Shown in pieces: positions 1 to 64,000 of a stretch of 64,000 nt of DNA (the first letter of the stretch is position 1; each line of letters opens with the position of its first letter). The DNA is from Antedon bifida (Eukaryota; Echinodermata; Crinoidea; Comatulida; Antedonidae). The position numbers were made by a program, and so were the translations under genes. Location: contig OY727095.1 in assembly GCA_963402885.1 (NCBI GenBank), forward strand, positions 12,715,001-12,779,000, in the 5' to 3' direction. The notes under the pieces were generated by a model. That model had not been told where the DNA came from, ran no database searches, and worked only from the letters and a program-made list of their open reading frames with translations.

Positions 1-544
1 TTTTTGTTAAGTGAGAAATTATATTTTGATGGAAAAATATTTATATACCTGTGTCCTTTAAATAATGCAAATTATTTAATGACACAAATTCTATTGACAG
101 AATGTCCGATAACTTTTACTTGAATCAACCAAAAATCGCTAAGAAAAAGCCTCCAAGAATATATTTTAGATTTATTCGTAAAAAAGTAAGGTCTATAGGT
201 ATTTATACCCTAAATATATTTGGCACTCTGTACAGTACCTATCAAATTCTTACCTGACCTTTTCAACTTATTTTTAACTTACAATTTAATTAAAAATGAA
301 GTTTCGCTAATATTATCTGCATTATCCGTTGTCATACCTGGAGGCGTATCTCCTTGCAAATTCATTTTAATATCGTGAAGGCCTTGTATTAATTGGATGT
401 TTTTTTAAACGTTTTATTAGATAAAAATTAATTATTTTTAAAGTGTTATCTAACTTTATAATTTACTTTAATAATAAATCTATAAAAAATCTTTTTCAAT
501 TTGGAAAATTACATAAAATAATTTGTGGTCTTTATCAATTTCAG

Positions 545-647
545 GATAGTGACAACTTATGGTGGGATGCTTTTGCAACTGAGTTTTTTGAAGATGATGC
601 GACGTTGACGTTATCGTTCTGTCTAGAAGACGGACCAAAGCGATACA
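545..647 (+). CDS. LDB1: LDB1 exon: start of dimerisation domain
   Basis: Preceded by tttcag, followed by gtaaga. Reads DSDNLWWDAFATEFFEDDAT and on to GPKRY. Ends in phase 1, and the split Thr codon is completed by the next exon. Confidence 0.95.
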
Positions 648-3600
648 GTAAGACTAATCAATGCAATTTTCAACCTTTATAATTTTATTTGTTTATTCAA
701 ATTTCTACCAAGTACAATACAGATGTAAAAGGGAAGGGAAGACCAAACAGGTGGCAATGCCAGATGGTCAACAGTAAACAAATTAATTTCCGATCTACAA
801 TCTACTAAAAATTATATAACTGTGAATTGATACAGTTATGTAATTTTTATTGCTATCCATATATAAAGACAGTCGTGTACACCAATAAAACTAGGGGAAA
901 AAATAACAATATATGGCATAGCATAGGATGATCATTTAAGCTTAGGGTTCCTCAACATAAAAACAAGATACAATACAAATGTATGATGGTAATTCAGTGG
1001 TTACTTTTAATTTTCATGTTATAATTAAAATCTTAATGACTTTTTCAGCAATTGGAAGAACCCTGATTCCTCGGTATTTTCGTAGTATTTTTGAGGGCGG
1101 TGTAACTGACGCATACTATGTTTTAAAACACTCTAAAGAATCTTTTCACAACACAAGTATCACATTAGATTGCGAGCAGACTACAATGGTGACGTACCAT
1201 GCAAAACCAATGAGCACTAAGGTAAGCAATGCATGCTGGGATACTGTGCATGCATCAGGATAAGTATTGATTAAATCATGAATATTGATATTATGCTAAT
1301 CATCCTCATTAGTATGCATTTTCACAGACATGTTTATGAGTATGTAGCTCAGTACGTCATCTATCAGCTGTGTTTTGTAATATCTCCCCATAGATATGGT
1401 CTATAGACCTCTTTCATCTTTTACCGAAAGCTCATTCTATTGAGCCAAAACTGTTGTTAAACCTATTCCTGATAGACTAGGTGGTTGGTAGACATAGATG
1501 CCATTATCACATTTACAGGAGTAGTAGACAAGCATTCTTGTAGGAACAGTGTGGTTCATTGCTTTTCTTTCAGGGTTGAGTCTAAATGAAATAAACCCCG
1601 TTCTAATTCCGCTGAAATAGTGCTAAATGTTTAATTAATTATTCATAAATTAATTTCTGTTGTCTTCTACTCTAACAACCTATGCAATAAACCCATTTAT
1701 AAAGTGAACACTACACTCACTGTATATGCATTTGGAATATGACAATTATTTAAAAAATATTTGACAAAATAAGATGCCATAATTCATTAATTTGATTTTT
1801 ATAAATTATGGCTAATGATGAATTTAATTATAGTAAGCATGTTAAACGCACGAACACATAAAATATTTTACGCTAGTAACTTTTGATATGCGGCGACTGC
1901 ATTAAAGGAGAAAGAAAAAATTCTGAACTGATAGCGATAAATCCTCATGACAAAACCAATTAAAATATCTAGTCATAATTGGGGTTAAAATACAAAATGA
2001 GCAACAATTTGGAGTCCTCATATAATTGGGTCATCCTATCTAGGTCTGTCCGTAAACCATGTACATGTGATTTCAACATACACATGGTGTTTATATATCT
2101 TTATTTACGGTAATCCAACTGCTTTGCTAACCAGACATCTTACACGATTAATATCCTTGAGATTAATTGGCGAGGAAGTTGGATTGAGCATGCCCAGTAG
2201 GGCTTGTTGTAAATGCTTGTTAAATGTATAATTTCGTTCCCTTCCCTCCCTCACCATCATTTTCTAAATCCTCTAGTCTGCATTTTTGTCCACTTGTCCT
2301 AATCAGATTTTAAAACCTTCTCTACCTATGTGCATACCACTCATATCTATATTCTGTTTTACAGATCAAATTAATAAAATATAATAATAACTTCATTGTA
2401 AAGAATGTTCATAATACAATAGTAGTATTAAGAGAAATATGTTTATTGAATTTGCAAATGATTTGTAATGCATTATAAAAAATAATGTATTTAAAACTTT
2501 GCATGAAACAACTTGTTTACATAGTGTCTTGCACTTCATTGGATGCAGCGCCTATCGCGCCTGTTGGGCGTGTACACACCTAAAGTGTCGTCGTTAATTT
2601 TCAAACATTTAATAAATATTAAACATGTTTGTTTTTTCCATGCCTAAGGGAATTAGGAGGATCAGTTACTTTCCAGTCTGAAATGTACTTGAGAGCTGTT
2701 CCCACATGACAATCCTCTAGGATGATAGGAGGGTGGGCTTGCTTTATCTTTGCCGTGTCTCCTCATCCGGCTCACTTAACCAAATTTGTTGTCGTTTTAA
2801 CATTTAAATTACTTCATTATGAGATGGAAGGGTGTTTTTTGACGTATAAACTTGTTTACGCTAAATGTAATGGGGGGTTTGATGTGGGAAATCAAAAGTG
2901 AAAGTATTGAGATGTGGCACGTTTTGTTTTTTAACTTTTTAACTTAATGTTGCTCTAAAGTTTGTAAACTTCCTAGCAGAACGTAGTATCCTGCTACGCC
3001 CAGATTTTAATGAACTTTTTCAAAACTAATCAACAAATATTTATTGAATATTATCAGGCGCGGATCCAGCATTATAGATTAGGGGGCTAAATATTTCATA
3101 AATGATAAAAACGATCCGTCGGGTTGCAAAAAAATAAAAATAGTCATTATTTTATTTTAAAAAGACATGGCTGGTAAATTTTAGGGGGGCTAAAGCCTGT
3201 TTTAAATCTGCGCCTGATTATCATTTATCAAAAATAAGTAGTTCTTAAGAAGTAATGTACTGTACCTTAAATTATTATATCACTTTGACATTGAAATGTA
3301 AAGGGTTATTCCGACTCCTTGCTGTTTCTATACAAGCAGTGCGATTTTGAAGCTCTGAAATGGTTAACTTTAGTCAACAATCCTAAAACCATGTCCTGAA
3401 AGAAAGTCCAACTTGCCCTAGTAATCCGTCATGAGTGACAAAGCAAAACAACAACAACACAAACTAGCCAATGCTCCAAAGCATAGAATTATTACATACT
3501 GAAAACATGAATGCTGAAAATATAAAAAAAATCACAAATATCTAACTTGCATACAGAATTTATTTATAAAATAATTACATAATATGCATCATATATATTC

Positions 3601-6600
3601 TACTGTACATAGCTGTACAGAACATACAATACTGATATTATTAATAGAAATGTGTGCATACAAATGTCCAGAGGTTTTTCTACCAGATTGATAGTAAATT
3701 CTGTATACATTTTGTGTTGTTTCACAAGCCAACGATACAAAGTAAAAAATATAAAAAAAACACCTATATTTAAAAAAACATTTTATATTGTAGCCACAAG
3801 GTCACAATCATTTATAGATAAATAATTACCGTAATACGTTTATATTTTTGTCGTTAAAACAGAAACTTAACAAGGTCAATAAGAAATTAAATAAATGAAA
3901 AAAAAAGATTAATTAAATGTAAATTAATATACAACTTATTGAAGGTCAAGAAGTATTTTCCATAAATTAATTATATTAATTTATTCATCATTTTTTGTGC
4001 AAAATTCAGTATGTACGATAAAACAAAATTCATTAATCATATTGTAAGAACTTGATGTTGAATTAGTAAAAGTGTTGCTAACAGAGCAGTGACTCCTAAA
4101 AAATGACTGCAAAACAGCTGTAATATTTATTGCAAAAATAATCTAAAATTGAAGAACCATTGGTTAATCACTTCTTAAGACATTGCTTTGTTAGAGTTTG
4201 ACGTTATTATATGGTAGTATATCTACGTTCAATTTGAATTGGCCGCCTAACATCAAAATGCGATTTGTAATACTAAAAACTAAATCATGTGATTTAATCA
4301 TGTGACTATTTTGTTTGCCACAGCAGCAACTTATTAGTTATTGCTGTTGAACTGCATGTAATACCCCAAGTATGCAAATTGATTCGACAAATTTAAAATT
4401 AAAACTCAATCTCTTACGGAAGTTTTTAGGGAAGGTTTTACAGTTAGGTTATCACAGGCTATAGTTTGCGTCCTCTTGCGCATTGCCCTCTACATGTGAC
4501 ACTGTCGGATGTGGAAACGTTCCATTAAGAAACAAGTCCCAGATTGGCTGCTGTCGAAATCCGGCTAAACACCACGTGTGACTAGGCAGAAAATACTTGT
4601 TTTATTTTCAGCGCCTGTCGTCGTCGCTAACGTTGTCTGATTGATTTGACAGGCTTAGTGCATTCCAGATTAGTGAGTAGTAATGTGTAGGCTGCTTATA
4701 TGTTGCTATTCATCATAATATAATAATTCTAATATTAAATTATTATTCACTGTGTAATACTGAGTGATGTAAAGCTATGATACATAGTTGACTAAGCGAT
4801 AGTTATTTACTACTGATAAAATAAACAGCTGTATTGTGTAATATTACCATGCCAACTATTACGATGGATACTAAAATGAACAAGACATTTTTTTTAAATC
4901 GATAGATAAAATATATTTTAATTATTAATTTACATGCAATATAGAAAATATTACTAAACTACTAAAACATAATCTTTATGTACGAAAATTTGCTTTTATC
5001 TGGACATTTGAAAATTAATTATAGATTTTTTTAGTAATACTTCTACTAAATTTAAAGTGATTAAGGTTATAACTAATGTTATTCAATCTTGTGAAATTTA
5101 TTAAACAAATAATAAACTAGTTTAAAATGTAATACCCAACCACTGTTTACTATCACAGTGTAATTTCTTAATTAAGTTTAAAAACAAAATTTGCAATTAA
5201 GCAGTGTCGCTTAACCTACAGTAAACGGTAGCTGACACAGACATCCCATATCTTGATAATTTCGACATTATGTTGACAGCTATTCCAATGTGGGGTAGAT
5301 GCCTCTAACGAGGGCGCCTAGTAGGAGGAAAACCAACACACATTATCTCTGTTGAATGGTAAGAACAGGCATGGGTAGGGCAGTTCTTTCGTTTCCTCTT
5401 ATTAACGTCTTTTCCACTCTCAAAATGAACAAGCAATATTTACCTTGTATCCTAGGCACAATTATGTTTTAATCTTTAATCAAATAGTTTTTGTGAAGAA
5501 GGAAGGACCAAAGGAAAATGATTCTACTGCAGTTACTGCAGTATAAACTACATTTTATTTGCTCTATAAATTATTAACTGTTTATCCATTTTTTTTAAAA
5601 ACTTTTTCTTGGTAATCATACTGTACACACTATTTTTTACATCATATGCGTTGCAGTAAAAAATGTAGTAACTGCAGTAAAATAATTTGTTTATATGATC
5701 CTAATATACTAGGTGGCGTAGATCACATTTATTAGTTACATTTAAAAAAACAGATTCTATTTAAAATTATAAAGTTTTGGTAACTAAATTGAAATGCCAT
5801 CTTGTTAAATCAGTTTAAAAAGGTAAATTTTAAAAAAGTTAATAAAGATTGACAAGGTTCTAATTATGAACTATGTCCTTTTAGGTAATCTAGGGCCATT
5901 AAACAGCAAAGGTGTGTTCATATACATTAACCTTAGCTCGGTAGGTGTCTCACAGGGCGGGAACTGTGTTGACTAAGTTAGCTTGTTCACACTTAGATAA
6001 GACCTTAGTTAATCTTGTAAAGGAGAATCTAAATAGAAACAGGTTGTAGGTATTCCCCAATGGCTACCGACTACGGATGTATAACACGAAAACAGGTAAA
6101 TTTTTTAATTGAATTGTTCAGGTTTCATTTCATGAAGCAGGTAGACTGTTTGTTTTAAAAGTTAATTACAATTTGTCCGAATAATGACATTATTTTAATA
6201 TTTTTCTTGCAAAGCTTGTCACCATAGCTATCATTGGTACAAGGTACACAGGCGTTCAATAATTGTTGCACATGGTGCGTTTAATAAAGTAAGACTGTGT
6301 CTTCCAGCGATTTTTATCGAAAGTAAATTGAGGGATTTCCATTTTGAATTTATATTAATTGCATAATGTGCAACAACGTAACAGATAAACATTGACAATT
6401 TTGCAAACAATTTGCTCAAATTTGAAGGAAGTAAAAGGATTACAAAGATATTGTGTTAGTTGTGTGTGAATTGAAGATAATAGAGAAAGATGGAGGAAAA
6501 ATACGTACATTAAAGAAAGATAGAGAAGGAAAGAAAAGAAGGAGATGTGAGAAAAAGATGAAGAAAGAAAGGGAAGAAAAGTAGAAAGGTGTGCAAAAAA

Positions 6601-9600
6601 GATAAAGAAAGAAAATGAGGCAGATGTGAGAAAAAGATGGCAGAAGAAAGGAAAAAAAGGAGGAAGATGTGAGAAAAAGATAGAGAAAGAAAAGGAGGAA
6701 GGTGTGAGAAAAAGATGGAGAAAGTAAGGAAAGAAAAGGAGGAAGATGTGTAAAAAGAAATAGAAAGAAAATGAGGAAAATGGGAGAAAAAGATGAAGAA
6801 AGAAATGGAAGAAAAGGAGGAAGATGTGAGAAAAAGGTAGAGACAGAAAAAGAGGCAGATGTGAGAAAAAGATATAAAATTTACCTGATGAGGAAAAATA
6901 AACATTACAAAATAAATGAAGGTAAAAATGTTAGTATGTCCCCATAGATTTGGAATACTATCACCTGCGTGCGGATGGTTAGTGAGCATTGCCTTTGCAA
7001 TTTGAACAGGTAAAACTTAATGAAAAGGGGACTGAGTGTAACAATAGGGGTACACACAGTCTAGACAGCCTGTTTTTGTAATATCGGCTTGTTTTTCTAA
7101 CTATACTTTGATAGATTTTCCCATGGCGACTGCAGAATTTAGTTACGACATCTCTCAACCCCTTTTGTTGTAGAAATTAATGTTAAGGTTTTGGAAAAAC
7201 AAAACTATTAATAATATTAGATATTTAACCGATTTTCAAATTCATGAAAATACTTTTATACTGTACAACCAAAATCTGCCATTTATAGTGTGAAGGTCTC
7301 TCAGAGTTGACTGGGAAATTTCATTGTGCCATCTCACTTTAGGCTTCCTTGGTATCTCACTGTTTCTTAGTATCCATTCACCTTTTGAACAATCATCATA
7401 AGAAAACAAATTATTGATTTTTAATTGAATTGCAAAAAAAAAATGCTATAAGAATTACCAACATATAATTTGCATGACTCGAATATAAATAGGCCTAAAG
7501 TGGCACTCTCATCTAAAATACCACTTGTTGACTTAATATGCATGGTAGTTAATTGAAGTACTTCAATGTATTTTGGCCATTCAAATTAACTGTCATCCTC
7601 CCTTTAGCTTTTCCATTAAATGTTTCTTCTCCCTTAAATGCCATTTCTCCATCATCGTACAACTTCTTTGAAATTGTTAAACAGCTAATTTTCACAAGTT
7701 GAATAACCTACTGGGAGTTTGTAAACAGTTGAAATGCAGCGTACCATTTAAACTGTTTGAGAAAATAATGTTTAAACACTACTGTACTGTGAGGACACAT
7801 AATAGGAATTGCAAATTGTTGCAAATATTTAAAAAATATAAAACCATGAATTTTGGCTTACGAGCAGAAATGGAGAATATCAGGCTTTGCACTAGCGTCA
7901 GAAAAGATTGAATCTAAAGCCCCAGAATAATTGCAAAATGCATGAGGTACTTTATAGGGTCTCTACAGCACATGATCATCAAAGCATGTTACGAATGAAT
8001 ATTAATATAGCCTTGAAGTTATTGGGGAGACCATACTACATAACAGGAAAACCACAAATTATAGGCACTGCAACCCAGCAAGATGAGGTCTAATTTAGAC
8101 CACTTAAGATACTAATTGTTCTTCTTGTGGCTTTTCCTACATAGCTAATGTTTAGAGTTGATAAGTTATAGGCAACAATAATATAACTGTTTCGCTTCCT
8201 AGTTTAATTAAGAAGGAAAAGCCACTCCCAAAATTCATGGTTTTATAGTTTTTTAAGGGCAAGCTGATTTATTTTTGCCAAGAAAGAATTCTTGTACATT
8301 ATTGATAAATTGGTGATGAAAGAGTGTTCAGTTTACTAGTTTCTTTTACTGTATAATGTTTGCATACATAATGTTATATTTATATCGTTCAGTTGATATG
8401 AAATCTTACTGATATTTTGTTCATTTATTTTGGAGGTAAATTTTTAATAACGATAATGTTATTCTTTTACAGGACAATTAAGACATTATTATTTGAAATC
8501 ATAACTTGTTATAAGCTCTGGCAAAATTCCAGATTAAACTACTAAGTTTATCAAACGTTTTTTAGTAAACAACACTTCAATTGCAATCAAAATCTAGTTC
8601 TGTTATTTTCCTTTATCAATTTTACAATATTTAAATCGTAAAATGGATGAAATTAAATTCTTATTCTAGTCTTATGTCAGTGTTCACTGTACATTCAAAT
8701 GTTTTTACCCATTAGGATGTTAAAATTGTTGTATTTTACGGAATAGATACAAATAATGATAATAATATTTAAATAAATGATAATAATAATTTAGGATTTA
8801 TTTAAATAATGATAATAATAATTTAGGTTTACTGTATAGTGAACTGATAGAAATTAATAATTATTAAATATTTAATTAAGCCTAATAATAAACTTAACAA
8901 TATGCAAGGAAATTTAAGAAAAAGGTTAAAGGGTTAGTCCTACTCCCTAAAATGACGTTGGTGATAGGGCATCGTAGGTTAAACTATCCAGTGTATTTTG
9001 ATTCTTACAATGTGTTGAGGTATGATTGCTATTTGTGTATTTCAATCTCTTGACTCAGTTAGCCATCAACGCCGAGCATCACAAATTGCCCTTCTTGTGT
9101 GAAAAAAACCGGCTTAATTATTTTTGAGTAACTCGGTAGTCTGACTTCCCCTGAGAGTTATCTACTAGCTGGCAAGTTTGTCGTGAGGTTCTCATAATAT
9201 CCTTTCGGAAGTATTTCAAGTGCTAGCTATCAGCATGAATTTACTCGGGCATTGTGAAGAAATCATGCCGAAATAAAATCCCCGAATATCTTCTTTTCAA
9301 CTGTCGTTGCATCCCGTTTGCAATTGTCGTATTTAGTTTTTCACACATGCACTTTTGAAATATTATGTTATTTTTTGGATATTAAATAAATTGGATTAAA
9401 CATATTAAATTCTGTTGAACTGTTTAGTGCAGACAGACAAAATAACCGCAGAAATAATTTAAATTCATTAGCCATGCACTTTTAAATACTGTACATAAAA
9501 ACATATTTATCCTTTCAAATTAAATTAAAATTGATAGTAAATTTAGGTTAACCTAATAATTAGAACTGGTTGTCATAGTTAGGTAAACAAATATAAATGT

Positions 9601-12600
9601 TTTTTTCAACACATAGTTTATTCGAAAATATTGAGTACCTGTAGACCTGTTAAAATAAATGATAGTTTAAAAAAAAAAAACAAAAACAAAGCAAGTTTAA
9701 ATTCTATATATAATGCAATTTAATACAGAAATATATTATTTTTTGTGCAATATCATTCTATTTAGAATGGAAAGTTGTTAATATTTTATCCAGACATACT
9801 TTATTTGTACACTTTTCTGTTTATTTACAGCTTTTAATTAATGTTTCAGAATTTTGAAACGTTTCAAGTATCGTTCATTAGAAGCTTCCAGCAAAAATGA
9901 AACTATTTGATTTTTTAAGAAAATCCTTTGAATTTAGCACTAATTATCCAACAAGAAAGATATCTACCCATAAAAATTGTTTTATATTATTAAAGCTCTG
10001 TCTATACTATCAAACTTTATGTGACAAAAAAATGTGAAGTGATGTACCCATATAATGGACCTGATGATGTCATATCACTAATAATTGGGCATATCACTAC
10101 CATATTTGAGCATATCACCACCATATTTGGGCACATCACACTTTCTTTGTCAAACTAGTTTTATAGTGTAGACAGAGCTTAGAGGAGTGTGTACTGATTT
10201 TTCAAAATCGAGATGAGGAATACTAAAAGTTGGTCTAATCAAACTTACGAAATTTTTTTATTAAAATGGCAACCAATCAAACTTATTTGAATAATATAAA
10301 TTCAATCTCATTTCTTGCAATTGATTTTTTTTTTCGTATGAGTTAAAGAAAAACTAAATTAATCCATGCTCTGTTAAAAAATTTGCCAGCATTTTCAGTT
10401 AAAAAATTACTATGGTTTAGAGAAGAATAATTTAGTAGTTGTATTAAACATGGAGGAAATATACATACATATATACACATACATATACTGTATATTTCCT
10501 CCATGTATTAAACAACCATAAGACCAAGTACATTTTAACGTTGCTATTTGTTTTGTTTGAATGTTTCTTAATTAAAAATGAAATAACTTAATAAAGAGAT
10601 GTTTTGTATGAAATGACATTGCATAAAAAGAGGGTGGAAGCAAGTTCATTACAGCGGCAGTATCCTTATTATCAATTACAAGAATGTAATGACTCAAATT
10701 AAATGTAATAAGTTGCACCTCTTAGCAATTTTCGTAATCTTTTGTTTTGGTCCGATATTCTTAACCCCATGATACTTACTGATATTTGGTTCTCCCATCA
10801 TCCACCCACCCATGCATTTCATTCCAAATTTGTATCTACGATTCTCTAAGCTTTACTAATTTGATCACTATTTGACCGAAAACAGGAACCATTGATTTTG
10901 TTGTTAAATTGTCTTGTGGGCTGTTTGTTATGCGTGTCAAAAGATGTGTTGAACTATGCAGACACGTACACTGCAACAGTATTTATCGTTTTTGACTTTA
11001 ATCAGAAATATGTTTAAGAGAAATTCCAACATGCAATTATTTCCGCCGTTGGGTATTATGTAGTTAATTGTTAACAGTGGTTTAGGATTGTGTTTTCTAT
11101 CAAATAGTCATGTTATATTGAGTTGTCTTACTAAGTGTTAGTATCACGCTATTAGCATACAGCTCGTACTTCTTGCCCCTTGGAAGAATTGTTAAAAGTT
11201 GATTCTGTTGAGTTAACTTAATTGTTCAGTAACTGTATATGAAACACATTAAGAATTATTACAGTAAAAGTATCCAACAATCTTAAGCACAATGACAATT
11301 GTTGTATAGTAGTTTCATATCTTTAAATGTGTAAAGAAAGGAAGAAAAACTGTTTAAATTTTAATTTTAGTTTACTGCATGGCATAGATTTTTCGAAAAT
11401 TGTTTATTTGAAAAAATACTTTAAAACTGCACACATTATAGAAAAGTTTTGTTTATTTTTAATCATTTTCTTAGAATTAAAAACAAACTTTAAAAAGTTT
11501 ATCCAAGTTATTAAAAACCTTTAGAGAATTCCATTCATAAAAGGTTTTTACAATAACAGGAACTAAACAGAGGGGGAAAATACATAAAATGGAACAGCAT
11601 ATAGGCGGCAATCGGCTCAATAAAGATTGATAGATTCAAGTGAGAAATATTAATTTAATTATTTTGTTAGCTGTCTTGTAAACGCTATTTTTGCTGTATA
11701 AAATTGGCTCAGCAATGAAATTGACACACTTCCTGTCACCTTAATATAAGTTTTACAAAGTTTATCAATATTTATTCAGATTCTCTTTTTTACTTAATTT
11801 TTACCAGGTTCAATTTAATATACTAGCCCATTGGGTACAGTAGCTACTCAGGGCTTGTATATCTACTTCTATCTTTCTTTTCAACAATGAATTGACCATG
11901 CAAGACCAATTATAAAGATTCTGTATTTTTGTTTAATAGTTGTTGTGGTAGTACTACTGTAGTGCAGTAGATTAACACTGCCCCATTCTTACAACAAATC
12001 TGCTTAGACAATGTTGTATATTACAGTATTTGTTAATGTTTGTATTCAATCTATAGTCCACTTTGCTCAAATTATTTGTAATTTTTATTTTACAATATTA
12101 TATTACTAATATTTAAGCTAATTTGAAGGATGGCTTGTTTATTACAATTTGCTAAAATAAAATTATATTATATTTTTTAGTGTGTAATTTTGTTATAGAA
12201 CATATAATTTATATTTTACCTTAATTAGGCAAAAAAAAAGAAACTAGAGTTTTATGACCTATTAATAATATTACACAATTATCTGTGTAAAATTGAAAGT
12301 AATTACAGTAGCTTTGATCCATAAAAGAATTGGTCTGCAAAGGTAGATTATACTTAATAGATTTTAATTGTTTTAGTACTTACCACAAGTCAATTAAGTT
12401 TTAGTCAAATAAAAAAAAAGAGGTTAATTCATTGATTGAGAGCTAAATTAAAAATATAATTAATATTTATTGAATTTTGAACGGTAGCTGACAAGTACAT
12501 GGGCCACATCCGCTGATCAACATTAAATGACAATATAGTGTTGACAGGGTGCCACCAGACAAATTAAGAAGTCTATCAAGTTGTTATTTGAGCGCAACAA

Positions 12601-15600
12601 CAAGGAACTTTTTTGCACCTTAGACCTATTAATATTTCACACTTTACCCCCATAAAATAGAAAGTTCATTAGCTTAAATTTATCTTAGGAACAAGTCTGG
12701 TACGGGATATGCAACGTTAGATTGCAAACTAACTTCCAGAATTAATTAGCTAAATTAACGTCTTGCTTGTCTTAATAGACATCAGTTTCGCCATCAGTGC
12801 AGTCACTTTTTTGTATTTTCAGTGTCAACAAATATTAATAGACTTAATGAATTTTAATTGTTTTTTTTCTTTTGAGTGCAATGACTTAAACATAATACTA
12901 GGAATAGGATTTTTCTTTTAGAGAAATAACGGGTTTTACTGTGATTCAATTGTTCAGTTTTTTGTACTACTGTTATTCTCTTTTTTTAAGGTGCTAGATT
13001 TTCTTTTTCAACCCCCTTCCCCCCTCCCCCTTTCTCATCCAACAGCAAGTAACACACCAATCTCAGGATAAATTATATTACTACCATGCTTAAACTTACT
13101 CTAATTTGGGACTCTTTGAACCCAGGTCCTGGTGAGCAGATAAAAAACATGGAAAAAGTGGGTTTAATGTTTAAGGATAGAACTGTTCAAACACATCTTT
13201 CTTGAAATTGAATTTAAATTTATTTGTCTTACAGATATGTACTGAAGGCAGGTTAATATTAGAGTTTACCTTTGATGATTTGATGCGAATTCGGTCATGG
13301 CATTTCCAAATAAGGAATCATTCAGAGATGATTGCACGGAACGTCATATCTGTACAGGTAGGCTACATTAAGTAGTAGGGCTAAGGGGATGGGTGTAAAG
13401 GTCTCTTGGGTAGCCTTAAGGGGCCGAGATAGGTGCAAGGGTCTGAGGTAGCCATAAGGGGCTGAAATTGGTGTAAGGGTCTGAGGTAGCCTTAAGGCGC
13501 TGAGATGGGTGTAAGGGTCCGAGGTAGACCTAAAAAGGCTGAGATTGGTGTAAGGGTCTGGGGTAGACCTAAAAGGGCTGAGATTGGTGTAAGGGTCTGG
13601 GGTAGACCTAAAAGGGCTGAGATTGGTGTAAGGGTCTGGGGTAGACCTAAAAGGCTAAGATTGGTGTAAGGGTCTGGGGTAGCCTTAAGGGGCTGAGATT
13701 GGTGTAAGGGTCCAAGGTAGACCTAAAAGGCTGAGATTGGTGTAAGGGTCTGGGGTAGCCTTAAGGGGCTGAGATTGGTGTAATGGTCTGAGGTAGCCAT
13801 AAGAGGGTTTCAGAACCTCTATTTGTAGTATGTTTGGGTCAGATTTTTACAGAATCTAGGACCTAATTTTGTCATTCGTCCATGGAAAGTAAAATCATGT
13901 TTATCTGCTAGGTGATGTTATCATTGATTTCTTTCTTTATTTTACAGGACCCAGCCATGTTGGAGCAACTCTCAAAAAATGTAACAAGACAAGGACTTAC
14001 TCACTTCACTCTTAACTATCTCAGAGTAAGAAGATATACTTAATTTAGTTTTACATAGTTGAATCTACCAGTACCTCTCCTTAATGTGGTAACTGTGTGC
14101 TGTTCAATGATAATACAGTCAAACACCTTGAGACACTCATCCAAGATTCAAAAAATGTTATTGGTCGACTTAAAACTACTACCAATCAAACGGTCCTGGG
14201 TTCAAGTCCTGTCATATGTCAGGATTTGTTTCTAATGAAAAATTCCAACTCCACTCCCAAAGACTTTGTTTATGTAGAGTATCTTGTGTATATTGTCTTG
14301 TAAACAGGATTGCCACCTTTAAGGATTGAATGAATTCGCTTATGGTTATATCCTTGGCAATTTGCCAAAATATATAAAACAAAAACACAAAAAAACAAAA
14401 AATGAAAAAAACTAGCCAATAGCCAACCCCTATTCTTGAGAAACCCTGATCAGTATGAAGGTATCACCTTATTAGGAGTTCTACTGTACTGTTATTATCA
14501 ATATAAATTTGTTAATGTGTGAATATGTATGATTTATTCTTGCAGTTATGTGTAATTCTTGAACCAATGCAGGAGCTGATGTCACGACACAAAGCATATA
14601 ACCTTAGTCCAAGAGATTGTCTCAAAGCAACACTTTTCCAGAAATGGCAACGAATGGTAGCGCCGCCAGGTAAGTTCATACACATCAAATAAATACTGAT
14701 GATGAACGGGCATCCAAATCTATGCTGTTCTATAACTATTTCATAGCTCTCCATTCAGCTTAATTTCAACCCAGCACTCACTCTAAACGCATCTAACTTT
14801 TCCACTATATTTGATATTTCGTAGTATCGTTAGATTGTTCCTGTACGGGCCTGATACCATTCACTGTTTAATCTATCTAGGCTATTGTGTCTAGACTGGG
14901 TGAAGATTCTGTATTGTAGTATATGCTAACACATGCCTGGTCTAAGTTACAAGAATTCCCTAAAACCCCAGTGCCTAAACACCACTGATGGATACTTTTG
15001 CATATTTTTGTTCACAAATAATTGTCATTTTCTTCCTATAGAAACATTTTCAATTTACATAACTTAACTTAAGGAAAATGTTATAAAATAATTAGAAAGC
15101 CTACTAAAAATTACTTTTAATATTATAAATCAAATTGTTAGATTATTTCTATCCGGTAACTCATTTGATGAGAGAAAATATATCGGAACTAGAACTTTTG
15201 AAATTATAAATTTAGTTCAAGGCCATTAATTAAACTTTAATCAGTTATTTAAACTAGTTTAATTGATAGTTAAATGCAGTAAACATATTTTGGTTTCTAA
15301 ATCATTTAAAACATGTTTGATTTAAATGAAATTTAAAATCTTTACTACTATATATAATTAATATCACTTCTGGTTGGCTATATCAATTACAATCATACAC
15401 GTTGCCACTTTTCCCTGCGGTTTTACTAACCTAACCTTGTAAATATTACCACTTGGTATAATCTGCTTTCACATTCAAATTAATTTTGCTTTTATCTGTC
15501 AGTATATATTTAAGCTACATTCATACAGAGTGTGGGTTCCGGTCCATTGTGAAAAGTGGTTGTTAAACTGTTCAAATTAATTAATTCCTGATTTCATACA

Positions 15601-17572
15601 GAGCCTATGTGAAAACATGATATAGCCTGGAGTTTTCTCCGACCACCTGATCATGTCAGGGCTCAATGTGAACACAGATTTGCGCTTTTAGACCAAGCCA
15701 TCCCCATATCATGATTGCTTTATTATATCACGTCAGTAGCTTGCACTTTGCCTTTCATTTACAGATATCAAACCGCCTGTCAAGGAGAATTCATTCAAAA
15801 AAGGTAAACACATTTCCACCATTCATTGTCAAAATTATCATACTGCAGCTACATACATTACCACAGTACACTAATTACTGTAGTAATGTCTTGATATATA
15901 TTAAACTATGGCATTATATAAAATGATAATTTCAGATTCAGATCATATTATTGTAGTAAATGATAATTCTGACTGAACCCCTCAGATATACTTGCTTCTT
16001 AAGCTCTGTTTACACTATCAAACTTTATGTGACAAAAAATGTTATGTCCCCATATATGGACATAGTGATGTCATATCACTACCATATTTGGGCATCTATT
16101 ATTTATTTATTTCCTTTATTGCATCAAGTAAACAGTGATGAAGTTGACATAAATATTTTTAAAAATTTATCAAAGAGAAAAAAAAAAAACAAAAAAAAAA
16201 AACATAGTATAACACAAACCAAACAAGTTACTAAAATATATCATAGTCCACAAATCAGTCTTTCAATGACCATCATAGTACATCCAGTAACACAAACCAA
16301 AAGGGGTTCACAATTTGCTTATCATAACTCAGTTCCTGATCATTCACCAATCATCACACTTTTTTGATCAAATTAGTTTGATAGTGTAGACAGAGCTTTA
16401 CACTGATCCAGCTTCTTCCACCTTTTGCCTAAAATATATATATTTTTAAAAACACAATGTAGAATAAAACTCTGATAGACCATGAGAACAAAAATTGTCA
16501 TATTGAAATGTAATTTTTTCAGAACCAACAAGAAGTACAAAGAAAAGGAGAAGAAAGATGTCAACAACAACTACAACGTCAAACGCAACAGGTTTCACTG
16601 GATCTGTGACCGGATCAAGTAAAAAGAAGTCCCCAGCTGGATACACTATGACTGCATCAGAACCAATTCCAACGGTAAAGACTACTTTTAAATTAATATT
16701 AAATACTATTGCAATTAAATGAAGAAGGCTTTATTTGCAGACTGCTTTTCATAAGGACCATATAGTAGGAGTTTTGAGAATTGTTAAAAATAATAATATA
16801 TAGATGGCCATACAGCATTGAAACACTGGTTCTCGTCAGATCACCGAAGTTAAGCAATGTTGGGCCCGGTCGCAATCTGGATGGCAGACCTTCTAGAATC
16901 ACGGCTGGTGGGTGCTGTATATACCTGAGAGTGATGGTGTAATGATAATATCGGACTAGCATGTTCGAGCCTATCTGTACAATACTAACTGTATCCTAGC
17001 TCTCATTGCCTTGTCCTTCAGATGGAACGTAAAACCGTTGGTCCCGTGTACCTATAGTGCACGTTAAAGAACTTGGTACACTATTCGCAAAGAGTAGGTG
17101 ATCATCTCCCGGTGTAATGATCTGGTAGGCACTCCACTGCTGGCTGCCAAGGGTCTGTGGAGGGCCTAATCTGAATTTCCTCAGGTTCCAGTTAAGCTTG
17201 AGAACACAATATAAAATACCTTTATACCTTTACCTTTATAACAAGAAAAGACACACAAAAAATAATAAAACAGTATATTTAAAAAAAGTTATAAAATGAT
17301 CTTTATTTGTTTTTGTCCTGTAGGACGTTATGGTAGTCGGAGAACCTTCATTAATGGGCGGTGATTTTGGAGATGAAGACGAGCGATTAATTTCTCGTCT
17401 TGAGAATACACAGTTTGATGTAAGCAATGGGATGGACACCGAAGAAGATTTTGAAAATGGAGCCAATACTAATTCATCCAATCAAAGTCCTTGGAATCCA
17501 GGTGAAAGGTCAACGCCAGCACCTCCGTCTAATCAAACACAAGAAGAAAAGGTTTCTACAAATGCTACTTGA
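545..17572 (+). CDS. LDB1: LDB1/CLIM/NLI LIM-domain-binding cofactor, 3' part (7 exons in window)
   Basis: Nuclear adaptor that dimerises and bridges LIM-homeodomain and LMO proteins on enhancers. The coding sequence joins 545-647, 1049-1221, 13235-13357, 13948-14025, 14546-14669, 16523-16674 and 17324-17572: 1002 nt, 333 residues plus stop, all with GT-AG introns and matching phases. The order is the dimerisation domain (starts at DNLWWDAFATEFFED; includes IGRTLIPRYFRSIFEGGVTD and LILEFTFDDLMRI), a basic nuclear-localisation stretch (KKRRRK) and the C-terminal LIM-interaction domain (VMVVGEPSLMGG, DEDERLISRLENTQ). These match vertebrate LDB1/LDB2 nearly residue for residue. The N-terminus (the roughly 50 residues before DNLWW in vertebrate LDB1) was looked for in 1-544 and not found, so the gene starts left of the window. 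LDB1 versus LDB2 is not separable, since invertebrates usually have one gene. Confidence 0.96.
1049..1221 (+). CDS. LDB1: LDB1 exon: dimerisation domain
   Basis: Acceptor tttttcag, donor gtaagc. Encodes IGRTLIPRYFRSIFEGGVTD, then the KHSKESFHNTSITLDC block and KPMSTK. Followed by a 12-kb intron. Confidence 0.95.
3055..3216. mobile_element. Short MITE with CAGGCGCGGATCC-type ends
   Basis: Starts CAGGCGCGGATCCAG and ends TCTGCGCCTG, giving imperfect inverted termini. Inside, a mirrored GGGGGGCTAAA motif lies near both ends. Such ends are common in hAT-like non-autonomous elements. No clean 8-bp target duplication was visible. Confidence 0.55.
6483..6875. repeat. GA-rich minisatellite
   Basis: About 390 bp of degenerate tandem units built on GAGAAAAAGATAGAGAAAG and GGAGGAAGATGT, almost pure purine on the + strand. 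Long Phe/Ser-rich open frames on the other strand are a by-product of the repeat. Confidence 0.85.
9993..10180. mobile_element. MITE, AAGCTCTGTC family, copy 1
   Basis: Begins AAGCTCTGTCTATACTATCA and ends TATAGTGTAGACAGAGCTT, near-perfect inverted termini of about 25 bp. The internal subrepeat CATATCACTACCATATTTG occurs two to three times. The same family recurs at 16001-16398 and 39547-39726, with a fragment near 24208-24290. Confidence 0.85.
10449..10505. repeat. 57-bp inverted repeat with CATGGAGGAAATATA ends
   Basis: Left arm CATGGAGGAAATATAC and right arm GTATATTTCCTCCATG are exact reverse complements around an AT-rich loop. A shorter relative lies at 24094-24128. Confidence 0.8.
13036..13140 (-). 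mobile_element. Degraded tRNA-derived SINE fragment
   Basis: Shares the block from CATCCAACAG to CAGGATA with the better copies at 20130-20349 and 33080-33281. Shows the reversed B-box-like region CTTTGAACCCAGG. Orientation is minus and the A-box end is decayed. Confidence 0.6.
13235..13357 (+). CDS. LDB1: LDB1 exon: dimerisation domain
   Basis: Acceptor cttacag, donor gtaggc. Encodes ICTEGRLILEFTFDDLMRIR and SWHFQIRNHSEMIARNVISV, colinear with vertebrate LDB1. Confidence 0.95.
13365..13806. repeat. ~39-bp minisatellite in LDB1 intron
   Basis: About eleven tandem copies of a unit of 38-39 bp with the core GATTGGTGTAAGGGTCTG plus GGTAG and CCTTAAGGGG or CCTAAAAGGG variants. It starts a few bases after the donor site at 13358, so it sits close behind an exon. 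Confidence 0.9.
13948..14025 (+). CDS. LDB1: LDB1 exon: dimerisation domain
   Basis: Acceptor ttttacag, donor gtaaga. Exactly 26 codons, from DPAMLEQLSKNVTRQGL to FTLNYLR. Confidence 0.95.
14100..14400 (+). mobile_element. Possible tRNA-like SINE remnant
   Basis: Contains a B-box-like GGGTTCAAGTCC near 14190 and ends in an A-rich stretch of AAACAAAAACACAAAAAAAC type. The A box is not convincing and no target duplication was seen. Confidence 0.35.
14546..14669 (+). CDS. LDB1: LDB1 exon: end of dimerisation domain
   Basis: Acceptor cttgcag, donor gtaagt. Encodes LCVILEPMQELMSRHKAYNL and then the SPRDCLKATLFQKWQRMVAPP block typical of LDB proteins. Confidence 0.95.
16001..16398. mobile_element. 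MITE, AAGCTCTGTC family, copy 2, with nested insertion
   Basis: The outer ends AAGCTCTGTTTACACTATCA and GTGTAGACAGAGCTT match copy 1. Between the TTGGGCAT and ATCACAC landmarks of the family lies about 250 bp of foreign sequence (about 16097-16345), starting with ATTTATTTATTTCC and containing long A runs. That looks like a minus-oriented retroelement 3' end. A 135-codon open frame over this stretch is not a gene. Confidence 0.75.
16523..16674 (+). CDS. LDB1: LDB1 exon: basic NLS and Ser/Thr linker
   Basis: Acceptor ttttttcag, donor gtaaag. Begins EPTRSTKKRRRKMSTTTTTS, the NLS region, followed by a low-complexity Thr/Ser/Lys linker as in vertebrate LDB1 but with a divergent sequence. Confidence 0.9.
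16803..17245 (+). mobile_element. 5S rRNA-derived SINE (SINE3 type)
   Basis: Positions 16806-16925 align by eye to metazoan 5S rRNA, including GATCACCGAAGTTAAGCA (box A region), GGGCCCGGTC and TGGATGGCAGACC (box C region), ending near GGTGGGTGCTGTA. These form the internal RNA polymerase III promoter. A SINE body follows (about 16980-17215) with GGAACGTAAAACCG, GTGCACGTTAAAGAAC and CAAAGAGTAGG blocks, then a short-repeat tail of TACCTTTA units to about 17245. It lies in the last LDB1 intron in sense orientation. It is not a functional 5S gene, since the 5S end runs into SINE sequence and substitutions are scattered. Confidence 0.88.
17324..17572 (+). CDS. LDB1: LDB1 terminal exon: LIM-interaction domain
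   Basis: Acceptor cctgtag; ends at TGA 17570-17572. Encodes DVMVVGEPSLMGGDFGDEDE and RLISRLENTQFDVSNG (the LIM-interaction helix and strand region), then a Ser/Pro/Asn-rich tail ending in STNAT. Confidence 0.95.
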   Translation, partial: DVMVVGEPSLMGGDFGDEDERLISRLENTQFDVSNGMDTEEDFENGANTNSSNQSPWNPGERSTPAPPSNQTQEEKVSTNAT

Positions 17573-18770
17573 ATGAATAGTGTAATGTTTTTGGTCATTT
17601 CTGCTTGAACTCGCAAATTGCCAAGACTATCAGATTTTGACTTGCGATCAATGTTTTTAAGAAGTATTTTTTAAGTTGACGATGCTTCTGAATTTATGTT
17701 AAAGAATTTTATGTATGAAATGACTGGAGTCATATTTCACCATTGAATTCCTTGCCATATTAGCTAAATTATTTGTATAAAAAATGTTGACGAAAGCCTC
17801 TTATATCAGTAAGTATGTTATGGCTAGTTCTTTGATTTACCATGTGTAGGAAAGACATTTTAATAATTGCTAAAATAGAAATACAAAGTATTAATATTTT
17901 TATTTGAAATAAAACAATATTTTTTTTCCAATCCAAAAACAACAAGTAGTATAAAATGAAATAATAATTATGTATGTCAATACATTTGTTATGTTCACTC
18001 AAAATAATAATAATAATCGAAAAATTGATGTATATAATTAAAAATAAATTACAGTTTATAGCCTATTATCAAGAAACTGAAGATTGTTCAATCTATTTTT
18101 CAAAATTGAAAATGATGGTTTAATATATAGTTGAAAAGCATTTATAGCCTTATCTGGCCATCAAAACGTTGGTGGGTAAAACTGGTTTGATCTGAGTCAG
18201 GTGGATATTATGCGGTTTTTAGATAAACAATATTGAGAAATTATATCAATTTTCACAATATATTTCTACAATGTAAATGTTTGTAATGATGTGTGATATT
18301 TTGTAATGATGATTTGTGGGTAATATTATGTTACCCAGAATTCCTGTTTGCTAATAATTTACTGACAGAAATAAAAAAAAAAGTGGATGGATTATAGATT
18401 CCTAGATTTTTTAAGGGTAATCTTTTCTGCAGTAACTGCAGTAAATGTTATTACAATCACAGTAGCTCCTTAAATGAATCGGGTTCATCTTAAACCTTAA
18501 CTTCCACTACAAATTAACTTACCTTTAAGTAAAAGTTTTCTTTTTAGAGATATTGATATATTGTAGTTATCCCATTGATGGGAAGATAAGCACTGTGTTG
18601 GATAGGGGAGAAACCTGACTTATAATTAAATATTATACTCCAATTAAATAAATAAAAAATAATGTACTGCAGTAATTGCAGTAGAATATGATTCAGAAAA
18701 GTGTGTAATATTTGTTTAAACTGAATTTAATTGTTGTATGTTTTGTACATAATAATATGCTAATAAAAAT
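17573..18770 (+). other. LDB1 3' UTR and flank
   Basis: AT-rich sequence after the LDB1 stop. Candidate AATAAA polyadenylation signals lie near 17907, 18369, 18647 and 18759; the sequence does not decide which is used. No second gene is visible up to 19200. Confidence 0.5.
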
Positions 18771-19205
18771 AATGCTAATTATATGCTAATTATATGCATG
18801 GTTGGTTATGCATTCCCATTTTTATTAGTTTTTTGGATTTAGTATAATTTAAGTTTTACGAAATTTTATATGAATCAATATTATGTTTACTTATTTTATA
18901 TAATATATTGTCATTGTTATTGTAAACTTATTTCTATTTAATGTTAAATGACATTTTTTGTTTATCAAGCATCAGCTGTTAAGTTTGTCCCTCACTTATC
19001 TGATTACTTTTGTAAAAAAATACAAATTGGTATTGGAACAGTATATATTGTAAATAGTTTTTTACCTGCTGTACCTGAGAGTAAGCAAAAACCTGTTATC
19101 ATAAATAACAACATTATTTTGTTGAGTATAAAGAACACCACCTTGATACTAGGGGTTATATTTACAAATCACACTTAAGTGCGATATTTCTCTTATTAAT
19201 TACTA

Positions 19206-19320
19206 AAGCTGTAAGTGCAAAGCAAGTAATTTGACCAATCGCAAGCGATGAATCATCCAAACTGTTGCTTGTGATTGGTCAAGTTACGTACATTGTGCTT
19301 ACGTCCTTTAGTAAATAAAT
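19206..19320. mobile_element. MITE fragment, ACGTAAGC/GACCAATCGCAAGCG family
   Basis: Carries the family core TTGACCAATCGCAAGCGATG and its mirror TGTGATTGGTCAAG, with TTAGTAA-like ends. Related to the GGTTCCCACTAGG elements in the receptor introns (for example 24433-24577). Confidence 0.6.
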
Positions 19321-19581
19321 CAACTATTTAAGGTGTTTACTTAGATTTTATAATTTTAAGGGTGAATATGGCCACTGTACAATAGGGTTTTTTTTATAGC
19401 TACAAAGTAAAATAGTTCTATATTTTTATTTATTTTTATTTGTAGCAAACTTTCTATTTAATGGTCGACTACCGTACGTAGCTGGCGAGTCAAAAAGTAA
19501 TTCTGCATATGTTCAGAATGACTGTTAGACTCAATAGCTGTATAGTTGCTCAATATTAACTCTATTACTACGTGTTCACAG

Positions 19582-19775
19582 CAGTGGCGTAACGCAGAGG
19601 TGCGAAGCCCCTGGTTTAGAAACCCTAAGTGGCCCTCAAATACTAGAGGCCTCGGGCGTTTTAGCCTTTTCGATATATTTTAATGCCTGTTTTCCTCTCG
19701 GCACTGCTCAGGAGCCCCAAAAGCTCCGGGGCCCCTGGGTTTAACCAGTGAGTGCTCATAGCCGTTACGCCACTG
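19582..19775. mobile_element. hAT-type MITE, CAGTGGCGTAACG family, copy 1
   Basis: The inverted termini are CAGTGGCGTAACG and CGTTACGCCACTG. Flanked by a perfect 8-bp target duplication GTTCACAG at 19574-19581 and 19776-19783, the hallmark of hAT transposition. 194 bp and non-autonomous. Three more copies lie in the window. Confidence 0.95.
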
Positions 19776-20129
19776 GTTCACAGGCAACATGCGTGTTGTT
19801 ATTATCGACCTGTGTTATACTCGTATTAAGCATGCGTATCTATTTAAAAGGGCACAATCTCAAAATGCCACAAAACAGTCTATAGAACAAATCATGTCGA
19901 TCAATAGTAACTCAAAGAGAATTTATTGTATGTATTTTTTGTTTTCATATTCTCTGTCTTTGTGTATTTGCAGACGTAGTGTTCTTTAGTACTTTATGTT
20001 AGTGTGTACTCGTAACAACTGGAACATTAAATGATTTCAAAGTGAAACAAAGCAAAAGTGTTTAATATTTTCTGAGCTGCATGTAGCCTGGTATTATTCC
20101 ACATATATCTTTAATTATTTATTTTGTTT

Positions 20130-20349
20130 ATATTTTATTTTTGTTTTATTTCATACGCATCCAACAGCGAGTAACTCGCCAATTACAGGATGGATAAACT
20201 AGTTAATAATTTATCGTGCTTATAAACTAAGTCTCAATTGAGGCTTAGGGAGTGGAGTTGAAGGAGTCGTGAGTTACAATGCTGGCACTAGATCAGGATT
20301 GAACCTTGGGGTTGGAAGGCAAGCGCGTTAAAATCTACAGCTCCATTTC
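20130..20349 (-). mobile_element. tRNA-derived SINE, minus orientation
   Basis: Reverse complement of the element at 33080-33281. The tRNA-like head is at the right end (reversed B box GGATTGAACCTTGG, then CTTCCAACCCC on the minus strand) and the T-rich stretch at the left end is the 3' tail. The shared body includes TCGCCAATTACAGGATGG. Confidence 0.8.
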
Positions 20350-20401
20350 AAAACCACCATAACCAATATAACAACATAATTTCCCTGACAGCCAATTAGT
20401 T

Positions 20402-20627
20402 GAATTGTGACACCCGTTTACATAGGTGGAATACATTTACAAGCATTCGGTGTACAGGTGTCGGCTACAACTCCCTAAGTTAGTCTAAAAAAAATCAAGG
20501 TTGAAAACGCGGGATTTTTGTGATAAATTCGCATAATGAATTTACTGTAAAAAGAATGCATTGTTTTTAATGGATTCTAATTGAATTTGAATTGGACTTC
20601 AACAACTTATTGGCTGCCAAAATTGCC
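20402..20627. repeat. Duplicated block, left copy
   Basis: First of two adjacent diverged copies. Shared landmarks are CCGTTTACATAGGTGGAATA, AAAACGCGGGATTTTTGTGA and TGGATTCTAATTGAATTTGA. No coding potential. Confidence 0.85.
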
Positions 20628-20664
20628 ATTCAAATTATTTAGTTTCTCCTGCCGTCAACCAAAA

Positions 20665-20904
20665 GAATTGAGACATCCGTTTACATAGGTGGAATACATT
20701 TACAAGCACAAGCGGAGTGCAGGTGTCGGCATACCTGTTACAACTCCCTAAGTTAGTTTAAAAAAAAAATCAAGGTTGAAAACGCGGGATTTTTGTGATG
20801 TATTCGCATAATAAATTTACTGTACAATTAATAATGCATTGTTTTAAATGGATTCTAATTGAATTTGAATTGGACCCAACAACTTATTGACTGCCAAAAT
20901 TGCC
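20665..20904. repeat. Duplicated block, right copy
   Basis: Second copy of the block at 20402-20627, same orientation, with small indels such as an added ACAAGCGG segment. Tandem segmental duplication about 263 bp apart. Confidence 0.85.
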
Positions 20905-21861
20905 GTCAATCGAAATTACTGATACCATAGACCTACCGGATAGGGATAGAATATCATGATTTCCGGACATTTTTTATTGTTGATCGTTAAAGTTACAGAG
21001 ATCAACAGAGTTGTAATAGATTTATTTTCTATTTAAATTTCAATTCAAATGTAAATATATTATGAGTGAAGTAGTTTCGAATTATAATGTATTCTAAACA
21101 ATCATTCAGTTGTTCTGTTCATGATGGTAATTCATTTGATTAGTTCGTGCTTAGTTAAGCCTACTTAGTAACTGATACAGTATCTAATAGGATGACTAAT
21201 TACCTTGTCACAGGTGCCAGTATTTGCAATTGATGGAATTCGGACAAAATCTATATGTGGTAGTTCGATAAAAGTCAAGACGATAAATTTCAGTTAATTG
21301 TACATTGTGATTGAGTATCAAAATGTCAGAAATAATCTGTGGACTCAACACGCAAAGATAAATAGTCTATAGTTTTGGTAGCTAAACACTTGTCCGCGAA
21401 GCTGATTTTGTGTTTAATATATTTTATTATGTATTATTAAATGTCTTAATACACGTCATATTTAACTAGCATCACTATTTTGTCGTATCGTCCAACCACC
21501 ACAAAACATAATAGGCCCACAAAACGCAGTTAAATTTGAATTTTAATAGAAATGACGTTTAAACACTACGGTATGACGTTGTGTATCAATTTAATTTTAT
21601 TCGCATTCGTTTCACTATTCATACCAGACTTAATTAATGATGTTATTTATGATAATTGTTAATTAACAGTGTGCTGATTGACTGATTCATATCTGAGATT
21701 TGTAATAACTGATTACGTAATAATTCTAGAGTACCGTGCCTACCACTTGTTACGCCCTCTAGTGAGATCTGTAGAAGATAAACTAAACTAATGTGCCTGA
21801 ATCGACATCACTAAGTTGTATGCGTATCTCATGGTGGTAGGCAGATACGAGGACCTATAGG

Positions 21862-21913
21862 ATGTATGTTCTTCGAGTTTGTGCCATTTTTGTTGTCTTT
21901 ATTGCTGCAAAAG
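21862..21913 (+). CDS. Receptor exon 1: signal peptide
   Basis: ATG followed by a hydrophobic run ([17 protein letters not shown]). Donor gtaagc, phase 1. Leads into exon 2, where the likely cleavage is near VSAA. Confidence 0.85.
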
Positions 21914-24900
21914 GTAAGCTCCTTAAGATGTTTTTAATTTCAAACTCAATTCAATGTAAGTGACTTAACCTAAGGTCTGTAAAAAGGTAAAACTATTCAT
22001 TGTTTAGTTTTGTGTATAAGTCAGGTAAAATAATCAATTGGCCTTCTTATGGACGATTGTTCTTTTCTTTCCCCCCTTTTTTTGGTCTCAAACAATAGGC
22101 CTACGAACAACTACCGTAATACAATAATGCTAATAGACCTAAGTTTAACTTGCATCACAACCTGCACGTTAGCTTTAATCGACCAATCTCCTCTGCAGTT
22201 ATGCCCGGCCATCCGTTTCTTTAAAAAAATGAAAAATAAAATATGTTATCCCTGTGTTGTTGTATGAATATTTATTCGTTAACAATACCGATACTGCCAG
22301 GGTGTTATTCAAAATAACAGTTGTGTTATTAATTTAAACATGTTCAATTAATAAACAGGTACCCTACAATAAGGTGTAAATATATAGACCTCCTGAAATG
22401 AGTGATAACACGAACTGGCAATAGATTTCCCATGTTGTTCACTATAGCATCTCTACCACTACTAAATTATGTACCATTCAGTATAGTACCTACCAACTAC
22501 CGTCAACTGGTTGTTATGAATTAATTATCTTGTGATAAAAAGGTATTCTATATTCTGACAGTGCACCTCTGTAAAGTAGCCTACTCGTGTGTCCATCAAG
22601 AATGAAATACAGCTTCAAAATTATTAATAATAGGAACAAAAAAAAATGAAAACTTAAAATGAATAAATTCCATAACCTTTTAGATAATTATTTACAAACA
22701 AGGCCATATACTTGGCTGCAGTCGCGTGCTCAAATGTGAGTTAGTGTTTACCAACCGACCGACCGACATAGTGAGCTGTAAAAATGTGTCTATTTTCAAC
22801 AGGTTAAACAAAATGACTATATTATAATTGTTGACAACAGTGGCGTAACGCAGAGGCATGAGGCCCCTGGCTTAAGAACCCCAGTGGTCCTCCAACGTTG
22901 GGTAGGAGGCATATTTTAATTCCTGTTTTCCTCATGTCTGCATGGCTCAGGGGCCCCAATAAGATCCGGGGCCCCTGGGTTTAGCCAGTGAGCGCTCATA
23001 GCCGTTACGCAACTGGTCGACAATATTTATAATAAGGCATATGTGGCGTTTTCCTTTATTACATGCTCAACGTACTGATGGTGATCATTTTATTTCTATA
23101 AAATATAAGTACGCCATTAAGTATCGGTGATTTCAATATATACTTTTATAGACCTATACAAACGTATTGATTTGCGAGGAATGGAACATTCCAATCTCCC
23201 AGTATAGATATTTGGTATAACACAAGTAGTAAAATTTATGGGCCATTGGGGCATAAACTTATAAAACATTTTTGGTCGCCGTTTGAATCACAAATTTCTT
23301 ACTGTGAGTGTGAGTTAAATATATAAACACACATATACAAATAAACTTAATTATTACTGACCATTGCTTCTATACGTTTGTATTACTTAAAGATGTATTG
23401 TCCCCCTGAAAAATAATTTTTTTAAATTTTTTTTGTTGAATAGGCCTATGCCATGTTAATGTCACATAATAGTTATTGACTTCGACCAAAAATTGGATCG
23501 AAAAAAAAATTATTTACCTGAAAAAACTGGAATTTAAAGCAAAAAATGGTCAAATTGGCTGCCAGCCAATGGATTTTTGGTTGAATTTAACCATTTACCA
23601 TGTTATTTTATAAGTGAAAACATTTTTTTTTCTATGGAAGTGATTAACTTTATTAAAACTACAAAATAACCTATTCAAAGTCTGATTTAATTAATCTTAA
23701 TTTTTCATGTTTTTGGGGGACAATACATCTTTAATAATTACAAAAATAAAAACGTCGTAGTGGTATATTGTTACATGTACTTTACTATTTCCATCAAGTT
23801 CAACGTAAACATTTATTTTCATTTCTTTCCTAATTTGTATTAATTAACCTGTTTTGTTTGTATGTAGTAATGGTCGTGTCTGCCGCTGTAAATACTTCTC
23901 CGTCTCTTCCAACGATATCTACTTATGGTAAGAAAACTTGAATTAAACTCACCAATCTCGATGGTTATAATTTTTATAATTTTAAATTAGATTTCCATTC
24001 CTCCCATTGACCTGACTTACCTTATTATGTAGTCTGGGTTCTGAATCTGAGTTTGACTTCATATTAGTAAAAAAAAATGATGTAACGTTTGTTCATGGAG
24101 GAAATATATACTGTATATTTCCTCCATGGTTTGTTGGTGTCTTACGCATTAAACGTAGTAGATTCGTCAGTACATGTCCTCATGTTGAAAAATATTCATT
24201 ATTAAAGTACTAAACTACACTATCAAATATGTGACAATAAAATGTGATGTGGACATGATGATGTCATATCACTACCATATTTGGGTATACGTTTGTTGTT
24301 GTCTTTTATATTACACAAGTAGATTCGTCAGTACCGAAAGCACGGCGTGTGATGCGCAATGTAATAATTGGTTACGTTGTGTGTACGTCCTGTCTGTTGC
24401 GTCTAAATATAGATAGTGGGGACCAGGCTTAAGCTTGGTTCCCACTAGGACGCAACGCAAGGACGTAAGCGTGTTAACCAATGACAAGCGACAGTTCGAA
24501 TAATCCATCGCTTGCGATTGGTCAACTCACTTACGTTGCGTTACGTCCCCGTGTTGCGTCTCTAGTGGGAACCAAGCATTACTGAAGAGGAAGTCTCGTC
24601 ATCATTATTAATGATCTCCGTATAATTCAAACACTGCTAATAGTAATACATTAATTTAACAAAAAAAGTTTCATTTTTATCAAATACTGATGTCATTAAA
24701 GGTACCAATTGCGGCGACACACATACAGGAACGTATGGGGAAATATCGTCGCCTCTATATCCAGAAAACTATCCTGGAAATACTACATGCATTTGGAAAA
24801 TAACGGTAAAGTGTTTTTAAAGTTAAAATTCAGTTACAATAATGCTCAATGTTTGTACGCTTACGTCAAATAGTGCGACATGTCCTCATGTTGAAAAATA

Positions 24901-27900
24901 TTTATTATTAAGAAACGACAACTACTGAATATTTATTTTATTTTTAGGTTCCAGAAGAAAGTCGTGTTTCGGTTAAATTTCGTTCCTTTGATTTGTATTG
25001 TCCGCATGATTATCTTGAGATTTATTTAGATGGAACAGATGACGAAGTGCATGATGACCGGTAAGTAAGCCTGCTTATTCTAGAAAGGTTTCTAATCAGT
25101 CAATTAAATCATCGAATATAATACTCAAAAGCTACAAACTCAAGTTAAACTCTAAAGTGACCAGTAACTATTCCATACAAGGAAAAGAAGAAGGGAAAGA
25201 GAATAATTATAATGGTGGTGATAATGATGATGAATGATGATGAAGACGTTGATGAGGTTGACGATGATGAAGACATTGATGACGTTGACGATGTTGAAGA
25301 CGTTGATGACGTTGAAGACGCCGAAGACGTTGATGACGTTGAAGACGTTGATGACGTTGAAGACGCCGAAGACGTTGATGACGTTGACGATGTTTAAGAC
25401 GTTGAAAGCGTTGACGACGTTGAAGATATTGATGACGTAGATGACGTTGACGATGTTGGAGACGTTGATGAGGTTGACGATGTTGAAGACGATGATGACG
25501 TTGAAGACGTTGAAGATGCCGAAGACGTTGATGACGTTGACGATGTTGATGACGTTGACAGCGTGGAAGACGTTGATGATGTTGAAGGTGTTGATGATGT
25601 TGACGTTAAATTATATTTTTCAAACCAATCAATAAATTGCACAGAATGCGTGACAGTAGGTCTAAACACAGAAGAAATACATTTCCATGATTGATCAATA
25701 TTTCTGAATTATCCTGTATAAATATGTTTTAAATTTAAAAAAATAGATATCAATTATTATAACAAATTAAAAATATCACACACATTTATTTCATTGAATG
25801 AATCGCAATTTAAGTAAACTATATAATAAATAGTATGAAAACGCGTTTCGAACAATAGTGTTTTGACGACTGGATCAAATCCATGCGGAATTCCTGCGAT
25901 GGAACACATTTGTTTAATTTTGAATAATCTACTCGACCGCGACAAAAAGAACGGCAGTAGTTGTTTTGCTTAAAAGTTAATGGATCGTTTTAGGAGAAAG
26001 AATTACACGTTTAATTAGTAAGTAAAAACAATGGTTTTAGTCGAACTGTAATAAAATACTGTAGCATAATAAAGTTCCTTATTAAATGAAAGTAATTACA
26101 GTAAGAAGCTACCGTAAGCTTATAGGAGATTGGGCATTTGGAAAAGAACCATGTTCTTCTATACGGGTAACACGGCGGTCCTATAATAATAACAACTAGA
26201 ATTTAATTCGTCACTTTGACGAATTATAGGTGATCATTTTTATCATTTTAATGAAATTAAAACTTTTTAAACATGCACGTACGTTAACATACGATCGTAA
26301 AAAGTTGATGTATGCCATCCTATGATATGATGCATACGCTTATAGTGCTGAGTTGTGCATGCCATATACAATATGTACAGTATATACTGTATATCTATAT
26401 ACAGTGTAGCATAGGTGAAATTACGGGACACACATCATGTTCTAATTTTTTGGTATGATGGAATTATCAAAATAAACTCAAAGATGACAATTTCGAAAGA
26501 TAATGAATTGAGCAAATAAATATAAGAATTGCAAGAGAATTTGGCATGTAGAAGCGCTGTGCGCGCTGTTTGAAATTTGTATAACTTTGACCAAAAAGAT
26601 GAAAAAACTACTTTTTAACTTCATCTGGCCATATGTTAACGTCACAACATCCGATAGGCTTGGTTTTTATATGAATTCATATCTAAATTTCATCAGCTTT
26701 CATAATAAATTATAATCATCAAGGTAACCTTCAATTCTGAAGAGCTGTAAGATATTCAAATTTACGGCAAAGGTGAAATTACACGACCTATGTTATTCAA
26801 GTTTTTACGCGTGATGACGTCATCAAAATGAAAACACTGACAACTTATGATATTAAAGATAAATAATTAAGCAAGCACACACTGAAATTTGTGCGAAATC
26901 GAGCTATTGAATGTGATAACCTACACAAAACGGAAAAAATCCTAATTTTTAAATTCAAGTGGCCATTTGATGACGTAATACCATTTTGTACGTCTAATGT
27001 GTATATACATTTATATCTACAACTCAATGGCTTCCCGAATAAGTTAAAAAACTTAGGGGTCATCGTGCATTCTGAAGAGTTATTTTCATTTTAAAAATGC
27101 CTTATTTTTCATCATTTTCAGCACAATTAATGTGCGCATTTTGTCATTTTTAACATGCTCGTATAGCGTTATTTTACGTCGGAACGGACTCAAATTTAGT
27201 GAATGTACTAAGGATGGTGAGTAGAATGCGATTTCTACAAAAAATTCGTATTTTTACGCTTTTTAAGAATTGCGCGCGCAAAAACGCATTTTTGCGCAGT
27301 AATTTTTTGAAACACGCAAATAGCCTAATTCATGCTCTAAATTGATCAAAACTTAATTTTGAGCTTTTAAAATTTTTTACGCGCGATTTCACGCGTATGA
27401 CCCTACGTGCGCGTGCCTTTTATTGGTTAATATATTTACCTTTTACCTGAAGTTTACGTATTGTGAATTTTATTGATATGTGATATCTATTGAGTTATGG
27501 CGATATGATTGATAATGTGATTTAACAAAATGGCGTATAAATGACGTCACGGTTGAGTGATCACGCTGAAAAGCTTATTAGGATTAAGTTACAGTATTTG
27601 AAATATATTGTGAACATTTTGTCATCTTCAACATTCAACTTTTTGAGATAATTGTTACACAAAATCTGTACAGAGAGAAATAAAGAATAAAGATTTCATA
27701 CAATAACAATAGGTGATCATTTTATTCTAAATGATCACCTAACTAGAAAGCCACTGTAAGAAGCTACCGTAAGCTTATAGGAGATTGGGCATTCGGAAAA
27801 GAACCATGTTCTTCTATACGGGTAACACGGCGGTCCTATAATAATAACAACTAGAAAGCCACTGTGTGTGTCTTCAATACAAACAGACATGTGTATGTGA

Positions 27901-30900
27901 ATTTGGTGTAATGGTTACGTTACGTAATCAGCCTTTCAACTAACAATAGTTTCAGTTGACTAACAATAGAACAGCAACGCTAAAAACAAACGGGTGAATT
28001 TGAAAAGAAATAAGTTTTTTAAAACTACTCGTATAAAAACACCTGTAAATCAAATAAAATTATGTTTTACAATTACAAATCACAAATTGTAACTCTTGCC
28101 TCTTGTACAAAAATGAAGTTTTTTGGACAAGTAGTTCTCGAGGAAATGCAATATCAGTTTATCGGCTTTTGAAAATTCTGTCCTATCTTTTAACACTAGC
28201 AGGTCTGAAAATTATACTAAAAAGTGGTCCAGAATTGGGACCGTGGTCCGGATTGCCTCCAAAATTGACCACATATCTATCTGTATTTTCATTTTGGTAA
28301 AGATCTTCTAATTACTTTTTGAGTATTCCTGCCAACAAACAAACAGACAAACAAACACACGCGATCGACTACATATACCTCCTTGGCGGAGGTAAACAAA
28401 CAAACAAACAAACACACGCGATCGACTACATACCTCCTTGGCGAAGTAAACAAATAAACAAACACACGCGATCGACTACATATACCTCCTTGGCGAAGTA
28501 AACAAATAAACAAACACACGCGATCGACTACATATACCTCCTTGGCGGAGGTAAACAAACGGTTCACCAAACAAACAACCTAGAATGGATCTTATACGTC
28601 CATGCCTAGACTTCTATTTCTGAAAGCAGTTAGGCCTGTTATTTAGACAAATCCAAATAAAAATTCGTCATTTTAATCATTATAATTACGTAACATGTCG
28701 ATGTTGATAAATAAGAAGTGATTCTTGCAGTTTATTATTGTAGAACATGTCGGCGTAGAAAGGAGTCGATTGACCTTTTTGATCAAGTTCAAATGTGTAA
28801 TTTGAGTACTCATTTATGATTAGTGAAGATTTATTATACCTTGAACTCAACATATTGAATCAATGTCATTATTGGCTGGTATGATTAATTACAGTAAAGA
28901 CGATGGTATCATAAAATGAATCCTTAATCGCAGCACGTGGCAATAGACGGCCTAGTTGAAGTTATAGGTCCATGGTTGAAGATACTTACATCTCCTGGTC
29001 TATTTATAATTTAGTAATTTATAATCATGTAAACTAATAAATAATAATGTTAATTGATGAAGGTTAGCCTTGAATTAATCTGTTGATTGTAATATTAATT
29101 GTATTGTATTTATTTTATTTCCATAACAATTCTTGTAATTGATGCTGCTGACTTGATTTGAAATAGACTGGTGCAAATTATTCGCACCAATAAATCAAAC
29201 ATTTGGAAACAAATAGGAGAGGTGGGGTTGCTGAATAAGATCGCATATGAATTACTTGACCCCATTGTTTATTAACAAATAAAACTTACTAAGTTACGTT
29301 TCAAGTTTTGATGACTGATGTCAATCAATCAATAATACAAGTACTATAACTATTATATACGGTTTACCGTAAATCTTCTAATTGTAACCCTGGGTTATTA
29401 TTCTTTGATTGTTTTTTAAGGTGGGTTACTATTAGAAGGGGGTTACTATTAGAGTAGTGGGTTACTATTACTAATCTTAAATTAGGCACCTGAAAATACT
29501 AGTAACCCACCCACAACTTTTCCGGTCAGCAACTCATAGCAAAATAATAAAACAGTACAAATAAACACATTTGATTGAACTCTAACTTTATTTTATAAAC
29601 TCAAAAACACTCACTCCTCCTCCACTCCCGAGATCAACATGCAATATCTCCTTATATATATTATTTTCAAAATACGGCTGCATTAGAGTAGATTATTATT
29701 GACTTATAAGGTGGGTTACTATTAGAAGGGGGGTTACTATTAGAGTTTGGGTTACTATTAGAAGATTTACGGTATCGCAAATAGCGAATGATTTGGGAGA
29801 AAACGTCACGACGCGTACGTACGTGATTTGTTGTTTGTACGTACGCGTAGTGACGTTTGCTCCCCTTATTATGTGTGTGTACAATTTCTTATGTTATAAA
29901 AGGGCCTTGAAAAAACAGAAGATCCTTGCCATTTTAATACTATATTATAAATATATGACTAAATAAACGTGAATGTAATAAAACATAAAAGAACAGAAAC
30001 AAAAAAACAGAACTAAATAAATGATAAAACAAAACATGCCGAGATGTATATACTGTAATTACTCATCACGTGGCACAAATATATCTAATACTGTACATCT
30101 AATTTAAAATAGTTTGATTCTAAATTAATTTCGTTTTTAAATCTACAGACTATGCGGCAGTAATTATTATACATTGCTATCGGAAGCCAATTCTATTTTT
30201 TTAATGTTCGTGTCGGATTCAAATTTATCCGGAAAAGGATTCCATCTCATATGGAGAGCAGTGGGTAAGTTATTTTTGTATAATTATACCATTAATTATT
30301 ACTCCATGATTATACTTACCTCTTTTTTCAATTTTTTAATCTACGCCTTGGGTTTAATAAGCGCACGTTACATTAATTAAATGTACTGCATTATGTATTT
30401 TAATGCATATCATATAACCAATTAATCGCATCTTCAGAGAGCCATAATTCCTTTCAATTCAAATTTGTATTTTATTGGGAATTAATTATACGCGTACGCA
30501 CATTTTGCATTGTGATGTGCGCATTATTACAATGTTTATTCTTTTTTTTTCATTTATTTATTATTTCTGTCTATGTCTATATGTTGTTTCCCTCTCAAAT
30601 GTAAGTAAATTAACTTCGTACATCCAACCTGTTATAGTATAGTAATAATGTAAAGGTTATAGTATTTCACAATATTTTGCATTTTTTATTTTCTTTGATT
30701 TCATATATTACCTATTCGCGTTTCTTATTTTCAATTTACCAATAAGAGTTGGTATCTCGTGGTAAGCCTACGAAACAAAGCAGTGTACTTGTAGTGGCAG
30801 GGGATCCTAGAGGCTCAGACCTGGCTGTAGACGGCGACCCAAATCCATTCTTCAACTCTGGTTCGTGTACGCACACATGTACGTAATTGCTATCTTGTTT

Positions 30901-33900
30901 TAAGCTTAGTTCACACTAGGGTACAACGAAAGGACGTAAGTGGAACAAACCACGATCGTCCGAACTTTCGATTTGGAATGGTCTAATGACACTTGCGTTG
31001 CGCCTGCGTGGCGCCTACGTGCAAGAGGGAACCAAACTGGATAGCTAGTTTGTATTAGAATAAACGCCTACCCAGAATTAAACACCCCAAGAACATCATC
31101 GACTAAACGCCCTGGGGCCCTAACCCTAACCCGCCACATGCATTACAACACATTTCTATTTGTAGTAGAATTCATTGATTGACATTATCTACATTTTGAC
31201 ACCATTTTTACTGTATTTTATAACTTCTTGATATTAATTGTGTTGTATTTTTCATATCTTAGGGGTATTTATTGATTATACATTAGGCCTATACAAAATT
31301 AAACGCCTCCCCAAATACCCACCTCCATCGAATAAATGCCACCCCACCCACCTCCCTCCCTAAAAAACCTATAAATACGGTATATTTTTATCAAGATGTT
31401 CTTACTTCTGTGTTTCCCACCTCTTGTTTTCCAATTTGTTAATAAATGATAGTGAAATAAATGAAATGAAATGAAATGAAAAAAAAAAAAAATAAAAAAG
31501 TAGGCCTAAATGAACTACCAAAGAATGTCTTTTAAGATTTGCTTTTCTTTGATAATTAAACAGATGACGATTTTGAGCCTTGGTGGACTGTTGATTTGGA
31601 AAAGGCATATGCAGTGCAATTTGTCGATATTGTTAATCGAGAAAGTGCAGGTATTATTTATTACTAATTATTATCATAAAGCTATCTAGATCGTTAGAAG
31701 TAAATATTTTACAACAAGCATTATTGAAATTGGGATCCAGCCCGCATTGTAATTTGAGATTAACAATCCTAATTGTAATAACAAATCATTTGTATTGATG
31801 TTTTCTCTGATTAAGACATTCTGATCATCAGATGCCGTGTTTCCGCAGCCAAAAAAAAAAATTATCGGTTAATTTTTTAACCAATAAAGTGCGTATGATC
31901 GGTCATTATCAAACAACCAGAGATCCAATCACATCGCAATAATTTGTTTTTCAGGTCAAAGGTTAAAAGTTATCGCATTTTATCCGATAATTATCTGATA
32001 TGAATGAGATAATTATAGGTTAATTTTTGCTCGAGTGGGAATCGGTTAAGCCCTGTTTCTACAGGCAGTTTTTCGGTTAATTTTTATCGGTTAATTATCG
32101 GTTAATTTTTGTCTGCGGAAACATAACTTCACGCGAGTTTTTACTTTCTAAATGAATATTACGATGTTCGAGTGATTTCACTTGGTGGGTTAAATCTATT
32201 TTTCTTTAAATCGTCACAAAATAGCCTTTTTGTTAGTATTTCTTCCATATAACTACTAACTGCACCGTATCGGCAGAAGTGCTGCTTCCGTATTTTTCGT
32301 CATCCTTTAGTTAGGTGATTTGCCAACCACCAATACTGAGGTCCAGGGTCACCCATCTCAAACTTACCACAACTACTTCTATCAATGTATTAGTGTTTAT
32401 TTTATTTTTCGTTCTATTTTAGCCGAGCGCCTGGCTAATGCTGTCGTTCATATTGGCATGAACCCAACTCCTCATTCGGTGAATCCAAGATGTGGTTCAA
32501 CTGTGTCGGCTGAGAGTATTTTACTTAGTACAAACATCCGGGTAGATTGCAACGAACTCATGTATGGACGTTATGTGTCTGTGTATGTTGTTGGTAGAAA
32601 CGAATATCTTACGTTATGTGAAGTGGAAGTTTTTGGAATTAGTAAGTGTTATATTGATATATTTTTAGAGTAACACCTTCTAATAGCGCAACGCAACAAC
32701 GATAGGCGCAACTCAAGTGGGTTGACTAATCAAAGGCGACAGTTCTGATGATCCATCGCGTCGTAAATGGTCAATTACTTGCGTAGCGCTTACGTCCCTG
32801 TGTTGCGTACTCTGTCAAAGATAATACATTTACCATTTATACATAAATAAAAACATGTATGTTTCTGTACGCGTATCATCTATTTAAGTATGTTTTTTCA
32901 TTGTTCTTAGATTTAATATCAAGTCATGAAACGACTGTCGACTGTAGTTACTCCCCTGGACCATGTGATATCCCTGCTACCGACTGTTCTATTCCAAGTT
33001 TCGAATGGCCGTCATGTAGTAAGTATTAGTTGTTGGTTTCTTGGTTATAACTAAATCAAAGTTATTCTGTTATCATGGATGCAGTGAAGCTGTAGCTTGA
33101 TGGTTAACACGCTTGCCTTCCAATCCCGGGTCCGGGGTTCTATCCTGACCTAGTGCCGGGGTTGTAACTCATGACTCTCCCTAAGTCTCAAATGAGACTT
33201 AGTTTATAAGCACGATAAATTATAAAAAGTTTATCCATCCTGTAATTGGCGAGTTGATGCGTATGAAATAAAAAAAAAAAAGATTCGATCAACCAAGATA
33301 GCACGCGCGCATCGACTGTGACGACGTCTCTTTGCAGTATCTCTGAAGGAAAAAGAAAATTTAAAATTCATTTCGCCAGGTAATACAATTGGCAAAATTA
33401 GCTTGCCATTTCCAATATTTCAGTTTTAAATTACCACCCGCCTAAAATCATGATTGAACCTATAAATTCTTTTATTACGTTTGAATGGAAATTAAACAGC
33501 ATCGATCGATTTTTGTATTTGATTTCGATAGTGTGCGACGACTCGATGTTCCAATGCAATAATGGTCGATGTATTCCAATGACGTACCGATGCAATTTGT
33601 ATGATAATTGTGGTGACGCAAGTGATGAATATTCATGTGGTAATTATGATTTTTTTTTGCTATAATTTAATATATTTTTTTTATACATTTTAACGTATCC
33701 TTGGATGATGATGGGTCTTAAAGCCAACATTAAAATATCACTGTACCATCTTAGACCAAGTTGGTGACGTGTATGGAGTTCTACCCGCAGTAAAAATATA
33801 GGTTTGATTTCGTTTTACAAAATCATAGCGGTAGGATTACCACTAAATCTGCCCCATGAGGACGCATAGTGTAGAGTGTGAATTTTGCAAAACCCTGGCG

Positions 33901-36900
33901 ACTTGAATTTTACTGAATATCTAAATCATTGTAAACAAAATTGAAAGTTGTCATTACTTTTATTTTGTTATTATACCGCAATTAGTTGATGAATTCCTTT
34001 TAATTATTTGAAATAAACTACGGTATTAATTACTCCATGGTATTATTAACGCCTGTAAAATCTGTTTTCCTTTAGGCGAATTTCTATATTTGCACGAATT
34101 GAGCATTTTCCTGAGCTCTGATTGGTTGTGCATTGTTTTCCGCATTACCAAACGTAGATGAGAATATGTATACATAAACAATTGTTTTTATTCAAACAAT
34201 TACAGATTCATTCAAAGGAACAGTACAGCTTGGTTCCCACTAGGACATAACGCAACGCAAAGTGATTTGGCCAATCTCAAGCGATGGATTATTCGAACAA
34301 TCGCGTGTGATTGGTCAATTCGCTCCCTTGTCTACGTACCTACGTTACGTCCTAGTGAGAACAAAGCTTTAGTGATGTTATTGTTACTTTGTTTAAGTGT
34401 GAAACCCAGCTTACTCTTCAAGTTCAATGTCAATGTATATTAGTTCATTTAATCAGGGAAGGTTGTAATTTCATTCTAATTTCCTGTATAAACAACGTCT
34501 TTATATTGGGTACAATAAGTGTGCATTTTAAATGAACGCAAAATCATGTATTCAACATTTATTTAGAAACAGTTCAAGAAATAAAAGAAGCATACATTTA
34601 CAATAATTTAAATGGTAACATTAAATAAGATGGGAAAAAGAAGTAAAAAAACTTGTCAAATACCAACCCATAAACAAAAAGCAACTGCATTACAAATCAT
34701 TGGCTAATGGTAGATCTATAAATTATAATCCTAAAAAAAATTATAAATGTTTTAAATATTTCATTTAACACATAAAAAACCTAACTACTGCACATATAAG
34801 AATAATCTTCAATAATAGTTATACGTCAATATATACTAAATTGTATCGTGCCTTTAATTACAGTACGTGAATATGATTTATATAAAAAGGGATTAACTGT
34901 TCATAATATTATGTATCATTCCACATGTAATGAATAGCAACATATTATATTGATTGGAACATAAACATTATATAAAACTAAACAATAATACTGCCGTTAA
35001 ACTTATTTTTATTTATTTTATTTACGAGGGTGGTCCATCCAGTCAAATCTGGTCATTAGGAACTCTCACAAAATACAATAACATAGGCCTATACATAAAT
35101 TACAAATTAAATTAAAATAAATTTTAAAAAATTTACTACATAAAATAATGAAACTAATGGTTAAATGTGCTTTTAGTACGAATAATCATGTATATGCGAA
35201 TCCAAGTGGCGAGCGGTCCTCTTATCTCCCCTAAATTTCGAAAATAGGACTTTAGGTTCACTTTGAAGTTTTTAGGTCCTGGACTATTTCAAAATCATGG
35301 ATCCGCCACTGTTATGGTAATTTCTTCAGCATGATATGCGAGTGTAATAATAGTAATATGTTATGAATATTTAAAACGTTAATACAGGGTAGGTAACTGT
35401 AGTAGAGCCTTCTACTCCAATAAATAACACAATAACAATTTAAAAACAAAACCGGCACCAACCGGCTTACGAAAAATCCGAATGGCAAAAGATAAAATCT
35501 AAAAAAAAAGGTTATATGATAACGCGTACTTAATTTCACTCGATTATTTAATTTAATTATCAAAACGATAGTGCTTATTAGACTTGCCCCAAATCTGTAG
35601 AATATTTCGAGGCTTTTCGATGTTTATTCGCTTCAAGTAGTATACATATGAAACGCTATATATGCCAAAATATTTATCTTTTTACTAATATTAAGTCAAA
35701 ATTCCGTCTGGAACTAATTCTTAATGTATCACATCGTAGAATGTTCCAGTGTTAACGATACTTTGTGTGTCGATTCTGGTGGAAGTTACTGTGTTGCAGC
35801 ACGGTTTGTGTGTGACGGCTTCGATAACTGTCCAGACTATTCTGATGAAATCGCAGGTTGTCGTAAGTCAGTTATGTTCTATTTCTAGCAGTGGCGTAAA
35901 CGAGATATGAGGCGCCTAGTTTAGGAACCCTAAGTGGCCCTACAACGCTGGAGGCCTTGGGCGTTTTTAGCCTTTTTCGACATATTTTTTTTATTTTTCC
36001 TATGGGCACTGTTCAGGGCCCCAATAAGTTCCAGGTTAGCCAGTGAGCGATCATAGCCTTTACACTGATTTCAAGTTAGGTAGGTAGATGAGGGAGTAAG
36101 TGAGAGGGTATGTTTATGTTTCCAATCCAGGTAGTTTTTTGTCTGCCAACTTGTCTTTAACTTTCCATAAGAATTCTTCCAGAGCGAATTGTCCATCGGC
36201 AGCCTTTGTACAGTATGTCCTGTTCATTTGTGTTTTATACCGTATTGACCATTGTTACGTTATGCTTATAGATAATAATAATTTTACATGTATACATTAA
36301 CCGGAAGCCGTAACTTGTAGTTTCCTTATTTTCGTTATTACGTTGTGCTATTAAAGTTAATCATTTTAAATGTATACAGTATAAAAAATATATGGTTCAT
36401 TATAGCTTGTGGAGAGAACGAATATCAGTGCTCGGATGATGGCCGATGTCTGCCTTCAACACAAGTATGTGATCATATTTTGGACTGTAAAGACGGGCAA
36501 GATGAGGCCAACTGTGGTAACATTATTTGTATTTTATCAAGACAAGTCTATCCTAAAGCTATGTCTTTATGTAGACAGACTTAAGTCTATTTTTATGATA
36601 CAGCCGATCCTCGTACGATATCATGTCTAGTGCAAATATACACCCTGCAGTATCCTGTCTGCTGACGGCAACAGGTCCATACGAGAGCACATAACTCCTA
36701 AATATCAACTTAACTAACCCTCTAAATAATATTTTACTATACTAAACTATCACATAGGATGAAAATGACTGTCAGAAGACGCAATACTGCAGGATGTTTT
36801 GGTCGCTAGACATGATACCGGTCATTTTATCGAGCACTTGGTAAAGCTGAATTTGCTGCTTATTAATTATTACCACTTTTACGATTCATATACAAAATAT

Positions 36901-39900
36901 ATTGCCATATTATTACATTGCCATTTTATTATTTGCATTACAAAAAAACCCCTTATTTAAGAATATTTTATGGTATTTTAAGTAGAATTGCGTTTAATAC
37001 CATTGATTAAGACACATAATCAAGTTCGCAGTGAACAACATTATAGTTATAGTATAGTAACTTTAATTGTATTTAATTTATTCTTGTGATGATTTAGTAA
37101 CATGTGGTGATGCTACTGTTGTGCAAATATCCCGTCATTGTGATGGTAATTACGATTGTTCAGATGAACGAGACGAAAGAAACTGCGGTAAGCACAGATC
37201 TTTTATGAACGGTTCACTCTAAAGAAACGCGTTTACGATTGGTTCTCACTAAAGCAAACGCAATTTTCCTAATCTTTCTTTCCTAGGAGCATTGCCTAGG
37301 CCATGTGTTATACATAGGACAATCACTCCTAAACTCTTTACTGTACTTATAATACTGTTTTTTCTTATATTTTTTTATATTATTACTACTACTTGTCTGA
37401 TCTTATTTACTTAAATGTATGTATTGTTTATTTTTATTTGATACAATTATTATTAGTAGATATTTTGTTGCGGTGAAACCAGGCTTAAGGCTCTTTTGAG
37501 TCTTTGCATCTTTTAGTTAATACTTTGAATTAATCTGTAATCAAGTTGATGCATTGTGAAATAAAAACGAAAAGATTTCGTTTTAAGGTCTGTTATTTTA
37601 ACAACTACACAGAAGCTGAAACATGTTGCACAATTCCAATTTGGAATTTTCTAGAAAGTTTTCTGATAAATTATTTATAAAATCAATCATTTATAAAATT
37701 GGAGTTCATAATAGTATAAGGCATTGCTTCAAATCTATATTTTACAGAAACACCCGGTTGTCATGTTATAATTTACGGATCAGACGTCGAATGCAATCTT
37801 GCTGATGCCACCTTTTCTACGTTCAATTATCCATTTGACTATTCACCCGGCAGTCGTTGCACGTGGTACATTGAAAGTCCATCGAGCTCTAGTTTTATTC
37901 GACTCACCTTTCTGGACTTTGATATACCAAGTGATGCGTTGTGTCAATCTGACACAATAATCGTCTACGATGGAGAAGTAGAGAGTGATGACATAATCGG
38001 AGAATTCTGTAATTACAATAGACCACCCGAGTATGTGGTCAGTAGTCGAACCAAAATGACTTTGGTCTTTTACTCGGATAGCACTGTGAGTGGCCGTGGA
38101 TTCCAGGCAAGCTATACGTCGGAATCGGTCGTGAGCGATGGAGCCGATTTCAATTCAAGTAACTATGCATTTCTTCCCAACTATTTAAACTGTTTTACAA
38201 TACGGCATGTATTTCATTCAAATTCATATAAACATTAAAAAAATCCTAACTTTTTCATAACAAACTAATTCTTAATTTCGAAAAACATGAATTATTCCAA
38301 CTTAATGTACTTTATGTAGTTTGTTCTTTTGTTTCTTTATCATTATTATCATTAGATAAATGTAGTCCCGAGTGGATATTCTATGAAAACGCTTGCTATA
38401 GAAACTTCTCGAATCTGCAGGACATTACCTGGACAGATGCAAAGTGGGAATGTGAGCAAATGAACGCGCATCTTGTGTTCGTATCAACAGAACTGGAAAT
38501 GGAATTCATTCACTACATGTTGACTCACTTCTGGAATTCAGAGCACACAGAGGTTTATATAGGTAAGCTGTATATTTATATAAATATGTAGGCCAGTACG
38601 TGCGTCGTGTGAAATGCGTTTAGACTAGTTGCAGACAAATCGGTAAAGTTGAACTATGATTTGTTTGCGACACATTGGAGAGTGATCCCGTTTTGTGTCG
38701 GCAAAAGCTCAACGTGTATATGAAAACACATTCTATGTGGAAACCAGGCTAAAGAGGATGTGTGTGAATGTGTGTTGGCAAGTTCTAAATTTAGAAATCA
38801 GCTTTTATACTGGTGCGATTATTTTTCAGGATTGTCTGACAGGTTAAGTTCCAATGGTTTGTTATCGTGGAGCAATGGAAGTCCAATGAGCTACACAGCC
38901 TGGTATAGGCCTATGCAAGACGGGTAATAACATTATTTATTATTACTAGTAAAGTTTGCGGTACACAATTTCTTTAAAGATGTAAAAAAAACATGAAAAA
39001 TGAAGATTAATTAAATACGTTATCCAAAAATCCATTGGCTGGCAGCCAATTTGACTATTTTTTTGCTTTAAATTACAGCTTTTCAGATAAATAACTTTTT
39101 TTTCGATCTAATTTTTGGTCAAAGTGGATAATTATTTTGTGACAATAAAATGGCATATTCTACAAAAAAATGTTTGAAAATTATTTTTTCAGGGGGACAA
39201 TACATCTTTTAAAAAGGATCACCCTTTCCATACTCTAATCTTGTATAACAAGAGGAATAGAATAGGCCTATATAAACTCTAGACGGGTTGTGGAATTTTT
39301 CTTTGATGTCATTTAGAGAGTTTAAACTACATTTTTTTAAACATAATTTAGAAAAGAAAATGTAGCCAAGAACCAACCAAAAGCTGGTGATTTGGAGCAG
39401 TGTACTCTAATAAGATTGGACAACTTCCATTCTCTTCAACAATGGAACGAGGTAGCTTGCGAGTTTCCTACAACATCCCAGTACATCTGCAAATATCAAC
39501 TAGGTAATCATTTTTATTTTATCTCAAAGTAATCAAGCAAGTATCTAAGCTCTGTCTACACACAAATTAGTTTGACAAAAAGGTGTGATATGCCCAAATG
39601 GTAGTGATATGACCAAATATGGTAGTGATATGACCAAATATGGTAGTGATATGACATCATCATGCCCATATATGGGCACATAACATTTCATTTGTCACAT
39701 AAAGTTTGCTAGTGTAGACAGAGCTTAATAGGAATAGATGTCATTGATGATGTATATAGAGGCTTAATCACAGTAAAAAAATAATGGAAATTTATTATTA
39801 AACTGATGAATATGCAGTTTGTGAAATTTGAAATTTATGTTAAAAAACTCAATATAGAAAATCTGAATCATGCATCAAACTGTACCAGACTCTTCATTTT

Positions 39901-42900
39901 CAAAGATACCGTAATTCAGTTTATGCATTTATATAATTATGTATGCCATGTGATTTCTGCAGTTTCAGATGTTTTTAATCTGTCAATATTTTAACCATGC
40001 ACTGGTGCATATTATGTCTATGTTTGTGGTCATGACAATAACGAAGTATCTTAGGTAATTATCTCTTACAACTAAGACAATGGTTATAATTGTAAGTTTG
40101 AATAGAAATGAATTAGCAACAAATATAGACATGAATGAAAAGAATGAAATCTACTACCTTCTTGACAGATATGTATCTCAATGTAACGACAACAGTGGAG
40201 CAAGTTGAGAAGTCGTTCAAAGGTAAGAATTTCTAAATTTGATGTAAAACGTTTTTTTTCTAGATTTTATGACTAAACCATTTGTTTCTCGAAAGATGTA
40301 AGTACATGTTAAAAGAAGTATTTATTTATTTTGATTTAATGCAACGATTTCCAATATCCAATATAGAAATTGGCATGAAATATTATTCATATAAGATATT
40401 TGCGGGGGACTATATTTGAACTTATTGTTATTTGAACAATTGCTGTTGACTCAAGTAAAAGATTAATTGTCGATCTCTAACTTCTGGAGGTCATTTGCAG
40501 CAATTAAACTAGAATACATTTTAAAAGAAATATTTGTTTATTTTGATTTAAAGGCAACGATTTCCAATATCCAATATAGAAATGGGCATGAAATATTATT
40601 CATATAAGATATTTGCCGGGGGACTATATTTGAACTTACATCAATTGCTGTTGACTCAAGTAAAAGAATAATTATCGATCTATAACTTCTGGAGGTCATT
40701 TGCAGCAATTAAACTATAATACATTTTAAAAGAAATATTTGTTTATTTTGATTTAAAGGCAACGATTTCCAATATCCAATATAGAAGTTTGCATGAAATA
40801 TTATTCATATAAGATATTTGCCGTGTATTATATTTGAACTTACATCAATTGCTGTTGACTCAAGTAAAAGATTAATTATCGATCTCTAACTTCTGGAGGT
40901 CATTTGCAATTAAACTAATGTAACTATTCGCTGATAACACAAATTAAACTAAGATTTATTAAGACGTTTCAAGAATATATTTTTGATTTACAAAATCAAA
41001 TTGATCATTTCAAACAAAGATTTGGAATGCATTAGGAGATTAATGAAAACAAACGTCTGTCAACTGTTTTATAATTTATTTATTTGTTTGTTCTTAATCT
41101 GTAGCTCTTTACTTTATATTCTACATTACAACGCTGATTTAAGCCTGTTTTTCACTAGGCGAATTTATTTATGCATCAAATTGTTTTATGCATCGAATTT
41201 TCCGAGGTCTTGGTTGTGCGTTATTTAGCGTCACAAAGGGGAAACTTCGCGCGAAGACCAACCAAAAATTAATGATTAAAACTAAACACTAATGTTTTTG
41301 GCTTTTTAAATGGCAAAGAGAATGGGAGACCAAATAAAAGGAGAACTGTTTCCAAAAACTAAATTTCAGTTTTATTTTCGTTTTTGTAAAGGGTGTTACA
41401 GGGAAGACTATCAATGTGATAACCAAGAATGCATTCATCAACTATTCGTTTGCGATGGAAAAACAGACTGTCGAGATGGAAGCGACGAATTCAATTGTGA
41501 AAGTAATATAATATCAATAGTAGAAATATTTATGCAATTATTACATTATATTTTTCATTGCTTTTATGGAATGGGTTGCTAACTTAATTAACAAAAACTC
41601 AAATGACTGTATGTTTATCTAGGCCAATAGTAAGAAATAGACGAATGCAAATGTATGCTAATTGGGAGAAATCACCTGGTATTTATAAATACAATGTTGC
41701 AGGGAAATATAACATTGTAGTTTCAAATGCTGATCGAACTTTTTGTTTTACTCTTAAAGCCAATTTGTTCCTATAGGACGTAACACAATAACGTACTACA
41801 CGCCAATTAGAAACAAAGGACTATCTGAATTTTGCTTGCGATTGGTTAAATTGAGCGTACGTCGTCGCATTGCGTCCTAGTGGGAACCACACTATCACTT
41901 TGTATTGTGACTTCTTTTCCAGACGAATGTGAATATGGGGACTTCCAGTGTAAAGACAAACAATGCATACCTGTATCATTTGTTTGCGACTTCATCACAC
42001 AATGTACTGATATGTCTGATGAAATCGAATGTCGTACGTATACTGCATTATAACAAATTAAATAATGGTTTACTAAAATAAAAAAAAAAAAAAATTGAGT
42101 CTACTCTACCTTCAAAAGATTTAAATTTGTGTATGATCTTTTCCTACTTGGACGTACGTAAGCACGCCATAATCATCTCAACTGTTGCTTTTGATTAGTC
42201 TTGTGTCGCGCCTACGTCACGTCAAATTGAGAACCAATATTAACTAATAAATTATTTGATCATAAGTTTAATTATCGTATATCAACCTTAGTGTTTAGTA
42301 CTGTACGGTACACTAAAAGTAACAATATACAATTTGCCAATTCAAGATCCGATCAATACTAAACAAAGCATTTTCATAACGCATGAGAACAATTATAATT
42401 AACTTCATAAAATAGTAGTAATTCATAGAAAACCTTCATTAGTAAATAGAGTAAGTATTGATCTAACCATGTGTTGCTAATGTAATATTTTAAATTGTCT
42501 TAATATGTAGACTTAATGAGACTCCCATTAATAATTTACTTACACCATTTTAACGTTTTGTTTTTCAAGATTATCCAAACTGCACATCAGAGGAGTTCAC
42601 ATGTGATAATGGTCAATGTGTAGATTCTAATCAACGATGTGATTTATTAATACAGTGTACAGACGGATCCGATGAAAAGGATTGTGGTGAGAATGGCCCT
42701 ACATCAAATGACAATTAAAACCGAAATTAACATTGAATTGTATTAGTTGATCAATTTTATTTATTTGTAAATGTTTGTTTGTATATACGCATTTTGTTTT
42801 TTGGGAGCAAACGTCACAACGCGTACGTACGTACATGATTGTTGTTTGTACGTACGCGTCGTGACGCTTGCCAAACCCTTCCCATCATGCATTGTGCAAT

Positions 42901-45900
42901 AAAGTTCCTCGCGAAATCAAGCTAAGGAGGAACCGCCACTGAGCTCAGTAAATCTGGATTGAATTGATCACGCAGTCACACACATAGGTGACGAACCGGA
43001 TTGCATATGGGGTAGAATGTTTATTTAAAACAATATACGTTATGTAATATAATGACGTGTTTTGTTCGTGCTTACGTCACAATAGGTGCACACTTCTCTT
43101 TTAGATTTCTGTTCCTCTGGATTTCAGTGCTATGATGGATCCTGTTTACCATTACGAGCCGTATGTGACGCCACCAACGACTGTCCTGGTGACACAGTGG
43201 AGGACGAAATGATTTGCGGTATGTATTCAACATTCAATTATTTCCTTCTCTACTTATATTATCGTAACAATTTATATTATTTATAGTAAAATAAAATTAG
43301 AATATCGTTTTAAATTGAAATGTATATATATTCTTTCAAAATGTCTACAAACCAACATTTTCTTTCCATAGATTATTGGATAAACGCCACATGTCCAGCT
43401 GATACAATGGCCTGCAAGAACAAGGAATGTTCACCAAAACGGTTCAGATGCCTTTATGACTTGGATGAATACCATATTCAGAAAGGATGCCGGGATATGT
43501 CACACCTTGAACGATGTGGTAAGTTTTAAACGTCTCAATGCCAAAGGCCCGGCCTACAACGATCATCTAGGCCTGACCAAGTTTACTAAAGCTAAATGGA
43601 CGTAAATTGGACAATTCTAATTAATAATTGTTTAGTATATCTTATCAATATTTTATTTCAGATGATTATAATTGCCTGGAAGACACCTTTAAATGTCCAT
43701 CGTCGTACTGTATTGCAGAGAGATTACGTTGCAATGCAATATGGGATTGCCCAAATGGAGAAGATGAAAGAGAGTGTGGTAATTGTTTTCTTATAAATTT
43801 CTCTATTTAGTCCATGTTTCGTCATCGTTAGTTAGTCATCATTTCTGATAACTAGTAATGTCGAAATACTTAATCCTGACGTGAATATGTTCGTGATGTT
43901 TGTGTTTTATGTTTGGTAATGTTTGTGTTTTATGTTTGGTGTGTTTTGTGAGAGTCCCTTGATTGTCAGCGCATGCGGTTTTGGGTTACCCTCATTAAAA
44001 ATGTTGAAAAGACCTGTATTACATAAAAAAATTCCTCTTCTCGAATCTTTTTTTACAGATTCATACGTCTGTCCAAATTCGTATAAATGTAGAAACAGTA
44101 TAATTTGCATAGCACATAACGACAGGTGTAATGGAGTTAAGAATTGTCCAGAAGGGGATGACGAAATAGTTTGTGGTAAGTAATTAGCAATTTTTGTGTT
44201 TGATGTTGAGTCATGAAGATGTACTGTATTGTTTTCAAAATCGGTTTATAAGGAATAAAAAGGGAATGAAAATAAATATAATTGTTGATGATAATGGTGA
44301 CAAATTGGCGCTCTTTTTCAGACGACGTTTGCCCCGCACCTGAATGTTCTTGCAGAGGGCTTGAGGTCACATGTCATGGGATTGCGTGGAATCAAACCTT
44401 AGCATCAATTATTCTACCATCAGCAAGATATTTGTAAGTTTAGTTTTCTTTTAAAGTTTTCCGTGTTATTTGAATTCAAGTTCAAGTTCAAATTTCAAGT
44501 TCAAATTTATTCACATAATGCAAACATATACAAAAATATAATAGATACAAATGGTTGGAAATTAAGTAAATAATAGTTGCATTATGCCTGGAGAATACCA
44601 TTTAAACCCCAAGGGGCTTTAAGCCTGGATCCACCAGAAAGAATAAAAAAGTTAAAAATAATAATAATAAGCATAAGGTGAGGGTTAGCTACTGACAGAC
44701 AGGGACGGACATGTACGACGATACAAACACGACAAGGACGACAGGAAGGACAAACTGAATTTATATGATTTGCCTAATTAAATTTAATAATAAGTTATTA
44801 ATATGATCAAAATAATTAATTTACTTTATATTTTGATATTAGATAAGATTTGTAGTTTATTTTTAGAGTATTATTTGTTTTGCTATTTATAGTTATTGAC
44901 GGATTAAGAGAGTTCCAGAGTAGGGGTCCGGTATGTAGTATAGAGTTTAGTATTTTGCTTACTGTTATAGTTTTTGGAAATGTAGTTGTTTGCGTTCCTA
45001 GTGTTATATGTGTGTAGTTCGTTATTTTTAGTGAAGAAACCGTTGAAAGTGGTTGGAAGTTTGTTATTTGAGTACCTATACATGAAGAGGGCAGTTTGCA
45101 ATTTATTAATGTCAAAGATGTTTAGGGTATTTAGGGTGTGAAAAAGAGGTTTAGAGTGAGAGAGGTAGTTTGAGAGAGTGCAAATGCGAAGGGCCTTTTT
45201 TTGGAGTTTGAATAGTTTGTCTATTTTGGTTGTTTCCGTGCTGGTCCATGGACAGAGAGTTCGATGTTTTGAGTCAGTGGCTGCCCATGCAATGTTGCAG
45301 TAAGAGAGATGTGGAAGTATTAGAGTATTATATAAAGAAAAAAGGATGTTAGACGGAAGAGTAAATTTAAGTTTTTTTAGTATGCCAATAGTTCTTGAAA
45401 TTTTGTTTGAAATGTTATTAATATGGAGATTCCAGTTCAGTTTATTATCAATAATCACACCAAGAAAATGGGTGTGGTCGACTGGTTTGATGGGTATATT
45501 ATAGATATTTGTATTTGTAGCCTTATTATTGTTTTTATTTCCGGAAAAAGTGAATGTAATTTGTTTTGCTGATGTTTAGTGAAAGCTTGTTGATTTTAAA
45601 CCAGTTTGAAACGTTTCGGATTTCTCGGTTGAAAGTTTGGATTAAAGTGTTAGGATCTGGGCCGGAGAGAAAGATATTCGTGTCATCTTATTAACTTCTA
45701 TAAAAAGAGTTCTTATAAATGACAACACGTTTATAATCAGGGCAGTATATTGCCGTTGAAATGGGTAATCTCAAAGATGATGGGGCACTGAAGTCTCAGT
45801 AAAACAGAACTTAGGCGGGAAATGGAATCTATTGGCTGTTGATGTCAATTTGGCAAGCAATATACAACAGAATAGACAGCGCTCTTATGGTCATTAAAAC

Positions 45901-48900
45901 GTTACATTACATACACAGGTCCAAAGGTTAAATAAATGTGTTTTTTTCTACAGAAACCTAACAAATCTTAGAAGGAACTCTGTAAACAGAAGGTCAACTA
46001 GAGGTGTAACTCTCAAAGATTCTTTACTTCTTGACATTGATCAATTTTCTTTACTTATAGCAGCGTAAGTTCATAATGTACATCATTTCATTTTGATAAA
46101 TTGATATGTATTCATTATGAGTAAATCAAAGAGGTTCCGATCAATGAAATTGCGAATGATGTGAGTGTTTTGTGTATTTTTCTTATATACATCGATAAAA
46201 ACTGAGATGAGATTTACACACTATTATTAGATATTACCTCTACGAAAAAGTGGAATTTACTTTACAAACAATGTATACCGGTAATCCATATTTGGTAACA
46301 TAAGAATCCATTTCGTAGATTTCTTTCATATTTTCATTCAATCTTTATTTGGACAATTCATCCTTAAACAAATTCTGTTCTGTTCTAATGAAAACTATTC
46401 TAGTTATTTTATTCTGTATTCAAACTTTGTTTTGTTGTAGTGATTTTTCAAGTAATGGAATAGAAGAGATTTTACCAAACACATTTGGTCAGCAAGTAAA
46501 TTTGCAGATATTGTGAGTAATAATAACCACTTTCTAAATAACTTAGGCCTAACTTTTAATAAAATGCATATTTACATGTGAAACAATTTTATTATTTATA
46601 GGGTACTGTCAAATAACGAGATAAAACATTTGGAAAAAGGGGCATTTAATGGTTTGAGAAATCTTCAATTTCTGTAAGTGAATTTTATCTCGAATCTTTA
46701 CATAGTAATACAATTTTGAGTTAATCAATGCGATGGTTGTTTACAAAATAGTTATTTTCCGCACATACACCATATATCATCACAACATGAGCCGGTTTAT
46801 TTACTTTGTTTTAAATTACTCATTTCTATAATTTTAGGTACATAGACTATAACGGTTTAATATCAGTAGATTCTGGAGTGTTTTCAGTTCTAAGTGCACT
46901 GCAAAACCTGTAAGTAATGTGAATTAAAATCGTATAAACATCTTTATTTACCAATTATTCGTCAAAAATATAAATTAAGCTAAGACTAATTTGAGGCGTA
47001 GAGTGAATGTGGAGTAGTTTAAAAGATGAGATCATTCCATGATGCATAATAGCTTTCATTTCATTAAACTTTATGTTTGAGTACATTTGTAAAAGATTTT
47101 CATCTAAAAATTAGGCCTAACGTTTACAAAAATATAAATATGGTTTTGAATTATTTACGGTTTTACAGATATTTACAAGAAAACATGTTAACTGAATTCC
47201 AAGAAGATGTATTTGATGGTTTACATGAACTAAAATCATTGTAAGTTTTGATCCATTTTTATTATAACCTTTTTAAAACCGATATTTTTTTGCACAACCA
47301 ATGCTCAAACCACACCTACATCTGCAGAAATTCCTTTTTTTTAGATAACGCATTTCACAAATGTATTGTTTCTTTTAGGTCAACAGATGATTTCCTTTTC
47401 TGTTGTATGATAAATGACATTGTTGGTGACATTGAACATTGTCACCCTCCTGCGGATCAATTCTCCTCTTGTGAGGATCTTATGAAAAATGTATTCTTAC
47501 GAGTACTGATGTGGATTCTTGGAGTGAGCGCGCTATTAGGCAATGTCATCGTCATTGTATGGCGCTTGTATTCGAAGGACTATCGCAATGTTCAGTCAAT
47601 ACTTATTACAAATCTTGCCGCTTCGGATTTCTTAATGGGTCTTTACATGATAATTATCGCTGGGGCTGATTTATATTATAGAGGGCGTTACGCTCGAGTT
47701 GCAGAAGATTGGAAATCGAGTTTTCTGTGCAATTTTGCCGGAGCTATATCGACTTTATCTAGTGAATTTTCAGTGTTTATATTAGTTGTTATGAGTCTGG
47801 ATCGTGCGGTATCTGTCGGATTTCCATTTAGCACCGCTCGACTAAATCGTAAAAAGTGTCTTATTATGCTCGCAATAGCTTGGTTGACTATGATTGTTAT
47901 CAGTTTTCTACCAATGTTTAACATCCCGTATTTTGGAGAAAGTTATTATGGACGACCTAGCGTATGTCTTGCCTTGCCACTTACAGGAGATCGTCTCGAT
48001 GGTTGGGAATATTCAGTCGCTATTTTTCTGGGATTCAATCTCTTAGGATTTGTTATTATCGCTATCAGTTATACATACATCTATGTTGTTGTTAAACAAG
48101 CTGGAGCCTCCGTAAATAAAAGTCAGTCGAAAACTAAAGAGTTAAAAATGGCAACGAAAATGGCAATAATCGTTTTTACTGATTTCTGCTGCTGGTTCCC
48201 AATTATTTTGATGGGAATAGTTTCTCAGGCTGGAGCTTGGCAGATTCCTGTAGACATTTATGTGTGGTCGGCGACATTGATCATGCCAATAAACTCATCC
48301 CTGAACCCGTATCTTTACACAATTCCCTATATCAAGGATGCAAGGAAGAGGAAGAAGTTATCAAAAAAAGGAACATGTGCGTCCATTATGATGAGTGAAA
48401 CACAAAGTGAGTAACATCTCAGTTGATGTGTTTGCTTTTTAAACCGTGGTTCCTACTTGTGATTATTCAATATACGCTGCGTTGCGAACGCAACGCAAGG
48501 ACGTATGCGCAACGTAAGTAACTTGACCAAACACAATCACAAGCGCTATTACCATTGGTAAATTCGGTTGCGTTGCGCTTACGTCCTTGCGTCGCGTCGC
48601 TAGTGAGAACCACGCTTTAGGTAACACATTGATATTGTAGAATTGGGATAGTAGGACACTGCAGTTTGTTTATTGCTTTTTTTTATTTCTAAATTTTCTG
48701 AGTGAATTTAGCCATGTACTGCAGTAACTTATAGTATATAGTTGTCCTTCAACGTTGTAAAGTTTTAACATATTCATTTTTTACTAATGTAACAAAAATA
48801 TGTCTTATTTTAGAAGCCGAAGTAACATTACTTGACAAAGTTAAGCAAGATCTTGAAAGAAACCGTGTTCTACCTTTGCTCAGCATAGCAACCTCTCGCC

Positions 48901-49780
48901 CGTACCTCCTATCTTCAATATTAGCTACTCACACAAAGAAAGTTACCGAAAACCTTACGTCAGGACCACTGTTTACAAATGAAGAAATTACTCAGATTGA
49001 AACTGATTTAACGAAGGCTTTGCAGTTCCTTCATCGTAGCAAGCTCACTCATGGTACAATCTCAGAAGAACACGTGATCATTCAAACAGACAAGGTATAA
49101 ACGTTTATTGCCATACTCTAATAAAAACAACTATAGGCCCTAGAAATGTGTCTCCTTAAGGTCCATTTACACTAGGACGATAACGATCGACGATAAATAG
49201 ATAAACACAAATTTTTCTTACATAAAACAAAATAAATTGGAAAAGTTTTCGTTTTAGAAATATAGGAAAATCACTTATGCTGTCATTGATAAAAATAATT
49301 TTTTTATTCAAATGACGTCATGATCAATAAAAACAATAACGTCGTTGTATTACCACGCTATTATTGCTCTTACTGATTATGACGTCATTTGATTAGACAT
49401 GTGAAAATGTAATTGCCATCAAAGGCAGCATAGATGGTTCTCCTATATTTCTAGGATGAAAATTGTTTAGATTTCCTTTGTTTTATGTATGAAAAATGCA
49501 TATTTATCTATTCATCGTCGATCGTTATCGTCCAAGTGTAAATGGGCCTTTAGACTATGTAATCGTAGCTACTAGTACTTAAACTTGCTGCTCTTTTAAG
49601 ATAAAACATTGTATTCATCATTAATATACCCTTTTTTTTATGTAATAGGCACACAAACGGGCTTTTCTCATTGTTGCCTCAACAGCAACTACCAATACTA
49701 CAGAGGGCGTCTCACCTGAACAAGATTTTGAACAACTTAACAATCTTTTAGACAAATTAAGACGCTCTAAAATAAACTAA
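21862..49780 (+). CDS. Chimeric lectin-CUB-LDLa-LRR seven-transmembrane receptor (GRL101-like), 34 exons
   Basis: Predicted cell-surface G-protein-coupled receptor of 1708 residues. I chained 34 exons by splice sites and phase; the total of 5127 nt stays in one frame to TAA 49778-49780. Approximate residues: signal peptide 1-26; CUB1 38-148; F-type lectin 149-294; Cys-rich linker 295-330; LDLa1-4 331-474; CUB2 475-611; C-type lectin 612-762; linker 763-780; LDLa5-11 781-1058; LRR N-cap 1059-1095; LRRs 1096-1240; 7TM about 1268-1545; kinase-like tail 1572-1708. The 7TM region has [11 protein letters not shown], the LYYRGRY loop typical of relaxin-receptor LGRs, CCWFP and NPYLY. The closest described relative by layout is the snail receptor GRL101 (LDLa plus LRR plus 7TM); the added CUB and lectin modules are unusual. 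The ligand is unknown. The start is the ATG opening a classic signal peptide ([20 protein letters not shown]). Confidence 0.9.
22838..23015. mobile_element. hAT-type MITE, CAGTGGCGTAACG family, copy 2
   Basis: 178 bp in receptor intron 1. Ends CAGTGGCGTAACG and CGTTACGCAACTG. Flanked by GTTGACAA (22830-22837) and GTCGACAA (23016-23023), a target duplication with one substitution. Confidence 0.93.
23391..23730. mobile_element. TTAA-flanked palindromic MITE, copy 1
   Basis: The element starts AGATGTATTGTCCCCCTGAA and ends GGGGGACAATACATCT, bordered on both sides by TTAA, the target of piggyBac-type elements. 340 bp in receptor intron 1. Others lie at 38978-39208 and 55063-55652. Confidence 0.88.
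23868..23927 (+). CDS. Receptor exon 2: end of signal peptide, linker
   Basis: Acceptor gtatgtag, donor gtaaga. Encodes [19 protein letters not shown]. 60 nt, phases 1-1. Confidence 0.8.
24094..24128. repeat. 35-bp inverted repeat with CATGGAGGAAATATA arms
   Basis: A near-perfect palindrome, the same arms as 10449-10505 with a shorter loop. Confidence 0.8.
24208..24290. mobile_element. Fragment of AAGCTCTGTC-family MITE
   Basis: Shares ACACTATCAAATATGTGACA and CATATCACTACCATATTTGG with copies 1 and 2. The right end is missing. Confidence 0.65.
24340..24428. mobile_element. Half copy of GGTTCCCACTAGG-family MITE
   Basis: Right half only (ACGTCCTGTCTGTTGCGTC, then AGTGGGGACCAGGCTT), directly before a full copy at 24433-24577. 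Confidence 0.6.
24433..24577. mobile_element. GGTTCCCACTAGG-family MITE, reference copy
   Basis: 145-bp palindromic element: GCTTGGTTCCCACTAGGACG at the left, CTAGTGGGAACCAAGC at the right. The central mirror GCGACAGTTCGAATAATCC / CATCGCTTGCGATTGGTCAA is shared by many copies in this window. Confidence 0.88.
24702..24805 (+). CDS. Receptor exon 3: CUB1, first part
   Basis: Acceptor ttaaag, donor gtaaag. Starts [20 protein letters not shown] and runs to CIWKI, the opening of a CUB domain. Confidence 0.92.
24948..25060 (+). CDS. Receptor exon 4: CUB1, middle
   Basis: Acceptor tttttag, donor gtaagt. [20 protein letters not shown] is the CUB core, with the D-Y-L-E-I-Y motif. Confidence 0.93.
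25226..25607. repeat. GACGTTGAT minisatellite (9/18-bp period)
   Basis: Tandem units of GATGACGTTGAAGACGTT type with period 9 or 18, all multiples of three, so several frames stay open and read Asp/Val/Glu-rich on +. It lies in receptor intron 4 without splice sites that would add it to the receptor, so treated as non-coding. Confidence 0.88.
26101..26200 (+). repeat. 100-bp direct repeat, left copy
   Basis: From GTAAGAAGCTACCGTAAGCT to AACAACTAGA. Matches 27756-27855 with one mismatch seen (CATTTGG vs CATTCGG). The two copies bracket the 1.55-kb transposon. Confidence 0.93.
26195..27742. mobile_element. 1.55-kb non-autonomous transposon, copy 1
   Basis: Begins near ACTAGAATTTAATTCGTCAC with a hairpin (AATTCGTCA / TGACGAATT), then TAGGTGATCATTTT. 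Ends with TAGGTGATCATTTTATTCTA and the inverted AAATGATCACCTA, so the right end is itself a hairpin. Near-identical to 56732-58289. No transposase-like open frame. The terminal TAGGTGATCATTT/AAATGATCACCTA may be the inverted repeat; superfamily not settled. Confidence 0.88.
27756..27855 (+). repeat. 100-bp direct repeat, right copy
   Basis: Right partner of 26101-26200. Followed by AAGCCACTGTGTG, while AAGCCACT also precedes it, which shows a tandem duplication of about 108 bp that the transposon later split. Confidence 0.93.
28334..28560. repeat. ~50-57-bp minisatellite
   Basis: Four tandem units, each with CACACGCGATCGACTACATA, ACCTCCTTGGCG and AAACAAA spacers. In receptor intron 4. Confidence 0.9.
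29365..29774. mobile_element. MITE with TACCGTAAATCTTCTAAT ends
   Basis: Left TACCGTAAATCTTCTAAT and right ATTAGAAGATTTACGGTA are exact inverted termini. Internal repeats of GGTGGGTTACTATTAGAAGG near both ends. 410 bp in receptor intron 4. Confidence 0.88.
29795..29864. repeat. 70-bp palindrome rich in CGTACG
   Basis: GGGAGAAAACGTCACGACGC pairs with GCGTAGTGACGTTTGCTCCC around a TGATTTGTTGTTTG loop. A close relative is at 42803-42866. Confidence 0.85.
30149..30264 (+). CDS. Receptor exon 5: CUB1, end
   Basis: Acceptor ctacag, donor gtaagt. [20 protein letters not shown] and [15 protein letters not shown] close the CUB domain. Separated from exon 4 by a 5.1-kb repeat-filled intron. Confidence 0.92.
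30747..30878 (+). CDS. Receptor exon 6: F-type lectin, first part
   Basis: Acceptor aataag (chosen by phase; the next AG would hit a stop), donor gtacgt. [28 protein letters not shown] match the fucolectin N-terminal half. Confidence 0.88.
30904..31035. mobile_element. GGTTCCCACTAGG-family MITE, diverged copy
   Basis: GCTTAGTTCACACTAGG at the left, GAGGGAACCAAAC at the right. Receptor intron 6. Confidence 0.7.
31564..31650 (+). CDS. Receptor exon 7: F-type lectin, middle
   Basis: Acceptor aaacag, donor gtatta. [20 protein letters not shown] and DIVNRES; PWW-VDL is the family hallmark. Confidence 0.92.
31838..32123. mobile_element. Foldback element with TGTTTCCGCAG ends
   Basis: Starts TGTTTCCGCAGCC and ends GTCTGCGGAAACA, with repeated ATCGGTTAATTTTT motifs in both arms. 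286 bp in receptor intron 7. Confidence 0.8.
32423..32641 (+). CDS. Receptor exon 8: F-type lectin, end
   Basis: Acceptor ttttag, donor gtaagt. [11 protein letters not shown] opens the exon and [11 protein letters not shown] closes the domain, as in eel fucolectin (LTLCEVEV). The Arg-X-Asp is present (RVD), but the second sugar-binding Arg spacing is not the usual one, so fucose binding is uncertain. Confidence 0.92.
32683..32815. mobile_element. GGTTCCCACTAGG-family MITE, partial
   Basis: Retains GCGACAGTTCTGATGATCC and the GTCCCTGTGTTGCGTAC right half; the outer ends are eroded. Confidence 0.6.
32911..33018 (+). CDS. Receptor exon 9: Cys-rich linker
   Basis: Acceptor ttcttag, donor gtaagt. 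Contains [20 protein letters not shown] with four Cys in all; no domain recognised. Phases 1-1. Confidence 0.82.
33080..33281 (+). mobile_element. tRNA-derived SINE
   Basis: A box TAGCTTGATGG at about 33094 and B box GGGGTTCTATCC at about 33137 form a Pol III promoter in a tRNA-like head. The body contains CCTGTAATTGGCGAGTTGATG and ends in a 12-A run at 33281. Receptor intron 9, sense orientation. Confidence 0.85.
33532..33639 (+). CDS. Receptor exon 10: LDLa1
   Basis: Acceptor cgatag, donor gtaatt. Six Cys and a D-N-C-G-D-A-S-D-E calcium-site motif. Confidence 0.92.
34228..34367. mobile_element. GGTTCCCACTAGG-family MITE, full copy
   Basis: GCTTGGTTCCCACTAGGAC at the left, GTCCTAGTGAGAACAAAGC at the right, with the central ATTCGAACAATCGCG core. 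Receptor intron 10. Confidence 0.85.
34990..35160 (-). mobile_element. Possible retroelement 3' end, minus
   Basis: TTTATTTATTTTATTTACGA followed by GGGTGGTCCATCC resembles the reversed A-rich tail and 3' UTR of a LINE or SINE. No coding part; weakly supported. Confidence 0.35.
35203..35311. mobile_element. Possible hAT-like MITE fragment
   Basis: Right end ATGGATCCGCCACTG is a typical reversed CAGTGGCGGATCC terminus; the left end CAAGTGGCGAGCGGTCC is a weak match. Confidence 0.4.
35740..35862 (+). CDS. Receptor exon 11: LDLa2
   Basis: Acceptor atcgtag, donor gtaagt. Six Cys; [15 protein letters not shown] carries the calcium site. Confidence 0.92.
35889..36067. mobile_element. hAT-type MITE, CAGTGGCGTAACG family, copy 3
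   Basis: 179 bp in receptor intron 11. CAGTGGCGTAAACG at the left, TTTACACTG at the right. Flanked by ATTTCTAG (35881-35888) and ATTTCAAG (36068-36075), target duplication with one change. Confidence 0.9.
36406..36516 (+). CDS. Receptor exon 12: LDLa3
   Basis: Acceptor ttatag, donor gtaaca. [20 protein letters not shown] and [11 protein letters not shown]; a complete module. Confidence 0.93.
37098..37187 (+). CDS. Receptor exon 13: LDLa4, shortened
   Basis: Acceptor gatttag, donor gtaagc. [17 protein letters not shown] keeps the calcium-site half, but the module is about seven residues short and has four Cys instead of six (the second and third are missing). Confidence 0.88.
37748..38158 (+). 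CDS. Receptor exon 14: CUB2 (single exon)
   Basis: Acceptor tttacag, donor gtaact. A whole CUB domain in one exon: [36 protein letters not shown] and [16 protein letters not shown]. Unlike CUB1, which is split over three exons. Confidence 0.93.
38356..38562 (+). CDS. Receptor exon 15: C-type lectin, first part
   Basis: Acceptor cattag, donor gtaagc. [32 protein letters not shown] and EVYIG are C-type lectin landmarks. Confidence 0.92.
38600..38755. mobile_element. Possible MITE ending in GGAAACCAGGCT
   Basis: GTTTAGACTAGTTGCAGAC at the left and TATGTGGAAACCAGGCT at the right resemble the end style of neighbouring AAGC-ended elements. Termini only partly complementary. Confidence 0.4.
38830..38923 (+). 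CDS. Receptor exon 16: C-type lectin, middle
   Basis: Acceptor ttttcag, donor gtaata. [14 protein letters not shown] is the loop region. Ends phase 2. Confidence 0.9.
38978..39208. mobile_element. TTAA-flanked MITE, copy 2, opposite orientation
   Basis: TTAA then AGATGT at the left and GGGGGACAATACATCT then TTTAA at the right. Internal TTGGCTGGCAGCCAATTTGA shared with the other copies. Receptor intron 16. Confidence 0.8.
39352..39503 (+). CDS. Receptor exon 17: C-type lectin, end
   Basis: Acceptor atttag, donor gtaatc. [16 protein letters not shown], then QQWNEVAC and YICKYQL. QPK stands where EPN/QPD sits and WNE where WND sits, so the calcium/sugar site is not canonical. Confidence 0.9.
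39547..39726. mobile_element. MITE, AAGCTCTGTC family, copy 3
   Basis: AAGCTCTGTCTACACAC at the left, GTGTAGACAGAGCTT at the right, reverse orientation relative to copy 1. Three CCAAATATGGTAGTGATATG subrepeats inside. Receptor intron 17. Confidence 0.85.
40169..40222 (+). CDS. Receptor exon 18: short linker
   Basis: Acceptor tgacag, donor gtaaga. 54 nt, phases 1-1, [18 protein letters not shown] with one N-glycosylation motif. Included because it keeps frame and has good sites; this is the least certain exon. Confidence 0.65.
40305..40915 (+). repeat. Three tandem copies of a ~205-213-bp unit
   Basis: The landmark ACGATTTCCAATATCCAATA occurs at 40344, 40557 and 40762, and TAACTTCTGGAGGTCATTTG once per unit. 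It lies in receptor intron 18, between the linker exon and LDLa5. No open frame. Confidence 0.92.
41392..41502 (+). CDS. Receptor exon 19: LDLa5
   Basis: Acceptor gtaaag (earlier AGs give a stop in frame), donor gtaata. [20 protein letters not shown] and [10 protein letters not shown]. Confidence 0.9.
41759..41890. mobile_element. GGTTCCCACTAGG-family MITE, diverged copy
   Basis: TTTGTTCCTATAGGACGTAAC at the left, GTCCTAGTGGGAACCAC at the right. Receptor intron 19. Confidence 0.75.
41923..42033 (+). CDS. Receptor exon 20: LDLa6
   Basis: Acceptor ttccag, donor gtacgt. [20 protein letters not shown] and [10 protein letters not shown]. Confidence 0.92.
42150..42232. mobile_element. GGTTCCCACTAGG-family MITE, fragment
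   Basis: GGACGTACGTAAGCACG and GTCAAATTGAGAACCAA remain; the left end is gone. Confidence 0.5.
42570..42686 (+). CDS. Receptor exon 21: LDLa7
   Basis: Acceptor ttcaag, donor gtgaga. [18 protein letters not shown] and [10 protein letters not shown]. Confidence 0.92.
42803..42866. repeat. Palindrome rich in CGTACG, second copy
   Basis: GGGAGCAAACGTCACAACGC pairs with GCGTCGTGACGCTTGCC. Same family as 29795-29864. Receptor intron 21. Confidence 0.8.
43105..43218 (+). CDS. Receptor exon 22: LDLa8
   Basis: Acceptor ttttag, donor gtatgt. [20 protein letters not shown] and [13 protein letters not shown], with an expanded calcium-site loop. Confidence 0.9.
43372..43518 (+). CDS. Receptor exon 23: degenerate LDLa9
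   Basis: Acceptor tccatag, donor gtaagt. [15 protein letters not shown] begins like LDLa, but the second half ([10 protein letters not shown]) lacks the D-G-S-D-E calcium site. Confidence 0.85.
43662..43778 (+). CDS. Receptor exon 24: LDLa10
   Basis: Acceptor atttcag, donor gtaatt. [20 protein letters not shown] and [11 protein letters not shown]. Confidence 0.92.
44059..44175 (+). CDS. Receptor exon 25: LDLa11
   Basis: Acceptor tttacag, donor gtaagt. [20 protein letters not shown] and [11 protein letters not shown]. Confidence 0.92.
44322..44433 (+). CDS. Receptor exon 26: LRR N-terminal cap
   Basis: Acceptor tttcag, donor gtaagt. [17 protein letters not shown] is a Cys-flanked LRR cap. 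Ends phase 2, switching from the phase 1 LDLa exons to the phase 2 LRR exons. Confidence 0.9.
44476..45690 (-). mobile_element. 5'-truncated LINE (CR1/L2-like) with reverse-transcriptase C-terminal part
   Basis: On the minus strand, starting at 45688, [14 protein letters not shown] is the end of the RT YADD motif; then [50 protein letters not shown] and GPLLWNSLN follow, the usual order of CR1/L2/Rex-type RT C-termini. At least two frameshifts (near 45555 and near 44940) break it. The left end carries short TTGAACTTGAA-type tail repeats as at the 3' ends of this clade. Receptor intron 26, antisense to the gene. Confidence 0.9.
45954..46064 (+). CDS. Receptor exon 27: irregular LRR
   Basis: Acceptor ctacag, donor gtaagt. 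111 nt, phases 2-2, [20 protein letters not shown] and the following residues. Longer and more basic than a standard LRR. Confidence 0.85.
46441..46512 (+). CDS. Receptor exon 28: LRR
   Basis: Exactly 72 nt (24 residues, one LRR). Acceptor gttgtag, donor gtgagt. [20 protein letters not shown]. Confidence 0.93.
46602..46673 (+). CDS. Receptor exon 29: LRR
   Basis: 72 nt. Acceptor ttatag, donor gtaagt. [20 protein letters not shown]. Confidence 0.94.
46838..46909 (+). CDS. Receptor exon 30: LRR
   Basis: 72 nt. Acceptor ttttag, donor gtaagt. [20 protein letters not shown]. Confidence 0.94.
47169..47240 (+). CDS. Receptor exon 31: LRR
   Basis: 72 nt. Acceptor tttacag, donor gtaagt. [20 protein letters not shown]. 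Confidence 0.94.
47379..48406 (+). CDS. Receptor exon 32: hinge and all seven transmembrane helices
   Basis: Acceptor cttttag, donor gtgagt. One 1028-nt exon holds the Cys-rich hinge ([21 protein letters not shown]) and the full 7TM region: GNVIVI in TM1, [11 protein letters not shown] in TM2, [20 protein letters not shown] in TM3 (DRA in place of DRY), [10 protein letters not shown] in TM6, [12 protein letters not shown] in TM7. Reading through the donor would give a stop five codons later (SE then TAA), which could make a short-tailed form. Confidence 0.95.
48444..48617. mobile_element. GGTTCCCACTAGG-family MITE, large copy
   Basis: GTGGTTCCTACTTGTG at the left, GCTAGTGAGAACCACGC at the right; internal CGCAAGGACGTATGCG and TTACGTCCTTGCGTCGC arms. 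Receptor intron 32. Confidence 0.8.
48814..49094 (+). CDS. Receptor exon 33: cytoplasmic kinase-like tail
   Basis: Acceptor ttttag, donor gtataa, phases 1-0. Ends with [20 protein letters not shown] and HVIIQTDK, which lines up with the alphaE helix and catalytic loop of protein kinases (aLxyLHxxgixHrDlkpeNili) with HGT in place of HRD. Confidence 0.85.
49158..49550. mobile_element. Foldback element with AAGGTCCATTTACAC ends
   Basis: The left arm runs AAGGTCCATTTACACTAGGA through CGATAACGATCGACGAT. The right arm mirrors it (ATCGTCGATCGTTATCG, then GTGTAAATGGGCCTT). About 50-bp arms, 393 bp, in the last receptor intron. Confidence 0.88.
49649..49780 (+). CDS. Receptor exon 34: C-terminus
   Basis: Acceptor taatag; stop TAA at 49778-49780. 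[12 protein letters not shown], then an acidic stretch and [14 protein letters not shown]. 43 residues. Confidence 0.82.
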   Translation, partial: AHKRAFLIVASTATTNTTEGVSPEQDFEQLNNLLDKLRRSKIN

Positions 49781-50573
49781 TTATTGTACTTGATTTTTAC
49801 CTGTGTTTTTGCACCTTTTGTTGTGTAATATAACGTTTTACACTTTTGTATGTATCGTTTTAACATAATGTGCAATTAAAAACAGTAGCCTATGATTGGT
49901 TGTTGACATTAAATGTTTACCTATATTTTTTAGACAAGATATATTTATTCGTCCAATTTGTTACAATCTGCTAGTAATAAGGACCACTTATAATTACATT
50001 GAAGTGGCTCAACAACGACTAAAAATGTAATTCGATTCGATTCGTATTCATTGCTTAAGTATGTTATACTTTTGATAGTATGTAAAATAAATTAATATCT
50101 TGATAATTCCATCATGTTTAACTGAGTTTGTGTTTGATTACAGAAAAATGACTATAATAAACCAAAAATGGTATTCCTCGCTTGACATGGTGTGGACACC
50201 TTCTTCGTCTATACTATGATATCCCAGCGCAAAGACCTCTATCCAAATCAATGAGAAAACTCAAGAGACTCAAAACCACATGGATAAAAATTATAGAAAA
50301 TGATACAAAAAGTCTATGCACACTTTGCACTTTCTCTGATTGGAGAAGTCTTGTCAAGTTGCAAGACGTTCAGCGTTTGTGATGATTTAAAAAGATCAAA
50401 ATCTGATCGAGTCCTACAAATCGTTTCATAATATGGTACACATTCAAATGAATCCTTCTTCACAGTTAGCTGCTTTGTGTTTATAGTTACTCTGAATGTA
50501 CAATAATAAGTCAAAAGCTAAACCTGCCTTCTATCAAGTCCTATAACTCCACTAACCCACTAACAAAAACCAC
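49781..50573. other. Tail-to-tail intergenic gap between receptor and mindin
   Basis: 793 bp between two stop codons on opposite strands. Holds a candidate AATAAA signal on + at 50086-50091 for the receptor, a possible reversed signal (TTTATT near 49945) for mindin, and a LINE remnant at 50166-50382. If both are used, the 3' ends overlap. Confidence 0.6.
50166..50382 (+). pseudogene. LINE ORF2 C-terminal remnant
   Basis: An open stretch reading RLTWCGHLLRL, PAQRPLSK, KRLKTTWIKIIENDTKSL and FSDWRSLV, the typical C-terminal block of non-LTR retrotransposon polyproteins (R-L-W-GH-R, K-R-W, E-D, W). No RT upstream, so a short relic. Confidence 0.7.
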
Positions 50574-50857
50574 TCAAATATTCTTCACTGACTTGAATTT
50601 GTAGCCTACTCGTTTACGTTGCTGTTTCGTAAATTTTCGAGTTTCTTTTTCAAGTTTTAATTTTATGCAATTACGGCGTTTGCTGTTGAGTCCATGCAGA
50701 CTATATGGTTTCATTTCAACTAGTACTGGGCAAACTTTCCCGCCATATTTTGGAGCTACGCGTATATATCTATACCGCTTAAGAATTCCGACACCACATC
50801 GTTGTCTTTCACATTTCCAGTCGCCCCACGACGATACTCTACAATCCGTTGGAAGAT
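50574..50857 (-). CDS. SPON2: Mindin exon 4: TSP1 repeat and basic tail
   Basis: Acceptor tttcag; stop TGA complement at 50574-50576. Five Cys are visible in the TSP1 region where spondin-2 normally has six. Followed by a Lys/Arg-rich tail of about 35 residues. Confidence 0.92.
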
Positions 50858-53800
50858 CTGAAAATATCGTGTAAATTGTTAAAAGCACACACAAAAAGAC
50901 AAGAAAATGCAGTCACAATAAGGTCACTTGCCGATTTAGTTAGATCTATATGTACGGAAACTGCACTTACCTTGCGGTTGGTCAGCGAGTACTGTCAGCC
51001 TTTTCTCCCCTAGAATACCAGCAAGTTTGCTTAAATCTATTTTTGAGTTTCCTTTCGATAAATCGTTCCACTTGTCTGTTTTGACAATTGAATTTAGTAT
51101 GTATTTCTGACCCGTCGTTAGTCTTTGAAATTCGTTGGTTGAAATTTGGGTAAACGTTAGCCGACCTAGCGATGGCAGTCCTCCGCCAGGGTACTGGAAT
51201 GACGCCGCCGGATGTGAAGGCCGATTCCAGTATATCCGAGAGATAGACTTAGCAGGAGATTCGGCAAAATTTGGAGATGTGAAAGTCAGGCCCTTGTCAG
51301 TGCCTGCGTCTATTGGATATAGTTCGAAAGACGCGGCTTTTAACCATTTTAGACCGTCGTGGAGGCTGATGGCATCTACGCCTACAAACCAATCTGGACT
51401 AGGAATTATCTTGATTACAATTGATATCTGAAAGAAATCATTTTTGAAAAACATTTTTAGATTCAAACATCGGCCCCGTAGGTCAATTGGTGTTAAAGCA
51501 ATGTGGCTGTTGAACCAAGTACTTTCACACACTTGCAATTATTAATATGTAACGCATTGAAGACAATTTGTCGTTTTATTGTGTGTATCAAACGATCCCT
51601 TCTCACCTTTGTGAATGTAGAATGCATAGCCAACACTGATGACGCTGTACCTGTTCCCTCGGACAACGCGTTAGCTCCGAATATTGACGAGATTGCCGAG
51701 TTTTGAGAAAGTTCGTCGGTAAGATGTGAAGTTAACCCGTCCTCTGCAAAACTCTTCAAACCTTTGGTAGCATATTGACCTAAATGCCACATATGGAAGT
51801 TATCCGTGTGTGTTGCACCTGCCAAGATATAAATGGATTACTATTGATATAAATTGATAAATAATTTTCGTATAAAATTACGGTATGATTTCATTATTGC
51901 CATTTACTTTCACAATTTGCCTATCTCTTTGCTCAAATATAATTTGATTCCGAAATTTAAATCGCAAAATACCATTTCTCACACGATTTTAATATTCTTC
52001 ACTTCACGTATAGCCGGTAGCAAACATGCCATCTTCAATTACATAATTTATATTATCTATTTGAGGAATGGTTCAATCGCTGTATCATCATATCATAGGT
52101 CACCAACAGGGAAAAGTTGTTTTATTGCATCTATGTAAAAGTATCACCTTACTAGGATTCCCACAGTGAAATACCTAAGTGCGTCCTACGGGCCTAAGCC
52201 CATCTCCGTCAATTTGACAACAAATTATAAGCCGGTTATTTTTTGTACCCCAGAACATAATAATGAGACGCCGCTCTGATAGATTAAGCCCACCTATGAG
52301 GCAACATTGTTACAGATACGAAACAATTTTTCAATCAATAATAATTGGTTAAAATCACAGTGGATGTTTTATGAGGTTCGAAGATTTAGGCCATCAACCC
52401 TATCATCACATTATTTATAATGAATACGGTACCAAAGGCGAACGTAGCCAGAAGTCACGATTATAATGAATTCATTGATAGAATCCCAGTTTTTATTATC
52501 AGTTTTATTATTTTTCGCATTCAAACTTCCCTTTAACCATCAGTTCGTTTCATTTTAATTAAGGTCTGTTTAATCTTTTGGGAATGCATTTGCAGATGCC
52601 TCGAGATATTGGTGTAGATCTGTTTTCAAGATCTTTTAGAGTGGCGAGATATTTTAATTCTTTTTATTGCATGTGTTAATTCACAAATTAGTGCATTTTG
52701 TAAATAATGTGTTACAACGCGTAACAAAATACGTATGCCTATTTTCATCAACTTTAATACGCGCGTCAACTTTAATACTCGCGTCAACTTTAATACGCGC
52801 ATCAACTTTAAAACGCGCGTCAACTTTAATACGCGCATCAACTTTAATACGCGCATCAAGTTGTTCAGTATCAAAAAAGATATTGATTTTAAATGAATAC
52901 AATATTTAATATTTAATAATTGAGATTCCAGACATTTAAATTGATTCAAAGCCCATATAAGGAAACACGTCAAAATGATACGCCCAGGATTCCATACATT
53001 TTGATAAAACAATAGATTTAGTTTATTACTAATTGAGTAACAGAGAGAAAATAACTCGTGTGTAAAAATACTACAGGTAATTTTAAGGTCACATTATTTT
53101 ATTATAGAAAATACACCAGTCCCATTGAGAAAACGACAACAGTAACTTGACTGAATTATTCTCGTTGCGTTACACGCTGTGTGCAGCTACTCAATGAATG
53201 AACCCAATGAAACTCGTTTCAACGATGCATTTCCAATAACATGGGCGTCAGTTTATAAATTGTTATAAATACATTTTTACCTTATATTATTTACACAGTA
53301 ATATTCTTTTGTACACAAATGTAAGAGGCATTTTTAAACAAGGAAAAATTAACGGTATGGTAAAAATAATATCAGATCACTAAATATAGGTAATATAACT
53401 TGAATTTTACGTTTCTGGTATTTTTATTCAACTTCAGATTTTTTTTTAAAACACATTTTCACTTTCTAGGGAGTCACCGGATATGGTATTACATTGGTTA
53501 AACTACCTAAAAAATAGTCTGTCTGATTTTTTGTAGCAGAATTTTGACAAATTTTGTATTTTATCATGATTTCTGTGACATATGTTTTATGTGCATTTAA
53601 CCAAATATTACATTTAAAAGTCATGCTTGTATCTGAGCTTTAAAAATAATAATAGTAATAACAATTACATAAGTCTTAAATTAATTATTGAAGCAATTCA
53701 CTATAAATTTTTAAAAAAGCAATTTTTACGCAAACAATTTTGAAAGTTTGATATTACAGATAGCCATTTTGCTACCCCTTAAATAGGGTGCTTATCCTCC

Positions 53801-54034
53801 CAACAACTGTGACAACTGATGAAAAAAAGACGTAATAACAAATTAACATTACTTACCGATCATTGGTGACCACTGGGCGTGTTTCCTGTAAAGGGGGTAA
53901 TGTTTTGGAAAGCGTCCCTGGGACCAGTTTGCGATAAAAGTTACCCGATAGTAGACAGAACTGTCTAATGATTCACTTAAAGAGAGTACTGATGCAAAAA
54001 GGAATAACAGCAATGATTTACGTATAAAATGCAT
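50574..54034 (-). CDS. SPON2: Spondin-2 / mindin, secreted matrix protein (4 exons, complete)
   Basis: Secreted matrix protein; the vertebrate homologue binds integrins and microbial surfaces and acts as an opsonin. The coding sequence on - joins 54034-53857, 51818-51607, 51427-50971 and 50857-50574: 1131 nt, 376 residues plus stop, phases closing. It has a signal peptide (MHFIRKSLLLFLFASVLSLS), a spondin domain (YYRVTFIANWSQGRFPKHYP, HMWHLGQYAT, PSPDWFVGVDAISL, YPIDAGTDKGLTFTSPN), and one thrombospondin type 1 repeat (SSWGDWKCERQRCG, YRYIRVAPKYGGKVCP). After it comes a basic tail (KETRKFTKQQRKRVGYKFK) not usual for mindin; human spondin-2 is 331 residues. The start at 54034 is preferred over an in-frame ATG at 54106 because it directly opens the signal peptide and fits the TATA box distance. 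Confidence 0.94.
50971..51427 (-). CDS. SPON2: Mindin exon 3
   Basis: Spondin domain core: IIPSPDWFVGVDAISLHDG, ELYPIDAGTDKGLTFTSPNF, SHPAASFQYPG. Acceptor tttcag, donor gtaagt. Confidence 0.95.
51607..51818 (-). CDS. SPON2: Mindin exon 2
   Basis: Spondin domain: ATHTDNFHMWHLGQYATKGL through SSVLAMHSTFTK. Acceptor tggcag and donor gtgaga on minus. Confidence 0.94.
52747..52861. repeat. 18-bp minisatellite AACTTTAATACGCGCGTC
   Basis: Six to seven units with CGCGCGTC, CGCGCATC and CTCGCGTC variants, in mindin intron 1. CpG-rich within AT-rich DNA. Confidence 0.92.
53857..54034 (-). CDS. SPON2: Mindin exon 1
   Basis: Signal peptide and start of the spondin domain, 59 codons plus one base. Donor on minus is gtaagt, next to 53857. 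Confidence 0.93.
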
Positions 54035-54154
54035 CTCAGCAAATAAAACGTAAACAGAATATCTGAAGACTGGTGGTAAAAATGTACTTCTAGCTAGTCT
54101 ACGCAAATTCCTTTCTGCCCGAGCAATATTAATGATTCTAAACCATATTGCAGG

Positions 54155-54162
54155 TATTTATA
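54155..54162 (-). promoter_or_regulatory. TATA box of mindin
   Basis: Reads TATAAATA on the minus strand, 121 bp upstream of the ATG at 54034, predicting a start of transcription near 54125-54130. Confidence 0.65.
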
Positions 54163-55062
54163 CAGACAACCGAGGCCTAGATATTGAATAGCAATTATAC
54201 CGGTAAGTGGGACCACACTGGGATAGTAATTCGGCACCATTATACCTTTCTTGCCGCTACCTATAAGGGTCGGCTGGTGGATAAAGGCCTTTTATTATAC
54301 ATGGTACGTGATATTTTAAGATGCATTATTGGATCGCTATATGTACACGGCATCCCAGACGATTTTTGATGAGACGAGTACAATAACGTGGGATTTCACA
54401 GACGGTTGGTTATTATTCCTGAAATTGCAGACGATTTTACCTGAATGACAGGAAGTAGCCCCACCGTTAAGAGTTTGTTTTTACTTATAAAATATGGCTT
54501 TTATAATATTGAATCCACAGACAAAACAAATTAGGCTATAATGTAAAACCGCACTTGAATTACAGAATTTATTTTATAAAAACAAACATTTTTTACCGTG
54601 GACATTGCATTAGATATGAATCTAATTTATAGTTCCATGATTTTACAGTAATTCGATATAGTTTTTGACAATATGTTTTATTATATAAATGATGTTGTGA
54701 CGTGTTAATATGGTTCGAAATGGAGGAGTGGTGTGGTCTCTATTGTTCCTTCCAATATGCCCTGTCAATGATTTTTCTAATACATTTATAGGCCAATAAT
54801 AAAATCATGAATTAACTTTTTTTTCAGGTCATCAATTTTGACTGGTCTGATAATAAGGCGCTTGCTCTCAAGTGGCCTGTGTTCTTCATGCCTTTCAAAC
54901 GAAGCAATTAACACCGATATATATTTGACTGCTGCGACGAAAACAAGAAATACTGGAAAATGAACTGAGCATGACCAGTACACACAGCAGTAGGCAGAGA
55001 CGCTTATTTCTGTAATATTTAAGGTGTGTGTGTTGTCAATTGGTTTTACTTATGTTTGTTAA

Positions 55063-55400
55063 AGATGCATTGTCCCCCTGAAAAATTAATTCTTAAATTC
55101 TTATGCCATTTTAATGTCATCAAAATAATAGTTATCCACTTTGACCAAAAATTGGATGGAAAAAAAAAAGTATTTACCTAAAATGATGTAATTTAAAGCA
55201 AAAAAATAGTCAAATTGGCTGCCAGCAAATGGGTTTTTGGTTGAATTTAACCATTTATTTGTTATTTTATAAGTGAAAACAAGAATTTTTTACAGTTTTT
55301 TCTACAGAAATGATTAACTTTATAAAAGCTACAAAATAATCTATCCAAAGTCTGATTTTATTAATCTTTAGTTTTCATGTTTTTGGGGGACAATACATCT
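55063..55400. mobile_element. TTAA-flanked MITE, copy 3
   Basis: TTAA (55059-55062), AGATGCATTGTCCCCCTGAA at the left, GGGGGACAATACATCT at the right, TTAA (55401-55404). 338 bp. Confidence 0.88.
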
Positions 55401-55404
55401 TTAA

Positions 55405-55652
55405 AGATGTTTGTTCCCCAAAAACATTGAATCAGACTTTGAATTCCGTAGAAAAAAAACCCCGAAAAAAGAATGTTTTTACTTATAAAATGACAAAACA
55501 TACGGTTAAATTCCAATTTGCTGGCAACCAATTTGACTATTTTTTGCATTAAATTACAATTTTTTCAAGTAAATAATTTTGTTTCCAATCCACTTTTTGG
55601 TCAGAGTGAATAACTATTATGTGGCATATTGAACAGCGGGACAATACATCTT
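55405..55652. mobile_element. TTAA-flanked MITE, copy 4, inverted, abutting copy 3
   Basis: Starts directly after the shared TTAA with AGATGTTTGTTCCCC and runs in the opposite orientation to GGGACAATACATCT near 55652. The internal CTGGCAACCAATTTGACTA is shared. Confidence 0.78.
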
Positions 55653-56161
55653 TTTTTAAAATTAATATTTTTATCACCTGGCATCACGCTACTGCATAAG
55701 TTGTTTCAATATTACTAGTGTGTACCCGGTTGCATACTAAAACATCTTTTAGGCGATCCCCATAATACTCTTTTCAGATGCAGTATCTATTTTAGTCTAC
55801 CAAATATTTTCACACATTTTTGGTATCCATTTAGTAAGTCTTGAGATTAAAAGAGAGGGCGACATACACATTCAATATTATAATAAATAACAACCTGAAA
55901 GCTGAATATTATCTGAAAAAAAATTCCTATTGAGATACAGGAGTTTAATATTGGAAAATGTGTTACTACGCCCTCTATAATCGGTCTCCTTCGGCAGTTA
56001 CCTGGAAAACAATAATGTATGAAAACGATGAATGTAATTCAACTAAAAGTTGAACATTAATCTTTGTCAAGTCAAAATGCGTTTAGAAGATACATTTTCT
56101 ATGAGTTTTCATTCTATTAAGACTTATTTTGACTACTTTTTATGTGAAAAAAGTATAACCA

Positions 56162-56175
56162 CCGTGTGGTGGCAG
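56162..56175 (+). promoter_or_regulatory. CTCF-like motif
   Basis: CCGTGTGGTGGCAG matches the CTCF core consensus CCGCGNGGNGGCAG at all but one position. A single site judged by eye. Confidence 0.4.
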
Positions 56176-56731
56176 TATTCAGATCTACGTTTTTCTTGCA
56201 ATACGTGAACTGTTAATAGACTACGTTATATCTCTCAAAACAGGACCACGCGTACTACAGTAGCAGAAATCCTACAGAGGCTGTTCAGTGATATACGTTA
56301 AAGTTTGTGTATTAACTGGTAATGTTAACGCTATCGGTATGTACTATGTCTGTATTTATTTTATTTTATTTATTTATTTAAGTTCAAAAATATTATCGAC
56401 TGAATTGATTTTTATGGCTTCGTGATAATAATGCTTTGTACTAGGTCTACAGAAGTATCGACATAATATTCCCAATAACAATATTTGAACTCTTGATGGA
56501 AATCTCAAACATTTTTTTTTTATTTATACGAAAAAAACCACGATATTTATTTAACAGTACCGTGTAAACATTGTCTATATAAACTTAGTACTAACTTTGA
56601 TGATAATGTGATAATGTCACAATGTCACATTATGGGGACTTTGATCAATAAGCGTATTCATATGTGTATATCGGCTGTTAAAAACACTATAAATAGATTT
56701 GTTTGATATTAAAAGAAAAAAATAAAAACGA

Positions 56732-58289
56732 ACTAGAATTTAATTCGTCACTTTGACGAATTATAGGTGATCATTTTTATCATTTTAATGAAATTAACAC
56801 TTTTTAAACATGCATGTACGTTAACATACGATCGTAATGTACGCCATCCTATGACATGATGCATACGCTTATAGTGCTGAGTTGTGCCTATTATATGCCA
56901 TATACAATATGTACAGTATATACTGTATATCTATATAAGGGTGTAGCATAGGTGAAATTACGGGACACACATCATGTTCTAATTTTTGGTATGATGGAAT
57001 TATCAAAATAAACTCAAATATGACAATTTCGAAAGATAATGAATTGAGCAAATAAATATAAGAATTGGAAGAGAATCTGGCACGTAGAAGCGCTGTGCGC
57101 GCTCTTTGAAATTTGTATAACTTTGACGAAAAAGATGAAAAAACTACTTTTTAACTTCATCTGGCCATATGTTAACGTCACAACATCCGAGGCTTGGTTT
57201 TTATATGAATTCATATCTACATTTCATCAGCTTTCATAATAAATTATAATCATCAAGGTAACCTTCAATTCTGAAGAGCTGTAAGATATTCAAATTTACT
57301 GCGAAGGTGAAATTACACGGCCTACGTTATTCAAGTTTTTACGCGTGATGACGTCATCAAAATGAAAACATTGACAACTTATGATAAAGATAAATAATTA
57401 AGCAAGCACACAATGAAATTTGTGAGAAAATCGAGCTCAAATAGCGGAGATGCGCTCTATTGAATGTGATAACCTACACAAAACGGAAAAAAATCCTAAT
57501 TTTTAAATTCAAGTGGCCATTTGATGACGTAATACCATTTTGTACGTCTAATGTGTATATACATTTATATCTACAACTCAATGGCTTCCCGAATAAGTTA
57601 AAAAACTTAGGGGTCATCGTGCATTCTGACGAATTATTTTCATTTTAAAAATGCCTTATTTATCATCACATTCAGCACTTTTATGCAATTAATGTGCGCA
57701 TTTTGTCATTTTTAACATGCTCGTATAGCGTTATTTTAAGTCGGAACGGACTCAAATTTGGTGAATGTACTAAGGATGGTGAGTAGAATGCGAAAATCGT
57801 ATTTTTACGCTTTTTAAGAATTGCGCGCGCAAAAACGCATTTTTGCGCAGTAATTTTTTGAAACACGCAAATAGCCTAATTCATGCTCTAAATTGATCAA
57901 AACTTAATTTTGAGCTTTTTAAATTTTTAACGCGCGATTTCACGCGTATGACCCTACGTGCGCGTGCCTTTTATTGGTTAATATATTTACCTTTTACCTG
58001 AAGTTTACGTATTGTGAATTTTATTGATATGTGATAAAGAGTTATGGCAATATGATTGATAATGTGATTTAACAAAATGGCGTATAAATGACGTCACGGT
58101 TGAGTGTTCACGCTGAAAAGCTTATTAGGATTAAGTTACAGTATTTGAAAGATATTGTGAAAATGTTGTCATCTTCAACATTCAACTTTTTGAGATAATT
58201 GTTACACACAATCTGTACAGAGAGAAATAAAGAATAAAGATTTCATACAATAACAATAGGTGATCATTTTATTCTAAATGATCACCTAA
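56732..58289. mobile_element. 1.55-kb non-autonomous transposon, copy 2
   Basis: Same start (ACTAGAATTTAATTCGTCAC) and end (AAATGATCACCTAA) as 26195-27742, same orientation, differing by scattered substitutions and small indels. Unlike copy 1 it has no 100-bp direct repeats beside it. Contains a mirrored CAGTATATACTGTATA tract. Confidence 0.9.
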
Positions 58290-59844
58290 TTATCAAGCTT
58301 TGAAAAATAAGAAAGATGTGACCGGCTTAAACTGAGCAAAACGTTTACCCCTTGACGTCACACGTTTTAAGACAAAATAATTAACTAATTTAATGTAAAT
58401 GATATCGTTTAAAAATCTGTGGACCGATTATGGCACATTGTCAAATTATACCGTAGGCCTACTGTATATATTTGCATAATTTATGGACAGTAGACTCCAT
58501 CTGCTACTCATAACGATTAATTAATAAATATTATGTAATCAAGTTAAAAAATACATACAATTAATTCAAAAAATGATATAATATAATGTACTTTTATTTT
58601 TGAGTAGGGGAATGAAGAAAATGAGAGCACACTCTTTCAATTGAGTGAAGTATAAAAATATGCCTGAACCGGACATGACAACATTGATACCGATTTCTCC
58701 AAAGTTGTTAAATATAGATCTGAGTCTCCGATTAACTTTAAAAAACTGTTTATGGTTACTGTTATAATAACAATAAAACCCATTTCCTTTCGGCAATGTT
58801 CCATATAGTCGGTAATTGTTATTGATGTACGTCATGATGCCACAATTATCATGGAAGAATCGTTTTTTCCATGATATTGTCTTCATTATACTCTACTACG
58901 GATCATTAGTTAACTATGGCGATACATTATATCGATACATTGTGCTACATTGAAAGTACATTAAACTAAAACATATATAATACCGGTGTATACGGCACAT
59001 TAACTGTGTTAGGTTTGGTCGATTTCAACCAAATGCCATCTGTATAATAATAGATGACTTAAGTATACATCTATTATTATATTTAAGTCATCTAGATGAC
59101 TTAAGTATACATGATGCAATGCGTTTGGTGCCTCACAAGGAAAGTAAAGCCTTGTTAGGTTTAGGGAAGGATAATCTTTGGCTCTTAGAAGAAGGTCTGA
59201 TACATTAATGGATCTGCTACGAGTGACCGTCTTCCCAGCAGTCTGCAAGCATTGTTTAATTACCAAGTAGTTAAACAATATAAATTGAAAGTTGCCACTT
59301 GTTGTCGTTCCAGCATAACTTGTGTCAATTTCAATTAGAAGTTAGCCGCGAAAAACGTATATAAGCCAAATCATTTAATGCGATTCCCACATCGTCTGCC
59401 ACGCAGCGTAATGTGAGAATTGATGCAACAATTACCGTAAAAACATAATCAAAATGTCAAACATAATGTTCCTCATAATGGCCAAGCTTAGTGTTCCGCA
59501 TTTAGACGCTTTTTTGTTATCATATAAGTAATTCTCGAAAACGTACACGATTATCCTAATAACCCCTGACCGCGTCACTCCATGGCCATAATAAACACGA
59601 CTTAATATTACATCTACAATTTGAAATACTATATTCTGGCCAATAAAAACCCTTGTCGATTCACGGTCAGAGGCTAATCAGATTTGTTGTATAGGCTTGC
59701 AATACGTTTGAAGTATCCTTGCCTGACCAGCTGGGCGCTTGAACCTCTGGACCTGTAGGGCCTAGTCGAATATTTAACTTAAAGTAGCCTTCACATAACA
59801 ATATATAAAAATGAATCATAAAACGCGATTAACATCATAGCGTC

Positions 59845-60032
59845 AAGGCAAATTTACACAAACGAGCGGTAACGGTAGTAAAAATATAGAATCTAAGTTA
59901 TTCCTTATGATCATTTACACACAACGCGGAGCGGACGGGCGGTTCCGCTCAGGGAGAGGTACTGATTCTACGTGTGACAAGCTACGCGGTTTTCTGCTTA
60001 CGGTTACCGCTCGTCTGTGTAGATTGGCCTTT
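59845..60032. mobile_element. Foldback element with AAGGCAAATTTACAC ends
   Basis: Left AAGGCAAATTTACACAAACG and CGGTAACGG; right CGGTTACCGCTCG and GTGTAGATTGGCCTT, arms of about 30 bp. End style matches 49158-49550. Confidence 0.85.
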
Positions 60033-63000
60033 ACTACAAATATCCTACAACGACGAAGGATAGGTTCTATGTAATAAATGTTTCTGTATAGTTTTCATAT
60101 TATTTACAATTTGAAAATATGTAAAAACACGCGGCGGTATTAAAGGTAAAGGACTTATGTTATTCACTAGATTATGTTCCGACGTACGAGTGAGATTATT
60201 TACGCTTTCATTGTTGCGGCAATTTCGTCGTGAAATCATTTATTCATTGCACCATGGTGAAACTATGGGAGTTTTCGAAGTCATTATGCATACAGATGTT
60301 TAGTGGTTTACATATTTTGTAAACATTGTGGATTGGTTAACAGTGTGATATAATGTTATACGATTAAAGTTCACATTCTTCAGCATTAAGCGTTTCTCAT
60401 CATGCGTTTTATGTAATGTTTCAAATATAGTTTACCGTGCATCCTAATGACTAAAGCAACATAAAATGTGTAACATTTACTAATCTGTAACAAATGTTTT
60501 ACTTTTAATTATAAAATAATAATCTATTCTGAAACGAGGCGAGATATGATAATTTACCGATCTTATAAAATATCTAAAAAAATATATAAGTGCGCCTTAT
60601 ATAAAGCCCCATTTAACGTGACGTTTTTTAACGTGAAAAAGTTTTTATCATATAAAAATATTTACAAAAAAAAATCCTGGTGGTCATTCTATACAACGTC
60701 CATCTGTTCACCATTGGTGACGTCAAAGTCGATTATTTAATCCTGGTGTAGAGACGTAGTGTCCTGCTTTTAACACGACATGTATGCCAAGATGGACCCC
60801 AATCAATCGCACTCATTTCAACGATTCTTTGTTTAAGTACAACTGTAAATATTGAGTTAGTAACGTATAAACTACTGAAATACACACTAGTATTGTGCTA
60901 CACTTTCTACACGCTTTATCAACTAATTAATACACATATCTATTAGTACTTTACTAATTAAAAACTGTATGTAGTTTGTATACAATTTCGAACCAATAAC
61001 TTGGCATATTATTCAAACTATTGTTCTCTTTTTAGAAATCAAGGTTTGAAATGTACATATTATATATATTGTACATGATTAATATTAGTAGTATTACTTT
61101 GTGACGACAATGGAGGCCAGTTCGTATACTAGATGGACCTATATACACGGGTACAGTATAAATAGGCCTAGCCCTACAATGTAAAACAAAGTCATACCAA
61201 GTATATACCTGGTTAAGTAAGATAAAATTTTAAAATAGCAACCGGAAAATATATTGATAAAAGAAAAACAACATAGAAAAGAGTGATGAACCACCCTAGA
61301 TTACGCTGGACCCGGTTCGAATCTCCTAGTACCTCAAAGTTCACTATTCTTGTCCGACAGAATATGCATAATGTGTTATCTTTAAGATTCCTATGCCTTG
61401 CCATTTCACTTAAGCTAGTCTAGTTCTTGTTTTTGCCCCAAGACTATTTTTAAAATTTCTTACAATTTACCTTTTGTGTTTTTGAATAAAAATGTTTGAA
61501 ATAATTATTTGAAGATCTGAGGTTCGGATTCTACAAAGAACAATGATATGTTTTTTCATATTTTAACCTTTTATCTTATAGGCCTAATGATACAGGATTT
61601 AATAAATAAATTTACTGTATCGTAATATTATTACTAATAATATCAGGGTATTACCTCACATCTAAATGATGTAATTATGTTAAATATTACACAACAAGTA
61701 GAAGCATAATAGGAGCTTAAATAATAAGTCTTATTTATATGACCTTAGCACAATTCTCAGTTCTGTCATGTACGTAATATCATAAAGCTAAATCAATTCA
61801 ATGTCGTAGGTATAAACAGTTCAACCTTTTTCATTTGGATGAAAAGATCGAGGAATGCTGATGGCTATAAAAACAAGTTATCAAACACTCAATTTGTAAT
61901 GAAAGCCAGAGAGATAATAAAAATATTTAATCGTAAAAGCGTTTATTGTATGGTAGTCCTCGTTGTGTTTGCTTTGGCGCTAACGTAACATTTACAACAT
62001 ATCGACCGTCTGAACGTGTTCATTAAATCCACTTCATTGTGAAAATAAATATCACTGTAGGCCTACTAAAATCCATTTCCTAGTACTATTTAACACTGAC
62101 AATGCATTATTTTCACTACGTGTTATACCAATATTTTCGGCGCTAAATTGTAATAGTTGATAGAAAGATTTTTTTGTTGTAGTATCTTGGTTAGAGGCTA
62201 TTATTCAACTCGCCTTTGGACACAGGGCGCCCCTAACGTCCGAAGATAAAAGCAACAATTACTGATCTTATCCGAATCTGTTTTTATTTTCCAGCTGAAG
62301 TTTTCAAGTGGAAGACGATTGGCTGAGAGAGATCCAATTTAAACCAATCATACTTAAGGAACCAACCACGCGATTAACCATCAAACAAGATTACCTGAAA
62401 ATGTCAATATTCCTGGGAGCTTATTTGTAACTGTTTTATTTCTCAGATGTATTTCAGTTCGTTACGTCGAGTAAAGGTTGCTATGATCACAAACGATAGG
62501 GTAAGGACTGTGGTTTGATATCAATGCATGATAACTGATACAGTAAACATGTTACATTAATATAAGGAGTTACAAATGCAAACCTTCAAACAATAGTTAC
62601 AGTATTGTTATTAATTCTAATTTGACAGTTTTAGCATGAAGACAATTTGGATTGTCGTAATTATACGTTAAAGATCACAGTGGATTATCAACTTATGGTA
62701 AGTGATCCTTATTTTATTATTCATTTTTATTACAAACTCAGTCACTTACATCTAAATCTCCTTGCCTATTAATACACTTATAACTTTGATGTTGTTCGTA
62801 TACACTTATAAATTTGATGTCATTCGTGTATTTTGCGTAAGATCGAAAACACTGGTAGCGGCAGGAGGATCTATACTTTAGAAAGAAAATAGGCACAAGA
62901 TTACATTTTGTTACTTATTCTTTATTTCGTAACAAATGTATATATAATAAAACAAATAAAGCTCGTTACAGTACTATGCAAAACTAAAATATAAAAGCAA

Positions 63001-63295
63001 ACTTATAATTCTGTTTTGTAAATAGGGAAGTTTCTCTGAATTCCATTCAACCGTCAACACCAAAATACCACTACCACCAAAATACCACCGCAAATCATCA
63101 ATAATAAATAAATTTAGAATGTTTTCTAAATGATTTTCTGAAATTTTACGGTTGAACCACTTACTTTACTTTGTGTAGAGACTAGACGCAAAAGCTTATA
63201 AATCCATCGATTACTTGCCCAATATCTTTTAGGTAGGGCACATATTCGAGACTGAGAATTCGTTCTGAACCACGGGGACACGTACGGCATTGAGC

Positions 63296-63604
63296 CAGTA
63301 GGGTTACGCGGAGGCCTGAGGCCCCTGGTTTAGGAAACATAAGTGGCCCTCCAAGTTCCACCGCTGGAGGCCTCGGGCGCATTTTCGGTATATTTTATTG
63401 CCTGTTTTTCCTCTGGCCACTGCTCATGGGCCCTCATAAGCTCCGGGGCCCCAGGTTTAAACTAAAGTGGCCCTCCAAGTTCCAACGCTGGAGTCCTCGG
63501 GCGCTTTTAGCGTTTTCAGCATATTTTAATGCCTGCTCATGGGCCCTTATAAGCTCCGGGGCCCCTGGTTTAGCCAGTGAGCGCTCATAACCACTACGCC
63601 ACTG
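63296..63604. mobile_element. hAT-type MITE, CAGTGGCGTAACG family, copy 4, enlarged
   Basis: 309 bp with a perfect 8-bp target duplication CATTGAGC at 63288-63295 and 63605-63612. Left end CAGTAGGGTTACG, right end CTACGCCACTG. The body holds a second copy of the block from TAAAGTGGCCCTCCAAGTTC to GGGGCCCC, explaining the extra ~120 bp over its siblings. Confidence 0.93.
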
Positions 63605-64000
63605 CATTGAGCTAAACGAAAGAGGATGGATATAAACTCACAGATAACCAGGTCACGGTTTTCACCACCAAAGTTATTTTAGGCCTAAAAATGAAATCAC
63701 AAAGGATTCGAACTGCCTTCATAAGGCAGCATTATCTAATTTTATTAGGTTTCAAAGGGCAAAGTCTGACCATGTAATTTATCTATTCAACTGTCAAATT
63801 TAATTTCATACTTTATAACGAATTGATTGAGTTTTTATACAATTTCATCTGATATAAATGGTCTGCCAAGCATTCATGCAATATCATACACAGTGGCTGT
63901 GCTGTGTTTATTCATTCAACTACATCGCAAGCTATATCAAATTTAATTATAAATAATATTAATTCAAATACATTTTTGATGATTGTCCAACAACGTGAAA

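Follow-up and report, generated by a model that had tools for sequence, protein, structure and literature searches.

A predicted GRL101-like receptor gene of Antedon bifida combines CUB, lectin, LDLa and LRR modules with a kinase-like tail

The locus and its gene model

The window analysed here, a stretch of 64,000 nucleotides (C8:12715001-12779000; GC 0.29-0.36 in 4-kb steps) from a genome of 315.6 Mb in 27 contigs, contains a chain of 31 plus-strand exons (21862-49780) that join in frame into a predicted protein of 1650 amino acids with no internal stops (Table 1). The AG acceptors and GT donors of the chain were checked by hand. Unguided gene-finder models missed weak exons and took in doubtful ones, and the model was rebuilt with the gene finder steered by domain hints; some splice sites were picked by hand, and the boundaries of exons 8, 12 and 16 are uncertain. 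A start codon at 21866 followed by a 16-nt micro-exon was discarded in favor of the ATG at 21862, which is preferred because it yields a signal peptide and a phase that fits the first CUB exon. The first-pass annotation had described one in-frame protein of 34 exons and 1708 residues; the single reading frame holds, and the rebuilt model differs from it in exon number and length. Its module order (CUB, F-type lectin, four LDLa, CUB, C-type lectin, seven LDLa, LRR, 7TM) is likewise retained, with the addition of the kinase-like tail exons, which it had omitted although they lie within the interval that it covered.

Table 1. Exons of the predicted receptor gene, in window coordinates
Feature	Position	Strand	Basis
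Exon 1: start codon and signal peptide (17 residues), phase-1 donor	21862..21913	+	Hydrophobic N-terminus; no match in C9 paralogue
Exons 2-3 (24702-24805, 24948-25060): CUB 1, first part	24702..25060	+	Pfam CUB; exon 2 matched in C9 paralogue, exon 3 equivalent by eye
Exon 4: end of CUB 1	30149..30264	+	Pfam, model
Exons 5-7 (30747-30878, 31564-31650, 32423-32641): F-type lectin	30747..32641	+	FBP32, eel lectin; Pfam F5_F8_type_C_2; His-X26-Arg...Arg kept
Exon 8: cysteine-rich module	32911..33018	+	Conserved in C9 paralogue
Exons 9-12 (33532-33639, 35740-35862, 36406-36516, 37098-37187): LDLa 1-4, fourth degenerate	33532..37187	+	Pfam, cysteine counts
Exon 13: CUB 2	37748..38158	+	Pfam; genome matches
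Exons 14-16 (38356-38562, 38830-38923, 39352-39503): C-type lectin	38356..39503	+	Pfam Lectin_C on part alone; DEC-205, PLA2R, mincle
Exons 17-23 (41392-41502, 41923-42033, 42570-42686, 43105-43218, 43372-43518, 43662-43778, 44059-44175): LDLa 5-11	41392..44175	+	Pfam; same-order matches in C9 and one C10 paralogue
Exon 24: LRR N-terminal cap (by eye)	44322..44433	+	Model
Exons 25-28 (46441-46512, 46602-46673, 46838-46909, 47169-47240): four LRRs, 72 nt each, phase 2-2	46441..47240	+	Pfam LRR_8
Exon 29: hinge and rhodopsin-type 7TM; LDR, CWFP and NPxxY-type motifs	47328..48406	+	RXFP1 match; 7tm_1; motif positions
Exon 30: C-terminal kinase-like tail, HGT in place of HRD of active kinases	48814..49094	+	Five-tail profile, VRK3 2.2e-4
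Exon 31: end of tail and stop codon	49649..49780	+	Kept in C9 paralogue

An F-spondin-like gene, recognized by Spondin_N and spondin-type TSP1 domains at 50574-51837, lies just downstream of the receptor gene on the opposite (minus) strand. A minus-strand open reading frame (44904-45575) in the intron that leads to the first LRR exon looks by eye like a retroelement remnant and has no Pfam match at E up to 0.01. Tandem repeats occur at 13409-13803 (38-bp units) and, within introns of the receptor gene, at 25226-25605 (27/45/63-bp) and 40303-40908 (205-bp).

Domain identities and receptor class

A Pfam search of the whole protein, a check proposed with the first-pass annotation, recovered all of the domain types named there except the C-type lectin: CUB (two stretches, 9e-48), LDLa (10 stretches, 1.4e-62), F5_F8_type_C_2 at the position of the F-type lectin (2e-13), LRR_8 (9.2e-19), and 7tm_1 (1.7e-31), each above its own cut-off. 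Lectin_C was missing from the whole-protein scans and appeared at 8.5e-14 when the C-type lectin part was scanned alone. Eleven LDLa modules were counted against the 10 Pfam stretches, the one in exon 12 being degenerate with four cysteines. NCBIfam gave no match, and the hydrophobic stretches over threshold were the first 21 residues and stretches of the 7TM region.

Both lectin folds have recognizable relatives. The F-type lectin, searched with a query that differs from the final model by two residues at the exon 6-7 junction, matched FBP32 (2.4e-46, two domains summed) and eel lectin (1.4e-18). The fucose-binding motif of this fold is H-X26-R-X-D-X4-R/K; the His and both Arg are present in the receptor, Ser replaces Asp, and the spacing is one residue shorter, the same replacement and shortened spacing as in the second domain of FBP32. 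Across the genome the F-type lectin exon has 61 matches, of which only those of the window, two on C9 and one on C10 accompany other receptor modules. The C-type lectin part matched DEC-205 (7.4e-26, multi-domain and summed) and mincle (1.1e-11, single-domain), with PLA2R also among its matches. C-type lectins that bind sugar in a calcium-dependent manner carry an EPN or QPD motif plus WND; neither was found in this part, which reads QPK and WNE at those positions.

The order of the inner modules points to the LGR family. LRRs stand N-terminal to a rhodopsin-family 7TM, as in LGRs generally; LDLa modules stand N-terminal to the LRRs, as in type C, and are multiple, as in GRL101 (type C2); and a C-type lectin precedes the LDLa-LRR-7TM part, as in the SudRes2 GRL101-like receptors, here with more modules further N-terminal. 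Among solved structures the LRR and 7TM part matched RXFP1 best (1.5e-74), followed by TSHR (9.4e-49) and LGR4 (1.9e-46), and in this sense, which is one of best match rather than of tree position, it is nearer to relaxin receptors than to type A or B, in line with the relaxin-receptor-like 7TM first reported for the locus. By this match, the predicted receptor is a type C and probably GRL101-like LGR. It has no Pfam match to a GPS or GAIN domain at E up to 1, which sets it apart from the Adhesion GPCRs.

A kinase-like tail present in part of the 7TM family

Exons 30 and 31 add a tail of about 137 residues after the 7TM. Taken alone, the window tail resembles kinases weakly (Pfam 0.053 for exon 30, PDB 0.17), and the tail of the C9 paralogue matches Pkinase at 0.003, below the curated cut-off. 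A profile built from five tails (window, C9, C12, and two from C10) matched 273 distinct PDB sequences at E up to 1. The best 60 of these 273 look like kinases or kinase fusions, and VRK3, which we take to be a pseudokinase, is the only one of those listed below 0.001 (2.2e-4); its loop aligned to the tail reads HGN. Active protein kinases carry the catalytic aspartate of HRD and an N-lobe with a Gly loop and Lys. At the HRD position the five tails read HGT (window), HGD, HGL, HGH, and HGH, so that His-Gly is common to all five and the aspartate is retained in just one; the listed kinase matches align only from about profile position 17, with no earlier kinase part found. The tail thus does not have the make-up of an active kinase, and we read it as a degenerate, pseudokinase-like kinase fragment, on the strength of profile matches and aligned motifs.

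Within 1.5-kb flanks, a tail match was found at 11 of 20 7TM loci, including the window's own, and was absent at nine; eight of the matches, on C10, are weak (E 0.0007-0.008). In a midpoint-rooted tree of these 20 paralogous loci (19 different rows), a single branch with support 100/100 divides tail-bearing from tail-less members. A further tail match adjoins C12:15605246.

The closest paralogue and the wider family

The C9 paralogue (C9:19555001-19585000, minus strand), whose 7TM is 82% identical to that of the window, aligns by tblastn, collinearly across 30 kb, with the window exons other than 1 and 3; an equivalent of exon 3 was spotted by eye. Exon lengths modulo 3 are identical in all 28 exons compared, an agreement qualified by the prediction of the paralogue model with hints from the window protein. 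Across ten domain groups (CUB 1 represented by exon 2 only), nonsynonymous differences range from 0.11 to 0.40 per site versus 0.69 to 0.89 for synonymous ones, a raw contrast used because synonymous sites are mostly saturated and dN/dS is mostly undefined. Purifying selection is evident in each of the ten groups. Between LDLa 4 and CUB 2, which are about 560 bases apart in the window gene, the C9 paralogue has three extra phase 1-1 exons. Two of them are SRCR (7.4e-22 and 1.9e-20); the third looked CUB-like by eye, an assignment without Pfam support that was not kept.

Ranking relatives by 7tm_1 score proved unproductive (the window's own 7TM was not among the matches listed, and of eight fetched loci the five in which the 7TM was readable looked aminergic by eye), and relatives were then searched for with the 7TM exon itself. 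This search gave 117 matches; 74 places reached 45% identity or more across 200 residues or more, and six of these contain in-frame stops. Outer modules vary among these relatives. In one C10 paralogue, the 7TM is preceded by matches, in the order of the window gene, to two of the three C-type lectin exons, all seven LDLa, the LRR cap, and two LRRs; a further 13.8 kb or so upstream yielded no match to either CUB or the F-type lectin at E up to 1. At C12:22085202 only the 7TM is found, the other domains of the window protein being unmatched in about 9 kb upstream.

SRCR matches lie upstream of family 7TMs, within 50 kb on the same strand, at no fewer than 13 of the 74 places, compared to two places with a same-strand match downstream and none with a match on the opposite strand. 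In 500 circular shifts, in which the sizes of several contigs were approximated, the upstream count had a mean of 0.43 and a maximum of 7. The observed count is a lower bound (150 of 409 candidates scored, with the two SRCR exons of the C9 paralogue outside those 150) and comprises seven places in one C12 cluster of close copies, four on C7, one on C9, and one on C15 (C12:23.33-23.92 Mb, C15:7.13-7.16 Mb, C7:29.3 and 32.66 Mb, C9:9.4 Mb). Such nearness suggests an association without proving one shared transcript, and the 13 places trace to few independent clusters. Of the 74 places, 5 have a CUB 2 match upstream, 6 a C-type lectin match, and 3 an F-type lectin match, the window and C9 copies included; the F-type lectin count, reached in 7 of the 500 shifts, is not strong alone. 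In the corresponding count with PF00059, for which 150 of 559 C-type lectin candidates were scored, no family place was among the matches listed. A partial 7TM on C10 at 16.385 Mb, not counted in the 74, has F-type lectin, CUB 2, and C-type lectin matches upstream of it (C10:16.41-16.43 Mb).

Comparison with known receptors

RXFP1 and RXFP2 (type C1) resemble the predicted receptor in having LDLa, and RXFP1 in being its best LRR and 7TM match; they differ in that RXFPs carry a single LDLa and are not known to have any lectin, CUB, or kinase-like domain. The GRL101 receptors of Lymnaea and ambulacrarians are closer in their many LDLa, their LRRs, and their LGR-type rhodopsin 7TM. Type C2 LGRs are described in the available text of two sources as carrying many LDLa repeats and LRRs (PMC8286064, PMC11863921), and to this ectodomain of LRRs and LDLa (PMC8286064) the predicted receptor adds two CUBs, two lectin folds, and the kinase-like tail.

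The first-pass annotation had held that no known receptor architecture matches, which is too strong. In Biomphalaria sudanica, GRL101-like genes that encode C-type lectin, LDLa, and LRR domains are clustered in a region associated with schistosome resistance, for which the causal gene is not known (PMC12297450). These SudRes2 receptors share with the predicted receptor the LRRs, the LDLa, an N-terminal C-type lectin, and the expanded cluster; in contrast, the accessible text describes no CUB, F-type lectin, SRCR, or kinase-like tail on them, and the words “CUB” and “kinase” have no occurrence in the main text (PMC12297450). Ectodomain modules of the pattern-recognition type, including C-type lectin, SRCR, CUB, and LDLa, are also found on amphioxus receptors, but those belong to the Adhesion family, many with GPS in the account available (PMC2246102).

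The tail finds its nearest parallel in choanoflagellate GPCR-kinase proteins, unlike which the predicted receptor is a rhodopsin-family LGR with a short kinase-like fragment that lacks the HRD aspartate. The choanoflagellate kinase domains sit on other 7TM families. What is shared, going by the part of the source available, is that one protein unites a 7TM with a kinase domain (PMC12716839). Lectin-bearing GRL101 is already known; in the literature searched, where subscription papers were thinly covered, we found no F-type lectin, paired CUBs, SRCR or SRCR exchange, or pseudokinase-like tail on a GRL101-like receptor.

A candidate recognition receptor on an LGR chassis

We propose, with a probability of about one half, that the locus is a single type C (GRL101-like) LGR gene whose ectodomain was enlarged by carbohydrate- or pattern-binding modules and which would sense microbial or non-self surfaces. 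Symmetrical phase 1-1 exons for such modules may have been inserted into an LGR ectodomain. The outer lectin and CUB modules, and SRCR in relatives, would capture glycans or the surfaces of microbes or other non-self material. This capture would be relayed to the 7TM by the LDLa-LRR-hinge part, whose counterpart in relaxin receptors has a role in activation, and the latter, which keeps motifs typical of G-protein coupling, would signal through G proteins, with the pseudokinase-like tail as a putative noncatalytic docking or regulatory site.

Consistent with this, the C9 paralogue has the same modules and phases, purifying selection and two SRCR exons, and the 74 7TM relatives, the SRCR association, the conserved tail, and the Biomphalaria cluster point the same way. 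A role in pattern recognition is plausible, with circumstantial support from the SRCR modules, the large expansion and the Biomphalaria association. Against it count the C-type lectin without the usual EPN/QPD and WND, the hormone receptors as nearest solved relatives by 7TM, and the dominance of purifying selection in all domain groups compared, which leaves arms-race evolution without support. In addition, the validated Biomphalaria variant sits, according to the text available, in a neighboring Zn-RING-IAP gene (PMC12297450). More tentatively, and at less than even odds, dozens of germline-encoded GPCRs of this one animal might share an ancient hormone-receptor chassis on which lectin, CUB, SRCR, and LDLa exons are shuffled for G-protein-signaling pattern recognition or allorecognition, one subclade having a degenerate kinase tail as a scaffold.

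The closeness of RXFP1 to the LRR and 7TM part and the seven-LDLa block matched in order in the C9 and C10 paralogues would also suit a relaxin- or insulin-like peptide receptor, in which the LRRs and LDLa bind a hormone and the CUB and lectin modules merely tune localization or clearance, and an IGF-receptor hypothesis exists for GRL101 (PMC8286064, as far as available). However, 74 relatives, some with other outer modules, are unexpected for one hormone, and the available text reports one GRL101 each in the ambulacrarians studied (PMC8286064), making this reading rather unlikely. The same architecture, together with an F-type lectin that has the fucose-binding His and Arg, could also belong to a cell-cell, gamete, or allorecognition receptor that recognizes self or partner glycoproteins through its lectin, CUB, and SRCR modules and signals via G proteins, an explanation that we hold to be improbable.

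Finally, it is highly improbable that two adjacent genes, one for a secreted CUB/lectin/LDLa protein and one for a separate LDLa-LRR-7TM receptor, were wrongly joined: although the model rests on genomic sequence, and in another C9 copy (C9:19467049-19515657) about 32 kb or more separates the C-type lectin matches from those to CUB 2 and the F-type lectin, a spacing that may reflect an insertion, rearrangement, or assembly effect, the exon chain with its AG and GT sites is unbroken, only one signal-like hydrophobic segment precedes the 7TM, and exon order, orientation, and phase are kept across the possible breaks in the C9 paralogue. A separate-gene origin of the CUB and lectin exons is hard to reconcile with this exon order and with purifying selection, and the comparison with the paralogue largely answers the worry.

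Under the proposed recognition reading, the locus would offer a testable case of related 7TM chassis with differing outer modules, and a further peculiarity is the conserved pseudokinase-like tail on a GPCR of the rhodopsin family. The expanded LGR family would also give context to the GRL101 cluster in the schistosome-resistance region of the snail. Innate recognition in invertebrates is usually ascribed to Toll-like, scavenger, and soluble lectin receptors; an LGR family in which lectin and SRCR exons are swapped would, if true, make GPCRs direct sensors of glycans or microbes.
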